NCBI RefSeq assembly: GCF_030817835.1
Contig: NZ_JAUSZR010000001.1
Coordinates: 2,852,001-2,916,000 of the forward strand
Source: Pseudarthrobacter sp. W1I19
GTDB lineage: Bacteria; Actinomycetota; Actinomycetes; Actinomycetales; Micrococcaceae
DNA: 64,000 nucleotides
Direction: 5' to 3'
Shown here: positions 1 through 64,000 of the stretch, one piece after another
How positions within the stretch are numbered: the first letter of the stretch is position 1
Layout: each line of letters opens with the position of its first letter
Notes under the pieces: generated by a model
The model's database searches: none
What the model saw: only the letters and a program-made list of their open reading frames with translations
Told to the model about the DNA's origin: nothing
Made by a program: the position numbers and the translations under genes

Positions 1-10
1 GCGTGCGGTA

Positions 11-766
11 ATGGACTTCCTGATGATGCTGGCAACAACCCGCCGGGTGCTGGAGCAGTTGCGGCATGACCGCCGCAGCATCGCCTTGATACTGGTGGTC
101 CCGGCATTGCTGCTGACCGCGGTTTACTTCCTCTTCGAGAATGAGGCCCTGCCGCCCGGGGCGCCGCGCACGTTCGACCGCGTGGGGCTGATGATGCTCG
201 CCATTTTCCCGTTTGTGGTGATGTTCCTGGTCACCTCCATCACGATGCTGCGTGAGCGGACCTCGGGAACGCTGGAGCGGCTGCTCACCACCCCTGTCCA
301 TAAGGGGGACCTGCTCTTCGGCTATGGCCTGGCGTTTTCCATCATGGCCGCGCTGCAGTCATTGGTGGCTACTGCCGTGGCGTACTGGGTATTCGATCTC
401 GATATCGAGGGCCCGCCCGGCTTCGTGGTCCTGATCGCCGTGATCAACGCCGTCCTGGGGGTGGCCCTTGGCCTGCTGTGTTCGGCGTTTGCCCGGACCG
501 AGTTCCAGGCCGTCCAGTTCATGCCGGTGGTCGTGGTACCGCAAATCCTCCTCTGCGGCCTGTTCGTGGCGCGGGACCGCATGAACGATACCCTCGAGGC
601 GATCTCGAATGTTCTTCCCCTCACGTTCTCCGTGGACGCCCTGCAGGAAATTGCCGCCAATCCCGAGGCCACCGAACAGATGTGGCAGGACGCAGCCATC
701 ATGGGAGCCATCGTGCTGGGAGTGCTGGTGCTGGCCTCCCTGACGCTGCGGAGGCGGACTGCGTGA
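11..766 (+). CDS. ABC-2 type transporter permease
   Basis: Integral membrane subunit of an ABC exporter, 251 aa. It shows about six hydrophobic segments (near residues 24-42, 60-80, 104-126, 137-158, 172-186 and 229-246) and the conserved ABC-2 stretch RERTSGTLERLLTTPV at about 82-97, typical of drug or lipid exporters of the DrrB/NodJ type. The ATP-binding partner should lie just left of the window. The stop overlaps the start of the following TetR gene by 4 nt (GTGA), so the two are probably co-translated. The frame stays open to the left edge, so the true start could lie upstream, although ATG at 11 gives a normal N-terminus. Substrate unknown. Confidence 0.85.
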   Translation: MDFLMMLATTRRVLEQLRHDRRSIALILVVPALLLTAVYFLFENEALPPGAPRTFDRVGLMMLAIFPFVVMFLVTSITMLRERTSGTLERLLTTPVHKGDLLFGYGLAFSIMAALQSLVATAVAYWVFDLDIEGPPGFVVLIAVINAVLGVALGLLCSAFARTEFQAVQFMPVVVVPQILLCGLFVARDRMNDTLEAISNVLPLTFSVDALQEIAANPEATEQMWQDAAIMGAIVLGVLVLASLTLRRRTA

Positions 767-1443
767 CCCTGCCGGAGGGCAACGCCTTTTCTGGGGGGAA
801 CGTCCAGCCGGAGGGTAGTTCGGTGCGGCAAGGCAGTTCCGGTGATCCCCCGGCGGCAAGGCGGGGACGGCGCGGCGGATCCACGGCGTCCAGGGAACGG
901 ATCCTGGACAGCGCCCGTCGGTTGTTCGCAGAACACGGTTTCGAGGGCACCAGCCTGCGGCAGGTGGCCCGCGCGGCGGGTGTGGATCCTGCCATGGTGC
1001 ACCATTTCTTCACCGGTAAGGATGAGCTCTTCGCCCTGAGTGTGGAACTCCCTGCCGATCCGGAAGAGGTACTGGCCGGAGTTTCGTCCGCCCGCCCGGA
1101 GCAGCGCGGAGAGTTGATCGTCCGCGCCGTCCTTCGCCTCTGGGAAAGCCCGGCCCAGCCAAGCCTGGTGGCCTTCCTGCGGGGCACCCTTGGCTCAAAG
1201 GCCCGGACGGCGCTCCTCCGGGAGATGGTGACGCGGGCTGTCCTTGGCCGGATCGTTGCAGGGGTGCCGGGACCGCCCCAGGAAGTTGCCTTGCGCGCAG
1301 ACCTGGTGGCCACGCAGATGGTGGGACTCATGATGGCCCGCTACGTGGTGCGGCTGGAACCCCTCGCATCGGCCGCACCGGAGGACCTCGTCAGGCTCGT
1401 CGCCCCTAATGTGCAGCGGTACCTGACGGGCGAACTTACTTAG
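763..1443 (+). CDS. TetR/AcrR family transcriptional regulator
   Basis: DNA-binding repressor, about 226 aa. After a low-complexity N-terminal tail the TetR_N helix-turn-helix is clear (RERILDSARRLFAEHGFEG, then TSLRQVARAAGVDPAMVHHF). The C-terminal ligand domain resembles the TetR_C_17-like group. GTG at 763 was chosen because it overlaps the permease stop (GTGA); GTG at 823 would also keep the whole HTH. The gene probably controls the exporter operon it closes. It converges on the lipoprotein gene with only 7 nt between stops. Confidence 0.85.
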   Translation: MTLPEGNAFSGGNVQPEGSSVRQGSSGDPPAARRGRRGGSTASRERILDSARRLFAEHGFEGTSLRQVARAAGVDPAMVHHFFTGKDELFALSVELPADPEEVLAGVSSARPEQRGELIVRAVLRLWESPAQPSLVAFLRGTLGSKARTALLREMVTRAVLGRIVAGVPGPPQEVALRADLVATQMVGLMMARYVVRLEPLASAAPEDLVRLVAPNVQRYLTGELT

Positions 1444-1450
1444 GCCGGAC

Positions 1451-2227
1451 CTATTCGACGAGTGCGGCAGCGGTATCAAGCAGAGCGCCGGCACGCCACG
1501 CAGCATCGGCCTCACTTTCACCGCCTGATGCGACGGCGGTGAGCAGCACTCCGCGCTCAACAGCCAGGGCGGTGATCATGGACTGCACGCGGCCATCGGG
1601 AAGCTGGGTGTCCGTTCTGTAGGCGACGGTATTGGACATTCCTCCCACCCCATCCATGGGCGTGATGGAAACCGCGACGTCCACCCCTGACGATGTCATG
1701 GTCATGTTGGCGCACTGCCCCAGCTGAAGCGGTTGATCCGCAACCCTTGCGAGTGCGGCCTCGTCCAGGCCTGAGGTAAGAGACACCGCCGTAGCCGCGC
1801 CGGTGGCCGGATCCGTGCTTTGACCCAGCGCCATCGCAGCATCGCCCACCTGGGGCACAGTGCTGGACACGGCCAACTCCTTGCATTCGGCCGGGGAAAC
1901 CTCGATGGCGGCGATCAAAGCCCGGGTCTGGTCCAGGATGTCGGTAAGGTCGCCGCCCGCCAGGACTGAGAGCTTCCTGCCTTCGGAGTCCTCAAGCTGC
2001 TGGAGGATTCCGGCGAGCTCCGTGGACGTGTAGGCCTTGGCTTCCGGAGTAGGCGTGGGTGCAGGCGTCGTGGCAGGTGGCGTGCTGCCGGTCTTCAGGC
2101 TTTCCGGTGCCGGCGGTGCACTGGACGGCGGTGCACTGGCTTGGGGTTCGGCAGGGCCGGCGCAGGATGAGATTGCCGTGCCGAGAATGATGGCAGCCCC
2201 AAGCGCGCGCAGCACGGATGTCTTCAT
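1451..2227 (-). CDS. Hypothetical secreted lipoprotein
   Basis: 258 aa. The N-terminus MKTSVLRALGAAIILG is followed by a lipobox ending ISSC, so the mature protein should be a diacylglyceryl lipoprotein on the outer face of the membrane. A Pro/Thr/Ala-rich linker (about residues 30-62) precedes a compact domain of about 190 residues with two cysteines (AECKEL and GQCANM) that may form a disulfide. The fold is reminiscent of the extracellular sensor domain of mycobacterial PknH-type proteins, but this is a weak impression. ATG at 2227 was chosen because upstream in-frame codons do not encode a signal peptide. No functional assignment. Confidence 0.75.
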   Translation of the reverse strand: MKTSVLRALGAAIILGTAISSCAGPAEPQASAPPSSAPPAPESLKTGSTPPATTPAPTPTPEAKAYTSTELAGILQQLEDSEGRKLSVLAGGDLTDILDQTRALIAAIEVSPAECKELAVSSTVPQVGDAAMALGQSTDPATGAATAVSLTSGLDEAALARVADQPLQLGQCANMTMTSSGVDVAVSITPMDGVGGMSNTVAYRTDTQLPDGRVQSMITALAVERGVLLTAVASGGESEADAAWRAGALLDTAAALVE

Positions 2228-2264
2228 GTGTTCCCCCAATGACTTATCTGCAAGCAACCGCCCG

Positions 2265-3164
2265 CTAGAAAAGAACAGTAGCGAAAGTGCCCACCTGGCG
2301 GAAGCCGACCCGCTCGTAGGTGGCTCGTGCCCGCAGGTTGAAGCCATTGACGTAGAGGCTGGTAATGGGTGCGACTCTCCGGGCGTGCTCCACCACGGCG
2401 GCCATGTACCCGGCACTCAAGCCCTGGCCGCGGTAAAGCGGGTTCATCCAGACACCTTGGATCTGGGTGACCTCGGCCGTGACGGCGCCCAGTTCGGCCT
2501 TGAACACCACCTCGCGGGCGTGGTTCAGGTGGACCAGGGAATGCCCTTGGCGAATGAGCCCTTCCACCCGCCGGCTATAGAACTCCCGGCCCCCCAGGAA
2601 GGGCGAATATCCCACTTCTTCCTCGAACATTGCGGCGCAGGCAGGCAGGATGCGGTCAAAGTCCGCAAGGTTTCCCGGCTCAAGGCCGGGGTTTGGCTTG
2701 ATCACCGGCGGGCCCTCGATGGTCATGAGGGGCTGTTCCGCGCGGACTTCGTGGGCCCGATGGCCGCGTGCCAGGAGTTCCGCGTGCAGCGCCAGGACCG
2801 CCTCGGCCGGGCCAAAGGCCGAGGCGTAGCGGCGGCCGGATGTGTTGGCCACTTCCGCGACCACCCCTGCCAACTCGGGGTCCAGCTGGACCGGAACCAG
2901 GTTCGCCCCTGCCCAGCACGCACCCACCAGGACGCCGTCGTCGAAAACACCGATCACGCCGGCGCCGCCGCTGGTGGGCGCGGCAGTGCCGGCGGCACGC
3001 AAATGCGCGAGGATAAAGACATTGGTGACCGGATCCTGCTGCGCCAGCATCCGGAGCGCAGCAGTATCCGTGCCGTCCAACGTGCGGACGGAAAGTCCCG
3101 GAGGGTCGGGGACCTCCTTACGAGACGCTAACCACGGGGCTACCCTTGACAGCATCTTCGCCAT
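2265..3164 (-). CDS. GNAT family N-acetyltransferase (DUF4081 type)
   Basis: About 299 aa in two parts: an N-terminal DUF4081-like domain (residues about 25-125, with [14 protein letters not shown]) and a C-terminal GNAT fold whose acetyl-CoA loop is seen as [18 protein letters not shown] near 235-252, ending in the usual [10 protein letters not shown]. This family commonly follows ispG in actinobacteria. Its start overlaps the ispG stop by 47 nt, consistent with translational coupling; ATG at 3155 is an alternative. Substrate unknown; transfer of acetyl to an amine is inferred from the family. Confidence 0.85.
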
Positions 3165-4284
3165 CGGCCTCCCCCATCTCTTCCGCGATACGCATGGCCT
3201 CTTCGATCAGTGTCTCAACAATTTGACTCTCGGGCACAGTCTTGATGACTTCACCCTTCACAAAGATCTGGCCCTTGCCGTTGCCGGAAGCAACGCCAAG
3301 ATCTGCCTCACGGGCTTCACCGGGACCGTTGACCACGCAGCCCATCACGGCCACGCGCAGCGGGATCTCCATGCCTTCCAGGCCAGCGGTCACCTGCTCA
3401 GCAAGGGTGTACACGTCCACCTGCGCCCGGCCGCAGGACGGGCAGGAGACAATCTCCAGTTTCCGGGGACGCAGGTTGAGGGACTGGAGAATCTGGTTGC
3501 CCACCTTGATTTCCTCCACCGGCGGGGCGGAGAGCGAAACCCGGATGGTGTCGCCGATGCCACGGGACAGGAGAGCCCCGAAGGCCGTGGCTGACTTAAT
3601 GGTTCCCTGGAACGCGGGCCCGGCCTCGGTCACACCGAGGTGAAGCGGCCAGTCGCCCTTCTCCGCCAGCATCTCGTAGGCAGCCACCATCACCACGGGG
3701 TCGTTGTGCTTCACGGAGATCTTGAAGTCGTGGAAGCCGTGCTCTTCGAACAGTGATGCTTCCCATACAGCAGACTCCACCAGCGCTTCAGGGGTGGCCT
3801 TGCCGTATTTCTTGAGGATGCCGGGCTCCAGCGAGCCTGCGTTCACCCCGATGCGGATGGAAGTGCCGTGATCGCGGGCGGCCGCCGCGATTTCCTTAAC
3901 CTGGTCATCAAACTTACGGATGTTTCCGGGGTTCACGCGCACCGCCGCGCAGCCCGCTTCGATGGCGGCGAAGACGTATTTCGGCTGGAAGTGGATGTCC
4001 GCGATCACCGGGATCTGGGACTTCTTGGCGATGATGGGCAGCGCTTCGGCGTCATCGGCTGACGGGCAGGCGACGCGCACGATGTCACAACCGGAGGCCG
4101 TGAGTTCCGCGATCTGCTGCAGGGTCGCGTTGATGTCGGTGGTGGGCGTGGTGGTCATGGACTGCACGCTGATGGGGAAATCAGAACCCACCCCCACAGA
4201 ACCGACCTTGATCTGGCGGGTCTTCCGGCGGGGGGCAAGGACGGGCGGCGGTGCCGCAGGCATTCCCAGGCTGACCGAGGTCAC
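3118..4284 (-). CDS. ispG: 4-hydroxy-3-methylbut-2-enyl-diphosphate synthase (flavodoxin)
   Basis: Iron-sulfur enzyme of the MEP isoprenoid pathway, converting ME-cPP to HMBPP. 388 aa, normal for the short bacterial form. Visible hallmarks are the TIM-barrel N-terminus ([19 protein letters not shown]) and the [4Fe-4S] ligands in [13 protein letters not shown] and in [15 protein letters not shown] at 4284 was chosen because it is preceded by TAGGAG at correct spacing and starts the conserved [13 protein letters not shown]. It belongs to the dxr-rip1-ispG group, but four proteins' worth of chromosome differs from the minimal arrangement: YciI, a membrane protein and SatD lie between rip1 and ispG. 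Confidence 0.97.
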
Positions 4285-4315
4285 GTGGACTCCTAAAAGT
4301 TTAAAAGGTGGGCGG

Positions 4316-4609
4316 CTAGGCGGTGAGGCCGGCCAGCATGCCGGTAATGGGAGACCACTCCGTGATGCGCGTTCCGGCGATAACTCCGGCGGCCGCAAAG
4401 GGGTCCTGCTTGAGGATCGAGTTCAGGGCAGCCTCGTCTGCGGCCTTGAAGATCAGCAGCGCTCCCGCCCCGTCACCGTAGGGCCCGCTTGCCAGGATGG
4501 CACCGTCCTGCGCCAGGCCGGCGGTCCATTCGCGGTGCGCCGGACGGGCTTCACTGCGGGCTTCGGTGGAATCGGCGGCGTAAACGTACTCAACGGCAAA
4601 AACTGTCAT
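4316..4609 (-). CDS. YciI family protein
   Basis: 97-aa cytoplasmic protein covering the whole YCII domain: a ferredoxin-like fold with a conserved His-Asp pair, here H25 (PAHREW) and the loop [17 protein letters not shown]. YciI-like proteins are small and often of unknown activity; some act in dehalogenase-type or muconolactone-like chemistry. It lies 31 nt upstream of ispG on the same strand and is probably in the same transcript. No function can be claimed. Confidence 0.85.
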
Positions 4610-4710
4610 ACGGCTACCCTATCGCCCTGCCTGCCGTTGCACGCATCCGGACAGCCGAACAGGATTCTTCCCACACCGCAGCGGCCCTGGACCACAAGAC
4701 AGGTGTTCCC

Positions 4711-4734
4711 AGGGCATGTCCCAGGACATGCCCT
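4711..4734 (-). terminator. Perfect 9-bp hairpin downstream of the SatD/membrane-protein pair
   Basis: AGGGCATGT (4711-4719) and its exact reverse complement (4726-4734) surround a 6-nt loop, 14 nt past the stop of the membrane-protein gene. No T run follows on the minus strand, so it could be a weak terminator, an mRNA-stabilising hairpin or an operator. The remaining 4610-4747 gap holds no gene that I can see. Confidence 0.45.
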
Positions 4735-4747
4735 GTGCGACGAGGTC

Positions 4748-5260
4748 CTAGGACAGGAACAGGACTTTGACTGCTGCTGCTGTTCCGGCCGCCCAGAGCA
4801 TGGAGGTCAGGGTTCCAATGATGAAGCGTTCGGCCGCCACCGGCGTTTCCTTCAGCTCGGCGAACCGGCCGAGGCCCTTGATGGCCACGATGTAGGCGAT
4901 GGCCACCGGCTGGCCGGTCAGGATGGCCAGGCAAACCCCCAGCCTTTCAAGGACTCCGATGATCGCCCCGCCGCGCAGGATGCGCTGGGTTGGCACCGGC
5001 GGCCCGGAAGCGGGGCCGGCCGACGGCGGGACGTCCGGTGGCGCCGTCAGCTCACCGTCCACGCTTTGGGTTTCCGCGTGCGGGGCATCAACGGTGACGT
5101 CTGCGGACGGATCCTCCGCTGCCCTACTGGCCTCTTCTGCTGCTTTGGCGGCATCTGCCCTATCGTCGATCGTCCGGGCGAGCCGGAACACCAGGGCCGT
5201 CACCGGCCAGCCGGCGAGGCCAGCCACCACCAGCGCGGCGGTAATCCAGACGGCAGTCAC
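4748..5260 (-). CDS. Membrane protein coupled to SatD (DUF3307 C-terminus-like)
   Basis: About 170 aa. One N-terminal membrane helix (residues 3-25) is followed by an Ala/Glu/Pro-rich cytoplasmic or linker region (about 30-92), then two C-terminal helices around GAIIGVLERLGVCLAILTG and IIGTLTSMLWAAGTAAAV. The pattern ER-x-GQ-...-AIKGLGRF-E-...-IGTL recalls the C-terminal part of DUF3307 membrane proteins. GTG at 5260 forms a 4-nt GTGA overlap with the end of the satD-like gene, so the two are translated together. The pairing resembles, by position, the SatD-SatE genes of streptococci; this is inference. Confidence 0.7.
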   Translation of the reverse strand: MTAVWITAALVVAGLAGWPVTALVFRLARTIDDRADAAKAAEEASRAAEDPSADVTVDAPHAETQSVDGELTAPPDVPPSAGPASGPPVPTQRILRGGAIIGVLERLGVCLAILTGQPVAIAYIVAIKGLGRFAELKETPVAAERFIIGTLTSMLWAAGTAAAVKVLFLS

Positions 5261-6057
5261 GTGTCTCCTTCGTTCCGGGGCGGGGCTGTTTCGGGCGGGG
5301 CTGTTTCGGGCGGGGCTGTTTCGGGCGGGGCTGTTTCGGACCGGGCTGTCTCGGGCGGGGCCAGCTCGGTCGCGGCTGGTTCGGCCCGGGCTGGCCCAGT
5401 ACCGGCAATGCGGCTCCGCGCGTACTCCAGGAGCATGGCTGCTGCCGGCCTGGCTGCCCATTCTTCCTGCCAGCCCGAGCGAAGCACGGCACGGCTCACC
5501 GATTGCTCCGTTATTCCCAACTCCCGGGCCACTTGTTTCTGGCTGCCGTGTTTGCCGTCGCCGGCCCGCACGGCGCGGAGTCGGTCCACTACGCGCCACT
5601 GGGCCCCCGTCCGTTCCTGCACAAGGCGTCCGATCAACCGGAGCACCGCCTGGGCGTTGGCACCTGCCATGGCACCTTCCTTGGTTTGGTTCGGGATTTC
5701 CTTCCCGCGGCCCATCATCCCTGCGACCACTGACAGCGGCACCTGGCCTGCAGCAGTCTTCGCCAGTTCCACGGCTTTTCGCGCGGCCACAAACCCGCTT
5801 CCGGACCCTTCGCGGGGGCTGCCTCCCGGAGCCATCTGCACCACCCCGATACCAATCCCCACGTACCAGTTCCCGGTCCGGAGGGCATGCAGCGCCACAT
5901 CCACCACCTCGTCGGGCCGGTCCACCACGCCTTGGAGTTCGTCGCCCACCGAACGTTCAAACCGTGCGGAGGTGAGGCCCTGCAGCTCGGCTATCAACTC
6001 CGGCACGCGATCGACATCCGAAGTGCTGCCCCGCTGGTCAATGGTCAGTACGTACAT
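5257..6057 (-). CDS. SatD family protein with C-terminal helix-turn-helix
   Basis: 266 aa. Residues 1-115 carry spaced motifs TIDQRGST (D7), SVGDELQG (D39), VGIGIG (66-71) and GSGFVAARKAVELAK (86-100), which resemble the metal-binding Asp pair and the later x-A-x-R region of class III nucleotide cyclases. A helix-turn-helix lies at about 171-193 (SQKQVARELGITEQSVSRAV). The tail (230-262) is an APPET pentapeptide repeat encoded by 15-bp DNA repeats. SatD proteins have been linked to acid tolerance in streptococci; no biochemical activity is known to me. The downstream membrane-protein start overlaps its stop. Palindromes just upstream suggest autoregulation through the HTH. I see no clear Shine-Dalgarno sequence before ATG 6057. 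Confidence 0.75.
   Translation of the reverse strand: MYVLTIDQRGSTSDVDRVPELIAELQGLTSARFERSVGDELQGVVDRPDEVVDVALHALRTGNWYVGIGIGVVQMAPGGSPREGSGSGFVAARKAVELAKTAAGQVPLSVVAGMMGRGKEIPNQTKEGAMAGANAQAVLRLIGRLVQERTGAQWRVVDRLRAVRAGDGKHGSQKQVARELGITEQSVSRAVLRSGWQEEWAARPAAAMLLEYARSRIAGTGPARAEPAATELAPPETARSETAPPETAPPETAPPETAPPRNEGDT
5281..5370. repeat. 15-bp in-frame tandem repeat in the satD-like 3' end
   Basis: Four head-to-tail copies of CGGGGCTGTTTCGGG (5281-5340; the last copy differs at one base) are followed by two degenerate copies to 5370. On the minus strand they encode repeated A-P-P-E-T. The DNA identity is higher than the protein needs, so the array looks recently expanded by slippage. Confidence 0.85.
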
Positions 6058-6083
6058 GCACTAACCGTATGCAGCTGATCCAC

Positions 6084-6135
6084 AATAATCAATCATAAAT
6101 AGCTGATTATTCGACATCAGCCAATCTAGGCTGAT
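6084..6135. promoter_or_regulatory. Two palindromes and repeated GCTGAT motifs upstream of satD-like gene
   Basis: AATAATCA (6084-6091) pairs exactly with TGATTATT (6104-6111), and ATCAGCC (6116-6122) pairs exactly with GGCTGAT (6129-6135). The hexamer GCTGAT or its complement occurs at 6074-6079, 6102-6107, 6116-6121 and 6130-6135. The segment is AT-rich compared with its surroundings, lies 27-78 nt before the SatD start, and is a good candidate operator or promoter, possibly bound by SatD's own HTH. Confidence 0.55.
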
Positions 6136-6183
6136 ACACGGGACTCAGCCCTGAGGCCATTCCCAGTCTGCATGCCACGAATA

Positions 6184-7515
6184 TCAGCCGAAGAGGTTTA
6201 CCGGCTTCACGATGTCCGCATAGATGAGGAGTGCGCTCATGCCCATCAGCAACGCTGCCACGACATAAGTCACCGGGAGGAGCTTGGCGATATCAAAAGC
6301 TCCCGGGTCAGGCTTCCCGAACAGTTTGGCCACCCGGCGTCGGGCACCTTCGTACAGCGCCCCGGCCACGTGGCCGCCGTCGAGAGGCAACAGCGGAACC
6401 AGGTTGAAGACCGCCAGCGCAAAGTTAAGCCCGGCCAGCAGACCGATCAGGGTGGCCACCCGCGACTGGACGGGGATCTCCTCCATGGCAGCCACTTCAC
6501 CGGCCACCCTGCCGACGCCCACCACGCTGATGGGGCCGTTGGGGTCGCGCGGTTCCTCGCTGAACGCAGCCTTCGCCACGCCCACCACCCGCGCCGGGAG
6601 GTTGAAGATCACGCCCGCCACCTGCTTGATGTTCTCCCCCGCCATGGGCAGAACGGACGACGCCGGCTGCGGCACCAGTTCCGTCTGCGCACCAATGCCC
6701 AGGAAGCCGACGTCCTGGTACAGGAGGTTGCCGGCGTCGTCCGTTGCCTGCCGGCCGTCCACTCCGATGATGGGCCGGGCGGACAGCACGGGGGTCACGG
6801 TGGTGGACACCGGCGAGCCGTCCCGTTCAACTGTGATGGCCACCTCACGGCCGGCGGAGGCACGGATCCACTCGGTCAACTGGTCCCAGCTGGTGACGGT
6901 CTTGCCGTCGAAGGAGGTTACTGTATCGTTCGGTTCCAGGCCGGCAGCGGCCGCGGGAGTCAGCTGGCAGTCGGCCGAATCCGGGTCCACTGTTTCACCG
7001 GCCGCCACCTGGCACTTGGAGACGTCGGAGATGGTGGTGGTGGCCGTGGCGAAGCCGAACCCCATCAGCAGGACGGCCGTCAGGATGACGCCGAGGACCA
7101 TGTTCATGGCCGGACCGCCCAGCATCACGATGATCTTTTTCCACACTGGAAGCCGGTAAAAGACGCGGTTTTCGTCGCCCGGGCCCACTTCCTCGTGCGC
7201 CATCGAGCGGGCTTCCGTGGCCAGGGTCTGGAACATTCCGGTGCTGGAGGGACGGACCGTCCCGTCCTCTTTGTTGGGCGGGTACATGCCGATCATGGAC
7301 ACGTAGCCGCCCAGCGGGATGGCCTTCACGCCGTACTCGGTTTCGCCTTTCCGCCTCGACCAGAGGGTGGGGCCAAAGCCGATCATGTACTTGGTGACCC
7401 GGACCTTGAAGAGCTTGGCGGGCAGGAGGTGGCCCACTTCGTGGAGCGCGATGGAGGCCGCGATGCCGATGGCCACAAAAACGACACCGAGGACAAAGAG
7501 GAGAACGGGGGTCAT
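6184..7515 (-). CDS. Site-2 type intramembrane zinc metalloprotease (RIP/RseP, M50)
   Basis: 443-aa membrane protease that cleaves membrane-bound regulators such as anti-sigma factors. The zinc site HEVGH is at residues 25-29 in the first helix, the PDZ-like domain spans about 170-290 with PIIGVD and DVGFLGIGAQTEL, and the second metal/structural motif NLVPLLPLDGGH is near 383. It is the actinobacterial Rip1 equivalent, which in mycobacteria acts on several anti-sigma factors and on envelope lipid control. Its start is 18 nt after dxr's stop on the same strand, so the two are co-transcribed. Confidence 0.95.
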   Translation of the reverse strand: MTPVLLFVLGVVFVAIGIAASIALHEVGHLLPAKLFKVRVTKYMIGFGPTLWSRRKGETEYGVKAIPLGGYVSMIGMYPPNKEDGTVRPSSTGMFQTLATEARSMAHEEVGPGDENRVFYRLPVWKKIIVMLGGPAMNMVLGVILTAVLLMGFGFATATTTISDVSKCQVAAGETVDPDSADCQLTPAAAAGLEPNDTVTSFDGKTVTSWDQLTEWIRASAGREVAITVERDGSPVSTTVTPVLSARPIIGVDGRQATDDAGNLLYQDVGFLGIGAQTELVPQPASSVLPMAGENIKQVAGVIFNLPARVVGVAKAAFSEEPRDPNGPISVVGVGRVAGEVAAMEEIPVQSRVATLIGLLAGLNFALAVFNLVPLLPLDGGHVAGALYEGARRRVAKLFGKPDPGAFDIAKLLPVTYVVAALLMGMSALLIYADIVKPVNLFG

Positions 7516-7533
7516 GGAGGTGCTTGCTGCTTC

Positions 7534-8718
7534 CTAGAGACTGCTGACTGCTAAACGTTCATGGGCGCGCGCACGTGCCCAGCTCTCAGCATCCAGTACG
7601 GATTCCACTGTCAGCCCGGAGGAACCTGTGTGTTCGCCGAGAACGGCTGCGATGGTGTCCACGATGTCCGTGAACCGGATGCGGCCGGCATGGAACGCCG
7701 TGACCGCTTCCTCGTTGGCGGCATTGAAGACTGCCGGGAACGTGCTGCCCTGCTTGGCGGCGTCCTTCGCAAGGTCCACCGCAGGGAACGCCGCAACGTC
7801 CAGGGGCTCGAAGGTCCAGGTGGCGGCCTGGGTCCAGTCACAGGCCGCGGCCGCTTTGGGGACCCTGTCCGGCCAGCCCAGCCCCAGGGCTATGGGAAGG
7901 CGCATGTCCGGCGGCGAGGCCTGCGCAATGATGGATCCGTCGACGAATTGCACCATGGAGTGCACCACGGACTGGGGATGGACCACCACGTCGATCCGGT
8001 CCAGCGGCACATCGAAGAGCAGGTGGGCCTCGATGACTTCCAGCCCTTTGTTGACGAGGGTGGCGGAGTTGGTGGTGACCATGACCCCCATGTCCCACGT
8101 GGGGTGGGCAAGCGCCTCCTGCGGCGTGACGTCGTGGAGCTCCTCCCGGTTCCGGCCCCGGAAAGGGCCGCCGGATGCCGTGAGGATCAGTCTCTCCACC
8201 TCGCCGGCCGAACCCGAACGCAGGCACTGGGCGATGGCCGAATGCTCCGAATCCACGGGGACAATCTGGCCTTCACGGGCCGCCGCCTTGACGAGTTCTC
8301 CGCCCACGATCAGGGATTCCTTGTTGGCCAGGGCTAGTGTGGCACCGGATTTCAGCGCCGCGAGCGTCGGCGCAAGTCCGATTGATCCGGTGATGCCGTT
8401 GAGCACCACGTCAGCTTCCACCTCCGCGATCCTGGTGGACGCGTCCGGCCCGGCAATGATTTCCGGCCGGTAACCATGCTTCCCCGCTGCGGCGGCCGCT
8501 TCGGCCACGAGCGTTTCCAGTTTACCGGCGTCTCCGCCGGCAATGCCGATGGCGCCGGCACCGGTGTGCACGGCCTGGCGGGCCAGGAGTTCGAGGTTGC
8601 CTCCCCCGGCGCTGAGCGCCACCACCTCGAAAAGGTGCGGGGCGCCGTCGACGACATCAATCGCCTGGGTGCCGATGGAGCCGGTGGATCCGAGGAGGGC
8701 GATCTTGCGTGGCTGCAT
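7534..8718 (-). CDS. dxr: 1-deoxy-D-xylulose 5-phosphate reductoisomerase
   Basis: 394 aa; second step of the MEP pathway (DXP to MEP, NADPH-dependent). The N-terminal nucleotide site is [16 protein letters not shown]. The catalytic and metal loop [13 protein letters not shown] (Asp-Ser-Glu) is at about 155-167, and the SGGPFRG flap and [16 protein letters not shown] substrate segment follow. First gene of the dxr-rip1 transcription unit. Divergent from the lipase-maturation-factor gene; the shared gap carries a 15-bp tandem repeat. Confidence 0.98.
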
Positions 8719-8760
8719 CCGTTAAGTATCGCGCACCATCCCAGGCCCGCCGCGCCTTGA

Positions 8761-8805
8761 CCCAGCGCTCCGTGGCCCAGTGCTCCGTGGCCCAGTGCTC
8801 CTTGA
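8761..8805. repeat. Three 15-bp direct repeats between dxr and the LMF gene
   Basis: Tandem units CCCAGCGCTCCGTGG (8761-8775), CCCAGTGCTCCGTGG (8776-8790) and CCCAGTGCTCCTTGA (8791-8805) occupy most of the divergent promoter gap. They could be a slippage product or binding sites; no function is evident. Confidence 0.8.
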
Positions 8806-8827
8806 CCACAGGACGGCCGGGCGTAGC

Positions 8828-10300
8828 GTGGATTGCGTGGACTGGCTCTCCTGGTTTGACGCCCCGGAATACGAGTTCGCCCGACAGGTGCTGCAGCGCG
8901 GGGTGGCAGCACTGTATCTTGTTGCGTTCCTGTCCTCCCTGAACCAGTTCCCGGCCTTGCTGGGTGAGCGGGGGCTTCTGCCGGTACCGGAGTACCTGGC
9001 CGGGTTCAGCTGTCTGCGCCGGCCCACCCTTTTCCGCTGGCGCTATTCGGACCGGCTGCTGCGCTGGGTGTGCGCCGCAGGTCTGGTGATATCCGCCCTG
9101 CTCGTTGCCGGCATCCCGCAGGCGGGGCCGCCGTGGGTCCCGCTGCTGGCTTTCCTGGCCCTGTGGCTGCTCTACATGTCCATCGTGAACGTGGGCCAGA
9201 CGTTCTACGGCTTCGGCTGGGAGATGCTCCTGCTGGAGGCGGGATTCACGGTGGCGTTCCTGGGTTCAGACCAGACCGATCCCCCGCGCACCATCCTGAT
9301 CCTGATCGTGTGGCTCGTGTTCCGGCTCGAATTCGGCGCGGGCATGATCAAGATCCGCGGCGGCAGGGAATGGCGGGACCTCACCGCCCTCTACTACCAC
9401 CATGAGACGCAGCCGATGCCCGGACCCCTGAGCCGGCAGGCACACCTGCTGCCCAAGCCCCTCCACAAGGTGGAAGTGCTGGGCAACCATTTCGCCCAGC
9501 TGGTGGTGCCCTTCTTCCTGTTCGCGCCCCAGCCCGTTGCCAGCGTGGCAGCCACGGTGGTCATCCTCACGCAGCTATGGCTTGTGGCCACCGGGAATTT
9601 CGCCTGGCTGAACTGGATTGCCATTGTGCTGGCCTTCGCCGCGGTGAGCGATCCGGTGGCCCACGCTGTGTTCCCGGTGATCCCGCTGGACTGGCACGGT
9701 ACCGCGGACCGGGAGACCCCGCTGTGGTGGCTGGCCATCACGCTGGCCGCCACCTTGCTGCTGCTGGTCCTCAGCTACTGGCCGCTGCGCAACCTGTTCT
9801 CCAGGCGCCAGTTGATGAATGCCAGCTTCAACCGGTGGCAGCTGGCCAACACCTACGGTGCGTTCGGATCAGTGACGAAGCAGCGCATTGAGATCGTGGT
9901 GGAAGGAACGCTGGACAACGTTCCGGACGACTCCTCGGACTGGCGCGAGTACGGCTTCAAGGGCAAGCCCGGGGACCTTAGGCGGGTGCCCCGGCAGTGG
10001 GCGCCCTACCACCTGCGGCTGGACTGGCTGATGTGGTTCCTTCCGTTGCGGACAGTCCACGAGGAGTGGTTTTACGCCTTCCTGGGCAAGCTGCTGGAGG
10101 CGGACCCCCAGACGCTGCGGCTGCTCCAGCATGACCCGCTCGACGGCGAGGCCCCGCACCTGGTGCGCGTGCGCAGCTACCACTACCGGTTCTCCACCCG
10201 GAAAGAGTTCCGCGATACGGGAAACCGTTGGGTCCGGACGCTGGTCTACGAACCGATTCCGCCCGTATCGCTGCGGGGCTCGAGCGGGCGGAGGCGCTAG
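8828..10300 (+). CDS. Lipase maturation factor family membrane protein
   Basis: About 490 aa, polytopic. Eight or so helices span residues about 20-320 and a soluble C-terminal domain covers about 330-480 (RIEIVVEGTLD ... RLDWLMWFLPL). The arrangement, the FEFGAGMIKI-like stretch (LEFGAGMIKIRGG) and the repeated Trp-rich loops fit the LMF family, whose animal members fold lipases in the ER. Bacterial members have unknown clients. GTG at 8828 (or 8837) starts the conserved VDWLSWFDAPEYEFAR. The stop shares the CTAG tetranucleotide with the convergent lyase gene. Confidence 0.85.
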   Translation: MDCVDWLSWFDAPEYEFARQVLQRGVAALYLVAFLSSLNQFPALLGERGLLPVPEYLAGFSCLRRPTLFRWRYSDRLLRWVCAAGLVISALLVAGIPQAGPPWVPLLAFLALWLLYMSIVNVGQTFYGFGWEMLLLEAGFTVAFLGSDQTDPPRTILILIVWLVFRLEFGAGMIKIRGGREWRDLTALYYHHETQPMPGPLSRQAHLLPKPLHKVEVLGNHFAQLVVPFFLFAPQPVASVAATVVILTQLWLVATGNFAWLNWIAIVLAFAAVSDPVAHAVFPVIPLDWHGTADRETPLWWLAITLAATLLLLVLSYWPLRNLFSRRQLMNASFNRWQLANTYGAFGSVTKQRIEIVVEGTLDNVPDDSSDWREYGFKGKPGDLRRVPRQWAPYHLRLDWLMWFLPLRTVHEEWFYAFLGKLLEADPQTLRLLQHDPLDGEAPHLVRVRSYHYRFSTRKEFRDTGNRWVRTLVYEPIPPVSLRGSSGRRR

Positions 10301-11136
10301 ACGCGCTCGCCTTTACGTCGAAGGATCGACTCAGCGTGCTTGAGGATAGGCCCGTCGACCATCTGGCCCTTGTATTGGAAGACGCCCTGTCCCGCAGCTG
10401 CCGCGGCCTGCAGCAATTCTGTTGCAGCGGAGACTTCGGCTTCGGATGGTGCGTACGCTTCCCGGACCCCGGCGGCCTGGCTGGGGTGGATGCAGGCCTT
10501 GGAGCTGAATCCGGAGGCGACGGCGTCGGCCGCTTCCGCGGCCAGTCCGGCAAGGTCCGGAATGTTGGTGTAGACGGCGTCCACGGCCTCCTTGCCAAAC
10601 GCCCTGGCGGCGATGAGGACTGTGGAACGGGCGTGCAGCGCAACGGCCCGGTAGCCGCCGTCGTCCGTCCTGCTGGAGGTCCCGCCCAAAGATGCCAGCA
10701 GGTCCTCGGCGCCCCACATCAGCGCCACCACGTTCGGGGCGGCTGCGATGGCGGGAGCGTTCAGGACACCGGCGGCCGTTTCGCACAGGGCGATCACCTG
10801 GTACCCGGCCAGGGCTTCCAGCTGCATGGCGTTCTCGGCCTTGGCGAGCATCACCGTGCGGTACGGCGTGTGGGCCAGGCAGTGCAGGTCCTTCTCGAAC
10901 TCCTCCGTGCCTGCGGGGTTGAGCCGGATAATGGTCCGGCTGGGATCCAGCTCGGGTACATCGCCGGCGGCTCCGAGCTGGGCCAGGATGGCACCGCGCG
11001 CACGTTGCTTGTCCGCCGGGGACACGGCATCCTCGAGATCGAGGATCACAGCGTCCGCGCGGGTGGCGGCCTTCTGGTAGCGCTCCGGCCGGTCAGCAGG
11101 GCAAAAAAGCAGGGCGGGGCCCATCACAAAGGTCAT
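10297..11136 (-). CDS. CitE-like HpcH/HpaI aldolase-family CoA-ester lyase
   Basis: 279 aa TIM-barrel lyase. Seen: VILDLEDAVSP (Mg and phosphate site), IRLNP, LCETAAGVLNAPAIAA, MWGAEDLLASLGG, KACIHPSQ and the terminal GQMVDGPILKHAE. It closes the leucine operon. The mycobacterial counterpart beside sco/acc/fadE19 genes (Rv2498c type) is known to cleave (R)-3-hydroxy-3-methylglutaryl-CoA to acetyl-CoA and acetoacetate, which fits because this operon encodes no HMG-CoA lyase of the classical family. ATG at 11136 overlaps the MaoC stop (ATGA). Confidence 0.88.
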   Translation of the reverse strand: MTFVMGPALLFCPADRPERYQKAATRADAVILDLEDAVSPADKQRARGAILAQLGAAGDVPELDPSRTIIRLNPAGTEEFEKDLHCLAHTPYRTVMLAKAENAMQLEALAGYQVIALCETAAGVLNAPAIAAAPNVVALMWGAEDLLASLGGTSSRTDDGGYRAVALHARSTVLIAARAFGKEAVDAVYTNIPDLAGLAAEAADAVASGFSSKACIHPSQAAGVREAYAPSEAEVSAATELLQAAAAAGQGVFQYKGQMVDGPILKHAESILRRKGERV

Positions 11137-11696
11137 ACCGGTATTGTGCCCCCTTCGCCGCCAAGCTGCTGCCGGTGCGCATCCCGGGTCCACATCAGGC
11201 AGCTGCGAGTGGCCAGTGCCACCACTGTGCCGTCCTGGTTGCGGCCGGTGTGTTCCATGGTGACGATGCCTTGGCCCGGCCGCGATGCGGAGAGCCGCTT
11301 TCCGCTGATGACTGTCTCGGTATAGAGGGTATCGCCGTGGTACAGAGGATGTGGGAAGGAGACGTCAGTCAGGCCGAGCTGGGCGATGATGGTCCCCTGG
11401 GTCAGTTGCGACACGGACTGGCCCACCATCGTGGCCAGCGTGAACATCGAGTTGACCAGCCGCTGGCCGAACGGCTGCCCGGCGCTCCAGGCCGCGTCGA
11501 GGTGCAGTGCCTGGGTGTTCATGGTGAGGGTGGTGAACAGGACGTTGTCTGCTTCGGTGACAGTGCGGCCTGGCCGGTGGGCGTACAGCACCCCTTCTTC
11601 CAGCTCATCGAAGTACAGGCCGCGCTGCTCGATGACGCGCTGCTCCCCCGGGCTGGAACCGGTGGTTGGGTCCTCTGGATCTTTCCCGTCCGTCAT
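11133..11696 (-). CDS. MaoC-like hot-dog dehydratase/hydratase
   Basis: 187 aa with a single extended hot-dog domain (residues about 25-175; [20 protein letters not shown], then [20 protein letters not shown] and [16 protein letters not shown]). MaoC proteins hydrate enoyl-CoA to (R)-3-hydroxyacyl-CoA. In this operon it would act on 3-methylglutaconyl-CoA between the carboxylase and the lyase, replacing the crotonase-type LiuC. It is joined by 4-nt ATGA overlaps to the scoB-like gene before it and the lyase after it. Confidence 0.88.
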
Positions 11697-12457
11697 ACGG
11701 TCAGTTCCCGGTCTTCTTCGAAAAGCTCTGCGCCGGTGGCTGCGGCCACTTCCTCAACCGATACGTTGGGCGCCAGTTCCCTCAGCACCAGCCGGGAGCC
11801 TGAATCGTCCGCTACAACATCGATGACCGCCAGGTCGGTGATGATCCGGTCCACACAGCCCTTGCCGGTCACGGGCAGCGAGCACTGCTTGACGATTTTG
11901 GGGTTCCCGTTCCGGTCAACGTGTTCCATCATTACAATGACCTTCTTGGCGCCGAACACCAGGTCCATGGCCCCACCCATTCCCTTGACCATCTTTCCCG
12001 GAATCATCCAGTTTGCGAGGTCGCCGTTCTGGGCCACCTCCATGGCGCCCAGAACGGCCACATCCACGTGGCCGCCGCGGATCATGCCGAAAGATGTGGC
12101 GGAATCGAAGAACGCCGCCCCCTTGTTGACCGTGACAGTTTCCTTGCCCGCGTTGATCAGGTCCGGATCAACAGCATCCTCCGCAGGATAAGGGCCGACG
12201 CCGAGGATTCCGTTTTCGGAATGCAGCACCACTTCAACGCCGTCAGGGATGTAGTTGGGGATCAGGGTTGGCATGCCGATCCCCAGGTTGACGTACTGGC
12301 CATTGCTCAGTTCGCGGGCCACCCGGGCGGCCAGTTCATTCCTGGTCCAGCCTTTGGCGCCGGTCCCGTCTGCTGCCATCTCATGCTGCTGGGCCGCCCG
12401 GCGGTACTCAGGGCGGACCCCTTCGGGCCGCGGGGCGTAGGGGCTGTTCGGGTCCAT
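11693..12457 (-). CDS. scoB: 3-oxoacid CoA-transferase, subunit B
   Basis: 254 aa. The catalytic Glu is E81 in [13 protein letters not shown], preceded by [34 protein letters not shown] and GMGGAMDL are also diagnostic. With subunit A it transfers CoA from succinyl-CoA to acetoacetate, the product of leucine breakdown. ATG at 12457 lies 2 nt after the scoA stop and starts a 35-residue extension before the family core. Cytoplasmic heterotetramer. Confidence 0.95.
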
Positions 12458-12459
12458 GG

Positions 12460-13281
12460 CTAGGCTCCTGCCTGCGGGTTGCTGCCGGTCTGGGTGGATG
12501 CGTTGGCGTGGCTGCCGTTCCCGGCCGGCGGAGCCAGGGAAACTGTCCGTTTCTCGATGCGTTTCTCGGCATTCGCGGCCAGGACCACCCGCTGCACGAA
12601 GATTCCGGGGGTGTGGATGTGTTCGGGGTCCAGCTGACCCGGCTCCACGAGTTCCTCCACCTCGGCAATGGTGATGCGGCCGGCCATGGCACACAGCGGG
12701 TTGAAGTTCATGGCGGTGGCGTGGAACACCAGGTTTCCGTGCCGGTCGCCCTTCCATGCGTGGACCAGCCCGAAGTCCGGCGCCAAAGCCTCTTCCAGCA
12801 CGTAGTCAACCCCGGCGAAGGAGCGCACCTCCTTTGGTGCGGACGCGATCGCTACCCCGCCTTCGGCGTCGTACTTTTGCGGCAGGCCGCCCTCGGACAC
12901 CTGGGTACCTACGCCGGCCTTGGTGTAGAAAGCCGGGATGCCGGCGCCGCCGGCGCGGAGTTTTTCGGCCAGCGTTCCCTGCGGCGTCAGAACCACCTCC
13001 AGTTCACCGGCCAGGTATTGCCGCGCGAACTCCTTGTTCTCGCCCACATAGGAGCTGATGGTGCGGCGGATCCGGCCGTCGCGCAGCAGGATGCCCAGGC
13101 CCCAGTCGTCCACGCCGCAGTTGTTGCTGACCGTTTCCAACTCCGAGGTTCCGGCCTTGTGCAGCGCGTCAATGAGGGTGACAGGGATTCCGCACAAACC
13201 GAAACCGCCCACGGCCAGTGAAGCGCCGTCCGGAATGTCCGCCACGGCTTCCTCCGCGGAGGCAACAACCTTGTTAATCAT
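12460..13281 (-). CDS. scoA: 3-oxoacid CoA-transferase, subunit A
   Basis: 273 aa, somewhat longer than usual because of a 25-residue Asn/Thr/Gly-rich tail. Family signatures: [33 protein letters not shown] with the glycine-rich CoA loop, [15 protein letters not shown] and [21 protein letters not shown]. Partner of subunit B immediately downstream. It lies 51 nt after the acyl-CoA dehydrogenase stop within the same operon. Confidence 0.95.
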
Positions 13282-13332
13282 CGATGATCCTTTCAGGCCG
13301 GCTACAGTCCCTGCTCGTACAAACCCCGGTTG

Positions 13333-14496
13333 CTACAGACCGAGTTCGCGGGCGATCAGCATCAGCTGGACCTCCGTGGTGCCCTCCCCCACTTCAAGGA
13401 TCTTGGAGTCGCGGTAGTGGCGCGCCACGGTGAACTCGTTGATGAAGCCATAGCCGCCGAACACCTGGGTGGCATCCCGCGCATTGTCCATGGCCGCCTC
13501 GCCTGCGACCATCTTAGCGATGGCCGCCTGGGTCTTGAACGGCTTCCCGGCAAGCATGCGGGAGGCCGCATCGTAGTAGGCCAGGCGGGCAGTGTGGGCC
13601 CTTGCCTCCATGCGGGCGATCTTGAATGAGATGGCCTGGTACTTGCCGATCTGGTGTCCAAAGGCACTGCGTTCCTTGGCGTACTTGACCGACAGATCCA
13701 CGCAGCCCTGGGCCGCACCAGTGGCCAGGGCTGCGATGGCGATCCGGCCCTCGTCCAGGATGGAGAGGAAGTTGGCGTAACCGCGGCCTTCCGCCCCCAG
13801 CAGGTTTGCTTCCGGAACGCGGACGTCCTTCAGGGTGAGCGGGTGGGTGTCCGAGGCGTTCCAGCCCACTTTGTTGTACGGCTTCTCCGCCTTGAAGCCG
13901 GGTGTGTCGGTGGGCACGAGGATGGTGGAGATTTCCTTCTGGATGGAGCCGTCCGCGCGTTCCTTCTGCCCGGTGACGGCGGTGACGGTGACCAGGCGGG
14001 TGATGTCCGTGCCGGAGTTGGTGATGAACTCCTTGTTGCCGTTGATCACCCACTCGCCGCCCTCCCGCCGGGCGTGGGTCTTGGTGCCGCCGGCATCCGA
14101 TCCTGCTTCCGGCTCGGTCAGGCCAAAGCCGGCGAGCGCCTGGCCGGACGCGAGCATGGGCAGCCACTGCTGCTTCTGCTCCTCGGTGCCAAACCGGTAG
14201 ACGGGCATGGCACCCAGGGATACACCGGCTTCGAGCGTGATTGCCACAGACTGGTCCACCCGGCCCAGCTGTTCGAGCGCGAGGGCCAGGGCGAAGTAGT
14301 CCCCACCCATCCCGCCGAAATCCTCGGGAAAGGGCAGCCCGAACAGGCCCATCTCCGCCATCTGCTTGACCACTTCGTACGGGAAGCTGTGCTCCTCGTC
14401 GTGCTTGGCCGATACCGGGGCCACTACTTCGTCAGCGAATTCGCGGACGGTGTTGCTGAGATCCTGGTATTCCTCGCTGAGTTCAAAACCTGCCAT
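13333..14496 (-). CDS. Acyl-CoA dehydrogenase (probable isovaleryl-CoA dehydrogenase role)
   Basis: 387 aa FAD enzyme. GFGLTEPEAGSDAGGTKT is the substrate/FAD segment, RSAFGHQIGKYQAI precedes the helical C-domain, and ILEVGEGTTEVQLMLIAREL carries a Glu at the position of the usual catalytic base. Classical isovaleryl-CoA dehydrogenases lack Glu there and use one earlier in the chain, so the substrate is assigned from context: it sits between the carboxylase and CoA-transferase genes. Position and length match FadE19-type enzymes of mycobacteria. Two nt separate it from the alpha-subunit stop. Confidence 0.9.
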   Translation of the reverse strand: MAGFELSEEYQDLSNTVREFADEVVAPVSAKHDEEHSFPYEVVKQMAEMGLFGLPFPEDFGGMGGDYFALALALEQLGRVDQSVAITLEAGVSLGAMPVYRFGTEEQKQQWLPMLASGQALAGFGLTEPEAGSDAGGTKTHARREGGEWVINGNKEFITNSGTDITRLVTVTAVTGQKERADGSIQKEISTILVPTDTPGFKAEKPYNKVGWNASDTHPLTLKDVRVPEANLLGAEGRGYANFLSILDEGRIAIAALATGAAQGCVDLSVKYAKERSAFGHQIGKYQAISFKIARMEARAHTARLAYYDAASRMLAGKPFKTQAAIAKMVAGEAAMDNARDATQVFGGYGFINEFTVARHYRDSKILEVGEGTTEVQLMLIARELGL

Positions 14497-14498
14497 GG

Positions 14499-16739
14499 CT
14501 AGGCTCCTTTGCCTGTTGCGTCTGAATCTGGGGTTGCGTCTGCCCCTGTGGGGCTGGTGCCGTTTGCGGCGGGATGCGGATGAATGGTGGCGAGCACCTG
14601 GTCCGCCTTCACGAGGTCGCCGGGACGGGTGGTGAGGTGCACTGTTCCGTTCAGCGGAGCCAGCAGCTGGTGCTCCATCTTCATGGCCTCCACGGAAACG
14701 AGTACCTGCCCGGTGGTGACGGCGTCACCGTCACTGACCGGAACGGACACCACCGTGCCCGGCATGGGTGAGCGCACGGCTGGATCGGCGGCGCCCTCTT
14801 CCCGTTGGATCGCCGCAAGCACCCGTTCCAGGCGTGATTCCCGGGTCAGGACTTCCAGCCGGCAGGACCAGCCCCCGTTGCCGAGGAAGATTTCGGCAGG
14901 CAGAGGGTTGTCAGGGCCGGACGGAAGCGGTCCGGCCTGCACCCTGACCAGCGAGTACGTTGCGGACTTCCCGTCAAGGGTGATTTCAGCGTGGCCGGCA
15001 CCGGGGAACCTCAGTGTGGCTTCACGCCGGGGGCCACTATCCACGGCAACGGTGGCAGTCCCCTGCCGTGCGGATTCAAACACCTGCACTGTTGCCACCC
15101 CGCCGTCGGGTGTTCCCAGGCTGATCCGGCGAGGCGCGCGCGCTCCGAGCCGCCAGCCGTTGCGGGCGTGCCACGGACCGTGCGGTAACTCCCCGCCCTC
15201 TGGTCCCTCCGCCGCAATTGCGAAGAGCGCTGCCGCCACCAGTTCGGCCTCACCCACGCGGCGGAACGCGAGATCCGGCAGTTTGCGCTCGATCAGGCTG
15301 GTGTCCAGGCGGCCTGCGCGGACGTCGGGATCGTTGATCAGCAGCCGCAGGTATTCCACGTTGGTGTCCAGCCCCAGGGCCGTGTAACCGGCGAGCGCAG
15401 TATCCAGCGTTTCCAGGGCTGCGGCCCGGTCCTCACCCCAGGCGATGACCTTGGACATCATGGGGTCGTAGCTGGAGGACAGCTGCAGCCCCTCCACAAG
15501 GGAGGAATCCACCCTGATCCGGCCCTTGCCGGCAGCCGCCTCCACGCCGGGGGTGCTTCCCGGCCGCTGCCTGGGACCGGGCAGTTCGTCCAGCAGGAGA
15601 ACTGTCCCGGTGGACGGCAGGAAGTTCTTCTCCGGCACCTCCGCGTAAACGCGCGCTTCCACGGCGTGTCCGTTAAGTTCGACGTCGGCCTGCCGGACGG
15701 TGAGTTCCTCGCCGGCGGCGATCCGCACCTGCCACTCCACGAGGTCCACCCCGGTGACCATCTCGGTAACGGGATGCTCCACCTGCAGGCGCGTGTTCAT
15801 CTCCATGAAGTAAAACTCGTCCGGCGCCTCGTCCGACACCAGGAACTCCACGGTTCCGGCGCCACTGTAATTGACGCTGCGCGCAGCGTTGCAGGCGGCC
15901 TCGCCGATGCGGGCGCGGATGGCGCCGCCGTCGGGCAGCGCTTCAAGCAACGGCGACGGGGCCTCCTCGATGACTTTCTGGTGCCGCCGCTGCAGCGAGC
16001 ATTCACGCTCGCCCAGGTGAATGACATTGCCATGGTTATCGGCCAGCACCTGCACCTCGATATGCCGCGGGGTGGACACCAGGCGTTCCAGGAAAAGCGT
16101 GTCATCACCGAACGCGCTCGCTGCGACGCGCCGGGCGGTGGCCAGAGTGTCCGGAAGGTCCTCAGGGTGTTCCACCACGTGCATGCCCTTGCCGCCTCCG
16201 CCCGCCGAGGGCTTGATGAGCAGCGGAAAACCGACAGCGCCGGCGGCCTGGATCAACTGCTCATCGGTCATGCCGGGCTTCGCTATCCCCGGAACCACGG
16301 GGACACCATAGCCGGCCACGTGGTTCTTGGAGCGGATCTTGTCCCCCATCATGTTCAGGGCCTCGATGCCCGGGCCTATGAACGTAATGCCGGCCTGGTC
16401 CAAAGCGCGGGCGAAGTCGGCATTTTCGCTCAGGAAGCCGTACCCCGGGTGAACCGCTTCGGCCCCGGTCGTACGGCAGGCTTCAAGGATGGCGCCGATC
16501 TTCAGGTAGCTCTCTGCTGCTGCGGCGGGGCCGATCCGAACGGCAGTGTCAGCTTCGCGCACGTGCCGGGCGCCGGCGTCGGCATCGCTGTAAACGGCGA
16601 CCGAACGGATGCCCAGGGCGCGCAGGGAGCGGATCACCCGGCAGGCGATCTCGCCCCGGTTGGCCACCAGGACCGTGGCGAAGAGCGGTTTACGGGTTAT
16701 GGGCGTGCTGGTAAGGGAAGGCGTGGTCACAGGGCTCAC
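14499..16739 (-). CDS. Acyl-CoA carboxylase alpha subunit (biotin carboxylase plus biotin carrier; methylcrotonyl-CoA type)
   Basis: 746 aa. Biotin carboxylase occupies about residues 18-465 ([21 protein letters not shown]-grasp [33 protein letters not shown]). A linker region follows, and the biotin carrier domain is at about 655-725 with VEAMKMEHQ, where K687 is biotinylated. With the beta subunit it should carboxylate 3-methylcrotonyl-CoA, since the neighbours are those of leucine breakdown; propionyl- or geranyl-CoA cannot be excluded by sequence alone. ATG overlaps the beta-subunit stop (ATGA). Confidence 0.93.
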
Positions 16740-18343
16740 ATCCTGAAGAGGCCGAAGGAGGTTTCCGGCAGCGGGGTGCGGGACACCACGTCCAGCGCCA
16801 GGCCCAGGACCATGCGGGTGTCGGCGGGATCAATCACGCCGTCATCCCACAACCGGGCGGTGGAGTAGTACGGGCTGCCCTGGTCCTCGTACTGCCGGCG
16901 GATGGGCGCCTTGAAGGCTTCCTCGTCCTCGGCGGACCACTCCTGGCCGGCCGTTTCGTACTGCTCACGCTTGACGGTGGCCAGGACACTGGACGCCTGG
17001 TTGCCGCCCATCACGGAGATGCGCGCCGCCGGCCACATCCACAGGAACCGCGGTGAGTACGCGCGGCCGCACATGGAGTAGTTGCCCGCGCCGAACGAGC
17101 CGCCGATGACAACCGTCAGTTTGGGCACCCGCGCGGTGGCGACGGCCGTCACCATCTTGGCGCCGTTCTTGGCGATTCCGCCTTGCTCGGCGTCCCTGCC
17201 CACCATAAAGCCGGAGATGTTCTGCAGGAACACCAGCGGGATCCCGCGCTGGTCGCACAGCTCAATGAAGTGCGCGCCCTTGAGCGAGGACTCGCTGAAC
17301 AGCACGCCGTTGTTGGCCACGATACCCACCGGGTGCCCATGCAGGCGGGCGAAACCGGTCACCAGGGTGGTGCCGTACTCCTTCTTGAATTCGTGAAACC
17401 TGCTGCCGTCCACCAGCCGGGCGATGACCTCATGGACGTCGTACGCGGCATTGACGTCCGTGGGCACGGCACCATATAGCCCTTCAGGTTCCGTGACAGG
17501 TTCGACGGCGGCACTCACGTCCCACGCCGGCGGCGCAGGAGGAGGCAGTGTGGCCACGATGTCGCGGATGATCTGCAGGGCGTGTTCGTCGTTCTCTGCA
17601 AGGTGGTCCGTTACGCCGGAGATCCTGGAGTGGACGTCCCCGCCGCCTAACTCCTCGGGGCTGACGATCTCGCCGATCGCCGCCTTCACCAGCGGCGGCC
17701 CGCCCAGGAAGATGGTGCCCTGGTTCCGGACAATGACGGTTTCGTCGCTCATCGCGGGAACGTAGGCGCCGCCGGCCGTGCAGGAGCCCATAACGGAGGC
17801 GATCTGCGGAATCTTGGCCGCCGAGAGCCGGGCCTGGTTGTAGAAGATCCGGCCGAAGTGGTCCCGGTCCGGGAAAACCTCATCCTGTTTGGGCAGGAAG
17901 GCGCCGCCGGAGTCCACCAGGTAGATGCACGGCAACCGGTTTTCCAGCGCAATCTCCTGGGCGCGGAGGTGCTTCTTGACGGTCATTGGGTAGTAGGTTC
18001 CGCCCTTGACCGTGGCGTCGTTGGAGATCACCAGCACGTGGCGGCCGTGGACCAGGCCTATCCCGGCGATCACTCCCGCGCCGGGAGCTTCGTTGTTGTA
18101 CATCCCGTTGGCTGCGAGGGGAGCGATTTCCAGGAACGGGCTGCCGTCATCCAGCAGCTGGTCGATGCGCTCACGCGGCAGGAGCTTCCCCCGGGCCACA
18201 TGGCGCTGCCGGGATTTCTCCGGCCCGCCCATGGCGGCGTCGGCGAGCTTCTTCCGCAGCTCTTCGGCAAGCTCATGCTGGGCCGCGCGGTTGGCTGCAA
18301 ACGACTCTGCAGTCCCATCGAGCCGGGTGGCAAGGGTCTCCAT
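16736..18343 (-). CDS. Acyl-CoA carboxylase beta subunit (methylcrotonyl-CoA carboxyltransferase)
   Basis: About 535 aa, the length of LiuB/MccB/AccD1 proteins. N-half crotonase fold: [59 protein letters not shown] and [17 protein letters not shown]-half: [33 protein letters not shown] and [10 protein letters not shown]. First gene of the seven-gene leucine operon. ATG at 18343 was chosen because AGGAACGG precedes it; an in-frame TTG lies 14 codons upstream. The 145-bp gap to the divergent TetR carries a probable operator and a CRP-like site. Confidence 0.95.
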
Positions 18344-18402
18344 TGACGGTCCGTTCCTGTTCCAATCCGAGTACTGCTTAGGCAACTCGGTTAGTGCTCA
18401 AT

Positions 18403-18420
18403 AACTGAAATTCAGGTTAG
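18403..18420. promoter_or_regulatory. Imperfect palindrome, probable TetR operator of the leucine operon
   Basis: TAACTGAA-A-TTCAGGTTA is a near-symmetric element (one extra G in the right arm) located 60 nt before the carboxylase beta-subunit start and 69 nt before the divergent TetR start. The related heptamer GGTTAGT occurs nearby at about 18390 and again at 18416. The position is right for repression of both promoters. Confidence 0.5.
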
Positions 18421-18431
18421 TCTGGATTAAC

Positions 18432-18447
18432 TGTGAAGTCCACCACA
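18432..18447. promoter_or_regulatory. CRP/GlxR-type site between leucine operon and TetR
   Basis: TGTGAAGTCCACCACA matches TGTGA-N6-TCACA at 9 of 10 positions. It is centred about 96 nt before the carboxylase operon and 49 nt before tetR. Three other catabolic divergent regions in the window carry the same motif. Confidence 0.5.
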
Positions 18448-18488
18448 TAGCCGCTCTTGCTAGAATCTGCGGGATCCGAGGAGGAAAT

Positions 18489-19196
18489 GTGCGCAGTACC
18501 GACGCCACGCAGACCGGCACTGCCCGGACCGGCCCGTCAACACAGGGTTCATCAACGCAGGGTTCATCAACGCAGGGCCCGGCATCACCGGCCCCATCAA
18601 CCCAGCGCGGGCAGGCGAAGGAGAGCCGCAGGCAGGCGCTGCTGTCGGCTGCGGCGTCGCTGTTTGCGGTCAACGGGTTCAACCGTGTTTCCCTGGAGGA
18701 TCTGGGGGCGGCCGCCGGCGTCAGCGGGCCTGCCGTCTACCGGCACTTCTCCGGCAAACAGGCAGTCCTCGCAGATCTTCTGGTCACCGTCAGCCAGGAG
18801 CTGCTCGACGGCGGCCTTCAGGTCGCGGCCAGCAACTCCGACCCCGCTGCGGCCTTGAGGTGCCTGGTGGAATTCCAGGTGGATTTCGCCCTGGGCAAGC
18901 CGGACGTCATCCGTGTCCAGGACAGGGATTTCAGCAACCTTTCCGAGCAGGACCAGGCGGCAGTGCGGGCACTCCAACTGAGTTATGTCGAGGTCTGGGT
19001 GGACGTCCTCTCCAAGCTGCACCCGGACACGGATATCGCCGAGCTCCGGATGCGGGCGCATGCCACTTTCGGACTGATCAACTCCACACCGCACTCCGTG
19101 CGCAGCCACGGCCGCAAAATGGCCGCCCGTTCCGCCCGGCCCCTGCTGGAGAGTATGGCCCTGGCCGCGCTGCTGGTGGACACCCCCCAGGACTAA
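18489..19196 (+). CDS. TetR family regulator of the leucine operon
   Basis: 235 aa. An unusual 40-residue N-terminal tail with S-T-Q-G repeats (15-bp DNA units from about 18540) precedes the HTH (SRRQALLSAAASLFAVNGFN, VSLEDLGAAAGVSGPAVYRHF). The C-terminal domain follows to residue 235. GTG at 18489 has GAGGAGGAA directly upstream, and an extended -10 (TGCTAGAAT, about 18454-18462) lies at a plausible distance. Divergent placement makes it the likely repressor of isovaleryl-CoA breakdown, with an acyl-CoA as the probable inducer (inference). Confidence 0.88.
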   Translation: MRSTDATQTGTARTGPSTQGSSTQGSSTQGPASPAPSTQRGQAKESRRQALLSAAASLFAVNGFNRVSLEDLGAAAGVSGPAVYRHFSGKQAVLADLLVTVSQELLDGGLQVAASNSDPAAALRCLVEFQVDFALGKPDVIRVQDRDFSNLSEQDQAAVRALQLSYVEVWVDVLSKLHPDTDIAELRMRAHATFGLINSTPHSVRSHGRKMAARSARPLLESMALAALLVDTPQD

Positions 19197-19253
19197 GACA
19201 CCCGCGCGCGGCATTCACTCATTGGGGAATCCCATTCACCTTTACCTGGGGAC

Positions 19254-19307
19254 GGCCCTGGGCCGCATGAGCGTTGCTGGCCGGCAACGCTTATGCGGTC
19301 CAGGGCC
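19254..19307. terminator. Long hairpin between convergent tetR and E2 genes
   Basis: Arms 19254-19277 and 19284-19307 pair over 24 bp with two mismatched or wobble positions around a 6-nt loop. The hairpin lies between two convergent stops (19196 and 19329), so it can stop transcription from both sides. It has no T run on either strand, as is common in high-GC actinobacteria. Confidence 0.75.
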
Positions 19308-19328
19308 GCGGCTTCGCCAGGTAGCCAC

Positions 19329-20864
19329 CTAGACCATGGTGAGGACCATTCCCGGGTCGGCCAGGATGGCACCAACATCGGCAAGGAAGCGCGAGCCCTG
19401 CTCCCCGTCCACCAGGCGGTGGTCGAAGGACAGGCTCAGGGTGAGGACCTGGCGCAGGGCCACCTCGCCCTGGTACTCCCACGGCGTGTTCCGCACGGCG
19501 CCGAGGGCGAGGATGGCGGCTTCCCCCGGGTTGAGGATGGGTGTCCCGGCGTCAATCCCGAACACGCCGATGTTGGTGATGGAGATGGTTCCGCCGGTGA
19601 GGTCAGCCGGTGTGGTTTTGCCGGCCCGCGCAGTTTCCGTCAGTTCAGTGAGCGCGTCTGCCAGCTGAAGGAGTGACAGCGAATGCGCGTCCTTGATGTT
19701 GGGAACGGTCAGTCCCCGGGGCGTGGCGGCTGCGATGCCCAGGTTAACGTAGTTGAAGGTCACGATCTCCTGGTTCGCCTCGTCCCACCGCGCGTTGAGG
19801 GCGGGGTTCCGGCGCAGGGCAATGAGAACGGCCTTCGCTGCCAGGGTAAGCGGCGTCAGCTTGTGTCCGGTGAACTCGCGGCTTCCCTTGAGCCTGGCCA
19901 GCAGCTCCATGGCGGGAGTGACATCCACGGTGAGGAACTCCGTGACGTGCGGCGCGGTGAAGGCGCTCTGCACCATGGCGGCTGCCGTGAACTTCCGTAC
20001 CCCCTTGATGGGCGTCCGGGTTTCCCGCTCCTGGCCTGGCTGAACGCCGGCCCGGGGAACTGTTTCCCGTCCAGGCGAGCCGACGTCCGCGGACTGTCCC
20101 TCCATAAAGTGCTGGACGTCCTCGCGGGTGATCAGTCCTTGCGGTCCCGTTCCAGGGACCACTTCCAGGTTCACACCAAGGTCACGGGCCAACTTCCGCA
20201 CCGGCGGTGTGGAGCGGGGCCGGGTTTCAAGACGCCGGGTTTCGACAGGCCCGGTTTCGACAGGCTCGGTTTCGACAGGCTCAACCACCGGCGACCGGGT
20301 TTCGGCTGCGTCAACCACCGAAGGCTTGCTTTCAGCAGGCTCGGTCTCGGCAGGCTCAACCACCGAAGGCTTGCTTTCAGCAGGCTCGGTTTCGGCAGGC
20401 TCAACCCCCGGAGACTTGGTTTCTGCAGGGTCAACCACCGTGGCAAGGTTGCGTTGGCGCCGCACCGGCCGGTCGGAACTTTCGACGACGGCCCCATACC
20501 CCACCAGGTTCGGTTCCCTTTTGGCCGCTGCCGGCTCCTGCTCCGGATCCGGCTTCTGCCCCGCGGGGGACGACGTGGGGGTGACGGGCCGAGAGGAGGA
20601 GGTCCCGGCGTCGTCCGCCACTTCAAACGAGACGATGGGCTTGCCCACCTCTACGATGGTGCCGGGCTGCTCGTGCAATTCTTTGATGACGCCGGCAAAA
20701 GGGGACGGAAGCTCCACCACGGCCTTGGCGGTTTCCACCTCGGCGATCACCTGGTTCAGGCTGACGGTATCCCCCACGCCTACTTTCCAGCTGAGGATTT
20801 CCGATTCGGTAAGTCCCTCGCCCAGGTCGGGGAGCCGGAATTCCTTGATCATGGTGCCGCTCAT
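19329..20864 (-). CDS. Dihydrolipoamide acyltransferase (E2) of the branched-chain 2-oxoacid dehydrogenase
   Basis: 511 aa. The lipoyl domain is at 5-80 with K47 in VETAKAVVELP as the lipoylated lysine. A very long Pro/Glu/Thr linker (about 85-215) follows, then the peripheral subunit-binding domain (about 218-250, VRKLARDLGVNLEVVPGTG) and the acyltransferase domain (280-511) with active-site H482 and D486 in FDHRLVDG. It transfers the acyl group to CoA, giving isovaleryl-, isobutyryl- and 2-methylbutyryl-CoA. ATGA overlap with E1 beta. The linker repeats resemble a dispersed DNA repeat (separate entry). No E3 gene is present here. Confidence 0.93.
   Translation of the reverse strand: MSGTMIKEFRLPDLGEGLTESEILSWKVGVGDTVSLNQVIAEVETAKAVVELPSPFAGVIKELHEQPGTIVEVGKPIVSFEVADDAGTSSSRPVTPTSSPAGQKPDPEQEPAAAKREPNLVGYGAVVESSDRPVRRQRNLATVVDPAETKSPGVEPAETEPAESKPSVVEPAETEPAESKPSVVDAAETRSPVVEPVETEPVETGPVETRRLETRPRSTPPVRKLARDLGVNLEVVPGTGPQGLITREDVQHFMEGQSADVGSPGRETVPRAGVQPGQERETRTPIKGVRKFTAAAMVQSAFTAPHVTEFLTVDVTPAMELLARLKGSREFTGHKLTPLTLAAKAVLIALRRNPALNARWDEANQEIVTFNYVNLGIAAATPRGLTVPNIKDAHSLSLLQLADALTELTETARAGKTTPADLTGGTISITNIGVFGIDAGTPILNPGEAAILALGAVRNTPWEYQGEVALRQVLTLSLSFDHRLVDGEQGSRFLADVGAILADPGMVLTMV
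20222..20440. repeat. Array of GTTTCGACAGGCTCAACCACCG-like units inside the E2 gene
   Basis: About nine diverged units built on GTTTCGACAGGCTCAACC or its shorter form GTTTCGACAGGCTC follow one another in the linker of E2 (for instance 20237-20250, 20253-20267, 20268-20290, 20328-20344, 20358-20364, 20376-20400 and 20418-20440). Translated on the minus strand they give V-E-P-A-E-T-E-type repeats. The core resembles a repeat I remember as scattered between genes of many actinobacteria. Confidence 0.7.
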
Positions 20865-21871
20865 CCTTCCAGCCCGCTGAGTGAGTTCGGCCGGCCCAGG
20901 GCACGGTCCACGCCATCGAGGATCCGGTCCAGGCCCGGCAGGTGGTGCATCTCCAGCTTCGAATAGGGGTAGGGGATGTCGAAGCCGGTGACCCGGACCG
21001 GGGCCGCCTCAAGGTAGTAGAAGCAGCGTTCGGTGATACTGGCTGCCACCTCGGCACCCAGGCCGCCCGACTGGCCGGCTTCATGCGTCACCACCAGGCG
21101 GCCGGTCTTGCGGACGGACGCAACAACGGTGCGGTAGTCCACCGGCGACAGCGAACGCAGGTCGATGACCTCGATGGAGATCCCTTCATCGGCAGCGGCT
21201 ATAGCGGCATCCCGGGCAGTCTTGACCAACGGGCCGTAGGCCACGAGGGTGACGTGGGTGCCGTCGGTGACAACACGGGCCTGATCCATGGGAGCGGCTG
21301 TCCGCGGATCAACGGACTCGTCCACCTCACCTTTGTCGTGGTAGCGGCGCTTGGGCTCGAAGTACAGCACGGGGTCGTCGCAGGAGATGGCTTGCTGGAT
21401 GACCGTGTGGGCGTCCTGCGGGTTGGACACAGTCACCACGCGCAGGCCTGAAGTATGCGTGAAGTAGGCTTCCGGCGACTCGGAGTGGTGTTCGGGCGAG
21501 CCGATGCCGCCGCCGAACGGGATCCTGATGGTGATGGGCATCTTGACGGCGCCGCGGGTGCGGTAGTGCAGCTTGGCCACCTGGCTGACGATCTGGTCGA
21601 ATGCGGGATAGATAAAGCCGTCGAACTGGATTTCCACCACGGGGCGGTAGCCGCGGTAGGCCAGTCCCACGGCCGTCCCCACAATGGCCGATTCAGCCAG
21701 GGGCGTGTCCACAACACGGTGCTTGCCGAAATCTTTCTGCAGTCCGTCGGTCACCCTGAACACACCGCCCAGTGCCCCGATGTCCTCGCCGAGGAGGACC
21801 ACTTTGGGATCGTTTTCCAAAGACTTGCGCAGGCCGGTGTTAATGGCGCGGGCAAAGGTCATCTGGGTCAT
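20861..21871 (-). CDS. 2-oxoacid dehydrogenase E1 component, beta subunit
   Basis: 336 aa thiamine-diphosphate enzyme subunit. Signatures: NDPKVVLLGEDIGALGGVFRVT, DTPLAESAIVGTAVGLA, PVVEIQFDGFIYPAFDQIVSQ, RIPFGGGIGSPEHHSES and DLRSLSPVDYRTV. With the alpha subunit it decarboxylates 2-oxoisocaproate, 2-oxoisovalerate and 2-oxo-3-methylvalerate. Its ATG shares one base with the alpha-subunit stop (TGATG), and its stop overlaps the E2 start. The branched-chain role is inferred from the adjoining Lrp-type regulator and leucine operon. Confidence 0.94.
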   Translation of the reverse strand: MTQMTFARAINTGLRKSLENDPKVVLLGEDIGALGGVFRVTDGLQKDFGKHRVVDTPLAESAIVGTAVGLAYRGYRPVVEIQFDGFIYPAFDQIVSQVAKLHYRTRGAVKMPITIRIPFGGGIGSPEHHSESPEAYFTHTSGLRVVTVSNPQDAHTVIQQAISCDDPVLYFEPKRRYHDKGEVDESVDPRTAAPMDQARVVTDGTHVTLVAYGPLVKTARDAAIAAADEGISIEVIDLRSLSPVDYRTVVASVRKTGRLVVTHEAGQSGGLGAEVAASITERCFYYLEAAPVRVTGFDIPYPYSKLEMHHLPGLDRILDGVDRALGRPNSLSGLEG

Positions 21872-23064
21872 CAGCGTGCACCTTCTTCTGACACGGCTTC
21901 TGCGGGATCACCGAAGGAAGCCAGGTAACGGGCGTAATGGTCCTGCTGCCGGTCCAGCCAGGAATTGGGCGTGCTGTAAACGTGCTTGAAAACGTCCAGC
22001 GGCTGCGGGTCCGGCATGGTGGTGCAGCCCCTGCGCATTTCCCGGGCCACGGCGTCGGCCTTGTCCCGGACCTGCTGCTGCAGTTCTGCCGTGAGCAGGC
22101 CTTTGCGGTCCAGGAGCGCCGCAACACGGCTGACCGGATCCTTTGCCGCCCAGTCCTCGAGTTCGTTGGCATCGCGGTAGCGGGTGGGATCGTCCGCTGT
22201 GGTGTGCGGACCCATCCGGTAGCTGACTGCCTCGATGAAGGTGGGACCGCCGCCGCGCCGGGCCCGGTCCAGCGCAACCCTGGTGGCGGCCATCACGGCC
22301 AGGACGTCGTTCCCATCCACCCGGAGGCTGGGGATGCCGAACCCTGTGGCCCTGTCCGCCAGCTGGATGTGCGACTGAAGCCGGACCGGTTCGGAAATGG
22401 CCCAGTGATTGTTCGTACAGAAAAACACCACCGGCACCTGGAAGCTCGCGGCAAAAACCATGGCCTCATTGAGGTCACCTTCACTGGTGGCGCCGTCGCC
22501 GAAGTAGGTCACGGCGGCCGAATCCGCGCCATCATTTTGGATTCCCATGGCATAGCCGGTGGCGTGCAGGGTCTGGGCACCGATGATGATCTGCGGCGTG
22601 GCCATGTTGATGGAGTACGGATCCCAGCCGGAGGAGGCATTTCCGCGCCAAACCCTCACGATGTCAGTGAGGTCTACGCCCCTGCAGTAGGCGACGCCGT
22701 TTTCACGGTAGCTGGAGAACACAAAGTCGTCCTCGCGAAGGGCCCGCCCGGAACCGATCTGTGCGGCTTCCTGACCCAGCAGCGGGGGCCACAAGGCGAG
22801 CTCACCCTGCCGCTGCAGGGCTGTGGCTTCGACGTCGATGCGACGGATGACGGTCATGTCCTCGAAGAGCGAGCACAGGTGGTCGTCGGTGATGTCCTGC
22901 AACCAGGGATCGAATTCGGGGTGGCTGACGCGTTCCCCGGAAGGGGTGATCAGCTGGACAAGTCCACTTGTCCGCCCGGGGGGTTCAGCGGGACCGCCCG
23001 CGCCGGTGAAATCAGCAGCGATGGGGGCACTTGCGCTGCCTTGGCCCATTCCGTCTGTAGACAC
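21871..23064 (-). CDS. 2-oxoacid dehydrogenase E1 component, alpha subunit
   Basis: 397 aa. The ThDP-binding motif is seen as YFGDGATSEGDLNEAMVFAASFQVPVVFFC (GDG at about 210, interrupted here by family-standard spacing), followed by WAISEP and RVDGNDVLAV, and by SYRMGPHTTADDPTRYRD with the conserved regulatory-loop His. First gene of the E1 alpha-E1 beta-E2 operon. The 174-bp gap to the divergent Lrp/AsnC gene carries a perfect CRP-type palindrome and a second palindrome. Confidence 0.94.
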   Translation of the reverse strand: MSTDGMGQGSASAPIAADFTGAGGPAEPPGRTSGLVQLITPSGERVSHPEFDPWLQDITDDHLCSLFEDMTVIRRIDVEATALQRQGELALWPPLLGQEAAQIGSGRALREDDFVFSSYRENGVAYCRGVDLTDIVRVWRGNASSGWDPYSINMATPQIIIGAQTLHATGYAMGIQNDGADSAAVTYFGDGATSEGDLNEAMVFAASFQVPVVFFCTNNHWAISEPVRLQSHIQLADRATGFGIPSLRVDGNDVLAVMAATRVALDRARRGGGPTFIEAVSYRMGPHTTADDPTRYRDANELEDWAAKDPVSRVAALLDRKGLLTAELQQQVRDKADAVAREMRRGCTTMPDPQPLDVFKHVYSTPNSWLDRQQDHYARYLASFGDPAEAVSEEGAR

Positions 23065-23156
23065 GATAGCCGCAACCTCTCACGTCGTTGACCTGCGGAT
23101 TCCGGGACTTGTGGTCCCACCGCCGCCGGCCTTCCGGGCGCCGTTGCCCCGGATAC

Positions 23157-23172
23157 TGTGACCCTACTCACA
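23157..23172. promoter_or_regulatory. Perfect CRP/GlxR-type site in the bkd-type promoter region
   Basis: TGTGACCCTACTCACA matches TGTGA-N6-TCACA at all 10 positions. It is centred 100 nt before the E1 alpha start and 74 nt before the Lrp start. This is the best of four such sites in the window. Confidence 0.65.
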
Positions 23173-23182
23173 ATGCTCATTG
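23171..23182. promoter_or_regulatory. CAATG-CT-CATTG palindrome, possible Lrp-type operator
   Basis: A perfect 5-bp inverted repeat that overlaps the CRP-type site by 2 nt. A related half-site (GAATGCTC) lies at about 23212, and a looser palindrome TTGCGCATTATGCAA lies over the Lrp start itself. The arrangement fits a feed-forward Lrp/AsnC regulator acting on both divergent genes. Confidence 0.45.
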
Positions 23183-23238
23183 GGTACAACCACCGCGGCC
23201 GTCGCTGAGCAGAATGCTCTGTCTGGAGGCGTGAGACG

Positions 23239-23730
23239 GTGCTAACGTTGCGCATTATGCAAGCTTTGGATGGCACTGATACCCGGCTGCTCTCGGCCCT
23301 GGCCCAAGACCCCCGGCGGACGGTAGTGGCCCTTGCCCAGAAGCTGGGACTGTCCAGGAACACTGTGCAGGCCCGGATGGCCCAGCTGGAGAAAAAGCAC
23401 GTGTTCCTGTCCTTCGAACGCCGGATCAATCCTGCGTCCCTGGGCTACCCGCTGATGGCATTTATTTCTGTCCACGTCCAGCAGCAAAAGCTGGCGCAGT
23501 TGGCCAAGGACCTGGCCGACGTCCCCGAAATCCTGGAAGGCTACGGCCTCACAGGCTCCGCCGACCTGCTGCTTCGTGTGGTGGCACTGGACGCGGAGGA
23601 TCTCTTCCGGATCAACGGAAAGATCCTCGCCTGCGACGGCGTGGACCGCACGGACACGGCCCTGGCCATGGGGGAACTCATCCCGTTCCGGGTCCAGCCC
23701 CTGCTCGAGCGGGGGTCGCAGGGCGCTTAG
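23239..23730 (+). CDS. Lrp/AsnC family transcriptional regulator (BkdR-like)
   Basis: 163 aa. HTH in the first 60 residues (LDGTDTRLLSALAQDPRRTV, LAQKLGLSRNTVQARMAQLE) and a RAM/ligand domain in about 75-155 (VSVHVQ-like ISVHVQQQKLAQLAKDL, VPEILEGYGLTGSADLLLRVVA). GTG at 23239 has GGAGG nine bases upstream; ATG at 23257 would still keep the HTH. Its divergence from a branched-chain oxoacid dehydrogenase operon is the classic bkdR layout, so it probably senses a branched-chain amino acid and activates that operon. Confidence 0.88.
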   Translation: MLTLRIMQALDGTDTRLLSALAQDPRRTVVALAQKLGLSRNTVQARMAQLEKKHVFLSFERRINPASLGYPLMAFISVHVQQQKLAQLAKDLADVPEILEGYGLTGSADLLLRVVALDAEDLFRINGKILACDGVDRTDTALAMGELIPFRVQPLLERGSQGA

Positions 23731-23928
23731 CAGTCCCCCCGCTGTTGCCGAAGCAGGCCCCTGCCCCAGGGACGGGCGTCCGGCACGCACTCACCCCGGC
23801 TTGGGATGGGCCGCCATAAAGTACGGCGCCACGCCCGCCCGCTATAGGCTGTTGCGAGTTATCCACGGGTGCCGTTCGCTGGCCCCGCGACCAGGCGATG
23901 CATTGCAACCCGCCGGAAAGGCTCCATC

Positions 23929-24612
23929 TTGGGCAATCCTCAGGAACCGTACCAGCCGGGAGAACCCGGTGACGCCCCGCAGCAGCAGTTTGTACCCGCA
24001 CAGCAGGCGCGGGTGCGCAGCGGACAGGCCTACGGGGCTCCCGCCGGTGCTTACCAAAATCCCGCCAGCGCTTACCGAAATCCCGCCAGCGCCAACGAGG
24101 CTCCCGCCGGCGCTAACCGGGGTCCCGCCGCCGGATACCCGGAAGCCACTCCCTTCGGCCTGCCGGGCCAGCAGCCTCCGGCTAAGGGCCGGCGCAGGCT
24201 CTGGGTCATCCTTGGCAGCATCGGCGGTGTCCTGCTGCTCGTGATCCTGGGGATCGTCATCCTGGTGAACGTGGTGGGCAGCGCCACCAACCAGGCACGG
24301 GGCCTTGCCGACGGTTTCACCCAACTGGTCATCGAAGGCGAAAATTCCAAAGCCTATGACGACTACCTCGACCCCGCCCTGCAGGAGCAGCTGTCCAAGG
24401 AAGCCTTCATCACCGGCGTCGAAAGCCTGGACATGAACGGCTCCTGCAAGCCGTCCTACAACGACCCCAAGGTGAGCACCGAAAATGGCGTCAAGGCCGC
24501 GGACGTGGCCGGCGTCATCACCTGTGACGGCAAGGAAGTGGATCTTGCCTACCGGTTCGAAGGCACGGACCAGCTGAAGATGACGAACATCAAACTCCGG
24601 CCCAAGGCTTAG
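23929..24612 (+). CDS. Hypothetical single-pass membrane protein with repeat-rich N-terminus
   Basis: About 227 aa. A disordered Gln/Pro/Ala N-terminus (about 1-80) contains diverged A-Y-R-N-P-A-S-A repeats; a basic RRR precedes one membrane helix (about residues 89-112, VILGSIGGVLLLVILGIVILVNV), and an extracellular DUF4878-like domain follows with a Cys pair (GSCKP and ITCDG). TTG at 23929 with GGAAAGG upstream was chosen because codons before it look non-coding; GTG 23869 is the alternative. The N-terminal half would be cytoplasmic. Function unknown. Confidence 0.75.
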   Translation: MGNPQEPYQPGEPGDAPQQQFVPAQQARVRSGQAYGAPAGAYQNPASAYRNPASANEAPAGANRGPAAGYPEATPFGLPGQQPPAKGRRRLWVILGSIGGVLLLVILGIVILVNVVGSATNQARGLADGFTQLVIEGENSKAYDDYLDPALQEQLSKEAFITGVESLDMNGSCKPSYNDPKVSTENGVKAADVAGVITCDGKEVDLAYRFEGTDQLKMTNIKLRPKA

Positions 24613-24637
24613 CCCCAGGCAGGACCAGGAACACAAA

Positions 24638-24673
24638 AGAGCCTCCGCGCCCGTAGCGCAGAGGCTCTTTTTG
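24638..24673. terminator. Rho-independent terminator
   Basis: AGAGCCTC (24638-24645) pairs with GAGGCTCT (24661-24668), with a partly paired CGCG-rich loop, followed by TTTTTG on the plus strand and preceded by AAAA, so it can work in both directions. It separates the membrane-protein gene from the convergent symporter. Confidence 0.9.
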
Positions 24674-24719
24674 TTGCCTGTGTAGAGGGGTCAGGTCCGG
24701 AAGCCCGCGCGTCCCGGGG

Positions 24720-26336
24720 TCAGTGGTTGACCGCTTTCTCGGCACCCACACCGGTGAGGGACCGGACCTCCATCTCGGCCTGCTTGGCGGTGTCTTCGCG
24801 CTTCTTGTCCAGGACGGTTCCGAGCCAGCCGAGCAGGAATGCCAGCGGGATGGACACAATGCCCGGGTTGCTGAGCGGGAACAGCGCGAAGTTGGCGTCC
24901 TTGATCATGGACGTCGCTCCGCCGGAAACCACCGGCGAGAAGATGATCAGCACGATCGCCGCACCCAGCCCGCCGTACATGCTCCACACCGCACCCTGCG
25001 TGGTGAACCTCCGCCAGAACAATGAGTAGATGATGGTGGGCAGGTTGGCCGAGGCGGCAACGGCGAAGGCCAGGGCCACCAGGAACGCCACGTTCTGCCC
25101 GTTGGCGAGGATGCCGCCCAGGATGGCGAGGATGCCGATGACCACCACGGTGCGCCGGGCCACCCTGACTTCAGTGTCGGCGTCGGCCTTGCCCTTGGCG
25201 ATGACGTTGGCGTAGATGTCATGTGCGAAGGACGCCGCGGCGGTGATGGTCAGGCCGGCCACAACGGCGAGGATGGTAGCGAAGGCCACCGCCGAAATGA
25301 AGCCCAGCAGCAACGGGCCGCCCAGGTGGAAGGCCAGCAGGGGTGCCGCCGCATTCACGCCGCCCGGCGCGGTCTTGATGGTGTCCGCACCCACCAGCGC
25401 GGCCGCACCGTAGCCGAGCACCAGGGTGAAGAGGTAAAAGAGCCCGATCAGCCAGATGGACCACACCACGGACTTGCGGGCTTCCTTGGCCGTGGGGACC
25501 GTGTAGAAGCGCATCAGCACATGCGGCAGGGCAGCAGTGCCCAGGACCAGTGCCAGGCCCAGGGACATAAAGTCCAGCTTGGACGTCTCGGTCTTGCCGT
25601 ACTGCAACCCGGGGTTCAGGACGGCCGGGTTGTTGGCCGTCTCCACCGCACCACCCAGCAGGGCCGAGAGGTTGAAGCCGTAAATGGCCAGGACCCAGAA
25701 GGTCATCACGGCCGCGCCCGCGATAAGCAGGATGGCTTTGATGATCTGCACCCACGTGGTGCCCTTCATGCCGCCGATGAGCACGTACATAATCATCAGG
25801 GCGCCGACGACGATGATCACCAATGCCTGTCCGCCCCAGTCGCTGATGCCCAGGAGCAGGGAGATCAAGCTTCCGGCGCCTGCCATTTGGGCCAGCAGGT
25901 AGAAGAAGCAGACGGCGAGGGTGGAGATGGCGGCGGCGATGCGGACCGGCCGCTGCTTGAGCCGGAAGGACAGGACGTCTGCCATGGTGAACTTGCCCGT
26001 GTTGCGCAGGAGTTCTGCAACCAGCAGCAGCGCCACCAGCCAGGCCACCAGGAAGCCGATGGAGTACATAAAACCGTCGTAGCCGTTGATGGCAATGGCG
26101 CCGGTGATACCCAGGAACGAGGCGGCCGAGAGGTAGTCCCCCGCGATGGCGGTTCCGTTCTGGGAGCCGGTGAAGGAGCGGCCGGCCGCGTAGTAGTCAG
26201 CTGCCGTCTTGTTGTTGCGGCTGGCGCGGAACACAATCACCATGGTCACGGCGACGAACAGGCCGAAAATGCCCATGTTCAGCAGGGTGGTGTCCTTCAG
26301 TGCGGCGACATCAACCGCTGCAAGTACGTTGATCAT
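24720..26336 (-). CDS. Sodium:solute symporter, acetate/monocarboxylate type (ActP-like)
   Basis: 538 aa, about 13-14 membrane helices, SSS family. Signatures: DYYAAGRSFTGSQNGTAIAGDYLSAASFLGITGAIA, then GGMKGTTWVQIIKAILL and LPHVLMRFYTVPTAKEARKSV, all characteristic of cation/acetate symporters. It imports acetate or related short acids with a cation. The start overlaps the stop of the DUF485 gene (ATGA), the standard YjcH-ActP pairing. The C-terminal region after 510 is charged and cytoplasmic. Confidence 0.92.
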   Translation of the reverse strand: MINVLAAVDVAALKDTTLLNMGIFGLFVAVTMVIVFRASRNNKTAADYYAAGRSFTGSQNGTAIAGDYLSAASFLGITGAIAINGYDGFMYSIGFLVAWLVALLLVAELLRNTGKFTMADVLSFRLKQRPVRIAAAISTLAVCFFYLLAQMAGAGSLISLLLGISDWGGQALVIIVVGALMIMYVLIGGMKGTTWVQIIKAILLIAGAAVMTFWVLAIYGFNLSALLGGAVETANNPAVLNPGLQYGKTETSKLDFMSLGLALVLGTAALPHVLMRFYTVPTAKEARKSVVWSIWLIGLFYLFTLVLGYGAAALVGADTIKTAPGGVNAAAPLLAFHLGGPLLLGFISAVAFATILAVVAGLTITAAASFAHDIYANVIAKGKADADTEVRVARRTVVVIGILAILGGILANGQNVAFLVALAFAVAASANLPTIIYSLFWRRFTTQGAVWSMYGGLGAAIVLIIFSPVVSGGATSMIKDANFALFPLSNPGIVSIPLAFLLGWLGTVLDKKREDTAKQAEMEVRSLTGVGAEKAVNH

Positions 26337-26713
26337 TTGTTGGCTCCTCCCACTCGCTTGCCGTGCTTATCGAATTCGTGACCCTCGATTTCGTCCCGGA
26401 TCTCCTTGGCGATGGGGTCAAGGCGTTTGTTGGAGTAGTGGACATACCAGCCGGTGATGGCAAACGTGGATACGAACTGGAGCAGGCCGAAGATCAGGCC
26501 GATGTTGATGTTGCCCCAGACCTTGGTGGACATAAAGCCCACGGCGTAGTCCGCCAGCAGGACGTAGGCGAAATACCACAGCAGGAATGCCACTGCCATG
26601 GGGAAGACAAAGCTGCGGTGACGCTTGCGCAGTTCCTGGAACTGCCCGGTCGACTGGACCTGTTCAAAGTCCACGGACGCCGCTGCGTCCGGAGTGTGGG
26701 CCTCGTTACCCAT
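26333..26713 (-). CDS. DUF485 family membrane protein (YjcH-like)
   Basis: 126 aa with two hydrophobic helices (about residues 36-58 and 72-94) between charged ends; the core ELRKRHRSFVFPMAVAFLLWY and NIGLIFGLLQFVSTFAITGWY match DUF485. It is invariably paired with ActP-type symporters, and here too its stop overlaps the symporter start. Probably an accessory subunit. First gene of the symporter operon; the CRP-like site lies about 67 nt upstream. Confidence 0.9.
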   Translation of the reverse strand: MGNEAHTPDAAASVDFEQVQSTGQFQELRKRHRSFVFPMAVAFLLWYFAYVLLADYAVGFMSTKVWGNINIGLIFGLLQFVSTFAITGWYVHYSNKRLDPIAKEIRDEIEGHEFDKHGKRVGGANK

Positions 26714-26760
26714 CGTTCCTCCTCATTGAGACTTGCCTTGACACACCCCATCCCGGACAG

Positions 26761-26797
26761 GGAAACCACAAGTGTGACTGCAATCACTTTGCTTTCC
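26761..26797. promoter_or_regulatory. CRP/GlxR-type site nested in two inverted repeats, between symporter operon and lytS
   Basis: TGTGACTGCAATCACT (26773-26788) matches TGTGA-N6-TCACA at 9 of 10. Around it AAGTG (26770-26774) pairs with CACTT (26785-26789), and GGAAA (26761-26765) pairs with TTTCC (26793-26797). It lies 67 nt before the DUF485 gene and 108 nt before the sensor kinase. Confidence 0.6.
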
Positions 26798-26888
26798 GGA
26801 ATGCACCAGACGCCATACCTGGCCCCGCCGGCGTCGCTCAACGGTCGGGATGCTGCGACAAACGGCACCCGCCGCTACGCTGGGCACC

Positions 26889-28097
26889 ATGCTGGACTCC
26901 CCCCTCCTGACCGCCGCGGCGGTGGCCGTCATCGTCATGGCTGTGGCCGTCGTCGTCGGCGTGGGGCTCAAGGTGCTCCGCTCCTTCCGGGACCTGGGCA
27001 CCGACGCGGAGCGGGCCACGTACCACACCCTGCATGCGGCCTCCCAGGCGGGGCAGCACCTGCGCCGCGGCCTGAACCCGGCCGGTGCGGCCAAAGCCAG
27101 CCGGCACCTGCGGACACTGCTGGGCTGCGAGGCCCTGGCCATCACTGACACCACCGGGGTCCTGGCATGGGATGGCGCAGCCGAGGAACTGAAGCCGCAC
27201 GTGATGCGCCTCGCGGAAGGGGTGCTGGCCGGCGGCCGGACGGTGGTGTTGCCCGCCGGGAGCCCCACGTCGGCGGACGGCGGCCCGAAGGACGCGACGG
27301 GTGGTCCGCTGGCTGCGGTGATTGCGCCGGTGCGCGCGGGAACGCGCGTGGTGGGCGCAGTGGCGGCTTTCGCGCCCTCGGCGGGTGCTGGACTGGTCCG
27401 GGCCACCAGCGAGGTGGCCGACTGGGTGGCCGTCCAGGTGGAGCTCGCCGAACTGGACGCATCCCGTACCCTGCTCATGGAAGCCGAGGTCCGGGCGTTG
27501 CGCGCCCAGATCAGTCCACACTTCATCTACAACTCGTTGAACGCCATCGCGTCGTTCATCAATACCGACCCCGCCCGCGCCCGGGAACTGGTGGTGGAGT
27601 TCGCCGACTTCACCCGCTACTCCTTCCGGCGCCACGGCGACTTCACCACCCTCGCGGAGGAACTCCGCTGCATCGACCGCTACCTGCTCCTGGAACGTGC
27701 CAGGTTCGGCGAGCGCGTGCAGGTCAGCCTGCGGGTGGCACCGGAGGTCCTGAGCACTGTCATCCCCTTCCTCAGCCTGCAGCCGCTCGTGGAGAACGCG
27801 GTGCGGCACGGGCTGGAGGCCAAGGAGGGCCCGGGACACATCAGCATCACTGCAAACGACGCCGGGGCGTTCGCCGAGGTGACGATCGAGGACGACGGCG
27901 TGGGCATGGACCCCGCGCAGCTCCAGACGATGCTGGCAGGCCATACCGACGGCGACCATGTGGGGCTGCACAACGTGGATGCCCGGCTCCGCCAGGTTTA
28001 CGGCAACGAGCACGGCCTGGTTATCGAGACCGCACCCGGGGAGGGAACGATGATCACCATGCGCGTGCCCAAGTCCCAGCCCGGCCACGACGCCTGA
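26889..28097 (+). CDS. LytS-type sensor histidine kinase
   Basis: 402 aa. One N-terminal membrane helix (5-27), a GAF-like sensor region (about 60-185, TLLGCEALAITDTTGVLAW ... PVRAGTRVVGAVAAF), then the His_kinase domain with H211 in RAQISPHFIYNSLNAIASF, the N-box LSLQPLVENAVRHGLE and the ATP lid DDGVGMD / GLHNVDARL. It phosphorylates the LytTR regulator encoded next. ATG at 26889 has no Shine-Dalgarno sequence; a TACGCT -10-like box 6-11 nt before it suggests a leaderless mRNA. GTG/TTG starts upstream would add non-conserved residues. Confidence 0.92.
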   Translation: MLDSPLLTAAAVAVIVMAVAVVVGVGLKVLRSFRDLGTDAERATYHTLHAASQAGQHLRRGLNPAGAAKASRHLRTLLGCEALAITDTTGVLAWDGAAEELKPHVMRLAEGVLAGGRTVVLPAGSPTSADGGPKDATGGPLAAVIAPVRAGTRVVGAVAAFAPSAGAGLVRATSEVADWVAVQVELAELDASRTLLMEAEVRALRAQISPHFIYNSLNAIASFINTDPARARELVVEFADFTRYSFRRHGDFTTLAEELRCIDRYLLLERARFGERVQVSLRVAPEVLSTVIPFLSLQPLVENAVRHGLEAKEGPGHISITANDAGAFAEVTIEDDGVGMDPAQLQTMLAGHTDGDHVGLHNVDARLRQVYGNEHGLVIETAPGEGTMITMRVPKSQPGHDA

Positions 28098-28133
28098 ATC
28101 AACCGGTGGAGCCGCGGGAGCTAACCTAGGAAG

Positions 28134-28850
28134 ATGATTAACGTCCTCGTCGTCGATGATGAGCTTCCCGCCGTCGAGGAACTGGCGTTCCTGCTGGGCC
28201 GGGACGACCGTATTGGCACCGTCCAGCGGGCCACCTCCGGCAGCGAGGCCCTCCGGGCGCTGGCCACGGGCCAGATTGACGCTGTTTTCCTGGACATCCA
28301 TATGCCGGCAGTGTCCGGCCTGGATATTGCCCGCGCCATCAGCGGCAGCAGGAATCCCCCGGCGGTGGTGTTTGTCACCGCGGACGAGGACCATGCGCTG
28401 AAGGCCTTCGAACTCGCCGCCGTGGACTACCTGCTCAAGCCGGTCCGTGCCGAACGGCTGGCACGGTCAGTGGGGCGGATCAGTGAACTGCGCGACGGCG
28501 GAACGGCGCCGGAGATGATCACGGTGGACCAGGGCGGGACCACCAGGATGATCCGCCGCGATGATGTCACGTACGTCCAGGCGCAGGGTGACTACGCGCG
28601 GCTTCACACGGCTGATGCAAGCTACCTGATCAGGGTTCCGCTGGCCGATCTTGAGCAGCAGTGGGCCGATGCAGGGTTTATCCGGACCCACCGCTCCTAC
28701 CTCGTCGCCCTGAAGCATGTGACCTCCATGAAGCTGGCAGCAGACGGGCCCAGGGTTACCGTGGCGGGGGCCGGACTGCCCATTAGCCGCCGCCACCTGC
28801 CAACGGTCCGGGAGAAGCTGGGTGCCACTCGGATCAGGCCGCACGCATGA
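28134..28850 (+). CDS. LytTR family response regulator
   Basis: 238 aa. Receiver domain 1-118 with acidic pocket VVDDE and phosphoacceptor D54 in FLDIHMP; T/S and K positions are VTADED and LLKPV. LytTR DNA-binding domain about 132-232 (MIRRDDVTYVQAQGDYARLHT ... WADAGFIRTHRSYLVAL, ISRRHLPTVREKL). It pairs with the sensor upstream and probably controls the flanking symporters, as for BtsSR/YpdAB-like systems that govern carboxylate uptake. Its stop overlaps the start of the small membrane protein (ATGA). Confidence 0.94.
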   Translation: MINVLVVDDELPAVEELAFLLGRDDRIGTVQRATSGSEALRALATGQIDAVFLDIHMPAVSGLDIARAISGSRNPPAVVFVTADEDHALKAFELAAVDYLLKPVRAERLARSVGRISELRDGGTAPEMITVDQGGTTRMIRRDDVTYVQAQGDYARLHTADASYLIRVPLADLEQQWADAGFIRTHRSYLVALKHVTSMKLAADGPRVTVAGAGLPISRRHLPTVREKLGATRIRPHA

Positions 28851-29197
28851 CCCGGGTCCGTGTAACTGCTCCGCGTTCCGCCGCCCTGCCCGCCAGGGAA
28901 ACCCGGGAAGCTGCGCAGGACTCCGAGGTAGGGCAGGTGTTCGTCAGGTCCCTGATCAGGTCTCAGCTGCGGCTCGCCCTGGTGGTGGCCGGCGGGTTCC
29001 TGCTGATCCTGGGCGCCTTCCCGCTGCTGCTCGCCGTGGCGCCGGGGCTGTCGGAGACCCGGATCGCGGGGATCCCCTTCGACTGGCTACTCCTGGGCGC
29101 GGGCATCTACCCCCTCATCGGGCTCAGTGCCTGGTTGTACGTCCGGACTGCAGCCCGTAACGAAGCACGGTACCGGGACCTGGCCGGCGACCAGTGA
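28847..29197 (+). CDS. Small two-helix membrane protein paired with the second symporter
   Basis: 116 aa. A charged N-terminus (1-38) is followed by two helices (about 42-63 and 78-100) and a short basic/acidic tail. Size, topology and position just before a symporter mirror the DUF485-ActP pair on the other strand, although sequence similarity is weak. ATG overlaps the response-regulator stop (ATGA), placing it in the lytSR operon. Probable symporter accessory subunit (inference). Confidence 0.75.
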   Translation: MTRVRVTAPRSAALPARETREAAQDSEVGQVFVRSLIRSQLRLALVVAGGFLLILGAFPLLLAVAPGLSETRIAGIPFDWLLLGAGIYPLIGLSAWLYVRTAARNEARYRDLAGDQ

Positions 29198-29264
29198 ACG
29201 GGGAACCGGTAATGCGCAGTGAGTCTGGGCAGGGAACCATCAAGCAGGGACCAGTGACGGCAGC

Positions 29265-30731
29265 ATGAATCCAGGCGTGGCCATCGCCGCGCTCGTAGTG
29301 GTCTCCGTGGCCACGGCGGTGATCGGCTTCTACGGCCTGCGGATCTCCCGCACCACAGGCGATTTCTACGTCGCCTCCCGGACCGTCCGGCCCTGGTGGA
29401 ATGCCTCGGCGATCGGCGGCGAATACCTCTCCGCCGCAAGCTTCCTGGGCGTTGCCGGGCTCATCCTGCTCTCCGGAACGGACGCATTGTGGTTTCCTGT
29501 GGGCTACACCGCCGGATACCTGATGCTGCTGCTGTTTGTTGCTGCGCCGCTGCGCCGGTCCGGGGCTTACACCATTCCGGACTTCACAGAAGCCAGGCTC
29601 GACTCACGGATTGTCCGGAAGGTCACCAGCCTTGTGGTGGTAGTGGTGGGCTGGCTCTACATTGTGCCGCAGCTCCACGGCGCCGCCCTGACCATCCGGA
29701 TCACCACCGGTTTGCCTTCCTGGGTCGGATCGGTGGCGGTGGTGATCGTGGTGTGCCTGACGGTAGTGGCCGGCGGCATGCGTTCCATCACCTTCGTGCA
29801 GGCTTTCCAGTACTGGCTCAAGCTCACCGCCTTGGCCGTCCCCATCCTGTTTATTGTTATTGTGCTGGCCGGCACGGGAACACCGGCACTTTCCGCTCCC
29901 GCGGTAAACCCCACCAGCCTGCCCCCTGCCGGCGCCTACCAGAACGTTTCGCTGCTGGTGGCCCTGCTCTTCGGCACCCTGGGTTTGCCGCACGTCCTGG
30001 TCCGCTTCTACACGAACCCGGACGGGCAGTCGGCCCGGCGCACCACGGTGATTGTCCTTGGCCTGTTGTCGGTGTTCTACCTCTTTCCCACCGCGTACGG
30101 ACTCGTGGCCAGGATGTTTGCCCCCGGCCTGGCCCGCGCCAACCAGGCCGACGCCCTGGTCCTGCTCCTGCCAGGCGAACTGGTGGGCGGTACCGCCGGA
30201 GACCTGCTCTCGGCCCTGGTGGTGGCCGGCGCCTTTGCCGCTTTCCTGTCCACTACCTCCGGCCTGGTGGTGTCGCTGGCCGGCGTCATCAGCCAGGACG
30301 TCCTGGGCGGCGAAGTGGGCGGTTTCCGGCTCGCAGCGGTGATCTCCGCAGTGGTGCCCCTGGGCTTCGCCTTTATGACCGATTCGATGGCCCTTGCCGG
30401 CAGCGTCGGCCTGGTTTTTGCGTTCACCGCCTCAACGGTGTGCCCGGTGCTCCTGCTGGGGATCTGGTGGCGGGGGCTTACCGACGCCGGCGCGATCGCC
30501 GGGATGGTGACGGGCGGATTTCTGTGCGGCGGGGCGATGATTGCCGGTGCCCTGGTGGGAGCTGCAAACCTTGCGCCCTGGCTGGCGCAGCCGGCGGCGT
30601 GGACCGTGCCCACGGCCTTCGCGGTGATGCTGGTCGTCTCGCACGCCACTGCGCACAGAATCCCCGCAACAATGGCCCGTGTTATGACGCGGCTGCACAC
30701 CCCGGAAAGGCCTCTGGTCACGGAACGTTGA
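29265..30731 (+). CDS. Sodium:solute symporter, second copy
   Basis: 488 aa, about 13 helices. TTGDFYVASRTVRPWWNASAIGGEYLSAASFLGVAGL and GGMRSITFVQAFQYWLKL are the SSS/ActP signatures, and LPHVLVRFYTNPDGQSARRT matches the same family. It is shorter at the C-terminus than the ActP copy at 24.7 kb. Last gene of the lytS-lytR-small protein-symporter group. Substrate probably acetate, pyruvate or another monocarboxylate; not decidable from sequence. Confidence 0.92.
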   Translation: MNPGVAIAALVVVSVATAVIGFYGLRISRTTGDFYVASRTVRPWWNASAIGGEYLSAASFLGVAGLILLSGTDALWFPVGYTAGYLMLLLFVAAPLRRSGAYTIPDFTEARLDSRIVRKVTSLVVVVVGWLYIVPQLHGAALTIRITTGLPSWVGSVAVVIVVCLTVVAGGMRSITFVQAFQYWLKLTALAVPILFIVIVLAGTGTPALSAPAVNPTSLPPAGAYQNVSLLVALLFGTLGLPHVLVRFYTNPDGQSARRTTVIVLGLLSVFYLFPTAYGLVARMFAPGLARANQADALVLLLPGELVGGTAGDLLSALVVAGAFAAFLSTTSGLVVSLAGVISQDVLGGEVGGFRLAAVISAVVPLGFAFMTDSMALAGSVGLVFAFTASTVCPVLLLGIWWRGLTDAGAIAGMVTGGFLCGGAMIAGALVGAANLAPWLAQPAAWTVPTAFAVMLVVSHATAHRIPATMARVMTRLHTPERPLVTER

Positions 30732-30809
30732 TTCCGCCGTCGGCCGCCCGTACATTTCCCAACGCTCCTTTTCCTCGCGCTGATGCCAGTGATGGGAGAG
30801 AATTGCGCC

Positions 30810-31499
30810 ATGTCCATCGAGGGCGAAAGCCCGTCCGGCGCACCGGCCGAAATCCCCCCGTCCGTGCGGGCGCAGCTGCTGGCCACTGAGCATTGGGGCC
30901 TGCTTGCCTCCCGCAGCACCACCCAGAGCGAGGTACTGACCCGGATCAGCATGTTCCTCACCTTTACCTCCGCCAGTGTGGTGAGCGTGGCGCTGGTCGG
31001 CCAGGCCACACGGTTCTCGGAAGCCTTCGTGATGCTTGCCGTGATTGTGCTCTGCATCGACGTGGCCATGGGGCTCCTCACCCAGGTCCGTGTGCTGAAC
31101 GTGGCCCAGGAGGACCTGATGTACGTGACGGCGATGAACCGGCTGCGCGCGGCCTATGTGGACCTGGATCCCGGGGTGGCGCCCTATCTGATGGCTGCGT
31201 ACCACGATGACCAGGCCGGCTCCGCGCGGACCTATTTCTTTTTCGGCAACCGCAGCGATCTGAGCCACGTTGCCGGCAGCAGCATGGTTTTTATGAGCGC
31301 GGCAAACGCTGCGCTCATCGCCATCCTCTCGGGCCTGCTGCTGACGCTAGTAGGGGCAGGGACGACGGCGGCGGTCATCGCAGGTGCCGTCTGCGGCTTC
31401 GCTTTCCTGGCTGGTTCGGCCTACCACGGCTACCGGACCTACGCTGGAATCTGGCAGAGGTACGCGCCGCTCTCTCCCACGCCCCCGGATGAGGGCTGA
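30810..31499 (+). CDS. Hypothetical four-helix membrane protein
   Basis: 229 aa. Four predicted helices come in two hairpins (about residues 50-70, 75-95, 160-185 and 188-208), with a cytoplasmic or external loop of about 60 residues between them (QEDLMYVTAMNRLRAAYVDLDPG). ATG at 30810 was chosen for the GGGAGAG sequence 9 nt upstream. I do not recognise a family. It converges on the DivIVA-domain gene with 5 nt between stops. Confidence 0.75.
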   Translation: MSIEGESPSGAPAEIPPSVRAQLLATEHWGLLASRSTTQSEVLTRISMFLTFTSASVVSVALVGQATRFSEAFVMLAVIVLCIDVAMGLLTQVRVLNVAQEDLMYVTAMNRLRAAYVDLDPGVAPYLMAAYHDDQAGSARTYFFFGNRSDLSHVAGSSMVFMSAANAALIAILSGLLLTLVGAGTTAAVIAGAVCGFAFLAGSAYHGYRTYAGIWQRYAPLSPTPPDEG

Positions 31500-31504
31500 A
31501 CGCG

Positions 31505-32089
31505 TCAGTCGATGGCCGCCATCAGTTCAACTACCCGGTCCAGGAATGCGTCCACCTGGGTTTCCTCGTAGCCATCCTTGCCTGCCGCGGGACGGAAAAC
31601 TGCCCGGCGGACGTTGTCGACGCTGAGCGGCTTGTCCTGTTCAAGGTAGGCGATGAGCTCATGGCACAGCCGGTCCACATCGGTAGTGTTGTAGCTGCGG
31701 GCCTTCTTCTTGGCAGGCCTGCGGAACCGCTCACCGTCAGGGCGGTGCAGGCGGCCGCGAAGGATTCCGGACAGATTTCCGATTTCGCGCAGCCACGCTT
31801 CCTCGCCCTGCGCCGCAATCAGCTCGTCCCGCTCGCGCCGGGCAAAGGCGTCCTCCAGGCGGTCCAGGGCCGCGTCCACAACTGCGGCGGAATAACCGCC
31901 CTTCACCGGATCAAAGGAGACCGCGCGGACATCCGAGCTGTTGATGGGATGCGCCGCCTCCTCCGGGGTCTCGAGGGAAACCCGTGCCCGCTGGAGGAAC
32001 TGGTCCACCTGCTTGGCGTTGTAGCCATATTCGCTGCGCTGCACGCGCTCAAAGGACGCAGGGATCTGCCGATGAATGTCCAATGCCAC
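31505..32089 (-). CDS. DivIVA-domain protein
   Basis: 194 aa. Three short DivIVA-type segments are visible: FERVQRSEYGYNAKQVDQFLQRA (11-33), VSFDPVKGGYSAAVVDAALDRLEDAF and VDNVRRAVFRPAAGKDGYEETQVDAFLDRVVELM. Each has the basic/Gly-Tyr pattern that binds curved membranes or partner coiled coils. It lacks the long coiled coil of true DivIVA/Wag31. It sits immediately after cdsA, a common actinobacterial arrangement. Cell-envelope role inferred. Confidence 0.85.
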   Translation of the reverse strand: MALDIHRQIPASFERVQRSEYGYNAKQVDQFLQRARVSLETPEEAAHPINSSDVRAVSFDPVKGGYSAAVVDAALDRLEDAFARRERDELIAAQGEEAWLREIGNLSGILRGRLHRPDGERFRRPAKKKARSYNTTDVDRLCHELIAYLEQDKPLSVDNVRRAVFRPAAGKDGYEETQVDAFLDRVVELMAAID

Positions 32090-32182
32090 TGTGATTCCTT
32101 CAATGCTCTTCCGCCGTATCGCTTCTGCCCCAGTCTAGGGGCGGCCGGATCCGGCAAGGGTTTGTGTCAGGCTAAGCCCGCG

Positions 32183-33106
32183 TCAGGCTCCGGCGACCAG
32201 CCCGTACAGGATAAACACCACCGGGGAGGCGAAGACGATCGAGTCGAGCCGGTCCATCACGCCGCCGTGTCCGGGCAGGATGCTGCTCATGTCCTTGACG
32301 CCGAGTTCGCGTTTGACCATGGATTCAGCGAGGTCGCCGGCGGTGGATGCCGCTACGGTTCCTACCGCCAGGGTGATGCCCACCCACCAGGGCTTATCCA
32401 GCACAAAGAGGCAGGCAAGGACGCCGATCAGCATGGCACCGGCGATTGAACCGGCGAATCCTTCCCAGGACTTCTTCGGGCTGATCTTCGGGGCCATCGG
32501 ATGCTTTCCCAGGGAGGCTCCCACCAGGTACCCGAAGGTGTCGTTGGATACCACCAGCAGCAGCATCACCGCCACCTGCCATGCGCCGTCCGGAATGGTA
32601 CCGCCCGGCCAGAGACCCAGCGGCGTGGCGCCTCCTGCGGCGTGCAGCGGAAGCGCGGCGAAACTGATAAAAAACGGCACCCAGCCCAGGGTGAACACAC
32701 CGGCGAAGATGCTGTTGGCGGAGCCCGCAGCGCTCTCCACCGACCGCCACAGCAGGACGGCCACCGAGCTGAGCAGCATGGCGAAGAGCAGGCTCTCGAT
32801 GCCGCCAAGGTAGGCGCAGAACGGCATGGCCACCGCGCCCGTTATCACTGGAATGATCGGCATCCGGGTGCCGTTCGCTTCCAATGCCCGGTAGATTTCC
32901 CAGACACCGAAGACAGCAAACGTGGTGGTCACCGCCACAAACCCAAGCGGGAGGAACAGCAGGCCGCCCAGCACCGCGAACAGCATGGCCAGGCCCACCA
33001 CCACCGCGGCCGGCAGGTTACGCCCGGCCTTTGGTGTTGGATTGCTCCTGGGCTGCTTCCCCCGTGTGCGCGCCCGTTGTGCCGGGGCCTGTTCTGCCTG
33101 GCCCAT
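32183..33106 (-). CDS. cdsA: Phosphatidate cytidylyltransferase
   Basis: 307 aa, about eight helices after a Pro/Arg/Gln-rich cytoplasmic tail. The signature near the C-terminus is complete: GDLAESMVKRELGVKDMSSILPGHGGVMDRLDS, with the catalytic Asp pair. It makes CDP-diacylglycerol from phosphatidate and CTP, the substrate of the phosphatidyltransferase encoded at 41.5 kb. ATG shares one base with the frr stop (TGATG), so it is translationally coupled. Confidence 0.95.
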   Translation of the reverse strand: MGQAEQAPAQRARTRGKQPRSNPTPKAGRNLPAAVVVGLAMLFAVLGGLLFLPLGFVAVTTTFAVFGVWEIYRALEANGTRMPIIPVITGAVAMPFCAYLGGIESLLFAMLLSSVAVLLWRSVESAAGSANSIFAGVFTLGWVPFFISFAALPLHAAGGATPLGLWPGGTIPDGAWQVAVMLLLVVSNDTFGYLVGASLGKHPMAPKISPKKSWEGFAGSIAGAMLIGVLACLFVLDKPWWVGITLAVGTVAASTAGDLAESMVKRELGVKDMSSILPGHGGVMDRLDSIVFASPVVFILYGLVAGA

Positions 33107-33663
33107 CAGACTTCGAGCAGCTCTGCTTCCTTGCGCTTGAGCAGCTCGTCGATGCCGTCCACGTGGGCCTTGGTGATGCCGTCCAGTTCCTTTTCGGCGC
33201 GGGTGCCCTCGTCCTCGCCGGCCTCCCCGTCCTTGACCAGGCGGTCCAGGGTTTCCTTGGCCTTGCGGCGGATGTTGCGGATGGAGATCTTGGCGTCCTC
33301 GCCCTTGGTCTTGACGATCTTGACGTATTCCTTGCGGCGTTCCTTGGTCAGTTCCGGAATGGTGATCCGGATGACGTTGCCGTCGTTGGACGGGTTGGCG
33401 CCCACCTCGGAGTCGCTCAGGGCGCGTTCGATGTCGCGCAGTGCCGTCTTGTCGAACGGGGTGATGAGGATCGTGCGTGCGTCCGGGATAGCAAAGGAGG
33501 CGAGCTGCTGCAGCGGTGTGGGGGAACCGTAGTAGTCCACCAGGACCTTGTTGTAGAGCCCCGGGTTGGCCCGGCCGGTGCGGATGGAAGCGAAGTCTTC
33601 CTTGGCTACCTCAACGGCCTTGTCCATCTTGTCTTCGGCTTCGAGCAAGGTTTCTTCTATCAC
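33106..33663 (-). CDS. frr: Ribosome recycling factor
   Basis: 185 aa, exact family length. It shows the N-terminal helix [56 protein letters not shown] and [24 protein letters not shown]. It dissociates the post-termination ribosome with EF-G. Fourth gene of rpsB-tsf-pyrH-frr-cdsA. Confidence 0.98.
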
Positions 33664-33731
33664 GGTCTCTCCTGACGGTTCTGGTGCAGTCCGGGGCGCC
33701 GGCTCCGTGCACGTGGTTCTCGGTTGCTGCT

Positions 33732-33764
33732 TTCCGCCCCCGGTCCCGAAAGACGGGGGCGGAA
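33732..33764 (-). other. Intercistronic hairpin between pyrH and frr
   Basis: An 11-bp perfect inverted repeat (33732-33742 with 33754-33764; arm TTCCGCCCCCG) in the 127-bp gap between the pyrH stop and the frr start. There is no T run, so it more probably affects mRNA stability or processing than termination. The remaining gap is the probable frr leader. Confidence 0.55.
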
Positions 33765-33790
33765 CTGTCCTGAAAACATCCTAGCCGTAG

Positions 33791-34528
33791 CTAGGCGCTG
33801 ACCAGCGTGCCGAGCTTTTCACCCAGGATGGCACGGGTGACATTGCCCTCACCCTCCATGCCAAAGACCACCATGGAGAGGTTGTTGTCCTTGCACATGG
33901 TCATGGCGGTCTGGTCCATCACACGGATGTCGCGCCGCAGGGCGTCGTCGTAGCTGAGCGTTTCGAGCCGCTCTGCTGAGGGGTCCTTCTTGGGATCGGC
34001 CGTGTACACGGCGTCCACGCCGCTCTTGGCCATCAGGACCACGTCTGCATGGACTTCGAGAGCGCGCTGGGCAGCAACAGTATCGGTGGAGAAGTAAGGG
34101 AGCCCGGCGCCTGCACCGAAGATGACCACACGGCCCTTTTCCATGTGCCGGATAGCGCGGCGGGGAATGTACGCTTCAGCCACCTGGCCCATGGTGATGG
34201 CGCTCTGGACGCGGGTTTCGACACCGGCCTGCTCCAGGAAGTCCTGCAGTGCCAGGCAGTTCATCACCGTTCCCAGCATGCCCATGTAGTCGGCCCGGGA
34301 ACGGTCCATGCCGCTCTGGGACAGCTCGGCGCCGCGGAAGAAGTTGCCGCCGCCCACCACGATGGCCACTTCCACCTCGGGAACTGCGGCAGCGATCTGC
34401 TTGGCGACGTCGCGGACTGTCTCCGGGTCAACGCCCAGCTTCCCGCCGCCGAAAACCTCGCCGGAGAGCTTCAGGAGGACTCGGCGTCGACTTTTCTCTG
34501 GCTGCAATACAGTGTTGACGGCTTCCAT
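33791..34528 (-). CDS. pyrH: UMP kinase
   Basis: 245 aa. Amino-acid-kinase fold motifs: [67 protein letters not shown] and [17 protein letters not shown]. It phosphorylates UMP to UDP. ATG at 34528 lies eight residues before the conserved core. Confidence 0.97.
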
Positions 34529-34603
34529 GATGCCTTCCGGTTGGGGGGTCTGAAAAAAGATTATCCTGCTTGGGCCGATGCTCGGAACTGGCCCGTTGCA
34601 TGC

Positions 34604-34633
34604 AAAAGGGGCGGCCACCGAAGTGGCCACCCC
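34604..34633 (-). terminator. Rho-independent terminator after tsf
   Basis: On the minus strand GGGG-T-GGCCAC / TTCG / GTGGCC-G-CCCC forms a stem with one mismatch and a stable TTCG tetraloop, followed by TTTTG. It lies 13 nt past the tsf stop, so pyrH must have its own promoter or read-through. Confidence 0.85.
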
Positions 34634-34646
34634 CTTGCAGTACCGG

Positions 34647-35483
34647 CTAGGAGCCGACGCGGAAACGCGTGAACGCGGTTCCCTTGACACCGGCCTCTTC
34701 GAGGACCTGCGCCACGGACTTCTTGGCGTCCTTGGCGAATGCCTGGTCAACCAGCACTTCACCCTTGTAGAAGCCGGTCACGCGGCCTTCCACAATCTTG
34801 GTGAGTGCAGCTTCGGGCTTGCCCTCGGCCTTTGCGGTCTCTTCGGCGATGCGGCGCTCGGACTCAACCAGCTCGGACGGAACGTCCTCGCGGGTCAGGT
34901 AGTTCGGGGCCATGGCAGCGATGTGGACTGCAACGTCGTGGGCGGCCGTGGAAGCGGCTTCGCCTTCACCGTCAACGGCGAACAGCACGCCAACCTGGGC
35001 CGGGAGGTCCTTGGAGGTCTTGTGCAGGTAGGCGTCAACCGTTGCACCCTCAACGCGGGAGATGCGGCGGACAACAACCTTTTCGCCCAGGACAGCGCCT
35101 TCTTCGACGACGACCTCGGAGAGCGGCTTGCCGTCAACTTCGGTGGCCAGCAGGCTCTCGAGATCGGCTGCGCCGGACTCGACGGCAACGGCCAGGACCT
35201 TGTCAGCCAGCTGGATGAACTTGTCAGCCTTGGCCACGAAGTCGGTCTCGCAGTTGACTTCGATCATCACGCCGACGCCGTTGCTGACCTTTGCGGCCAC
35301 CAGGCCTTCAGCAGTGGAGCGGCCCTCGCGCTTGGTAGCGCCCTTGAGGCCCTTGATGCGGATGATTTCGATGGCCTTCTCGGCGTCACCGTTGGCTTCG
35401 TCAAGAGCCTTCTTGACGTCCATCATGCCGGCGCCGGTGCGCTCGCGCAGGGCCTTGATGTCCGCGGCAGTGTAGTTCGCCAT
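34647..35483 (-). CDS. tsf: Elongation factor Ts
   Basis: 278 aa. N-terminal UBA-like domain [26 protein letters not shown], the EF-Tu contact motif [14 protein letters not shown], and the family C-terminus [18 protein letters not shown]. Nucleotide exchange factor for EF-Tu. ATG at 35483 is the family start. Separated from rpsB by 130 nt containing a long hairpin. Confidence 0.98.
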
Positions 35484-35524
35484 GTGAACCCCTCTGTCTA
35501 GAAATGTGTTGTGGTGTACGGACC

Positions 35525-35564
35525 GACAGGACGGCAGCCCACGAAAGTGGGCCGCCATCCTGTC
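35525..35564 (-). terminator. 18-bp hairpin in the rpsB-tsf gap
   Basis: Arms 35525-35542 and 35547-35564 pair over 18 bp with two wobble-type positions around a GAAA loop (read on the plus strand). There is no T run on the minus strand, so it may be an attenuator or a processing site setting the rpsB/tsf ratio. Confidence 0.6.
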
Positions 35565-35613
35565 AGCTGCTCCGGCGCCGCAGGCGGCACCGGGAAATCC
35601 GGATGTACTTGTG

Positions 35614-36489
35614 TTACTTGGCGTCTTCAGCCGGAGCTTCGGCAGCCGGAGCTGCCTCTTCGGCGGGAGCCTCGGCAGGAGCCGGGGCTTCCTCAGCAGC
35701 GGGAGCGGCAGCCTCTTCAGCCTTGCTGCCTTCGAGGAGTTCACGCTCCCACTCAGCCAGCGGCTCTTCCGGAGCTTCGGTGGTGCCCGTGCCGCGGTTG
35801 TTGCGGGCGATGAGGCCCTCGGCAACGGCGTCGGCAACAACGCGGGTCAGGAGGTTCACGGAGCGGATGGCGTCGTCGTTGCCCGGGATCGGGAAGTCGA
35901 CCTCGTCCGGATCGCAGTTGGTGTCCAGGATGGCCACAACCGGGATGTTCAGCTTCTTGGCCTCATCAACGGCGAGGTGTTCCTTCTTGGTGTCCACGAT
36001 CCAGAGCACGGAGGGTGCCTTGGTCAGGTTGCGGATACCGCCGAGGTTGGACTCGAGCTTGGTGAGTTCACGCTTGAGGAGCAGGAGCTCCTTCTTGGTG
36101 TAAGCGGAGCCGGCAACGTCGTCGAAGTCGATCTCTTCGAGTTCCTTCATGCGCTGGATGCGCTTGGCGACGGTCTGGAAGTTGGTCAGCATACCGCCGA
36201 GCCAACGCTGGTTCACGTACGGCTGGCCCACGCGGGTTGCCTGCTCGGCGATTGCTTCCTGGGCCTGCTTCTTGGTACCGACGAAGAGGACGGTGCCGCC
36301 GTGGGCAACGGTGGCCTTTACGAACTCGTAGGCGCGGTCGATGTAGGACAGCGACTGCTGCAGGTCAATGATGTAGATGCCGTTGCGCTCGGTGAAGATG
36401 AAGCGCTTCATCTTCGGGTTCCAACGGCGGGTCTGGTGTCCAAAGTGGACGCCGCTGTCAAGCAGCTGGCGCATAGTTACGACGGGCAT
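35614..36489 (-). CDS. rpsB: 30S ribosomal protein S2
   Basis: 291 aa. The core is typical (residues 1-225: [77 protein letters not shown]). An Ala/Glu/Pro-rich tail of about 55 residues follows, common in actinobacterial S2. GGAAGGAG precedes ATG 36489. Head of the rpsB-tsf-pyrH-frr-cdsA block. Confidence 0.98.
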
Positions 36490-36830
36490 GCCGACGCTCC
36501 TTCCGGCAGGTCATTCATGAGAAACCCCTGGGGCTTCTTACCCTGCCAATAGTTGACGGTTGATTAGCCTGGCCCGGGCGGGCCGTGCTCCTGGCGTCCA
36601 TCGGGCTTCCCATCAGGACCGTAGTCCTGACCGCAGGAAGTCCGATCCTCCGAAGAGGGCTGGACGCGCGTAGTCAGCCGCTGCTCCCCCACACTCCTGA
36701 ATGAGATGTGCCGACGCAGGCCGGACAGGGGCATATACCGTAGGAAGAACCTTTGGGATAGACGCTGGACGGAAAGCGTTGAGGGCGCAGCAAACTGCTC
36801 CATCAAGTGTACTACAGGCCCCCGCACGCG
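36490..36830 (-). promoter_or_regulatory. Long structured leader of rpsB
   Basis: The 442-bp gap between rpsB and the divergent M23 gene holds no gene. On the rpsB strand a strong hairpin occupies 36602-36644: a 9-bp outer stem with one mismatch, a small internal loop, and a 7-bp inner stem TCAGGAC/GTCCTGA closed by TACG (a UNCG-type tetraloop). A second hairpin AGAAGCC/GGTTTCT lies at about 36518-36537, inside a GGCAGG/CCTGCC pair and just before the ribosome-binding site. A -10-like TACACT lies around 36796 (approximate). An S2-responsive autoregulatory leader is the natural guess. Confidence 0.5.
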
Positions 36831-36931
36831 GAGGACATGCAGAAAGGTTTGCACGACGGCGTCAACGTGCTTTTTCCACATAGGGGAACCTGGCCCTGCC
36901 GGCAGCTTTGCAACCCGCGCAGGCTGGATTC

Positions 36932-37477
36932 ATGAAACCACCGGCACTGCTTGCGGCCCTGCTCCTGCTGCCCGCCTCCTTGGCCCCGGCCGGGGAAGTA
37001 CTCGCGTTCGGCCCGGCATACTCTTTTGCAGCGCCCCAGACGGAAGTTTCCGCCACCGTCGAAGCGCCTTCATGGATGTGGCCGCTCACCCCGCGCCCGG
37101 ACGTGCTGCGGGATTTTGATCCGCCGCCCAAACCCTGGCTCAGCGGTCACCGCGGCGTGGACCTGGGCGCGGTGTCCGACCGCGCAGAGGTCATCGCGCC
37201 GGCGGCAGGCACCGTCAGCTTCGTGGGCGTGGTGGTGGACCGGCCGGTGATCGCCATAGACCACGGCAACGGCCTGCGCAGCAGCTTCGAACCGGTGGAC
37301 AGTACCTTGACCGCCGGCAGTGTGGTAGCCGCCGGGCAGGTGGTCGGGACGCTTGTGCCCGGCCACTGCGCTGCCGCGTCCTGTGTGCACTGGGGCGTCC
37401 GGCGCGGCGACGACTACGTCAATCCGCTGCAGTTCGTGATGGACTTGCGTCCGTCCATCCTGCTGCCGCTGGGCTAG
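36932..37477 (+). CDS. M23 family peptidase, secreted
   Basis: About 181 aa. Signal peptide MKPPALLAALLLLPASLAPAG, then one LytM/M23 domain (about 50-170). The first zinc pair is H-x3-D in SGHRGVDLG. The second motif reads ASCVHWGVRRG, so the expected H-x-H has Cys in place of the first His, a pattern I recall in small actinobacterial members with paired cysteines (GHCAAASC). It is probably a peptidoglycan endopeptidase or a binding-only relative. ATG 36932 has a weak ribosome-binding site; TTG 36908 is an alternative. Confidence 0.85.
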   Translation: MKPPALLAALLLLPASLAPAGEVLAFGPAYSFAAPQTEVSATVEAPSWMWPLTPRPDVLRDFDPPPKPWLSGHRGVDLGAVSDRAEVIAPAAGTVSFVGVVVDRPVIAIDHGNGLRSSFEPVDSTLTAGSVVAAGQVVGTLVPGHCAAASCVHWGVRRGDDYVNPLQFVMDLRPSILLPLG

Positions 37478-37528
37478 CAGGCAGCAACAAGCACCAGCCG
37501 GAGGCCAGACGCCTGGCCCGGCGCCTGA

Positions 37529-38716
37529 TCAGACGATGGCGGAAATTCCCGTGATCGCCCGGCCTGTCACCAGCGTGTTGATCTCGTGGGTTCCCTCGTA
37601 GGAGTAGATGGCTTCGGCGTCGGCGAAGATCTTTGCCATCTCAAAGTCAGTCACGATGCCGTTGCCACCCAGGATGTTCCGGCCGATGGCCACGCTTTCA
37701 CGCATCCTGGCCGTGGTGAAGGCCTTCGCCAAGGCCGACTGCTCGTCCTTCGCCTCGCCCGCATCCTCAAGCTGGGAGAGCCGGACCATCATGCCCATGG
37801 AGCTGACGGCATTGCCCAGGATCTGTACAAGCTGGCTCTGGACCAGCTGGAAGGAGGCAAGGGGCCTGCCGAACTGGTGGCGCTCCACCGCGTACCGGCG
37901 CGCCACGTCGAAGGCTGCCAGCTGCTGGCCCACGGCCTGCCAGGCGACACCGAGGCGGGTGACTTTGAGGACTTTGTTGACGTCGCGGAAGCTGTTGGCG
38001 TGCGCCAGCTTGTAGAAGTCCGGTACCACCACGTTATCCAGGGTGATGTCGGCGTTCTGGACCGTCCGGAGGGCGATCTTGTTCTCGATCTTCGCCGCGC
38101 TGAAGCCCTCCAGCGAGGCGTCCACTAGGAAGCCTTTGACCCGGTTGTCTTCAACATCGCGGGCGTAGATCACCACCCAGTCGGAGAAGGTGGCGTTTCC
38201 AATCCAGCGCTTGGCGCCGTTGAGGATCCAGGAGTCCCCCTCGCGCTTGGCAGTGGTGCGCGTCCCGCCGGCCACGTCCGATCCGCCGAGCGGTTCGGTC
38301 AGACCGAAAGCCCCGATTTTCCGAAGCGAATATATGTCGGGAAGCCACGCGTCCTTTTGCTCCTGGGAGGCCAGGGCTTCGATGGAACCGGTAAAGAGTC
38401 CGTCGTGCACACCCATAAAGGTGGCGATGGAAGCGTCGGCCCGGGTCACCTCGGCGTGCATCAGGCCGGCGAAGAGGTTGGAGTGGCCTTGCCGTCGGAC
38501 CGGGCTGACCAGGTCGATGTCGGCGAGCTTCGGAATCAGCTCCATGGGGAATTCGCCGCGGTTCCAGCAGTCCACGGCGATGGGCTTGACCTCGCGGGCC
38601 AGGAAGTCCCGGACCTCTGCCAGCCGGTCCTGCTCTTTTGCACTGAGCATCTGTTCGAAGGCATAGAAGTCGCCGTCGGCGTAGGGCAGGCCGAGGTTGG
38701 AATCGGACGTGGACAT
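37529..38716 (-). CDS. Acyl-CoA dehydrogenase (glutaryl-CoA dehydrogenase-like)
   Basis: 395 aa. FAD/substrate segment IGAFGLTEPLGGSDVAGGT; C-terminal IYSYEGTHEINTLVTGRAITG carries the catalytic Glu in YEGT. ILGGNGIVTDFEMAKIFADAEA is typical of glutaryl-CoA-type and related enzymes. It stands alone, with no regulator beside it, but a 26-bp perfect palindrome lies 50 nt upstream. ATG at 38716 has GCGAGG upstream and begins the family core. Confidence 0.9.
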   Translation of the reverse strand: MSTSDSNLGLPYADGDFYAFEQMLSAKEQDRLAEVRDFLAREVKPIAVDCWNRGEFPMELIPKLADIDLVSPVRRQGHSNLFAGLMHAEVTRADASIATFMGVHDGLFTGSIEALASQEQKDAWLPDIYSLRKIGAFGLTEPLGGSDVAGGTRTTAKREGDSWILNGAKRWIGNATFSDWVVIYARDVEDNRVKGFLVDASLEGFSAAKIENKIALRTVQNADITLDNVVVPDFYKLAHANSFRDVNKVLKVTRLGVAWQAVGQQLAAFDVARRYAVERHQFGRPLASFQLVQSQLVQILGNAVSSMGMMVRLSQLEDAGEAKDEQSALAKAFTTARMRESVAIGRNILGGNGIVTDFEMAKIFADAEAIYSYEGTHEINTLVTGRAITGISAIV

Positions 38717-38765
38717 GGTTACCTCGCAAGTGATCAGCGGTGACCGGGGCTCGCGGAATGAGCAC

Positions 38766-38791
38766 GGTATGTTACTGGTCAGTAACATACC
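38766..38791. promoter_or_regulatory. 26-bp perfect palindrome, operator of the acyl-CoA dehydrogenase
   Basis: GGTATGTTACTG and its exact complement CAGTAACATACC flank GT. The core TTACTGGTCAGTAA is of the kind bound by TetR-family regulators of acyl-CoA metabolism in actinobacteria. It lies 50-75 nt before the start codon, over the likely promoter. The cognate repressor is not in this window. Confidence 0.75.
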
Positions 38792-38843
38792 GCATCTGCG
38801 GCTCTTACGAAAGGCCGGGATAGGACATGCTCCCTCCCCCAAA

Positions 38844-39093
38844 CGCCCCATCACCCCCTGCTGTTTCAGTCGACCGCCCCATCACCCCCTGCTGGTTTCA
38901 GTCCAACGCCCCATCACCTCCTGCAGGTTTTGGAGCATGGCTCTATCACTTCGGGGATGGGGTTTCCTCGGTGGGACCCGGGCACGCGTCCGGGACCCAC
39001 CGAGGGAAGATCCAAACACTGCTGGGGCGTTCGCCGGAATGTTGCGGGAGGTGATGGGGCGTTCCCCGGAATGTTGCGGGAGGTGATGGGGCG
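38844..39093. repeat. Inverted array of CGCCCCATCACC-type repeats around a large hairpin
   Basis: Three copies of CGCCCCATCACCYCCTGC (38844, 38875, 38907) face two nearly identical copies of its complement with a longer flank (CCGGAATGTTGCGGGAGG..., 39034-39061 and 39066-39093). Between them a hairpin has arms 38966-38981 and 38990-39005 (CCTCGGTGGGACCCGG, one mismatch). The whole gap 38792-39169 holds no gene. It looks like a mobile or slippage-prone intergenic repeat of this genus. Confidence 0.8.
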
Positions 39094-39124
39094 TCCCAGT
39101 TTTGACCTGTAACCGAAACGAAAC

Positions 39125-39149
39125 TGCGGCCGGCAATGTGCGCCGGCCG
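39125..39149 (-). terminator. Terminator of tRNA-Met
   Basis: Perfect 9-bp stem GCGGCCGGC / GCCGGCCGC with a 7-nt loop, followed on the minus strand by AGTTTCGTTTCGG. It lies 20 nt past the 3' end of the tRNA gene. Confidence 0.75.
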
Positions 39150-39169
39150 CGGTTTCGCGTGTGTTGAAA

Positions 39170-39243
39170 GTAGGGCTACTCGGACTTGAACCGAGGACCT
39201 TAGGATTATGAGTCCCGCGCTCTAACCAGCTGAGCTATAGCCC
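39170..39243 (-). tRNA. tRNA-Met (anticodon CAT)
   Basis: 74-nt cloverleaf on the minus strand. The acceptor stem GGGGCTA pairs with TAGCCCT (G-U at the end); TAGCTCAGCTGGTTAGAGC forms the D arm, and the anticodon loop CTCATAA lies in a CGGGA/TCCTA stem with a C-A at its base. The T arm is TCGG-TTCAAGT-CCGA. CCA is not encoded. CAT could also be elongator Met or lysidine-modified Ile; elongator Met is favoured. Confidence 0.9.
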
Positions 39244-39317
39244 CTTGCTGCCCCGAACCTCCCACAAACAGTGCGCGGCAGCAGGGCAAAAACACTCTAG
39301 CAAACCCCGGAAGGCGT

Positions 39318-40515
39318 TTAGACCACCTTGTCTTCGAATCCAGCGCCGCGGTAAAGGTCCTCGAAGGTCTGCAGGGTGCCTTGGATGCTGTGCGGTTCCA
39401 CCATCTGCCGGCTGGCCTGTCCCATGGCAGCGCGCTGGTCTGCGGGCAGCTCCAGGACCAGGGTGATCTTTTTGGCCAGGTCATCGCTGTCGCCGGGAGC
39501 GAACAGGTATCCGTTTTCGCCATCGCGGACCAGGTGCGGCAGGGCCATGGCGTCTGCGAGTACAACCGGGGTGGAGGCTGACATCGCCTCCAGGGTGACC
39601 AGTGACTGAAGCTCAGCGGTGCCGGGCATGCAGAACAGGTCAGCCCGGATGTAGGCCTTCCGCAGCTCCTCGTCGCTGGCCAGGCCCAGGAACTTCACCC
39701 GGTCCCCCAGCCCGAGCCGCTGGACGAGGTTTTCGAGGTTCGACCGCACCTCGCCGCCGCCCACGATCTCCAGGTGCACCTTCAGCTCTGCGGGCGTCTT
39801 GCCGACGGCCTCGATCAGCACATCCACATGCTTTTCCTCCGCCAGGCGGCCCACGAACAACACAGTGGGGTGGGCGTGCGGTTCGATCTGTTCGCCGGGC
39901 TGCAGTTCGTAGGCGGCGGAGTCGATGCCGTTGGACAGCGGAAGGACTTTGCGCAGGAAGGCATGCTGGTGCATGGCTTTGGCCGCCAGCGGGGTGGGTG
40001 TGGTCACCACATCCGCCTGGCCCATGACCTTGCCCATGTCCTTCCAGGAGATGCGCCCGATGATGTTCTTGAACCACTGGGGAAAGGGAAGGAACGGGTT
40101 AAGGTTTTCCGGCATGAAGTGGTTGGTGGCAACGATGCGGATGCCGCGCCGGGCAGCCTCGTAGAGGACGTGCTCGCCGATCATGTAGTGGCTCTGGATA
40201 TGGACCACATCGGGCTGGACGCGGTCGAAGAGGAGGCTGATTTCCTTCTTGATTTCCCAAGGGAAGCAGATCCGGAAGTACTCGTGGGTGGGGACGCCGT
40301 GCGAGCGGAGCCGGTGGACGGTCGCCTCCGAGCGGAACTCGGTGAAGCTCTTGCCGTTGTCCGCACGGCAGGCCAGCACGTGCACGTTGTGGCCGCGCCC
40401 GGACATTCCCTTCGCCAGGCGGTAGCCGAATTGGGCTGCGCCGTTGATATGCGGCGGGTAGGTGTCGGCGGCTATCAGGATGGTCAGGGGTTGCTGGTCT
40501 GGCGGGCGTGGTCAC
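39318..40515 (-). CDS. GT4-family glycosyltransferase, frameshifted near its start
   Basis: The uninterrupted part (from about 40406) is 362 aa and shows a complete GT-B transferase: QPDVVHIQSHYMIGEHVLYEAARRG, PHPTVLFVGRLAEEKHVDVLIEA, IVGGGEVRSNLENL, FCMPGTAELQSLVTLEAM (donor-binding E) and NGYLFAPGDSDDLA. The expected N-terminus LTILIAADTYPPHINGAAQF is encoded just upstream but in another frame from its GTG start (40515, with AGGAG upstream). Adding one C to the CCCC run (GGGG on plus at 40487-40490) restores a single frame. Lipid or glycolipid mannosyltransferase is the likely role (PimB/PimC-like), inferred from family and the CDP-lipid gene nearby. Confidence 0.8.
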
Positions 40516-40642
40516 GTGGAGGGCTCCTGATGGTCACGGTGCGGACAGCGTGTACTGACAGCACGGCCGGCCGCGGCTGGCGCCGGGGCCTCGTGTATTT
40601 GCTGGGTGGAAGGGACTGGATGGACGGGAATGGCGGACAGGA

Positions 40643-41551
40643 CTACGGGGACGGCTTGCCCTCGGCCCGCGGCGCGTCCTTCTTGCGCCTGGTGACCTCG
40701 GGGTGGTGCCTGGAAAGGGCAATTACCCCCACGATAGCAAGGGATGCGGCAGTTCCCATGGCAATGGCCATTACGGCGTGCACATCCGCACGGAGTTCGC
40801 CGAGGATGACGATCCCGATGGCGATCCCCACTAAGGGATCAATCACCGTGAGTCCTGCGATGACCAGGTCCGGCGGCCCAGAGGAGTAGGCGTTTTGGAC
40901 AAACCATGACCCCAGTCCAGCTGCGGCGATGAGGGCAACCACTGAGTACCACTGCACGTTCAGCAGGAAGAGCCCGTTGGGATCGAGCAGGTGCTTGCCG
41001 ATAATCCGGGTGAGTACGGCCACGAATCCAAAGAGTACCCCGGCGCCCAGTATGTAGACGAAGGCGTTTATCCGGTGCTTGAACATGACTGCCAAAGTGC
41101 CGAAGAGTCCGACGGCGAGGGCCAGCAGCAGCACGATCGTAAGTTCGTCCGCGAAGCTTACATGGTGGTTTTCCTGGGTGACGTTGACCGCGAGGATGAC
41201 AAAGAGTGCCGAGCCTGCCACGCAGGCTGAGATGGCAACCACCGTTGCCCGGTTGATCGTTAGGTCCTGGTCCTTGGCATTGATGATGGTGGTGATGACG
41301 AGCGCGATGGCCCCGATGGGCTGGACGACGGTAAGTGGGGCAGAGACAAGGGCAACAGCGTTCATCGCCATTCCGGCGCCCAGCAGGAGGAGGCCGAACA
41401 CCCAGCGCGGGTTCTTCAGCAGGCGGAGGAACCCGTTCGAGCTCAGGGCCAACCCCCCGGTGTCGGCCTTGACCGCACTCCCCTGGCGCTGCGCGCCCAA
41501 AGCCAGGCAGAACGCTCCCAGCACCGCAAGTACCACGGCGAGCCAGACCAT
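40643..41551 (-). CDS. DMT-family membrane transporter (NIPA-like)
   Basis: 302 aa with about nine to ten helices. The N-terminal half (VWLAVVLAVLGAFCLALGAQRQG ... VVQPIGAIALVITTII) has the look of the actinobacterial DMT group related to magnesium-type NIPA transporters. A cytoplasmic Arg/Lys-rich tail ends the protein. ATG shares one base with the preceding phosphatidyltransferase stop (TGATG), so the two are translated together. Substrate unknown. Confidence 0.8.
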   Translation of the reverse strand: MVWLAVVLAVLGAFCLALGAQRQGSAVKADTGGLALSSNGFLRLLKNPRWVFGLLLLGAGMAMNAVALVSAPLTVVQPIGAIALVITTIINAKDQDLTINRATVVAISACVAGSALFVILAVNVTQENHHVSFADELTIVLLLALAVGLFGTLAVMFKHRINAFVYILGAGVLFGFVAVLTRIIGKHLLDPNGLFLLNVQWYSVVALIAAAGLGSWFVQNAYSSGPPDLVIAGLTVIDPLVGIAIGIVILGELRADVHAVMAIAMGTAASLAIVGVIALSRHHPEVTRRKKDAPRAEGKPSP

Positions 41552-42171
41552 CAGCCGGTCCCGCCGTCGTGATGCAGCCTTCTGCCCTTGCGCAGAATGG
41601 CCCAGAAATAGTTGTATGCGGCTATCCAGTGGCCGATCAGGCCCAGGCCCAGCACAATCCATGCTGCCACGAACAGTTCATCAGAGAATCCCGTATCCAG
41701 GCGCGAGAGGACCAGCAGCGGAGTGCCCAGAAGCAGCAGGCCGGTGCGGACCTTTCCCACAATGCTGACCGGAAGATCCGGGTGACCGCGGAAGAAGGAC
41801 AGCGTCAGGGCCAGCAGTATGGCGTCCGGGACCACCAGTGCGGCAAGGTAGAGCCAGTGGACGACGCCGGCAATCACCAGCGTGACGGCGACGGCGATCA
41901 GAGCCAGGCGGTCGGCGATGGGATCCAGGACCCGTCCGAGCTTCGAGGCCTGGTCGAAGCGGCGGGCAACGTACCCGTCGATCCAGTCCGTGCCGGCCAT
42001 AACCGCCAAAACCACCACGCCTGCGGCGTATTGCTTTTGGCCCAGGACGAGCCAAATGAACAGGGGCACGCCCATAAACCGCACAACGGTGAGCAGGTTG
42101 GGGATGGTGAAGACGCGGTCGTGGTCTACGTGGGGGCGGCCGGGACGGGAGCCGGCACCGATGAACTTCAT
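41551..42171 (-). CDS. CDP-alcohol phosphatidyltransferase
   Basis: 206 aa, about six helices. The catalytic motif DG-x2-AR-x8-G-x3-D-x3-D is complete (DGYVARRFDQASKLGRVLDPIADR). It transfers a phosphatidyl group from CDP-diacylglycerol (made by CdsA) to an alcohol such as glycerol phosphate or inositol. PgsA-like, but the exact acceptor cannot be told. Overlaps the DMT gene. Confidence 0.9.
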   Translation of the reverse strand: MKFIGAGSRPGRPHVDHDRVFTIPNLLTVVRFMGVPLFIWLVLGQKQYAAGVVVLAVMAGTDWIDGYVARRFDQASKLGRVLDPIADRLALIAVAVTLVIAGVVHWLYLAALVVPDAILLALTLSFFRGHPDLPVSIVGKVRTGLLLLGTPLLVLSRLDTGFSDELFVAAWIVLGLGLIGHWIAAYNYFWAILRKGRRLHHDGGTG

Positions 42172-42285
42172 CCCGTCCCCTTTCCTTCCTGCTGCCCTGC
42201 GGCGCGTACTGACGATTCGTGTCCCTGTTCACTGCCACGGTCTTTGTCTGGCCGGGCTGCCGGAGCAGGCTCAGTGTGGCCGGGG

Positions 42286-43140
42286 CTAGTACGTCCGGAG
42301 GAGCTTGCGGACCAGCACAACCAACACGGTCCCGGCGGCCGCAAGGGCAGCCAGAGGTTTCCACCGCGCACCCAGGCCTCCGGTGGATTCGGAGAGACCG
42401 GCCAGCCGGCTCGCGGCGAGGTCTTTGCCCCGGGCGGCCAGAACCTGGCCCTCACGCATCTTGACCTGCGCAGCAGCCAAGAGGAACCGGGCCTGGGTTT
42501 TGACATCGAGTTCATCGCCGAGGTCGTCGCGGACTTCGGTGAGGTGGTGGCGGCGCTGGCTCAGGCGGCGGGCGAGTTCCGGCTCGGAGGCCTGCGGGAA
42601 TTCCTTGTTATGCTCCGCGGCCTTGGCCTCCTTTTCAGCCTTGGCCTTCGCAGCGGCTTCCGCCTTCGCTGCCTTGGCAGCTTTTGCCTCGGGAGTCCGG
42701 GGATCCAGGACCGCAGGGTTGAAGGCAGATCCCTCCTTGGCAACGCCAATATCGTGCTTGATGCCGCGGATGGTCTCCTCGGGCAGCAGCGGCATGGCCT
42801 TCTTGAACCTGCTGATGCCGATCAGGCCGCCGATGAGTGCAATCAGCAGGAACGCCGCGGAAACCAGCACCGCTGCCAGCCAGGCGGGCATGATGGTGGC
42901 CAGTCCCATGATGGCGGCAACGATCAGTGCCACCACGAGGAAGAGGACAAAGACCAGGGCCACAGCGAGGAAAGCGGAAGCAACTCCAACCTGGACACCT
43001 TTGCGCTTCAGCTCGATCTTTGCGAAGGCAATCTCGTCGTTGAGCTGGCGGGGCGCCAACCGGAAAAGGAGTTTAAGCGTCCCGGGCAGCGCGGCGATGC
43101 GCACTCCCTGGCTGGTCCGCCCGCTGTGACGTCCGCTCAT
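42286..43140 (-). CDS. Phage-holin-superfamily membrane protein with DUF3618-like tail
   Basis: 284 aa in two parts. The N-terminal part (residues about 15-110) has the actinobacterial holin-X pattern: LFRLAPRQLNDEIAFAKIELKRKG, then two long helices. An Ala/Lys-rich coiled stretch (about 155-190) leads to a DUF3618-like segment (ELARRLSQRRHHLTEVRDDLGDEL), and a last helix is near 263-280. The two domains normally occur as neighbouring small genes, so this is a fusion. No phage genes are near; a cell-envelope role is more likely than lysis. Confidence 0.85.
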   Translation of the reverse strand: MSGRHSGRTSQGVRIAALPGTLKLLFRLAPRQLNDEIAFAKIELKRKGVQVGVASAFLAVALVFVLFLVVALIVAAIMGLATIMPAWLAAVLVSAAFLLIALIGGLIGISRFKKAMPLLPEETIRGIKHDIGVAKEGSAFNPAVLDPRTPEAKAAKAAKAEAAAKAKAEKEAKAAEHNKEFPQASEPELARRLSQRRHHLTEVRDDLGDELDVKTQARFLLAAAQVKMREGQVLAARGKDLAASRLAGLSESTGGLGARWKPLAALAAAGTVLVVLVRKLLRTY

Positions 43141-43318
43141 CGGTCCCGCCTTACTGTTTCATGGTGGATTCGGCTTCCATGTGCTGCGGGAGAGTGCAGC
43201 TGCACCGTCCCCGCCCCCAAAAGTATCATTCAGTTCAATGGCGGACTCCGGGGCTTGCCGGACGGCGCGGCCTACAACGCTGCAAAAATCTGTTATCCCG
43301 GGCCTAGGATTGATCATC

Positions 43319-44542
43319 GTGACCATTCCCAGCAATCCGGGCGATCTGTTGAGCCGCCGCCGCAAACTCCTGTACATCCTCCTGCTCGGCGCCCTGACTG
43401 CCCTGGGTCCGTTCACGATCGACCTTTACCTTCCGGCCTTTCCCGCCCTCGAGGAGAGCCTGGGCGTCACCGAAGCCCAGGTCCAGCTGACACTGGCCGG
43501 GACCACGGTGGGTTTCGCCTTCGGCCAGCTGGTGGTGGGCCCGTTCAGCGACAAGGTGGGCCGGCGGATGCCGCTGATCCTGGCGACGGCACTGCACATT
43601 GCGGCGTCGCTTGGCGCCGCGCTGTCCACCGACATCACCACCCTGGGCATCTTCCGAGTTTTGATGGGTGTGGGGGCGGCCGGCGGAGGCGTGGTGGCCA
43701 TGGCCATGGTGCGGGACCTCTTCTCCGGTTACGCCATGGTGAAGATGTTTTCTCGTATGTCCCTGGTCAACGGGCTGGCACCGATCCTGGCTCCGGTGAT
43801 CGGTTCACAGCTGCTCCTGGTAATGGCGTGGCCGGGGATCTTTGTGTTCCTTGCCTCATACGGCACCCTGGTCATTGTCGCCGCCCTGTTCCTGGTGCGG
43901 GAGACGCTGCCGCCGGAAAAGCGCCGGCAGAGCGGCATGACGGTCCGCCAGCGCTACGGCATCCTGTTCAGGGACAGGATCTTTGTTGGCCTGCTGATGG
44001 TGGCCGGCCTGAACTTCGGCGGGCTGTTCACTTACCTTTCGGCCTCGCCCTTCCTGTTCCAGGATGTGTTTGGCTTCTCGGCTCAGGAGTACGGGCTGCT
44101 TTTCGGCATCAATTCACTGGGCATCGTGGCCGGCATCCAGACCAGCTCCCGCCTCATCCGGCGGGTGCCGCCGCAGTGGATCCTTGCCGGAGCCACCGCC
44201 TGGACCTTCTTGATGGCACTGCTGATCGTAGTGTTCGACCAGCTCGGACTGGGACTGTGGGGCGTTATGGTTCCCCTGTGGTTCTACATCATGGGCACGG
44301 GCTTTATGTTCCCCTGCGTCCAGGTCCTCGCCCTGGCCGGCCATGCGGGCCAGGCCGGCACCGCCGCCTCGCTGCTGGGTGCCGCGACCTTCCTGACCGC
44401 CGGCCTCATCTCCCCGGTGGTCGGCTGGCTGGGCATCACCAGCGCCACCCCGATGGGCGCCGTCCAGGCCGCCTGTATCCTGCTGGCCATCGCGGCTTTG
44501 TGGCTCGTGGTCCGGCCCCGGACCGTCCCATCCATCCACTGA
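43319..44542 (+). CDS. Bcr/CflA-type MFS multidrug exporter
   Basis: 407 aa, 12 helices. Family signatures: LGALTALGPFTIDLYLPAFP (D-x-Y-L-P motif of DHA1/Bcr proteins), VGPFSDKVGRRMPLI (MFS motif A) and MGVGAAGGGVVAMAMVRDLF. It exports drugs with a proton. GTG at 43319 has AGGA upstream; earlier in-frame starts would add non-conserved residues. Confidence 0.9.
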   Translation: MTIPSNPGDLLSRRRKLLYILLLGALTALGPFTIDLYLPAFPALEESLGVTEAQVQLTLAGTTVGFAFGQLVVGPFSDKVGRRMPLILATALHIAASLGAALSTDITTLGIFRVLMGVGAAGGGVVAMAMVRDLFSGYAMVKMFSRMSLVNGLAPILAPVIGSQLLLVMAWPGIFVFLASYGTLVIVAALFLVRETLPPEKRRQSGMTVRQRYGILFRDRIFVGLLMVAGLNFGGLFTYLSASPFLFQDVFGFSAQEYGLLFGINSLGIVAGIQTSSRLIRRVPPQWILAGATAWTFLMALLIVVFDQLGLGLWGVMVPLWFYIMGTGFMFPCVQVLALAGHAGQAGTAASLLGAATFLTAGLISPVVGWLGITSATPMGAVQAACILLAIAALWLVVRPRTVPSIH

Positions 44543-44559
44543 CTGCCGATGCCCTCCTG

Positions 44560-44754
44560 ATGCCAAAGAAACCTGCCAGGCGCAAGCCGCACCGGAACCG
44601 CCGGGGACTCTTCCTCGGGGCGGTGCTGGGCGCCGTCGTGGGCTATTTCGCGGGGCGCGCCCTGGGCAATCCCGCCATGGGCATTGTCCTGGGCATGCTG
44701 GTTGGCTCCGCGTTGCTGTACCGGGTCAATCCGGGCCCCTGGAACCGTCCCTAG
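44560..44754 (+). CDS. Small Gly-rich membrane protein
   Basis: 64 aa, encoded 17 nt after the exporter stop and easily missed. A basic N-terminus (PKKPARRKPHRNRRG, residues 2-16) leads into two short helices with glycine-zipper spacing (GAVLGAVVGYFAGRALG, GIVLGMLVGSALLY). ATG at 44560 has no clear ribosome-binding site, so re-initiation from the exporter is plausible. Function unknown. Confidence 0.65.
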   Translation: MPKKPARRKPHRNRRGLFLGAVLGAVVGYFAGRALGNPAMGIVLGMLVGSALLYRVNPGPWNRP

Positions 44755-44819
44755 GCCTTCTTTCGGGTCTGGGTGCCGGTGCCGCGCCGTCTGCCGCTGA
44801 TTGCCCCTCCCGAGATAAA

Positions 44820-45236
44820 ATGTTGTTTGTGCCAGGCTGGCAGGATCAACCGCAGCTCCCGGCCACGTGGCAACGGTGCGATACCGGGATCCTGCCACTG
44901 TGGTGGGAGCGGTTGTGTGCCCAGAGCGGCGAGCAGTCGGCGGCCCTCTATGCGGCCGGGCTGTTCACCGAAGACCGCCGCCGGCCGATCGCCCAGTGGT
45001 ACAACCCGGCCTTCAATGCAGCGCTCCTGGTGGCCCCCGAAACCTCTCCGGAGTGGCCCGTGCAGCGGTTCGGCATCTTCTATGCGCCGCCCGAAACAGG
45101 ATTCGTGCGTGTCCATTCCGCACCGCACGAATGGAACCCGCGCCAGCCGCGTAAGTCACCCACCGAAAAGGAGGCGTTCCTGGCCGCGATCGCGGAGGCA
45201 GAGCGCTTCCTCCAGGTGGAGATGGACTTTGTCTAA
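44820..45236 (+). CDS. Hypothetical protein
   Basis: 138 aa, soluble, rich in Trp and Pro, with no signal peptide or membrane helix. GAGATAAA precedes ATG 44820. Codon usage is normal for the genome, and a strong terminator follows immediately, supporting a real gene. I do not recognise the family. Confidence 0.75.
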   Translation: MLFVPGWQDQPQLPATWQRCDTGILPLWWERLCAQSGEQSAALYAAGLFTEDRRRPIAQWYNPAFNAALLVAPETSPEWPVQRFGIFYAPPETGFVRVHSAPHEWNPRQPRKSPTEKEAFLAAIAEAERFLQVEMDFV

Positions 45237-45240
45237 AAGA

Positions 45241-45279
45241 AAAATCCCCGTTCCTTCCAAGGGAAGGAACGGGGATTTT
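45241..45279. terminator. Strong bidirectional terminator
   Basis: An 18-bp perfect stem (45241-45258 with 45262-45279) with a 3-nt loop, ending in TTTTT on plus and TTTT on minus. It ends the hypothetical gene on plus and tRNA-Asn copy 1 on minus. Confidence 0.92.
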
Positions 45280-45286
45280 TGGTTTG

Positions 45287-45359
45287 CTCCTCCTGCTGGA
45301 CTTGAACCAGCAACCCTTCGATTAACAGTCGAATGCTCTGCCAATTGAGCTAAGGAGGA
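45287..45359 (-). tRNA. tRNA-Asn (GTT), copy 1
   Basis: 73-nt cloverleaf on the minus strand: acceptor TCCTCCT/AGGAGGA with discriminator G, D arm TTAGCTCAATTGGCAGAGC, anticodon loop CTGTTAA, T arm GCTGG-TTCAAGT-CCAGC. CCA is not encoded. Identical to copy 2 downstream on the plus-strand coordinate scale. Confidence 0.95.
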
Positions 45360-45446
45360 ATGAAGCAGGTATGACATTAGCAAAGGATCCGCACCAATGT
45401 GAAATCGGCGGTTTTGCGGGCCCGCCGTCCGCATCCGGGCATAAAA

Positions 45447-45479
45447 AATCCCCGCTCCGAAAGTCCCGGAGCGGGGATT
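45447..45479 (-). terminator. Terminator of tRNA-Asn copy 2
   Basis: 13-bp stem AATCCCCGCTCCG / CGGAGCGGGGATT (45447-45459 and 45467-45479) with a 7-nt loop, followed by TTTTTT on the minus strand. It lies 6 nt past the tRNA 3' end. Confidence 0.9.
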
Positions 45480-45484
45480 GCGCG

Positions 45485-45557
45485 CTCCTCCTGCTGGACT
45501 TGAACCAGCAACCCTTCGATTAACAGTCGAATGCTCTGCCAATTGAGCTAAGGAGGA
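45485..45557 (-). tRNA. tRNA-Asn (GTT), copy 2
   Basis: Same 73-nt sequence as copy 1, 125 nt away, in the same orientation, with its own terminator. The sequence just upstream of each copy (ATGAAGC-GGTAT on plus) is also similar, so the duplicated unit includes the promoter. Confidence 0.95.
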
Positions 45558-45635
45558 ATGAAGCGGGTATTAGCCTAGCAAACACCCGCAGTGGAAACGA
45601 AATCGAGGCCGTCCCGGACGTGTGTGGGTGCCTGC

Positions 45636-47552
45636 CTATGCGTCAGCACGCAGCGCGCGGCGTTCCATTTCGAGCATCATCAGCTCCCGGTTGAGCCGCT
45701 GGTAGGTTTCAGGGTCCGCCGACGGATCCAGCCGCTGCAGCTGCCCCATCTTGTCCGCCTTGACCCTGGTGATCTGCAGCTCGAACAGCCGTGACAGGAT
45801 GTCCCGGCAGTACTTCTGCACCGCCTCTTCGGTATTTGCCGGCAGCGGCACCACCGCCAACTCGGAGACCAGGGGCCGCAGCGGTTCCGGAACTTCGTCC
45901 ATTACGTGCTCCACCCACCGCACCGGGTCAACGGTGAGGCCCGGGCCGGTGGCACGCATGGCGTCGTGGACAGCTTGGAAGGCCGGGGTAGCGAAACGGG
46001 CGGCGGCGAAGCGGTCCCACACTCCGCCGGCCAGCAGCGCGGGTTCCTGCAGGGCCACTTCCAGCGCCTGCCGTTCCATGGAGGCCACGGGGTCCCGCGG
46101 GTCCGGCCGGTGGAAGGAGGGCACAGCGCCCGAGGCCGGTCCGGCAGCTACGCCAGGTCCGCCCGGTGGGGCCGGGCGGGAGGAAGCCCCGGGACCGACA
46201 GCGGCAGGGCCGCCCTGGTCGCCGCGCTTCACCGCGGCGGTGACCAGGCGCAGCACCTCATTGGGGTCCGGCATGCCCAGCCACCCGGTCAAGGCCTGGC
46301 AGTAGCCGGTGCGGGTGGACGCGTCACGGATGGCGGCAACCACGGGGACGGAGGCTTTCAGGCCCTGCACGCGGCCTTCCACGGTGTCCAGGTTGAACTG
46401 CTTGAGCGTAGTGCGGATAGCGAACTCGAACAGCGGCCGGCGGGACTGCACCAAGGCATGGACTGCCTCGTCGCCTTTGCTTTGGCGCAGGTCGCAGGGA
46501 TCCGCCCCGGTGGGCTCCACAGCCACGTACGTCTGGGCGGTAAACCTCTGGTCCTCTTCAAAAGCGCGCAGCGCCGCTTTCTGGCCGGCGGCGTCGCCGT
46601 CGAAGGTAAAGATGACCTCTCCCCCGGTGCCGTCGTCAGAGAGGAGCCTGCGGGCGATCTTGATGTGCTCGGTGCCGAACGCCGTTCCGCAGGTTGCCAC
46701 CGCCGTCGGAATTCCCGCCAGGTGGCACGCCATAACGTCCGTGTAGCCCTCCACCACCACCAGCTGCCGGTCCTTGGCGATGTTCCGTTTAGCGAGGTCT
46801 ATCCCGTAGAGCACCTGGGATTTCTTGTAGAGCGTGGTCTCGGGGGTGTTGAGGTATTTGGGACCTTGGTCGTCCTCGTAAAGCTTTCTGGCGCCGAAGC
46901 CGATGGTGTCCCCCGCGATGTCCCGGATGGGCCAGATCAGGCGGCCGCGGAAACGGTCGTAGATGCCCCGGTTTCCCTCGGAGAACATCCCGGTGAGCTT
47001 GAGCTCGCCATCGGTGAAACCCCGGTTGCGGAGGTGCTTGAGCAGCGCGTCCCAGCCCTGCGGCGCATAGCCTACGCCGAACTGCTCGGCGGCGGCACGA
47101 TCGAATCCGCGGCCGTGCAGGAACGTCCTCGCCTCCGCGGCCCCGGGCGTCAGCAGTTGAGACTGGAAGAACTCGTCGGCGATTTTGTGGGCGTCCAGCA
47201 GACGCTGCCGGCGGCCCACTTCCTCGCGGTTGGGGCCGGTGCCGCCGTCCTCATAACGCAGCTCGTAGCCGATCCTGGCGGCGAGCTTCTCCACGGCTTC
47301 CTGGAAGGAGCTGTGGTCCTGCTTCTGCACAAACGCGATAACGTCGCCATCCTCGCCGCAGCCGAAGCAGTGGTAGCGGCCTACCTGCGGGCGGACGGTG
47401 AAGGAAGGCGAGCGTTCGTCGTGGAAGGGGCACAGCCCCTTGAAGGTACCCAGGCCGGCGCCCTTGAGCGTGACGTAGCCGTCAACCACTTCCTTGATGT
47501 CCGTGCGCTGGCGTACTTCGTCGATATCTTCACGTTTGATCAGCCCAGCCAC
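45636..47552 (-). CDS. dnaG: DNA primase
   Basis: 638 aa. CHC2 zinc-binding domain at about 38-63 (GLCPFHDERSPSF ... YHCFGCGEDGDVIAFV). Toprim core (about 265-360): VVVEGYTDVMACHLAGI with the Glu, and TFDGDAAGQKAALRAF with the DxD. C-terminal DnaB-binding domain (about 490-638) after a Gly/Pro-rich linker. It makes RNA primers for replication. Followed by dgt on the same strand with a 52-nt gap, a common actinobacterial order. Confidence 0.97.
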   Translation of the reverse strand: MAGLIKREDIDEVRQRTDIKEVVDGYVTLKGAGLGTFKGLCPFHDERSPSFTVRPQVGRYHCFGCGEDGDVIAFVQKQDHSSFQEAVEKLAARIGYELRYEDGGTGPNREEVGRRQRLLDAHKIADEFFQSQLLTPGAAEARTFLHGRGFDRAAAEQFGVGYAPQGWDALLKHLRNRGFTDGELKLTGMFSEGNRGIYDRFRGRLIWPIRDIAGDTIGFGARKLYEDDQGPKYLNTPETTLYKKSQVLYGIDLAKRNIAKDRQLVVVEGYTDVMACHLAGIPTAVATCGTAFGTEHIKIARRLLSDDGTGGEVIFTFDGDAAGQKAALRAFEEDQRFTAQTYVAVEPTGADPCDLRQSKGDEAVHALVQSRRPLFEFAIRTTLKQFNLDTVEGRVQGLKASVPVVAAIRDASTRTGYCQALTGWLGMPDPNEVLRLVTAAVKRGDQGGPAAVGPGASSRPAPPGGPGVAAGPASGAVPSFHRPDPRDPVASMERQALEVALQEPALLAGGVWDRFAAARFATPAFQAVHDAMRATGPGLTVDPVRWVEHVMDEVPEPLRPLVSELAVVPLPANTEEAVQKYCRDILSRLFELQITRVKADKMGQLQRLDPSADPETYQRLNRELMMLEMERRALRADA

Positions 47553-47604
47553 AGAGCAATCCTAGCCCCGGGGTACGACGACGACTGGAACCCTGTGGCG
47601 ACCC

Positions 47605-48894
47605 TCACCACAGCGACGGCAGGCTCCCTACCAGGCGTTCGTACATTGCCAGTGCCGATCCGTCGGTGAGTGAGGCCACCTGGTCGATGACCACGCGAAG
47701 GCGCGCTCCGTCGTCGGGCGCGTCCCGCCAGTCCGCGGCGAACATCGGCTCGAGGTGGCGGTCCCCGGTGGCGCTCAGGGCCGTCACCAGGGCGTGGAGC
47801 ACCTCGCGCTGGCGCTCGTAGATGGGCTGGCGGTGCTCGGTGGTCATCACGAAGGTGGTGGCCAGGCCCTTCATCACGGCGATCTCCATGACCGTCTCGT
47901 CCGGCACCATGAGCTGGGCGTTGTACCGGGTCAGGTTCTCCGGACCGTACACGGCGCGGGTGGTCTCCAGGGCGCTCTGGCAGAACCGGCCGATCAGCTG
48001 GCTGGTCATGTTTTTCAGGGCGGCCATGGACTTGCGGCTGCCGTCCGCTTCCCGCACCCACACATCAGTAGCCTCAAGCCGGGCCAGGGCGGCGTCGATC
48101 GCGGCGGGATCGTTGTGCGGCAGGTACCACTGCTTGGCGTAGCCCACCACCCGGGCGCGGTGGTCCGGGTTGTCCATCCAGCGGAGCTGGAAGTGGCCGG
48201 CGACGATGGCGTCCTCAACGTCGTGCACGGAATAGGAGATGTCATCGGCCAGGTCCATCACCTGGGCTTCCAGGCAGGACCGGCGCTCGGGGGCGCCTTC
48301 CCGGATCCAGTTGAAGATGGGGAGGTCATCCTCATAGGCGCCGAACTTGCTGGTTCGCTGGCCGTGGATCACAGGTGCTTCCAGCGCGGACCACGGATAC
48401 TTCGACGCGGCGTCCAGGCTTGCCCTGGTCAGGTTGAGTCCGGCGGGCTGGCCGTCAGGGGCCAGGACCTTGGGTTCGAGCCGGGTCAGGAGGCGCAGTG
48501 TCTGGGCGTTGCCTTCGAAACCGCCGATGGCATGCGCCACCTCGTTCAGCGCCGATTCCCCGTTGTGCCCGAACGGCGGGTGACCGAGGTCGTGGCTGAG
48601 GCAGGCGGTGTCCACAACATCGGGGTCGCAGCCCAGGGCCCGGCCCAGCTCGCGGCCCACCTGGGCCACCTCGAGGCTGTGCGTGAGCCGTGTCCGGACG
48701 AAGTCGTCAGTGTCCGGTGCCACCACCTGCGTCTTGGCACCGAGCCTGCGCAGCGCGGAGGAATGCAGCACCCGGGCGCGGTCCCGCTCAAAGTCCGAGC
48801 GGTAAACATTCTTGGGCGGTTCCTCCACCCAGCGGGCGGAGTCGTGGGTGTCGTAGCCGGGCAGGACGGGCGCGGCGGTCCGGGTCTCAGCCAC
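47605..48894 (-). CDS. dgt: Deoxyguanosinetriphosphate triphosphohydrolase-like protein
   Basis: 429 aa HD-domain hydrolase. The metal site is seen as RTRLTHSLEVAQVGRELGRAL and ACLSHDLGHPPFGHNGESAL (HD); the partner Asp is in AQVMDLADDISYSVHDVEDAI. It splits dNTPs to nucleosides and triphosphate, shaping dNTP pools. Its start overlaps the dusB stop by 8 nt. Confidence 0.94.
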   Translation of the reverse strand: MAETRTAAPVLPGYDTHDSARWVEEPPKNVYRSDFERDRARVLHSSALRRLGAKTQVVAPDTDDFVRTRLTHSLEVAQVGRELGRALGCDPDVVDTACLSHDLGHPPFGHNGESALNEVAHAIGGFEGNAQTLRLLTRLEPKVLAPDGQPAGLNLTRASLDAASKYPWSALEAPVIHGQRTSKFGAYEDDLPIFNWIREGAPERRSCLEAQVMDLADDISYSVHDVEDAIVAGHFQLRWMDNPDHRARVVGYAKQWYLPHNDPAAIDAALARLEATDVWVREADGSRKSMAALKNMTSQLIGRFCQSALETTRAVYGPENLTRYNAQLMVPDETVMEIAVMKGLATTFVMTTEHRQPIYERQREVLHALVTALSATGDRHLEPMFAADWRDAPDDGARLRVVIDQVASLTDGSALAMYERLVGSLPSLW

Positions 48895-50066
48895 CGGAAA
48901 CGTCCAGTTCAGCGGCTGAGATGTCGGCGGACTGCGCCGCGTTCAGCGCGCGGGACTCCAGCCAGTCCTTGGGCAGCGCCGGCCTCTTGGGTGAGCCGGC
49001 GCGGCCGCGCGGACCTTCTGCGTCAACGCCCGGGTACGGGGAGTCGAGGTCCAGTTCTGCGAGGGTGTCCCGCAGGACCTCAAGGCTGGTCACCAGGGCC
49101 AGGCGGGTGCGCAGTTCCCCGCCCACCACATAGCCCTTGAAGTACCAGGCGATGTGCTTGCGGATCTCACGCAGCGCCTTGCCCTCGTCACCGAAGGTCT
49201 CCACCATCAGTTCCGCGTGCCGGTAGACGCCCTCGGCCACCTGGCGCAGGTTGGGCCGGAAGCGGGTGTCGCTGCCTTCGAAGGCGGCCTGGAGGTCGCC
49301 GAACAGCCAGGGCCTGCCCTGGCAGCCGCGGCCCACCACCACGCCGTCAACCCCCGTTTCGCGGACCATGCGAACCGCGTCCTCGGCGGACCAGATGTCG
49401 CCGTTGCCCAGCACCGGAATGTCGGGCAGGGCTTCGCGCAGGCGGGCGATGGCCGACCAGTCGGCCTGGCCCGAGTAGAACTGGGCGGCGGTCCTGCCGT
49501 GGAAGGGCGACGGCGGCCACACCGGAATCGCGGGCGATGCGGCCGGCGTCGAGGTACGTGAGGTGGTCGTCGTCGATGCCCTTGCGCATCTTGATGGTCA
49601 GCGGGACGTTGCCTTTGGACGCTTCCTTGACGGCAGTCTGCACGATGGAGGTGAAGAGGTCGATCTTCCAGGGCAGGGCGGAGCCGCCGCCGCGGCGGGT
49701 CACCTTGGGGACGGGGCAACCGAAGTTGAGGTCGATGTGGTCCGCGCGGTCTTCCTCGACGAGCATCCGCACGGCAGCGCCCACGGTGCCGGGGTCCACA
49801 CCGTAGAGCTGGACGGAGCGGACCTTTTCGTCGTCGTCGTGCGAGATGATGCGCAGGGATTCGGGGGTGCGCTCCACGAGGGCGCGAGAGGTGACCATCT
49901 CCGCCACGTACATTCCGCCGCCGTATTCGCGGCACAACCGGCGGAACGCCGAGTTGGTGATGCCGGCCATCGGCGCCAGGATCACCGGGGTGTGCACGGT
50001 GATGGGGCCCAGCTTCAGGGGCGGGAGTTCCAGCTTGGGGGCGGGAGGAGTTGCTGTAACAGTCAC
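48887..50066 (-). pseudogene. dusB: tRNA-dihydrouridine synthase, interrupted by a one-base frameshift
   Basis: Frame 1 (from ATG 50066) encodes the N-terminal half with PVILAPMAGITNSAFRRLC, the catalytic Cys in LNFGCPVPKVTRRGGGSAL and TIKMRKGIDDDH. After DSGVAAVAL the frame is lost. Frame 2 resumes exactly at HGRTAAQFYSGQADWSAIARLR and runs through LGNGDIWSAEDAVRM and GVDGVVVGRGCQGRPW to the stop at 48887. Removing one C of the CC pair (GG on plus at 49501-49502) restores one frame. DusB reduces uridines in tRNA with FMN and is usually non-essential. Either a true pseudogene or a base-calling error. Confidence 0.85.
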
Positions 50067-50126
50067 CTGTCCATTGTTGCAAAGCCGGGCAAATCGTGGA
50101 TTGTCGGTGGTACTTCGGGCCCTCTG

Positions 50127-51587
50127 TCAGTCCCGCTCGGCGGCCCTGCGGCCCCGGCGGGTCTGGAAGGCTGCGGCTGCGAGCGTACCGGTGTCGGTGA
50201 CATCGTCAGGGTTGACGGCGGGCTGCGCTGTCGCGGGCGTGGCTGTGAGTTCGGCACCTAACGGCCGGTCGCCGTCGTTCGCCGTACGTGTGCCGGACAC
50301 CGCCACACCGGGCGAGCCCGTAGCCTTCACCACCAGCACCGCGATCAGAGTGGTGACCGGGATGGCCAGGACCAGTCCGATGGAACCCACCAGGGTGCGG
50401 ATGACCTCTTCGGACAGTTCGGCGCTGGTGAGCGTGTCTGCGAGCGGACGGTCGTAGAGCATCACAATGATGAGGATCGGCAGGGCGGCGCCGGCATAGG
50501 CGAACGCAATGGTGTACACGGTGGAAGCGATGTGGTCGCGGCCGATCCTCATGGCTGAGGTGAACAGCTTCCGGGCGCTGCTCTGCGGCGCAAGTTCGTA
50601 CAGTTCCCAGACGGCCGAGGACTGTGTGATGGTCACGTCGTTAAGGACACCCAGTCCGGAGATGATGAGCCCGCACAGGATCACCCCCGAGATGGAGATA
50701 TTGGCCGAAGTGTTCATCAGGGTGGTGGCGTCATGGTTGCCCACTCCCGCGAGGTTGGCAGCACCGGTGGCCCACGCGGCCAGCAGAGCCGTGATTGCCA
50801 GGCCGAAGATGGTGCCCAGGAGTGCCGTGGAGGTGCGCGCGGAGAACCCGTGGGCGAAGTACAGGACCCCGATCATAATCACCGTGGATCCCACCAGTGC
50901 CAGCAGCAGCGGCGGCTTACCTTCCACCAGGCCCGGCAGCATAAAGCTGGCCAGCACAAAGTAGGCGCCGACCAGTCCGATCAGGGCACGCAGGCCGCGC
51001 CACCGCGCGACGGCGATCACCACCGCCGCGTACAGCAGCGCGAGCAGGACGATCGGGAGGGTCCGGACGAAGTCCACGAAGATATAGGCGGGCGAACCCT
51101 GCGAGGCGGAGGCACCCTGCGCGTTGGACAAGTTCAGGTAGCGGATCTGGTCGCCGGGCTTGACGCCGTGAGACTTGGCGACGTCCGGGTTGATGACCAC
51201 CTTCACCGGACTTCCGCCTTTGTCCGGTTCGGTGAAGGCAAACGTGCAGTCGGACCCTTGTCCTTGTTGGGCTTGTCCCTGCTGGGCCTGTCCTTGCTGA
51301 GCCTGGCCCTGGTTCTGTTGGCTGACGCCCTGCATGCAGTTCTCGACCGCCACGCTCTGGATGGTTCCCGTGTCGAAGGTGACGCCCGGGGCCGCCGAAT
51401 AAGGGTTGGCCAGGGAAACGCCTTCTTTGCTTCCCGAGGGCCACAGCATCGCCATGCCGGCAAGGGTCAGCAGGGTCAGTGGGATCAGCACTGCGGCCAG
51501 GATCCGGTTTGCCCGCCGCCTGGCGGCAATCGCCTCTGGTGTCGGCTCCGAATGGTCTGTAGAAGCGTGGGAGTGTCCGGACCCCAT
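50127..51587 (-). CDS. YibE/F family membrane protein
   Basis: 486 aa. One N-terminal helix (about 28-50), an external domain of about 120 residues carrying a Q-G-Q-A-Q repeat (15-bp DNA units at about 51258-51318), then seven or so helices (about 175-430), among them IFVDFVRTLPIVLLALLYAAVVIAVARWRG and SGVILCGLIISGLGVLNDVTITQSSAVWEL, the family core. C-terminal disordered tail. Transport role suggested for the family, unproven. Confidence 0.88.
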   Translation of the reverse strand: MGSGHSHASTDHSEPTPEAIAARRRANRILAAVLIPLTLLTLAGMAMLWPSGSKEGVSLANPYSAAPGVTFDTGTIQSVAVENCMQGVSQQNQGQAQQGQAQQGQAQQGQGSDCTFAFTEPDKGGSPVKVVINPDVAKSHGVKPGDQIRYLNLSNAQGASASQGSPAYIFVDFVRTLPIVLLALLYAAVVIAVARWRGLRALIGLVGAYFVLASFMLPGLVEGKPPLLLALVGSTVIMIGVLYFAHGFSARTSTALLGTIFGLAITALLAAWATGAANLAGVGNHDATTLMNTSANISISGVILCGLIISGLGVLNDVTITQSSAVWELYELAPQSSARKLFTSAMRIGRDHIASTVYTIAFAYAGAALPILIIVMLYDRPLADTLTSAELSEEVIRTLVGSIGLVLAIPVTTLIAVLVVKATGSPGVAVSGTRTANDGDRPLGAELTATPATAQPAVNPDDVTDTGTLAAAAFQTRRGRRAAERD

Positions 51588-51671
51588 CAGCAGTAGAACC
51601 TCATACGTTGAACTCTACGTCCGGCACCATAGGGTTGATAAATGGATCGGCAGAACTGGGAGGAACCGGGC

Positions 51672-52430
51672 ATGGCCAACCGCAGGAATGAGGAAAATGG
51701 CAGCCTGAACGCGGCTGGAGCCGCCGCGGGAATGCTGCACCAGCCCGTGCTCAGCGTGCTGCCGTCGTCGGGTCCCACCCGGGGCATTGCCCTGGTGCTG
51801 CACGGCGGAAAGTCCCGCAGCCGCGAGCCGGTGGAGGCCCGGCACCTGAGTCCAGCCCGGATGGTCCCCTTTGCCAGGCACCTCCACCGGGCGGGCCGGA
51901 AGCATGGGCTTTCCGTGTGGTCCTTGCGCAACAGCGTGCGGGGCTGGAACGGGGAGGACATGACGCCCCTGCAGGACGCCCGCTGGGCCCTTAAGCAGAT
52001 AAGCACGCAGCATCCGGACGTCCCGGTGTTCCTGGTGGGCCATTCGATGGGCGGGCTGACGGCGGTCTGCGCCGCGGACCACCCCCAGGTTGCAGCCGTG
52101 GTGGCCCTGGCCCCGTGGCTCAGCCCCGGAACGCCGGTCTCCGCAGTAGCGGCCAAGAAGGTGCTGATTGTCCACGGGACGTTCGATCGGTGGACCAGCC
52201 CGTCGGCGTCGCTCGCGTTTGCCCGGCGGGCGGCGGCCGGTGCCGCCTCGATGCAGTACGTGGCGCTGAAGGGTGCCGGGCACTTTATGCTCCGCAAGAT
52301 CAGGCTGTGGCACACGCTCTCCACCGGGTTTGTGCTGAAGGCCTTCAACGAAGCGGCGGGGACGGGTGTGGCCCTGCCGCGGGGATTCAACCAGCTGCTG
52401 CCGGAATCGTCCGTGCAGGTGACCCTCTAA
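51672..52430 (+). CDS. Alpha/beta hydrolase
   Basis: 252 aa from ATG 51672, which has GGAGGAA seven nt upstream; an earlier in-frame ATG at 51642 lacks one. Nucleophile elbow GHSMGG (Ser), Asp in VHGTFDRWTSP, His in GAGHFMLRK: a complete catalytic triad. Oxyanion HGG loop near IALVLHGGKSRSREP. The closest types are serine aminopeptidase/lysophospholipase-like hydrolases. It precedes a PlsC acyltransferase by 45 nt, which suggests lipid turnover. Confidence 0.85.
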   Translation: MANRRNEENGSLNAAGAAAGMLHQPVLSVLPSSGPTRGIALVLHGGKSRSREPVEARHLSPARMVPFARHLHRAGRKHGLSVWSLRNSVRGWNGEDMTPLQDARWALKQISTQHPDVPVFLVGHSMGGLTAVCAADHPQVAAVVALAPWLSPGTPVSAVAAKKVLIVHGTFDRWTSPSASLAFARRAAAGAASMQYVALKGAGHFMLRKIRLWHTLSTGFVLKAFNEAAGTGVALPRGFNQLLPESSVQVTL

Positions 52431-52475
52431 GCACCAAATCCTGCCTGCACTGGCGTCACGAACGAAAGGAACGCT

Positions 52476-53300
52476 ATGCCCTGGCGCCCCCGGCCGAGTG
52501 ACCGTTTCTACCGGCTGATTGTCCGCCTGGGCCTGTTCCTCCGGTGGGGTTTCCAGATCAGGATTCTTGCCAGCGGCGTGGAGCAACTGCCGGCACCCGG
52601 GCCGCGGCAAGGGATCGCCCCGGCCGTGACGCCCGGCAGCGGTGCGGTCTTTGCCATCACGCACTTCGGCTACCTGGATTTCGCCCCGGTGGAACTCATC
52701 CTGTGGAAGCATGCGCATGCCCAGCTGCGTTTCTTGATCCATCAGGGCGCGGCCGACCACTGGCTCGCCGGCCCGGCCATCAGTGCCACCAGCAGCGTGG
52801 TGGTGGGATACGCGGAACGCGCCGGCGCCCTTGACGAGGCCGTGGCCAAGCTGCGGAGCGGCGAACACCTGGCAGTCTTCCCGGAGGCCGGCGTGAGCCG
52901 GAGCTTCAAGGTCCGGGAATGCAAAACCGGCGCTGTCAGAATGGCTGCGGAAGCCGGTGTCCCTGTTATTCCGGTCTCCGTGTGGGGCGCCCACCGCCTG
53001 CTGACGAGGGGTCATGGGTCGTCACTGCAGTCAGCCTGGCGTGCGCCGGTCCGTGTCCATGTGGGTGAGCCGTTGCAGGTGGGACCTGACGTTGACGCCG
53101 AAGCGGCCACGGCTGAACTGCGCGCCCGGCTGCAGGCGGGGATCGATGCGTGCATCGCGGACTTTCCCCTGCCTGTCCCGCCGGGCGCATGGTGGATGCC
53201 CGCCGACCTGGGCGGCGGGGCCCCGACCGAAGCCGAGCGGCAATTGCTGGACGCTGAGGACGTGCTGACGCGCCGCCGTCGTACTTCCCGCAGAAAGTAG
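52476..53300 (+). CDS. 1-acylglycerol-3-phosphate acyltransferase-like protein (PlsC family)
   Basis: 274 aa. Acyltransferase block I H-x4-D is THFGYLDF, block III FPEAGVSRSFK and block IV VPVIPVSVWG. An N-terminal hydrophobic segment (about 14-30) anchors it to the membrane. It esterifies an acyl group to a lysophospholipid or a related alcohol. Probably co-transcribed with the hydrolase before it. A 20-bp perfect inverted repeat follows its stop. Confidence 0.9.
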   Translation: MPWRPRPSDRFYRLIVRLGLFLRWGFQIRILASGVEQLPAPGPRQGIAPAVTPGSGAVFAITHFGYLDFAPVELILWKHAHAQLRFLIHQGAADHWLAGPAISATSSVVVGYAERAGALDEAVAKLRSGEHLAVFPEAGVSRSFKVRECKTGAVRMAAEAGVPVIPVSVWGAHRLLTRGHGSSLQSAWRAPVRVHVGEPLQVGPDVDAEAATAELRARLQAGIDACIADFPLPVPPGAWWMPADLGGGAPTEAERQLLDAEDVLTRRRRTSRRK

Positions 53301-53308
53301 CCCAAGTA

Positions 53309-53357
53309 AGTAGCGCCAAGTGTCGTTTTGGGCGGTCAAACGACACTTGGCGCTACT
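53309..53357. repeat. 49-bp palindromic element, arms of 20 bp
   Basis: Arms 53309-53328 and 53338-53357 are exact complements around a 9-nt loop; the arm includes GCGCCAAGTGTCGTTT. It sits between two convergent genes and may end both transcripts. The arm matches a palindrome that I remember as recurring between Arthrobacter genes, so it may be a REP-like family rather than a one-off terminator. Confidence 0.85.
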
Positions 53358-53375
53358 CAGTTGCGGCCGCGCTGC

Positions 53376-54404
53376 TTAGTCCGAGACCACCCAGGTCTCC
53401 GGGCCGGCGAGGCGGGCTTTGCCGCTTTCCAGCAGGGGCTCGACGGCGGCACGCAAGGCAGTCATGGAGTCGTCCAGTTCCAGCATCACCGGGTGCTGGT
53501 ACGCGATCAGGGACAGCATGTCGCGGACGGCCTCGGCGGCGTCTTCCCGGGCCAGCGCCGGCTCGTGTCCAACGAACACGTCCGTGGGCGCTTCCTGCCC
53601 GGCAGCTTCCTGCCCGGGGGCGGCGTCAGGATCGGACGGCGCGGCGTAGCTGACGGCAAAGGCCCGGATCCGGCCCTTCTTACTGGGCGCAACCCCGGCG
53701 CCGAAGGCAGACTCCGGCTGTGCGCGCAGCACGATGGCGCCGTGGGCTCCAGTGAGGTCGTCCAGGAACAGTTTCTGCACCTGGCCCACGGACAGAACTC
53801 CCGGGGAATCCCAGTCGTGGATGGCGGTGTAGTAGCGGCCCACAACGTCCGTCAGTTCCACGGAGCCGGTGGCCAGGTCCATCACCACGTCAGAACCGGC
53901 GTTTTCGTCGTTGGCCGGTCCGCCGTCGTCCTTGGCCGGGAACACTGGAAGCCGCAGGGCGCCCGGTTCCACCACCACCAGCCGGGAACGCTGGATCGGG
54001 GACAGCCCGAAATGTTCGGCGAAGGCGGCGCCGGGGGTACCCGGCTCCACCTTGGCGCGGAGCTTCGTAACGCCCGACGGCGACTGTTCGGCTTCGCGGC
54101 GCAGCATGGTCAGGAGCGTGGCACCGATGCCGGAGCGGCGGTGGTCCCGCGCCACTTCGATGTAGGTCCAGAGCCGTTCCGGATGCAGCGACGCTTCGTA
54201 CACCACGCCCGCCGCAACCGGGATGCCGACGCCGTCGATGACGTCCTCGGCCACTATGCAGCGCCGCCAGGGCGTGCTGCTCCCGTCGGAGGAAACCGCC
54301 AGGGCACCGCGGAACTGCCGGGCCTGGGAGGTTTCCGGGCCGCCCCAGATTTCCAGGAGGGCGAGGTCGTCCCCCTCGTGCCATTCGCGGTATTCGATGG
54401 CCAT
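53376..54404 (-). CDS. GNAT family N-acetyltransferase
   Basis: 342 aa. The N-terminal GNAT domain (about 1-150) contains LWTYIEVARDHRRSGIGATLLTML, where R-R-S-G-I-G is the acetyl-CoA P-loop. The second half (about 170-342) is a degenerate second domain with an acidic, Ala-rich insertion. The two-GNAT layout recalls mycothiol-synthase-type proteins, but the second catalytic loop is not visible. ATG lies 2 nt after the glyS stop. Substrate unknown. Confidence 0.8.
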   Translation of the reverse strand: MAIEYREWHEGDDLALLEIWGGPETSQARQFRGALAVSSDGSSTPWRRCIVAEDVIDGVGIPVAAGVVYEASLHPERLWTYIEVARDHRRSGIGATLLTMLRREAEQSPSGVTKLRAKVEPGTPGAAFAEHFGLSPIQRSRLVVVEPGALRLPVFPAKDDGGPANDENAGSDVVMDLATGSVELTDVVGRYYTAIHDWDSPGVLSVGQVQKLFLDDLTGAHGAIVLRAQPESAFGAGVAPSKKGRIRAFAVSYAAPSDPDAAPGQEAAGQEAPTDVFVGHEPALAREDAAEAVRDMLSLIAYQHPVMLELDDSMTALRAAVEPLLESGKARLAGPETWVVSD

Positions 54405-54406
54405 GC

Positions 54407-55792
54407 TCAGGCGCCTATCAGGCGTGCGGCCAGGTAGCCTTCCACCTTGTCCAGGGAGACGCGCTCCTGGCTCATGGTGTCCCGCTCGCGGATGGTCACG
54501 GCCTGGTCCTCGAGGGTGTCGAAGTCCACGGTGATGCAGAACGGGGTGCCGATTTCGTCCTGCCGGCGGTAGCGGCGGCCGATGGCACCGGCGTCGTCGA
54601 AGTCGATATTCCAGTTCTTCCGCAACTGCGCGCCGAGGTCCTTGGCCTTCGGAGACAGGTCCTCGTTGCGGCTCAGCGGGAGCACGGCGGCCTTGACCGG
54701 GGCCAGGCGGGGGTCGAGCTTCAGCACCGTGCGGACGTCCACGCCACCCTTGGCGTTGGGGGCCTCGTCCTCGGTGTAGGCGTCCACCAGGAACGCCATA
54801 AAGGAACGGGTCAGGCCGGCGGCGGGCTCGATGACGTACGGGGTGTAGCGCTCGTTGGTGGCCTGGTTGAAGTAGCTCAGGTCCGTGCCGGAGGCCTTGG
54901 CATGGGTGGAGAGATCAAAGTCGGTGCGGTTGGCGATGCCCTCCAGCTCGCCCCATTCGGAGCCCTGGAAACCGAAGCGGTACTCAATGTCCGTGGTGCC
55001 CTTGGAGTAGTGGCTCAGCTTTTCCTGCGGGTGCTCGAAGAAGCGGAGGTTCTCCTCGCGGATGCCAAGGCCGGTGTACCAGGACATGCGCTCCTTCATC
55101 CAGTACTGGTGCCATTCCTCATCGGTGCCGGGCTCAACGAAGAACTCCATTTCCATCTGCTCGAACTCACGGGTGCGGAAGATGAAGTTGCCGGGCGTGA
55201 TCTCGTTGCGGAAGGACTTGCCGATCTGGCCGATGCCGAACGGCGGCTTCTTGCGGGAGGTGGTGAGGACGTTGTTGAAGTTCACGAAGATGCCCTGGGC
55301 CGTTTCCGGGCGCAGGTAGTGCATGCCTTCCTCGCTCGCCACCGGACCCAGGAAGGTCTTGAGCAGGCCGGAGAATTCCTGGGGTTCGGTCCACTGGCCG
55401 CGGGTGCCGCAATTGGCGCAGGCGATGTCCTTCAGGCCGTTCTCGGCGGGGCGGCCCTTCTTTTCCTCGTACTCTTCCTCGAGGTGGTCCGCGCGGTAGC
55501 GCTTGTGGCAGGAAAGGCACTCCACCAGCGGATCGGAGAAGACCTCGACGTGGCCGGAGGCTTCCCATACCTGGCGGGGCAGGATGACCGAGGAGTCCAG
55601 GCCCACCACGTCCTCGCGGCCGCGGACCATGGACTGCCACCACTGGCGCTTGATGTTTTCCTTCAGTTCGGCGCCGAGGGGCCCGTAGTCCCAGGCAGAA
55701 CGCGAACCTCCGTAGATCTCACCGGCCTGGAACACAAAGCCCCTCCGCTTGGAGAGGGAAATGACCTGGTCGAGAACGGATTTTGCTGCCAT
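54407..55792 (-). CDS. glyS: Glycyl-tRNA synthetase (dimeric type)
   Basis: 461 aa, single-chain alpha2 class II synthetase. Motif 1 region [15 protein letters not shown]; zinc finger with CLSCHKRY and [10 protein letters not shown]; motif 2 [29 protein letters not shown]; motif 3 [13 protein letters not shown]. The C-terminal anticodon domain ends at 461. It charges tRNA-Gly. Gene order glyS then GNAT, nearly touching. Confidence 0.97.
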
Positions 55793-55938
55793 GGGGGTAA
55801 CTCCAATTTCTACAGGGCCGCTGGGTGCGGTCCGCGGTTTTCAGGCCCCGGTTGCGCCACAGGTATGCACCAGTGGCTGCCGGGAGGGGCGGATGAAGGA
55901 AAGATGCGTGAAAGCTGCGTGTCCTAGCCTACCGGTGC

Positions 55939-56934
55939 CTACCTGCGGAACGCTCCCCGCGGCCAGGGCAGGGTTGCCAGGACGATAGCGGCCAGGGTGA
56001 GGATGGTGCCCAACACGGTGGCCGGCGCCACCACTGTTCCCGGCGCTGGCAGGATCACGTCCAGCGCAAGCGAGCCCAGCAGCTGGCCTGCGATCATGCC
56101 AAGGCCCGTGACCAGCACGCCCAGGCTGCGGACCAGCAGTGCGCCCAGGCCAATGAACACACAACCCATGGGCCCGCCGGCGTAGTACCACCACTCCCCC
56201 GGCAGCGGGTTGCCCGGCCCGGCCACGGCCAGCTTGATGCCGTAAGCCGTCCACAGCACCAGGCCGCCGGCAACGAAGTTGACCAGCGTGGCGGCGATAG
56301 GAGTGCCGTAATGGACTGTGGCCGTCCCGTTCATGGCCTGCTGGAAGCTCATCAGGAACCCTGCCAGCACGGGCAGGAGGAGGGGAAGCAGCAGGGCTGA
56401 AGGGCCGGCGTCCGGTGCGCCGGCACCCGTGCCGTCCGCGGCCGCGCTGAACCGGGGAGAAACAGCCCAGGCGACGGCGGCGATGGTCAGCAGGCAGCCG
56501 ATGATCCGGATCCCCGTGACTGATTTCTTGCCGGCCGGCCCAATGCCGAGCCGGTCAACCAGCAGTCCGCTGACGGTCTGTCCGGTGACGGTGGCAACAG
56601 TGAAGAGGGCTACGCCAAGGATGCCCACGGTGAAGGACTGAGCGAAAACGAACAGTGCACCAATACCGCCGGCGAAAACGTAGATCCGGGGAAAGGCCCT
56701 GCTCCGGACGGCGGGGAGGATGCTGGCCAGCCCGGCGCGGCCGCGTGGCAGGACCAGCGAGATGAGGATCATCAGCAGGAGGCCTGTGCTGAAACTCACC
56801 ACGGACGCGGCGATGCCATCGCCCAACCGGGCTCCCAGCGCACCGTTAATGCGGCCCTGGACTGGAATGGCAAGGCCCGAGCCCACCGCCAGCGGCAGGC
56901 CTGCGAGCAGGGGCAGGCGGTGGGTGGAGGTCAT
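55939..56934 (-). CDS. DMT transporter, YdcZ/DUF606 type with two repeats
   Basis: About 331 aa, ten helices in two DUF606 halves: LAIPVQGRINGALGARLGDGIAASVVSF (first) and GFLMSFQQAMNGTATVHYGTPIAATLVNFVAG (second). Members are small-molecule exporters of unknown substrate. ATG 56934 or GTG 56943; neither has a good ribosome-binding site. Divergent from the S4 protein with about 32 nt between starts. Confidence 0.85.
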   Translation of the reverse strand: MTSTHRLPLLAGLPLAVGSGLAIPVQGRINGALGARLGDGIAASVVSFSTGLLLMILISLVLPRGRAGLASILPAVRSRAFPRIYVFAGGIGALFVFAQSFTVGILGVALFTVATVTGQTVSGLLVDRLGIGPAGKKSVTGIRIIGCLLTIAAVAWAVSPRFSAAADGTGAGAPDAGPSALLLPLLLPVLAGFLMSFQQAMNGTATVHYGTPIAATLVNFVAGGLVLWTAYGIKLAVAGPGNPLPGEWWYYAGGPMGCVFIGLGALLVRSLGVLVTGLGMIAGQLLGSLALDVILPAPGTVVAPATVLGTILTLAAIVLATLPWPRGAFRR

Positions 56935-56966
56935 TGAATCCACATTACGTCAGGCATTATTGCTTC

Positions 56967-57194
56967 ATGAGCAACGTTGAAGAGGTCCCCATCCGCGACA
57001 GCATGATCCGCCTTGGCCAGCTCCTCAAGCTCGCCAACCTCGTGGAGGACGGCGTGGAGGCGGCGGACCTGATCAAGAACGGGCTCGTCAAGGTCAATGG
57101 GGAGATCGATGACCGCCGCGGCCGGCAGCTTCACCACGGGGACACTGTCACCGTGAACAACCAGACAGTGAAGGTCGTCGCGCCGGAGGCCTGA
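56967..57194 (+). CDS. S4-domain RNA-binding protein
   Basis: 75 aa, a single S4 domain: MIRLGQLLKLANLVEDGVEA, DLIKNGLVKVNGEIDDRRGRQL, HHGDTVTVNN. Such small S4 proteins (YaaA/RqcP-like) bind structured rRNA or stalled ribosomes. ATG 56967 has no Shine-Dalgarno sequence; a CATTAT -10-like box ends 6 nt before it, which suggests a leaderless transcript. Confidence 0.85.
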   Translation: MSNVEEVPIRDSMIRLGQLLKLANLVEDGVEAADLIKNGLVKVNGEIDDRRGRQLHHGDTVTVNNQTVKVVAPEA

Positions 57195-57254
57195 CGCACC
57201 GACTCGGCACCCGGCGGGCCTGGCCGCCTGAGCCGCCGCCCCGCCGTCGTATGC

Positions 57255-57914
57255 CTACTTCTTGAGCACCTCGTGGGTAAGGAACTCGGACACGTGCCCG
57301 ATCTCCTGCTGGTTGATGCCGTGCCACATGCCCGTGTAGAGCACTTTGGTCAGCTTGACGTGCTTGCGGACCCAGCCCATGGTGAATTCGATTTTGTCCG
57401 GAGTGATCACCGGGTCCTGCTGGTCCCGGCCCCAGAAGAAGGGGACGCTGCCGTCGAGTTCATTGTCCTTGAACGAGGGATCGTCCCCGGCGTCCACCAC
57501 AAAACCTGAGAGTCCGACGACGGCCGCGAAGTCCGTGGGCCGCTGCCGCAGGAGCGTGGTGGCCATGGCCATGCCCATCGAGAAGCCGAGCAGGGTCACC
57601 GACGGGTGCCCCACCCGGATGGCGTCGATCCAGTCGAGCACATAGGACGAAGCCGCCTTGACCCGGTCCAGCGAGTAGTCGATGGATGCGGTGAGCGGGA
57701 ACCAGGTGAAGCCGGGGCCCATGGCAATCGGTGCCCGGACCGATGCAACGGTGAAGTCATCCGGCAGCAGGTCGGCCAGACTGAGCAGGTCCTGTTCGTT
57801 GGCGCCGTAGCCATGCAGGAGCACCAGCAGCGGCTTGCCGTCGCGCTGGTCCTCGGGATGGGACCACAGAACTACAGGGGCAGGAAATACTTCGGCTTCA
57901 GTCATGGTTTCCAT
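57255..57914 (-). CDS. Phospholipase/carboxylesterase family hydrolase
   Basis: About 219 aa. LLVLLHGYGANEQDLLSLADLLP is the oxyanion part, GFSMGMAMATTLLRQ the nucleophile elbow (G-x-S-x-G), the Asp is in QQDPVITPD-like GRDQQDPVI, and the His is in MWHGINQQE. Esterase of the acyl-protein thioesterase group. ATG 57914 (or 57905). An inverted repeat GTTACC/GGTAAC lies 8 nt upstream. Confidence 0.88.
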   Translation of the reverse strand: METMTEAEVFPAPVVLWSHPEDQRDGKPLLVLLHGYGANEQDLLSLADLLPDDFTVASVRAPIAMGPGFTWFPLTASIDYSLDRVKAASSYVLDWIDAIRVGHPSVTLLGFSMGMAMATTLLRQRPTDFAAVVGLSGFVVDAGDDPSFKDNELDGSVPFFWGRDQQDPVITPDKIEFTMGWVRKHVKLTKVLYTGMWHGINQQEIGHVSEFLTHEVLKK

Positions 57915-57921
57915 TCTTACA

Positions 57922-57937
57922 GTTACCCAAAGGTAAC
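57922..57937. promoter_or_regulatory. GTTACC-CAAA-GGTAAC inverted repeat between divergent hydrolases
   Basis: A perfect 6-bp inverted repeat in the 68-bp gap between the esterase and the SGNH hydrolase starts. It could be an operator serving either gene. Confidence 0.45.
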
Positions 57938-57982
57938 AACCTACGTTCGCGCAGCCCGCGCAACGGAAGGCAGGATAGGACC

Positions 57983-58852
57983 GTGACTGACACAACCAGC
58001 ATCCCAACGTCCACTGCCCCTGCCGGATCCCACCCCTGGACCCGGTATGTGGCCATGGGCGATTCCTTTACCGAAGGCATCGGCGATCCCGAGCCTTCAA
58101 GCCCCGGCGGCTACCGCGGCTGGGCTGACAGGGTGGCGGAGGAACTGGGCCGCACCAAGCCCGACTTCGCCTATGCGAACCTGGCTGTGCGCGGCCGGCT
58201 GCTGCAGCAGGTCGTGGACCAGCAACTTGCTCCGTGCCTGGCGCTGAAGCCGGACCTGGTGACCCTCTCCGCCGGCGGAAACGACCTGATCCGCCCGGGC
58301 GGCGATCCCGATGCGCTGGCCGAGAAGCTCGATTCCGTGGTCCAGTTGCTGGCCATGGACGGCGCCACAGTGGTTCTCTTTAACGGCCCTGATACGGGGT
58401 CCTCCGTGCTGGGCAGGATCCGCAGCAAGGTGGCCATCTATAACGAAAACCTGCGGACGGTGGCAGCGCGCCATGACGCGATCATCGCCGACATGTGGTC
58501 CCTGCGCCAGCTCAACGATCCCCAGATGTGGGACGTGGACCGGCTGCACTTCTCGCCGCTGGGCCACCACACCATCGCGGCCATGGTGCTGGACGCGCTC
58601 AACGTTGACCACACCCTGGAGCCGCTGCAGCCCAAGCCGCTGCCGCCGCGGACCTGGCGTGAGGCCCGGTCCGGAGACCTCGTGTGGGCCCGGGAGTACT
58701 TTGTGCCCTGGGTGCTGCGCCGGCTGCGGAACCAGTCCTCCGGTGACGGGATCATGCCAAAGCGGCCGACGCCGGGACCTGTGTTCGGGCCGGGCGTTCC
58801 ATTGGGTTCCGGCGAGGGTCCGTTGGGGAGCACCGAGGCTGCCCGGCGCTAG
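57983..58852 (+). CDS. SGNH/GDSL family hydrolase
   Basis: 289 aa. Block I AMGDSFTEGIGD with the nucleophile Ser, block II Gly in YANLAVRGRL, block III LSAGGNDLI (Asn) and block V DVDRLHFSPLGHH (Asp-x2-His). There is no signal peptide, so it is cytoplasmic. The C-terminal tail (about 250-289) is Pro/Gly-rich. GTG 57983 has AGGATAGGA upstream. Esterase, substrate unknown. Confidence 0.92.
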   Translation: MTDTTSIPTSTAPAGSHPWTRYVAMGDSFTEGIGDPEPSSPGGYRGWADRVAEELGRTKPDFAYANLAVRGRLLQQVVDQQLAPCLALKPDLVTLSAGGNDLIRPGGDPDALAEKLDSVVQLLAMDGATVVLFNGPDTGSSVLGRIRSKVAIYNENLRTVAARHDAIIADMWSLRQLNDPQMWDVDRLHFSPLGHHTIAAMVLDALNVDHTLEPLQPKPLPPRTWREARSGDLVWAREYFVPWVLRRLRNQSSGDGIMPKRPTPGPVFGPGVPLGSGEGPLGSTEAARR

Positions 58853-58905
58853 CGGAGTGATTGTGGCCGGCGGCCCGGTGCGGGCAGTTGAATAGCGGGG
58901 CTGAC

Positions 58906-60069
58906 ATGGAACCACATCAGGTGGTGCGGCTGCGGCTGCGGTCCCAGATGCTTCGCGGGCCCGGTGCTGCCTCGCCGGAAGCCGCCCTGCAGTCACTGCT
59001 GGCGGTGCAGGCGCAGGAGTTTCCCTATGCCAGGTGGAGTCTGGCCCAGCGCGTGGGGGCCGCTGGCGGGGATGCCAGCGCCGTCCCCGCCAGTGCGGCA
59101 GACACCGAGCAGGCAGTCGCGGACGGCCGGGTCCTGCGGACCCACATCCTCCGGCCCACCTGGCATTTTGTCCACCGGGACGATCTCCGCTGGCTCCGTG
59201 CACTCTCCGAGCCACGGCTGGAACAAATCAACGCAGCCACGTATCGCAGGACCGGTATTGACGCGGCTGCGGCCGCCCGGAGCGCGGAAGTCCTGGGCAG
59301 CGCGGTTGCGGGCGGCAACCATCTCACCCGGGACGGACTGGCGGCGCGGCTTCACGACGCCGGCTTTCCGGCTAAGGGCCTGGAGCTTGCCTACCTGATC
59401 ATGCACGCGGAAATCAGCGGCGTCCTGGTCAGCGGCACGCCCGTGCACAGCCCGGGCGGGGCACTGAAACAGACATATGCGCTGTTTGATGAACGGGTCC
59501 CCGCCGGTCCCGGGATGACCAGGCCGGAAGCTGTGGCGGAACTCGCCCGCCGCTACTTCACCAGCCGCGGCCCGGCGACGGTCAAGGACTGCGCCGACTG
59601 GTCCGGGCTGACCATGACGGACGTCCGGAAGGGCCTGCAACTTGTCTGGGAGGCACATCCGGAAGCCCTGGCTGAAACGGTGATTGACGGCGTCGTCCAC
59701 TATTACGCCGCCGAAAGTCCCGGCGGCAGCGAAGGGGAAGTCGAAAGTACTTCGGAAACCCGCCCCCGGATCGACTTGATCCAGTGCTACGACGAGTACG
59801 TGATGGGCTATTCGGCCACGCGGCACTATATGGGCGGCGGCGCCCCGGCCTTCCCGTTCCAGGGCGAGCCGATGCACGTGGTGCTGCTGGACGGGCGGAT
59901 GGCCGGCTCGTGGCGGCACAGGCTGTTGCCTGGCCGCTGCGAGCTCGACATCCGGCTCTCCCGGACCGAAACTCCCGGCTCTCCGCTGGCCGCGGCCGTG
60001 CAGGACGCCGTGGACCGGTACAGCGCCTTCATTGGGCTTCCCACCACCCGCGTGGAGTCCGGGGCTTAA
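58906..60069 (+). CDS. Winged-helix DNA-binding domain-containing protein (DUF1006/HTH_42 type)
   Basis: 387 aa. The N-terminus (VVRLRLRSQMLRGPGAASPEA, LLAVQAQEFPYARWSLAQRV) and RPTWHFVHRDDLRWLRAL fit the crosslink-repair glycosylase-like YcaQ/AlkX superfamily (HTH_42), as does IDLIQCYDEYVMGYSATRH. Some members unhook interstrand crosslinks; this shorter type is untested. ATG 58906 starts the conserved region. Confidence 0.82.
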   Translation: MEPHQVVRLRLRSQMLRGPGAASPEAALQSLLAVQAQEFPYARWSLAQRVGAAGGDASAVPASAADTEQAVADGRVLRTHILRPTWHFVHRDDLRWLRALSEPRLEQINAATYRRTGIDAAAAARSAEVLGSAVAGGNHLTRDGLAARLHDAGFPAKGLELAYLIMHAEISGVLVSGTPVHSPGGALKQTYALFDERVPAGPGMTRPEAVAELARRYFTSRGPATVKDCADWSGLTMTDVRKGLQLVWEAHPEALAETVIDGVVHYYAAESPGGSEGEVESTSETRPRIDLIQCYDEYVMGYSATRHYMGGGAPAFPFQGEPMHVVLLDGRMAGSWRHRLLPGRCELDIRLSRTETPGSPLAAAVQDAVDRYSAFIGLPTTRVESGA

Positions 60070-60101
60070 GCTGGAAGGACACCAATGAGAGGCACGGCAC
60101 C

Positions 60102-60641
60102 GTGAGCAACTTGTTTTTCTGGATCATCATTTTGTCGTTCCTGATCCCGATGGCCATGCGGATGTACCGGAAGTCCGTCGCCCGCAGGAACCATGAACAA
60201 AGCTTCTCCGGGCGCTACCCGGACCAGTTTCCCGGCGGCGGAACGTACCCCGGCTCCAATGGCCCGCAAAGCAAACAGCCCCGGGACGGTTTCACCCAGC
60301 AGGACTACTTCGGCGGCGGGTTCCGCGAGCTTGACCGGCCGCAGCCGCTCCCGGGCGAGCCGCTGCCGCCTGTCCAGCCGCTCCCGCCGGTCCCGCCCAT
60401 GGGCCAGCAGTTCCCGCCTTACGGGCAACCGATGCCCGGGCAACCGATGCCTGGACAACCCGGCTACGGTCAGCGCGAAGAAGCCCCGCAGCAGCCTGCT
60501 GCCCCCGCAACTCCCCCGCCGCCGTCGGCCCCGCAAGGCTACCGCGCGCGGAAGCTCGCCGAACTGGATCAGCAGTACAGCAACGGCGAGCTCTCCATGG
60601 AGGAGTACATGAGCCGCCGCAGCGACATCATGAACGGCTAG
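60102..60641 (+). CDS. SHOCT-domain membrane protein
   Basis: 179 aa. An N-terminal helix (2-20, NLFFWIIILSFLIPMAMRM) is followed by a basic patch, a long Pro/Gln/Gly-rich linker with G-Q-P-M-P repeats (15-bp DNA units near 60425-60460), and a C-terminal SHOCT motif (about 150-178, ARKLAELDQQYSNGELSMEEY). GTG 60102 with GAGAGG upstream was chosen because it starts the membrane helix. SHOCT is an oligomerisation element; role unknown. Confidence 0.82.
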   Translation: MSNLFFWIIILSFLIPMAMRMYRKSVARRNHEQSFSGRYPDQFPGGGTYPGSNGPQSKQPRDGFTQQDYFGGGFRELDRPQPLPGEPLPPVQPLPPVPPMGQQFPPYGQPMPGQPMPGQPGYGQREEAPQQPAAPATPPPPSAPQGYRARKLAELDQQYSNGELSMEEYMSRRSDIMNG

Positions 60642-60665
60642 GCCCTGCCGTTGCTGCTTGGCCCC

Positions 60666-60729
60666 GGCCTTAATCCACCTGGGCCTTAATCCACCTGCGT
60701 CTTAATCCACCTGGGCCTTAATCCACTTG
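60666..60729. repeat. Four 16-bp tandem repeats spanning the mmsA stop
   Basis: Units GGCCTTAATCCACCTG at 60666, 60682, 60698 (one change cluster) and 60714. The last unit holds the mmsA stop codon and final codons, so the others are copies of the gene's own 3' end placed downstream of it. Since 16 is not a multiple of three, they do not extend the protein. Confidence 0.85.
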
Positions 60730-62202
60730 GGGGAAGCCCAGGTCGATGACGGACGTTGCCGGATCAGGCCACCGCGTGGTGACCACTTTGCCGCGGGTAT
60801 AAAACCGGATACTGTCCGGCCCGTACATGTGGGTGTCGCCGAACAGCGAGTTCTTCCAGCCGCCGAACGAGAAGGTTCCCACGGGAACGGGAATGGGCAC
60901 GTTGACGCCGACCATGCCTGCTTCTACGTCGAACTCGAACTGCCGTGCGGCACCGCCGTCGCGGGTGAAGATGGCAACGCCATTGCCGAACTCGTTGTCG
61001 TTGACCAGGCTGACGGCGTCACTGTAGGTATCCACCCGCACCACGGACAGGACCGGGCCGAAGATTTCGTCGTCGTACACCTTCATGCCCGGCTTCACGT
61101 GGTCCACCAGGCTGACTCCGATGAAGAACCCGTTTGAATCGAACTGCTGTTCGCGGCCGTCCACCACCACGGTGGCGCCTTCATTCTCTGCGCCCGCCAC
61201 GTAAGAGGCCACCTTGTCACGGTGTTCGGCGGTGATCAAAGGGCCCATCTGCGACGTCGGGTCGGTGCCCGGGCCGATCGTGAGGGTGGCCATCCGGCTC
61301 TTGATGGCGGCGACGAGGTCGTCGGCGATGCTCCCGACGGCGACGAGCACGCTGACCGCCATGCAGCGCTCACCCGCCGAGCCGTAGGCGGCCGAGATTG
61401 CGGCGTCCGCGGCCATGTCCAGGTCCGCGTCTGGCAGGACCACCATGTGGTTCTTGGCCCCGCCCAGGGCCTGGACCCTTTTGCCGTGGTCCGCGGCGCG
61501 CTTGTAGATCGACTGCGCAATGGGCGTCGATCCCACGAAGCTGACGGCTTTGACGTCGCGGTGTTCGAGCAGGACGTCCACCGCCTCCTTGTCGCCCTGG
61601 ACCACGTTCAGCACGCCGGCGGGCAGGCCTGCCTCCGCGAAGACCTCCGCGATGAACACCGCGGAGGACGGATCCTTTTCGCTGGGCTTCAGCAGCACGG
61701 TATTGCCGCAGGCCAAGGCGCTGCCGATCATCCAGAGCGGCACCATGGCCGGAAAGTTGAACGGGGTGATGCAGGCGACGACGCCCACCGGCTGCCGGAC
61801 GGAATGGACGTCCACGCCGCTGGAGACCTGTTCGGACCGTTCGCCCTTGAGCATGTGGGACAGTCCGGTGGCGAACTCGATATTCTCGAGGCCGCGGGAG
61901 ATCTCGCCTTCGGCGTCGGAAAGTACCTTGCCGTGTTCGCTGGTGAGGATGGCGGCCAGTTCGGCCTTGCGCTGGGTCAGGATTTCCCTGACCCGGAAAA
62001 AGATATTGGTCCGCTTGGCCAGGCTCGTTGCCCGCCAGGCCGGCAGCGCTGCCTTGGCCGCGGCAATGGCTTCCTCCACCCGCGCCGCGGAAGCCAGCGC
62101 CACCTGCTTCTCCTGCTCCCCGGTGGCGGGGTTGAAGACGGGGCCGAAGCGCGCGGCATCGGCAACGCGGCTGCCGTTGATGTAATGCGGAATGGTTTGC
62201 AC
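60718..62202 (-). CDS. mmsA: Methylmalonate-semialdehyde dehydrogenase (CoA-acylating)
   Basis: 494 aa aldehyde dehydrogenase. NAD site VACITPFNFPAMVPLWMIG, KPSEKDPSS and FVGSTPIAQSIY; catalytic Cys in SAGERCMAVSVLVAVG; C-terminal FGGWKNSLFGDTHMYGPDSIRFYTRGKVVTTRW is the MMSDH signature. It converts methylmalonate semialdehyde and CoA to propionyl-CoA in valine breakdown. GTG 62202 with AGAGAT upstream; 13 nt after the mmsB stop. Confidence 0.95.
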   Translation of the reverse strand: MQTIPHYINGSRVADAARFGPVFNPATGEQEKQVALASAARVEEAIAAAKAALPAWRATSLAKRTNIFFRVREILTQRKAELAAILTSEHGKVLSDAEGEISRGLENIEFATGLSHMLKGERSEQVSSGVDVHSVRQPVGVVACITPFNFPAMVPLWMIGSALACGNTVLLKPSEKDPSSAVFIAEVFAEAGLPAGVLNVVQGDKEAVDVLLEHRDVKAVSFVGSTPIAQSIYKRAADHGKRVQALGGAKNHMVVLPDADLDMAADAAISAAYGSAGERCMAVSVLVAVGSIADDLVAAIKSRMATLTIGPGTDPTSQMGPLITAEHRDKVASYVAGAENEGATVVVDGREQQFDSNGFFIGVSLVDHVKPGMKVYDDEIFGPVLSVVRVDTYSDAVSLVNDNEFGNGVAIFTRDGGAARQFEFDVEAGMVGVNVPIPVPVGTFSFGGWKNSLFGDTHMYGPDSIRFYTRGKVVTTRWPDPATSVIDLGFPQVD

Positions 62203-62215
62203 GGCTATCTCTTTT

Positions 62216-63118
62216 CTATTTGGCTGATTGGAGCGAACCATCGGCAAGTTTGATGATCATGGAGCAGTCCTTGCCGGATTCGCCCGCGTCAATAAGGCGT
62301 TGGTACAGCTGCTGAACGTGCCTGCCGATTTCGAGTGGCGTGCCGGTGTCCTCCGCAGCGCTGATGGCCAGGCCGATGTCCTTGTTCGCCAGCTCGGCAG
62401 TAAACGTGGGTGCGAAATCGTTGTTGGATGCGGCGGTGGGGACTACGCCGGGAACGGGGTACCAGGTGCGCAGGGCCCAGCTGTCCCCGGACGACACGGA
62501 GGCGATGTCCCAGAACACCTTCTTATCCAGGCCCAGTCGGTCCGCCAGCACTGCACCCTCGGCCGTGGAGGCCAGGTTGATCAGGAGCATCAGGTTGTTG
62601 CAGATCTTCGCCGCCTGGCCCGTGGTGGCTCCGCCGGTAGGAATGATGTTGGCGGCCATCGGCCCGATGTAGGTGGTGGCCTCGGCCACGGCGTCCGGTT
62701 CACCGCCCACCATGAACGTCAGTGTCCCTGCCTTGGCGCCGCTCATCCCGCCTGAGACAGGGGCATCCACGAAGCGGAAGCCGGCGGCAGCGGCGGCGTC
62801 GTGCAGTTCCTTTGCTGCGGCAATGTCAATGGTGGAGGAATCCACCAGGAGTGTGCGCGCATCGGCATGCGCCAGCACGCCATCCGCTCCCAGATAGACG
62901 GCCTTTGCATGCTCGCCTTTCGGAAGCATGGTGAAGACGGCGTCCGCGCCGGTGACTGCCTCCGCGATGCTCCCGGCCGGCTTTACCCCTTCAGCCTCCG
63001 CAGCGGCGAGGGCGGCCGGGTTGAGGTCGAATCCGCGGACGTCGTGCCCCGCTTTTGCAAGGTTCGCCGACATGGATCCGCCCATGTTCCCCAAACCGAT
63101 CCAACCGATTACTGCCAT
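62216..63118 (-). CDS. mmsB: 3-hydroxyisobutyrate dehydrogenase
   Basis: 300 aa beta-hydroxyacid dehydrogenase. Rossmann start WIGLGNMGGSMSANLAKAGH, substrate site DAPVSGGMSGAKAGTLTFMVGG, catalytic Lys in GGATTGQAAKICNNLML. It oxidises 3-hydroxyisobutyrate to methylmalonate semialdehyde for MmsA. ATG 63118 has AAGGAGC upstream. First gene of the mmsBA operon, with a CRP-like site 56 nt before it and a divergent LysR gene. Confidence 0.94.
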   Translation of the reverse strand: MAVIGWIGLGNMGGSMSANLAKAGHDVRGFDLNPAALAAAEAEGVKPAGSIAEAVTGADAVFTMLPKGEHAKAVYLGADGVLAHADARTLLVDSSTIDIAAAKELHDAAAAAGFRFVDAPVSGGMSGAKAGTLTFMVGGEPDAVAEATTYIGPMAANIIPTGGATTGQAAKICNNLMLLINLASTAEGAVLADRLGLDKKVFWDIASVSSGDSWALRTWYPVPGVVPTAASNNDFAPTFTAELANKDIGLAISAAEDTGTPLEIGRHVQQLYQRLIDAGESGKDCSMIIKLADGSLQSAK

Positions 63119-63166
63119 CGCCCAAGCTCCTTTGCTGTGCCTCCGGCCGGGAGCAGCCGGAAGGTC

Positions 63167-63182
63167 TGTGTCCACCATCACA
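63167..63182. promoter_or_regulatory. CRP/GlxR-type site between mmsB and LysR gene
   Basis: TGTGTCCACCATCACA matches TGTGA-N6-TCACA at 9 of 10 positions, centred 56 nt before the mmsB start and 82 nt before the LysR start. Confidence 0.5.
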
Positions 63183-63223
63183 CCCTGCTACAGTGCAATC
63201 AAGGCGAAAAATCACAGACGGCA

Positions 63224-63239
63224 TGTGCACTGATGCACA
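63224..63239. promoter_or_regulatory. TGTGCA-N4-TGCACA palindrome upstream of the LysR gene
   Basis: A perfect 6-bp inverted repeat 17 nt before the LysR-type start, containing a T-N11-A-like spacing. Position and symmetry suit autoregulation by the LysR protein. Confidence 0.5.
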
Positions 63240-63256
63240 CGAATGAAGGGACACGG

Positions 63257-64000
63257 ATGGCGCGGCTTCCAAGTCCGGACGACTTGCTGATCTTGCTCAC
63301 TGTGGCCCGGCTGGGCCGCTTCAACGCCGTAGCCGAAACGATGGGCACCACGCACACCACCATCTCGCGGCGGATCCTTGCCCTCGACAAGCAACTGGGC
63401 GGCCGCACGCTGGAGCGCAGCCCGCACGGGTGGGAGCTGACGGAGCTTGGCGCGTCGGCCGTGGCCGCGGCGGAAACGATCGAGGACACGCTCGGTTCTT
63501 TGGCCGCCGTTGTGGGCCAGGACCGGGACGCCGTGTCCGGCATGGTGCGCATCAGCACCTCTGACGGTTTCGGCGCCGAGTTCGTGGCTCCTGCACTGGT
63601 CCGCCTCCAGCAGCGGCATCCGTTGCTGAATGTGGAGATGCTCAGCGCCACACGCAAGGTCAGCCAGAACCGCTCCGGCGTGGACCTGGAAGTGGTGGTG
63701 GGCCGCACGGACGTGAGCAACGCGCAGGCCATCTTCCTGACCAACTACTTCCTGCGGCTTTACGCAAGCCCCGCCTACGCCAAGGAACGGGGTTTGCCGG
63801 AAACGCCCGACGGCGTGGGGCAGCACGGCTTCGTCTCTTACGTGGAGTCAGCACTCCAGGTTGCCGAACTGGGCCACCGGTCCTCGCAGCTTCCGGTGCC
63901 GAAATCCAGCTTCCAGGCGACCAGCATCTTTGCCCAGGTGGAGGCGGTACGCCGCGGCGGCGGCATCGGACTGCTTCCGAACTTTATGGTGGCGCAGAGT
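63257..64000 (+). CDS. LysR family transcriptional regulator (3' end outside window)
   Basis: 248 codons present, open at the right edge; a full LysR protein would need about 50 more. HTH at 6-65 (LPSPDDLLILLTVARLGRFNAVAETMGTTHTTISRRILALDKQL), effector domain from about 90 (VRISTSDGFGAEFVAPALVRLQQRHPLLNVEM ... RRGGGIGLLPNFM). AAGGGA precedes ATG 63257. The divergent layout makes it the likely regulator of mmsBA or of a unit to its right. Confidence 0.88.
   Translation, partial: MARLPSPDDLLILLTVARLGRFNAVAETMGTTHTTISRRILALDKQLGGRTLERSPHGWELTELGASAVAAAETIEDTLGSLAAVVGQDRDAVSGMVRISTSDGFGAEFVAPALVRLQQRHPLLNVEMLSATRKVSQNRSGVDLEVVVGRTDVSNAQAIFLTNYFLRLYASPAYAKERGLPETPDGVGQHGFVSYVESALQVAELGHRSSQLPVPKSSFQATSIFAQVEAVRRGGGIGLLPNFMVAQS

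What the first reader, a model, noticed from the sequence alone, without database searches (positions are those of the whole stretch)
18432..63182. Four CRP/GlxR-type palindromes, one at each divergent catabolic promoter
TGTGA-N6-TCACA occurs with 10/10 matches at 23157-23172 (bkd-type operon/lrp) and 9/10 at 18432-18447 (leucine operon/tetR), 26773-26788 (acetate symporter/lytS) and 63167-63182 (mmsB/lysR). Each site lies in a short gap between divergent starts, at 49-108 nt from a start codon. I compared these gaps by eye with several other intergenic regions in the window and saw no further match. A 9/10 match in a given 150-bp gap is expected well under once in a hundred, so all four together point to a common cAMP-type regulator of branched-chain amino acid and acetate use.
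Basis: partly seen in the sequence, partly recalled or inferred. Interest (0 to 1): 0.75.

Follow-up and report, generated by a model that had tools for sequence, protein, structure and literature searches.

The report
cAMP-regulator binding sites before catabolic genes
Two of the four look-alike DNA switches in this soil-bacterium stretch are very probably landing sites for its one cAMP-sensing master regulator, a third may be, and the fourth is better explained by a neighbouring repressor's own sites, so this is a mostly ordinary extension of a known bacterial control network.

Summary
The only TGTGA-N6-TCACA matches of 9/10 or better in the window are the four named, each in a divergent gap; the other six divergent gaps score 7 or less. 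Shuffling gives 0.2-0.5% per gap. The motif is real genome-wide: 20 non-genic against 8 genic matches in a contiguous 1.21-Mb block (13% non-genic), and 81 against 15 reversed-control perfect matches in 26 genus genomes. One Crp/GlxR-type protein was found.

"One regulator at all four" holds only in part. The bkd site (10/10 in 81/81 gaps and 8/8 family genomes) and the acetate-transporter site (9/10 in 71/74) are strongly supported; both are missing in a family where no GlxR was found, although the divergent Lrp or LytS-type gene is mostly kept. The mmsB site is seen only in the genus and overlies a LysR-type promoter. The leucine-operon site is lopsided, is missing in three family genomes of two other genera that have GlxR, and abuts TetR-type dyads conserved more widely.

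The regulator is global (also citrate synthase, GAPDH, PTS, acetyl-CoA synthetase), not specific to branched-chain amino acids. At bkd the dyad encloses a conserved TANNNT box, suggesting repression. No binding was measured.

The parts
23157..23172 (.). TGTGACCCTACTCACA, 10/10 dyad between the bkd operon (-) and lrp (+); predicted GlxR operator
   Evidence: 10/10 in 81 of 81 gaps, window included, and in 8 of 8 same-family genomes; the 22 loci from other families score <=8
23161..23166 (-). predicted -10 box TAGGGT of bkd, inside the dyad
   Evidence: in 81 gaps TAGGGT 64, TATGGT 11, TATCGT 6; TATTTT in G165 of another genus. Read by eye; the strict sigma-70 scan found none
23184..23189 (-). 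predicted -35 box TTGTAC of bkd, 17-nt spacer
   Evidence: TTGTAC in 79 of 81, TTGTGC in 2 of 81; TTGTGC or TTGCGC in the four family genomes outside the genus; by eye
21871..23064 (-). E1 alpha of a 2-oxoacid dehydrogenase, taken as bkd-type; E1 beta 20861-21871 and E2 19329-20864 follow
   Evidence: NCBIfam model TIGR03181, above its cut-off, names it pyruvate dehydrogenase E1 alpha; the bkd assignment is inferred from the leucine-catabolic neighbours and the M. luteus BCKD cluster (PMC5857589)
23239..23730 (+). Lrp/AsnC-family regulator, divergent from bkd
26773..26788 (.). TGTGACTGCAATCACT, 9/10 dyad between the DUF485/monocarboxylate-transporter operon (-) and a LytS-type kinase (+); predicted GlxR operator
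   Evidence: 9/10 in 71 of 74, 8/10 in 3; half-sites 99.5% conserved against 63-67% in the flanks; 9/10 in three family genomes of two other genera and in one genome of another family
24720..26713 (-). DUF485 protein (26333-26713) and MctC/ActP-type monocarboxylate/acetate symporter (24720-26336)
   Evidence: MctC equivalog 902.8 bits, cut-off 670; DUF485
26850..28850 (+). LytS-type histidine kinase and LytTR response regulator
63167..63182 (.). TGTGTCCACCATCACA, 9/10 dyad between mmsB (-) and lysR (+); possible GlxR operator, seen in the genus only
   Evidence: 9/10 in 10 of 16, 8/10 in 6 of 16 genus loci, the window's own included; not found in the lysR-linked loci of G123, G137, G149
63224..63239 (.). 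TGTGCACTGATGCACA, likely LysR-type regulator site
   Evidence: TGTGCA-N4-TGCACA in 16 of 16 genus loci; TGTGC-N6-GCACA in G123 and G149, one mismatch in G137
62216..63118 (-). 3-hydroxyisobutyrate dehydrogenase-type mmsB; aldehyde dehydrogenase 60718-62247 follows
63257..64000 (+). LysR-family regulator, runs past the window end
   Evidence: LysR_substrate, HTH_1; read from L097
18432..18447 (.). TGTGAAGTCCACCACA, 9/10 dyad between the leucine operon (-) and tetR (+); GlxR assignment not supported
   Evidence: 9/10 in 50, 8/10 in 23, 7/10 in 2 of 75 gaps; best 6/10 in G065, G123, G137, which have GlxR
18389..18405 (.). GGTTAGT-N6-TAAC, TetR-type dyad 1
   Evidence: two GTTA-N8-TAAC copies in 73 of 75 gaps; at least one in 7 of 8 more distant loci
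18415..18431 (.). GGTTAGT-N6-TAAC, TetR-type dyad 2, 26 bp from the first and directly abutting the 18432 dyad
14499..18385 (-). biotin carboxylase (14499-16739, with a methylcrotonyl-CoA carboxylase alpha BT domain) and carboxyltransferase (16736-18385) of the leucine operon
18489..19196 (+). TetR-family regulator (SACE_7040 family), likely repressor of the leucine operon
   Evidence: 269.4 bits, cut-off 250; a TetR gene near the M. luteus leucine cluster represses it (PMC5857589, passages); orthology of the two not tested

Best explanation
The bkd and acetate-transporter dyads are operators of the single Crp/GlxR protein of this Arthrobacter-like actinobacterium, part of a global cAMP-dependent regulon. 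At bkd the operator lies over the -10 box, so bound GlxR would block RNA polymerase and repress branched-chain 2-oxoacid oxidation; at the transporter it lies about 60 nt upstream of both start codons and could act on either gene. The mmsB dyad may be a genus-level GlxR site laid over a LysR-type promoter. The leucine-operon dyad is most likely not a GlxR site but a composite of a TetR dyad's edge and core-promoter bases. Shown: positions, enrichment, conservation, presence/absence in relatives, the protein. Inferred: binding, cAMP dependence, direction of control.
For: Motif enriched outside genes (20 non-genic/8 genic; control 2/7) and across the genus (81 against 15 in 26 genomes). One Crp protein with cNMP and Crp-type HTH domains, whose recognition helix ASRETVNKALA is identical in the alignment to the best solved-structure match 3i54; one class-III cyclase domain. 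bkd 10/10 in 81/81 gaps and 8/8 family genomes of four genera. act: clean isolated footprint, 9/10 in 71/74, also in G065, G123, G137 and G028. In f19, where the GlxR search found nothing in 4 of 4 genomes tried, bkd scores 6-7 in 8 of 8 although Lrp is divergent in 7 of 8, and act scores 5-7 in 3 of 3 although the LytS-type gene matched in 2 of these. Spacer variants keep TANNNT exactly where a -10 should lie.
Against: No binding or expression data. The 6 f8 loci score only 6-8 at bkd though GlxR was found in the 3 f8 genomes tried, and G084 (f8) has a Crp-like cNMP hit but no act site: the sites are not obligatory companions of GlxR. f19 is one clade, so its lack counts as one event. The strict promoter scan found no promoter in any of the four gaps; the -10/-35 readings are by eye. 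In G165 the best act match is 8/10 and lies far from the start. NCBIfam names the E1 alpha a pyruvate dehydrogenase, so the bkd role itself is inferred.
Confidence: 0.72

Rival explanations
1. The bkd dyad is the operator of the divergent Lrp/AsnC protein, which represses bkd, not of GlxR.
For: Lrp is divergent in every bkd gap of the window's family examined; another dyad with the same left half, TGTGACCC, lies between an aminotransferase gene and an Lrp/AsnC gene (genome position 3365045).
Against: Seven of 8 f19 loci and 5 of 6 f8 loci keep the divergent Lrp gene without a >=9/10 dyad (best 6-8); the dyad is a 10/10 match to a motif enriched genome-wide, mostly at genes without an Lrp neighbour.
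Confidence: 0.17
2. All four sites, including the leucine-operon and mmsB sites, are GlxR operators.
For: All four are the top-scoring places in the window with a matrix built from 50 other sites. Imperfect GlxR sites can work: C. glutamicum ldhA has TGTGATTTTTTCAACA (PMC7999487, passages). TGTG...CAC is kept in most mcc gaps.
Against: mcc: the T of TCACA is replaced in 68 of 75 gaps, and no dyad remains in G065, G123, G137, which have GlxR. mms: no dyad besides the LysR-type one in G123 and G137, which have GlxR.
Confidence: 0.2
3. The leucine-operon dyad is the edge of a TetR operator array plus promoter bases.
For: Two GTTA-N8-TAAC dyads 26 bp apart, the second ending at the base before the site, in 73 of 75 gaps; such dyads are kept in 7 of 8 more distant loci, including 3 f19 genomes where no GlxR was found; a TetR gene near the M. 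luteus leucine cluster represses it (PMC5857589, passages).
Against: The bases right of TAAC (TGTGA-GTCCA-CAC) are also nearly invariant in the 75 gaps, which the TetR dyad alone does not explain; the -35 assignment (TTGGAC on the minus strand) is by eye.
Confidence: 0.65
4. Chance matches.
For: The genome has a background of genic matches (16 of 73 classified sites).
Against: 0.2-0.5% per gap and near-perfect conservation of bkd and act.
Confidence: 0.04

Closest known systems
GlxR of Corynebacterium glutamicum and its regulon
   Same: cAMP-binding Crp family member; consensus TGTGANNTANNTCACA (PMC4254451, passage); global, activating or repressing more than 100 genes (PMC7026483, passage); chains 3r6s, 4byy, 4cyd are among the best solved matches (that these are C. 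glutamicum GlxR is recalled)
   Different: Here the conserved targets are a bkd-type operon and an MctC-type transporter; the listings showed no paper on a GlxR regulon of Arthrobacter relatives; no central TA preference in the local motif
Crp of Mycobacterium tuberculosis
   Same: Best solved-structure matches (3i54, 3d0s) with identical recognition helix in the alignment of 3i54 (species recalled)
   Different: Target genes not compared here
BCKD and leucine clusters of Micrococcus luteus (Mlut_06800-06890)
   Same: BCKD genes near a TetR gene that represses the leucine cluster (PMC5857589, passages)
   Different: Lrp, cAMP and catabolite do not occur as words in that paper's main text; its DNA was not compared here

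Membership tests
Crp/GlxR operator (bkd, act) | 16-bp dyad TGTGA-N6-TCACA in a regulatory gap | tested here: met
Crp/GlxR operator (bkd, act) | cognate Crp protein with matching recognition helix in the genome | tested here: met
Crp/GlxR operator (bkd, act) | half-sites under selection in orthologous gaps | tested here: met
Crp/GlxR operator (bkd, act) | site absent where the regulator is absent | tested here: met
   f19: GlxR found in 0 of 4 tried; bkd site in 0 of 8, act site in 0 of 3; one clade only, and f8 lacks the bkd site although GlxR was found in 3 of 3 tried
Crp/GlxR operator (all) | cAMP-dependent binding of the protein | not testable with these tools
   needs EMSA or footprint
Crp/GlxR operator (mms) | half-sites under selection and kept with GlxR | tested here: inconclusive
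   16 of 16 genus loci >=8/10; missing in G123, G137 with GlxR
Crp/GlxR operator (mcc) | both half-sites under selection and kept with GlxR | tested here: not met
TetR operator (mcc) | dyads beside a divergent tetR, kept with the gene pair | tested here: met
   73 of 75 gaps with two copies; 7 of 8 more distant loci with at least one
LysR-type promoter (mms) | dyad about 65 bp upstream of the predicted start, beside a divergent lysR | tested here: inconclusive
   dyad and lysR met; start site predicted by eye only

The most novel reading that the evidence does not exclude
Across the window's family, cAMP-GlxR is a direct roadblock repressor of the branched-chain 2-oxoacid dehydrogenase operon, with the operator and the -10 box fused into one 16-bp element, so that cAMP level sets branched-chain amino acid oxidation and the supply of branched acyl primers for membrane lipids.
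Probability: 0.45. Interest if true: 0.5.

Novelty: new member of a known kind. Interest (0 to 1): 0.35.

Why it matters
It extends the GlxR/Crp network, best known (recalled) from corynebacteria and mycobacteria, to soil Arthrobacter relatives, gives two well-supported targets for a bench test, and shows that look-alike dyads in one window can be sorted by conservation and by relatives in which the regulator was not found. The bkd element links a second messenger to branched-chain amino acid use and possibly to branched fatty acid supply.

Tried and rejected
The idea that all four sites share one regulator was tested and dropped for the leucine operon. A structured RNA leader for bkd (72 nt just downstream of the dyad; 55 of 76 distinct locus sequences plus the window, 56 rows) was tried: the sequence is conserved, but RNAalifold gives only 8 pairs with a covariation term of -0.63, and Rfam shows only three tRNAs in the window at its cut-offs and one sub-threshold match in the gap; left as a note. 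The strict sigma-70 scan found no promoter in the four gaps. Weak 8/10 matches in the window show no excess. Enrichment of the window over the block rate is not significant (P = 0.06). Dropped before counts: of 80 fetched loci (best 80 of 162 found), 74 gave a usable mcc gap, 80 a bkd gap and 73 an act gap; the window was added to each. mms: close mmsB relatives (87-100%) were found in 16 of 25 genus genomes, the own one included; the other 9 had only distant paralogues and were not used. G165 gave no tetR hit at the cut-off, so its mcc gap was not seen. Of 75 genome sites 73 were classified; 3526052 and 3527973 were not fetched. Of 68 neighbouring genes 60 were scanned; 6 of these had no Pfam family at 1e-12.
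Full report
WHAT WAS CHECKED. The four dyads are present as described and are the only matches to TGTGA-N6-TCACA with at most one mismatch in the window; at two mismatches the window has 9 matches against a shuffle mean of 17, so there is no excess of weak matches. With a simple gene caller trained on long open frames, ten gaps in the window are divergent; four carry the dyads and the other six score at most 7. Genes beside those six include dxr-, rpsB- and holin-type genes, a lipase maturation factor, a transporter of the MFS type and esterase-like genes, mostly not obvious catabolic operons. Shuffling the four gaps gives a 9/10 match in 0.22-0.50% of cases.

IS THE MOTIF REAL IN THE GENOME? 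The window lies at 2,852,001-2,916,000 of a 4.81-Mb genome. The genome has 75 sites at >=9/10 against 36 for the reversed pattern. Across 26 genus genomes perfect sites sum to 81 against 15 for the reversed pattern (my sum of the rows); bkd-type sequences are among the listed matches of most genomes, so these counts are not independent of the bkd site. In a contiguous 1,212,144-base block I counted 28 sites, 20 non-genic and 8 genic, where non-genic DNA is 154 kb (binomial P about 1e-12); the reversed pattern gives 2 and 7, and TGTGA ranks first among 30 permuted half-sites. Of the 73 sites classified out of 75, 54 lie upstream of a gene, 3 between convergent genes and 16 inside genes. A matrix built from 50 non-window sites shows no clear preference in the spacer or flanks and ranks the four window sites first to fourth in the window.

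WHAT THE OTHER SITES PRECEDE. Among 60 of 68 neighbouring genes scanned are citrate synthase, two GAPDH genes, a PTS enzyme I-type protein, an acetyl-CoA synthetase-type enzyme, a pyruvate-carboxylase-type enzyme, glycine cleavage P-protein, serine hydroxymethyltransferase, several solute-binding proteins, a citrate-type transporter with a sensor kinase, a ring-hydroxylating dioxygenase and regulators of the LacI, DeoR, IclR, LysR, TetR, PucR and Lrp types. Others are not obviously catabolic (a Na+/H+ antiporter, a glutamate-cysteine ligase-type enzyme, an AI-2E family transporter), and 6 of 60 had no family at the cut-off. This is the picture of a global carbon regulator. gapA activation and aceA repression by GlxR are reported for C. 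glutamicum (PMC7999487, passages).

THE REGULATOR. One protein has a cNMP-binding domain and a Crp-type helix-turn-helix; no second cNMP domain was found in the genome. Its best solved-structure matches are Crp/Fnr-family regulators, and the recognition helix ASRETVNKALA is identical in the one alignment shown. One class-III cyclase domain was found.

CONSERVATION, bkd. In 81 of 81 gaps (80 loci plus the window) the dyad is 10/10. The spacer is nearly as conserved, and its variants suggest why: on the bkd strand it reads TAGGGT 64, TATGGT 11, TATCGT 6, always TANNNT, with TTGTAC (79) or TTGTGC (2) 17 nt upstream. The 8 same-family genomes (four genera) among the 30 loci all have the 10/10 dyad; one has TATTTT in that place, and the four outside the genus have TTGTGC or TTGCGC. 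So the dyad encloses a predicted -10 box; the CACA on its downstream side is not part of a -10 box and still never varies. This promoter is read by eye; the strict scan reports none. A regulator bound there should repress bkd. Intracellular cAMP of C. glutamicum is lower on acetate than on glucose (PMC7999487, passage), so in that organism's logic GlxR repression would be strongest on sugar; whether that holds here is unknown. NCBIfam names the E1 alpha a pyruvate dehydrogenase subunit; the branched-chain role is inferred from the neighbours.

CONSERVATION, act. In 74 gaps the dyad is 9/10 in 71 and 8/10 in 3. Half-sites are 99.5% conserved, the spacer 87% and the flanks 63-67%: an isolated, symmetric footprint. 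It recurs at 9/10 in three family genomes of two other genera (G065, G137, G123) and in G028 of another family. G165 of a fourth genus has only 8/10 at a distant place, and G084 (f8) scores 6.

CONSERVATION, mms. In 16 genus loci, the window's own included, the dyad is 9/10 in 10 and 8/10 in 6; the left half reads TGTGT, CGTGT or TATGT. In G123, G137 and one G149 locus, which keep lysR, the best matches (7-8/10) are the LysR-type dyad itself, and the other dyad is gone, while a TTGA-type box and the LysR-type dyad (one mismatch in G137) remain; three further mmsB loci without lysR score 6-7. By eye the -10 would again fall in the dyad and the LysR-type dyad about 65 bp upstream of the start.

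CONSERVATION, mcc. Of 75 gaps 50 score 9, 23 score 8 and 2 score 7. In 68 of 75 the T of the right half-site is A or C; the other seven have TGTGT on the left. Directly to the left lie two GTTA-N8-TAAC dyads 26 bp apart, in 73 of 75 gaps. In G065, G123 and G137, where GlxR is present, the TGTGA dyad scores 6, while TetR-type dyads remain; they also remain in 3 of 3 f19 loci and in one of two f8 loci. In M. luteus a TetR gene near the leucine cluster represses it (PMC5857589, passages). The genes are a biotin carboxylase with a methylcrotonyl-CoA carboxylase domain and a carboxyltransferase.

THE NATURAL EXPERIMENT. In family f19 the GlxR search found nothing in 4 of 4 genomes tried at E <= 1e-40. 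Of 8 f19 genomes, 3 have no cNMP domain and 5 have weaker ones, those above the cut-off in open frames of 480-981 aa. All 8 lack the bkd dyad (best 6-7), though 7 keep the divergent Lrp gene; 3 of 3 lack the act dyad, though 2 of these gave a LytS match. This speaks for GlxR and against Lrp or the LytS pair as the binder. Limits: one clade, and f8 lacks the bkd dyad in 6 of 6 loci (best 6-8) although GlxR was found in 3 of 3 f8 genomes tried, so presence of GlxR does not force the site.

NAMES.

LITERATURE. Searches for GlxR with Arthrobacter, Arthrobacter with cAMP receptor protein and regulon, and Arthrobacter with catabolite repression, cAMP and Crp listed no paper whose title or abstract start describes such a regulon; only open-licence PubMed Central papers are searched. 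Listings only were seen, except for passages of PMC7026483, PMC5857589, PMC4254451, PMC7999487 and PMC8467076.

VERDICT. Observation confirmed; interpretation partly supported. Two sites are well-supported members of a known kind, one is undecided, one is better explained otherwise.

Noticed in passing
window 23085-23156, minus strand: The predicted 5' leader of bkd is strongly conserved (CCGGGGCAACGGCGCCCGG and GGGACCACAAGTCCC hairpin-like stretches) in the related loci; RNA structure support is weak and Rfam gives nothing above cut-off there.
   Followed up: partly
window 38766-38791: 26-bp palindrome GGTATGTTACTGGTCAGTAACATACC with 12-bp arms, upstream of the minus-strand gene 37529-38716; looks like an operator of an unknown regulator.
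   Followed up: no
window 57922-57937: Palindrome GTTACCCAAAGGTAAC in the divergent gap 57914/57983.
   Followed up: no
L227 3046-3061 (genome 3365045-3365060): TGTGACCCGGCGCACA between an aminotransferase gene and another Lrp/AsnC gene shares its left half with the bkd dyad; conservation not tested.
   Followed up: no
L246, L247, L248, L249, L250, L252: Upstream of bkd-type genes in other families lie related but different dyads such as CGTTACCTTCGCCACA and CGTGACGCGCGCCACA; their regulator is unknown.
   Followed up: no
window 45287-45359, 45485-45557, 39171-39244, minus strand: Three tRNA genes; the first two have the same score and length and may be duplicates.
   Followed up: no
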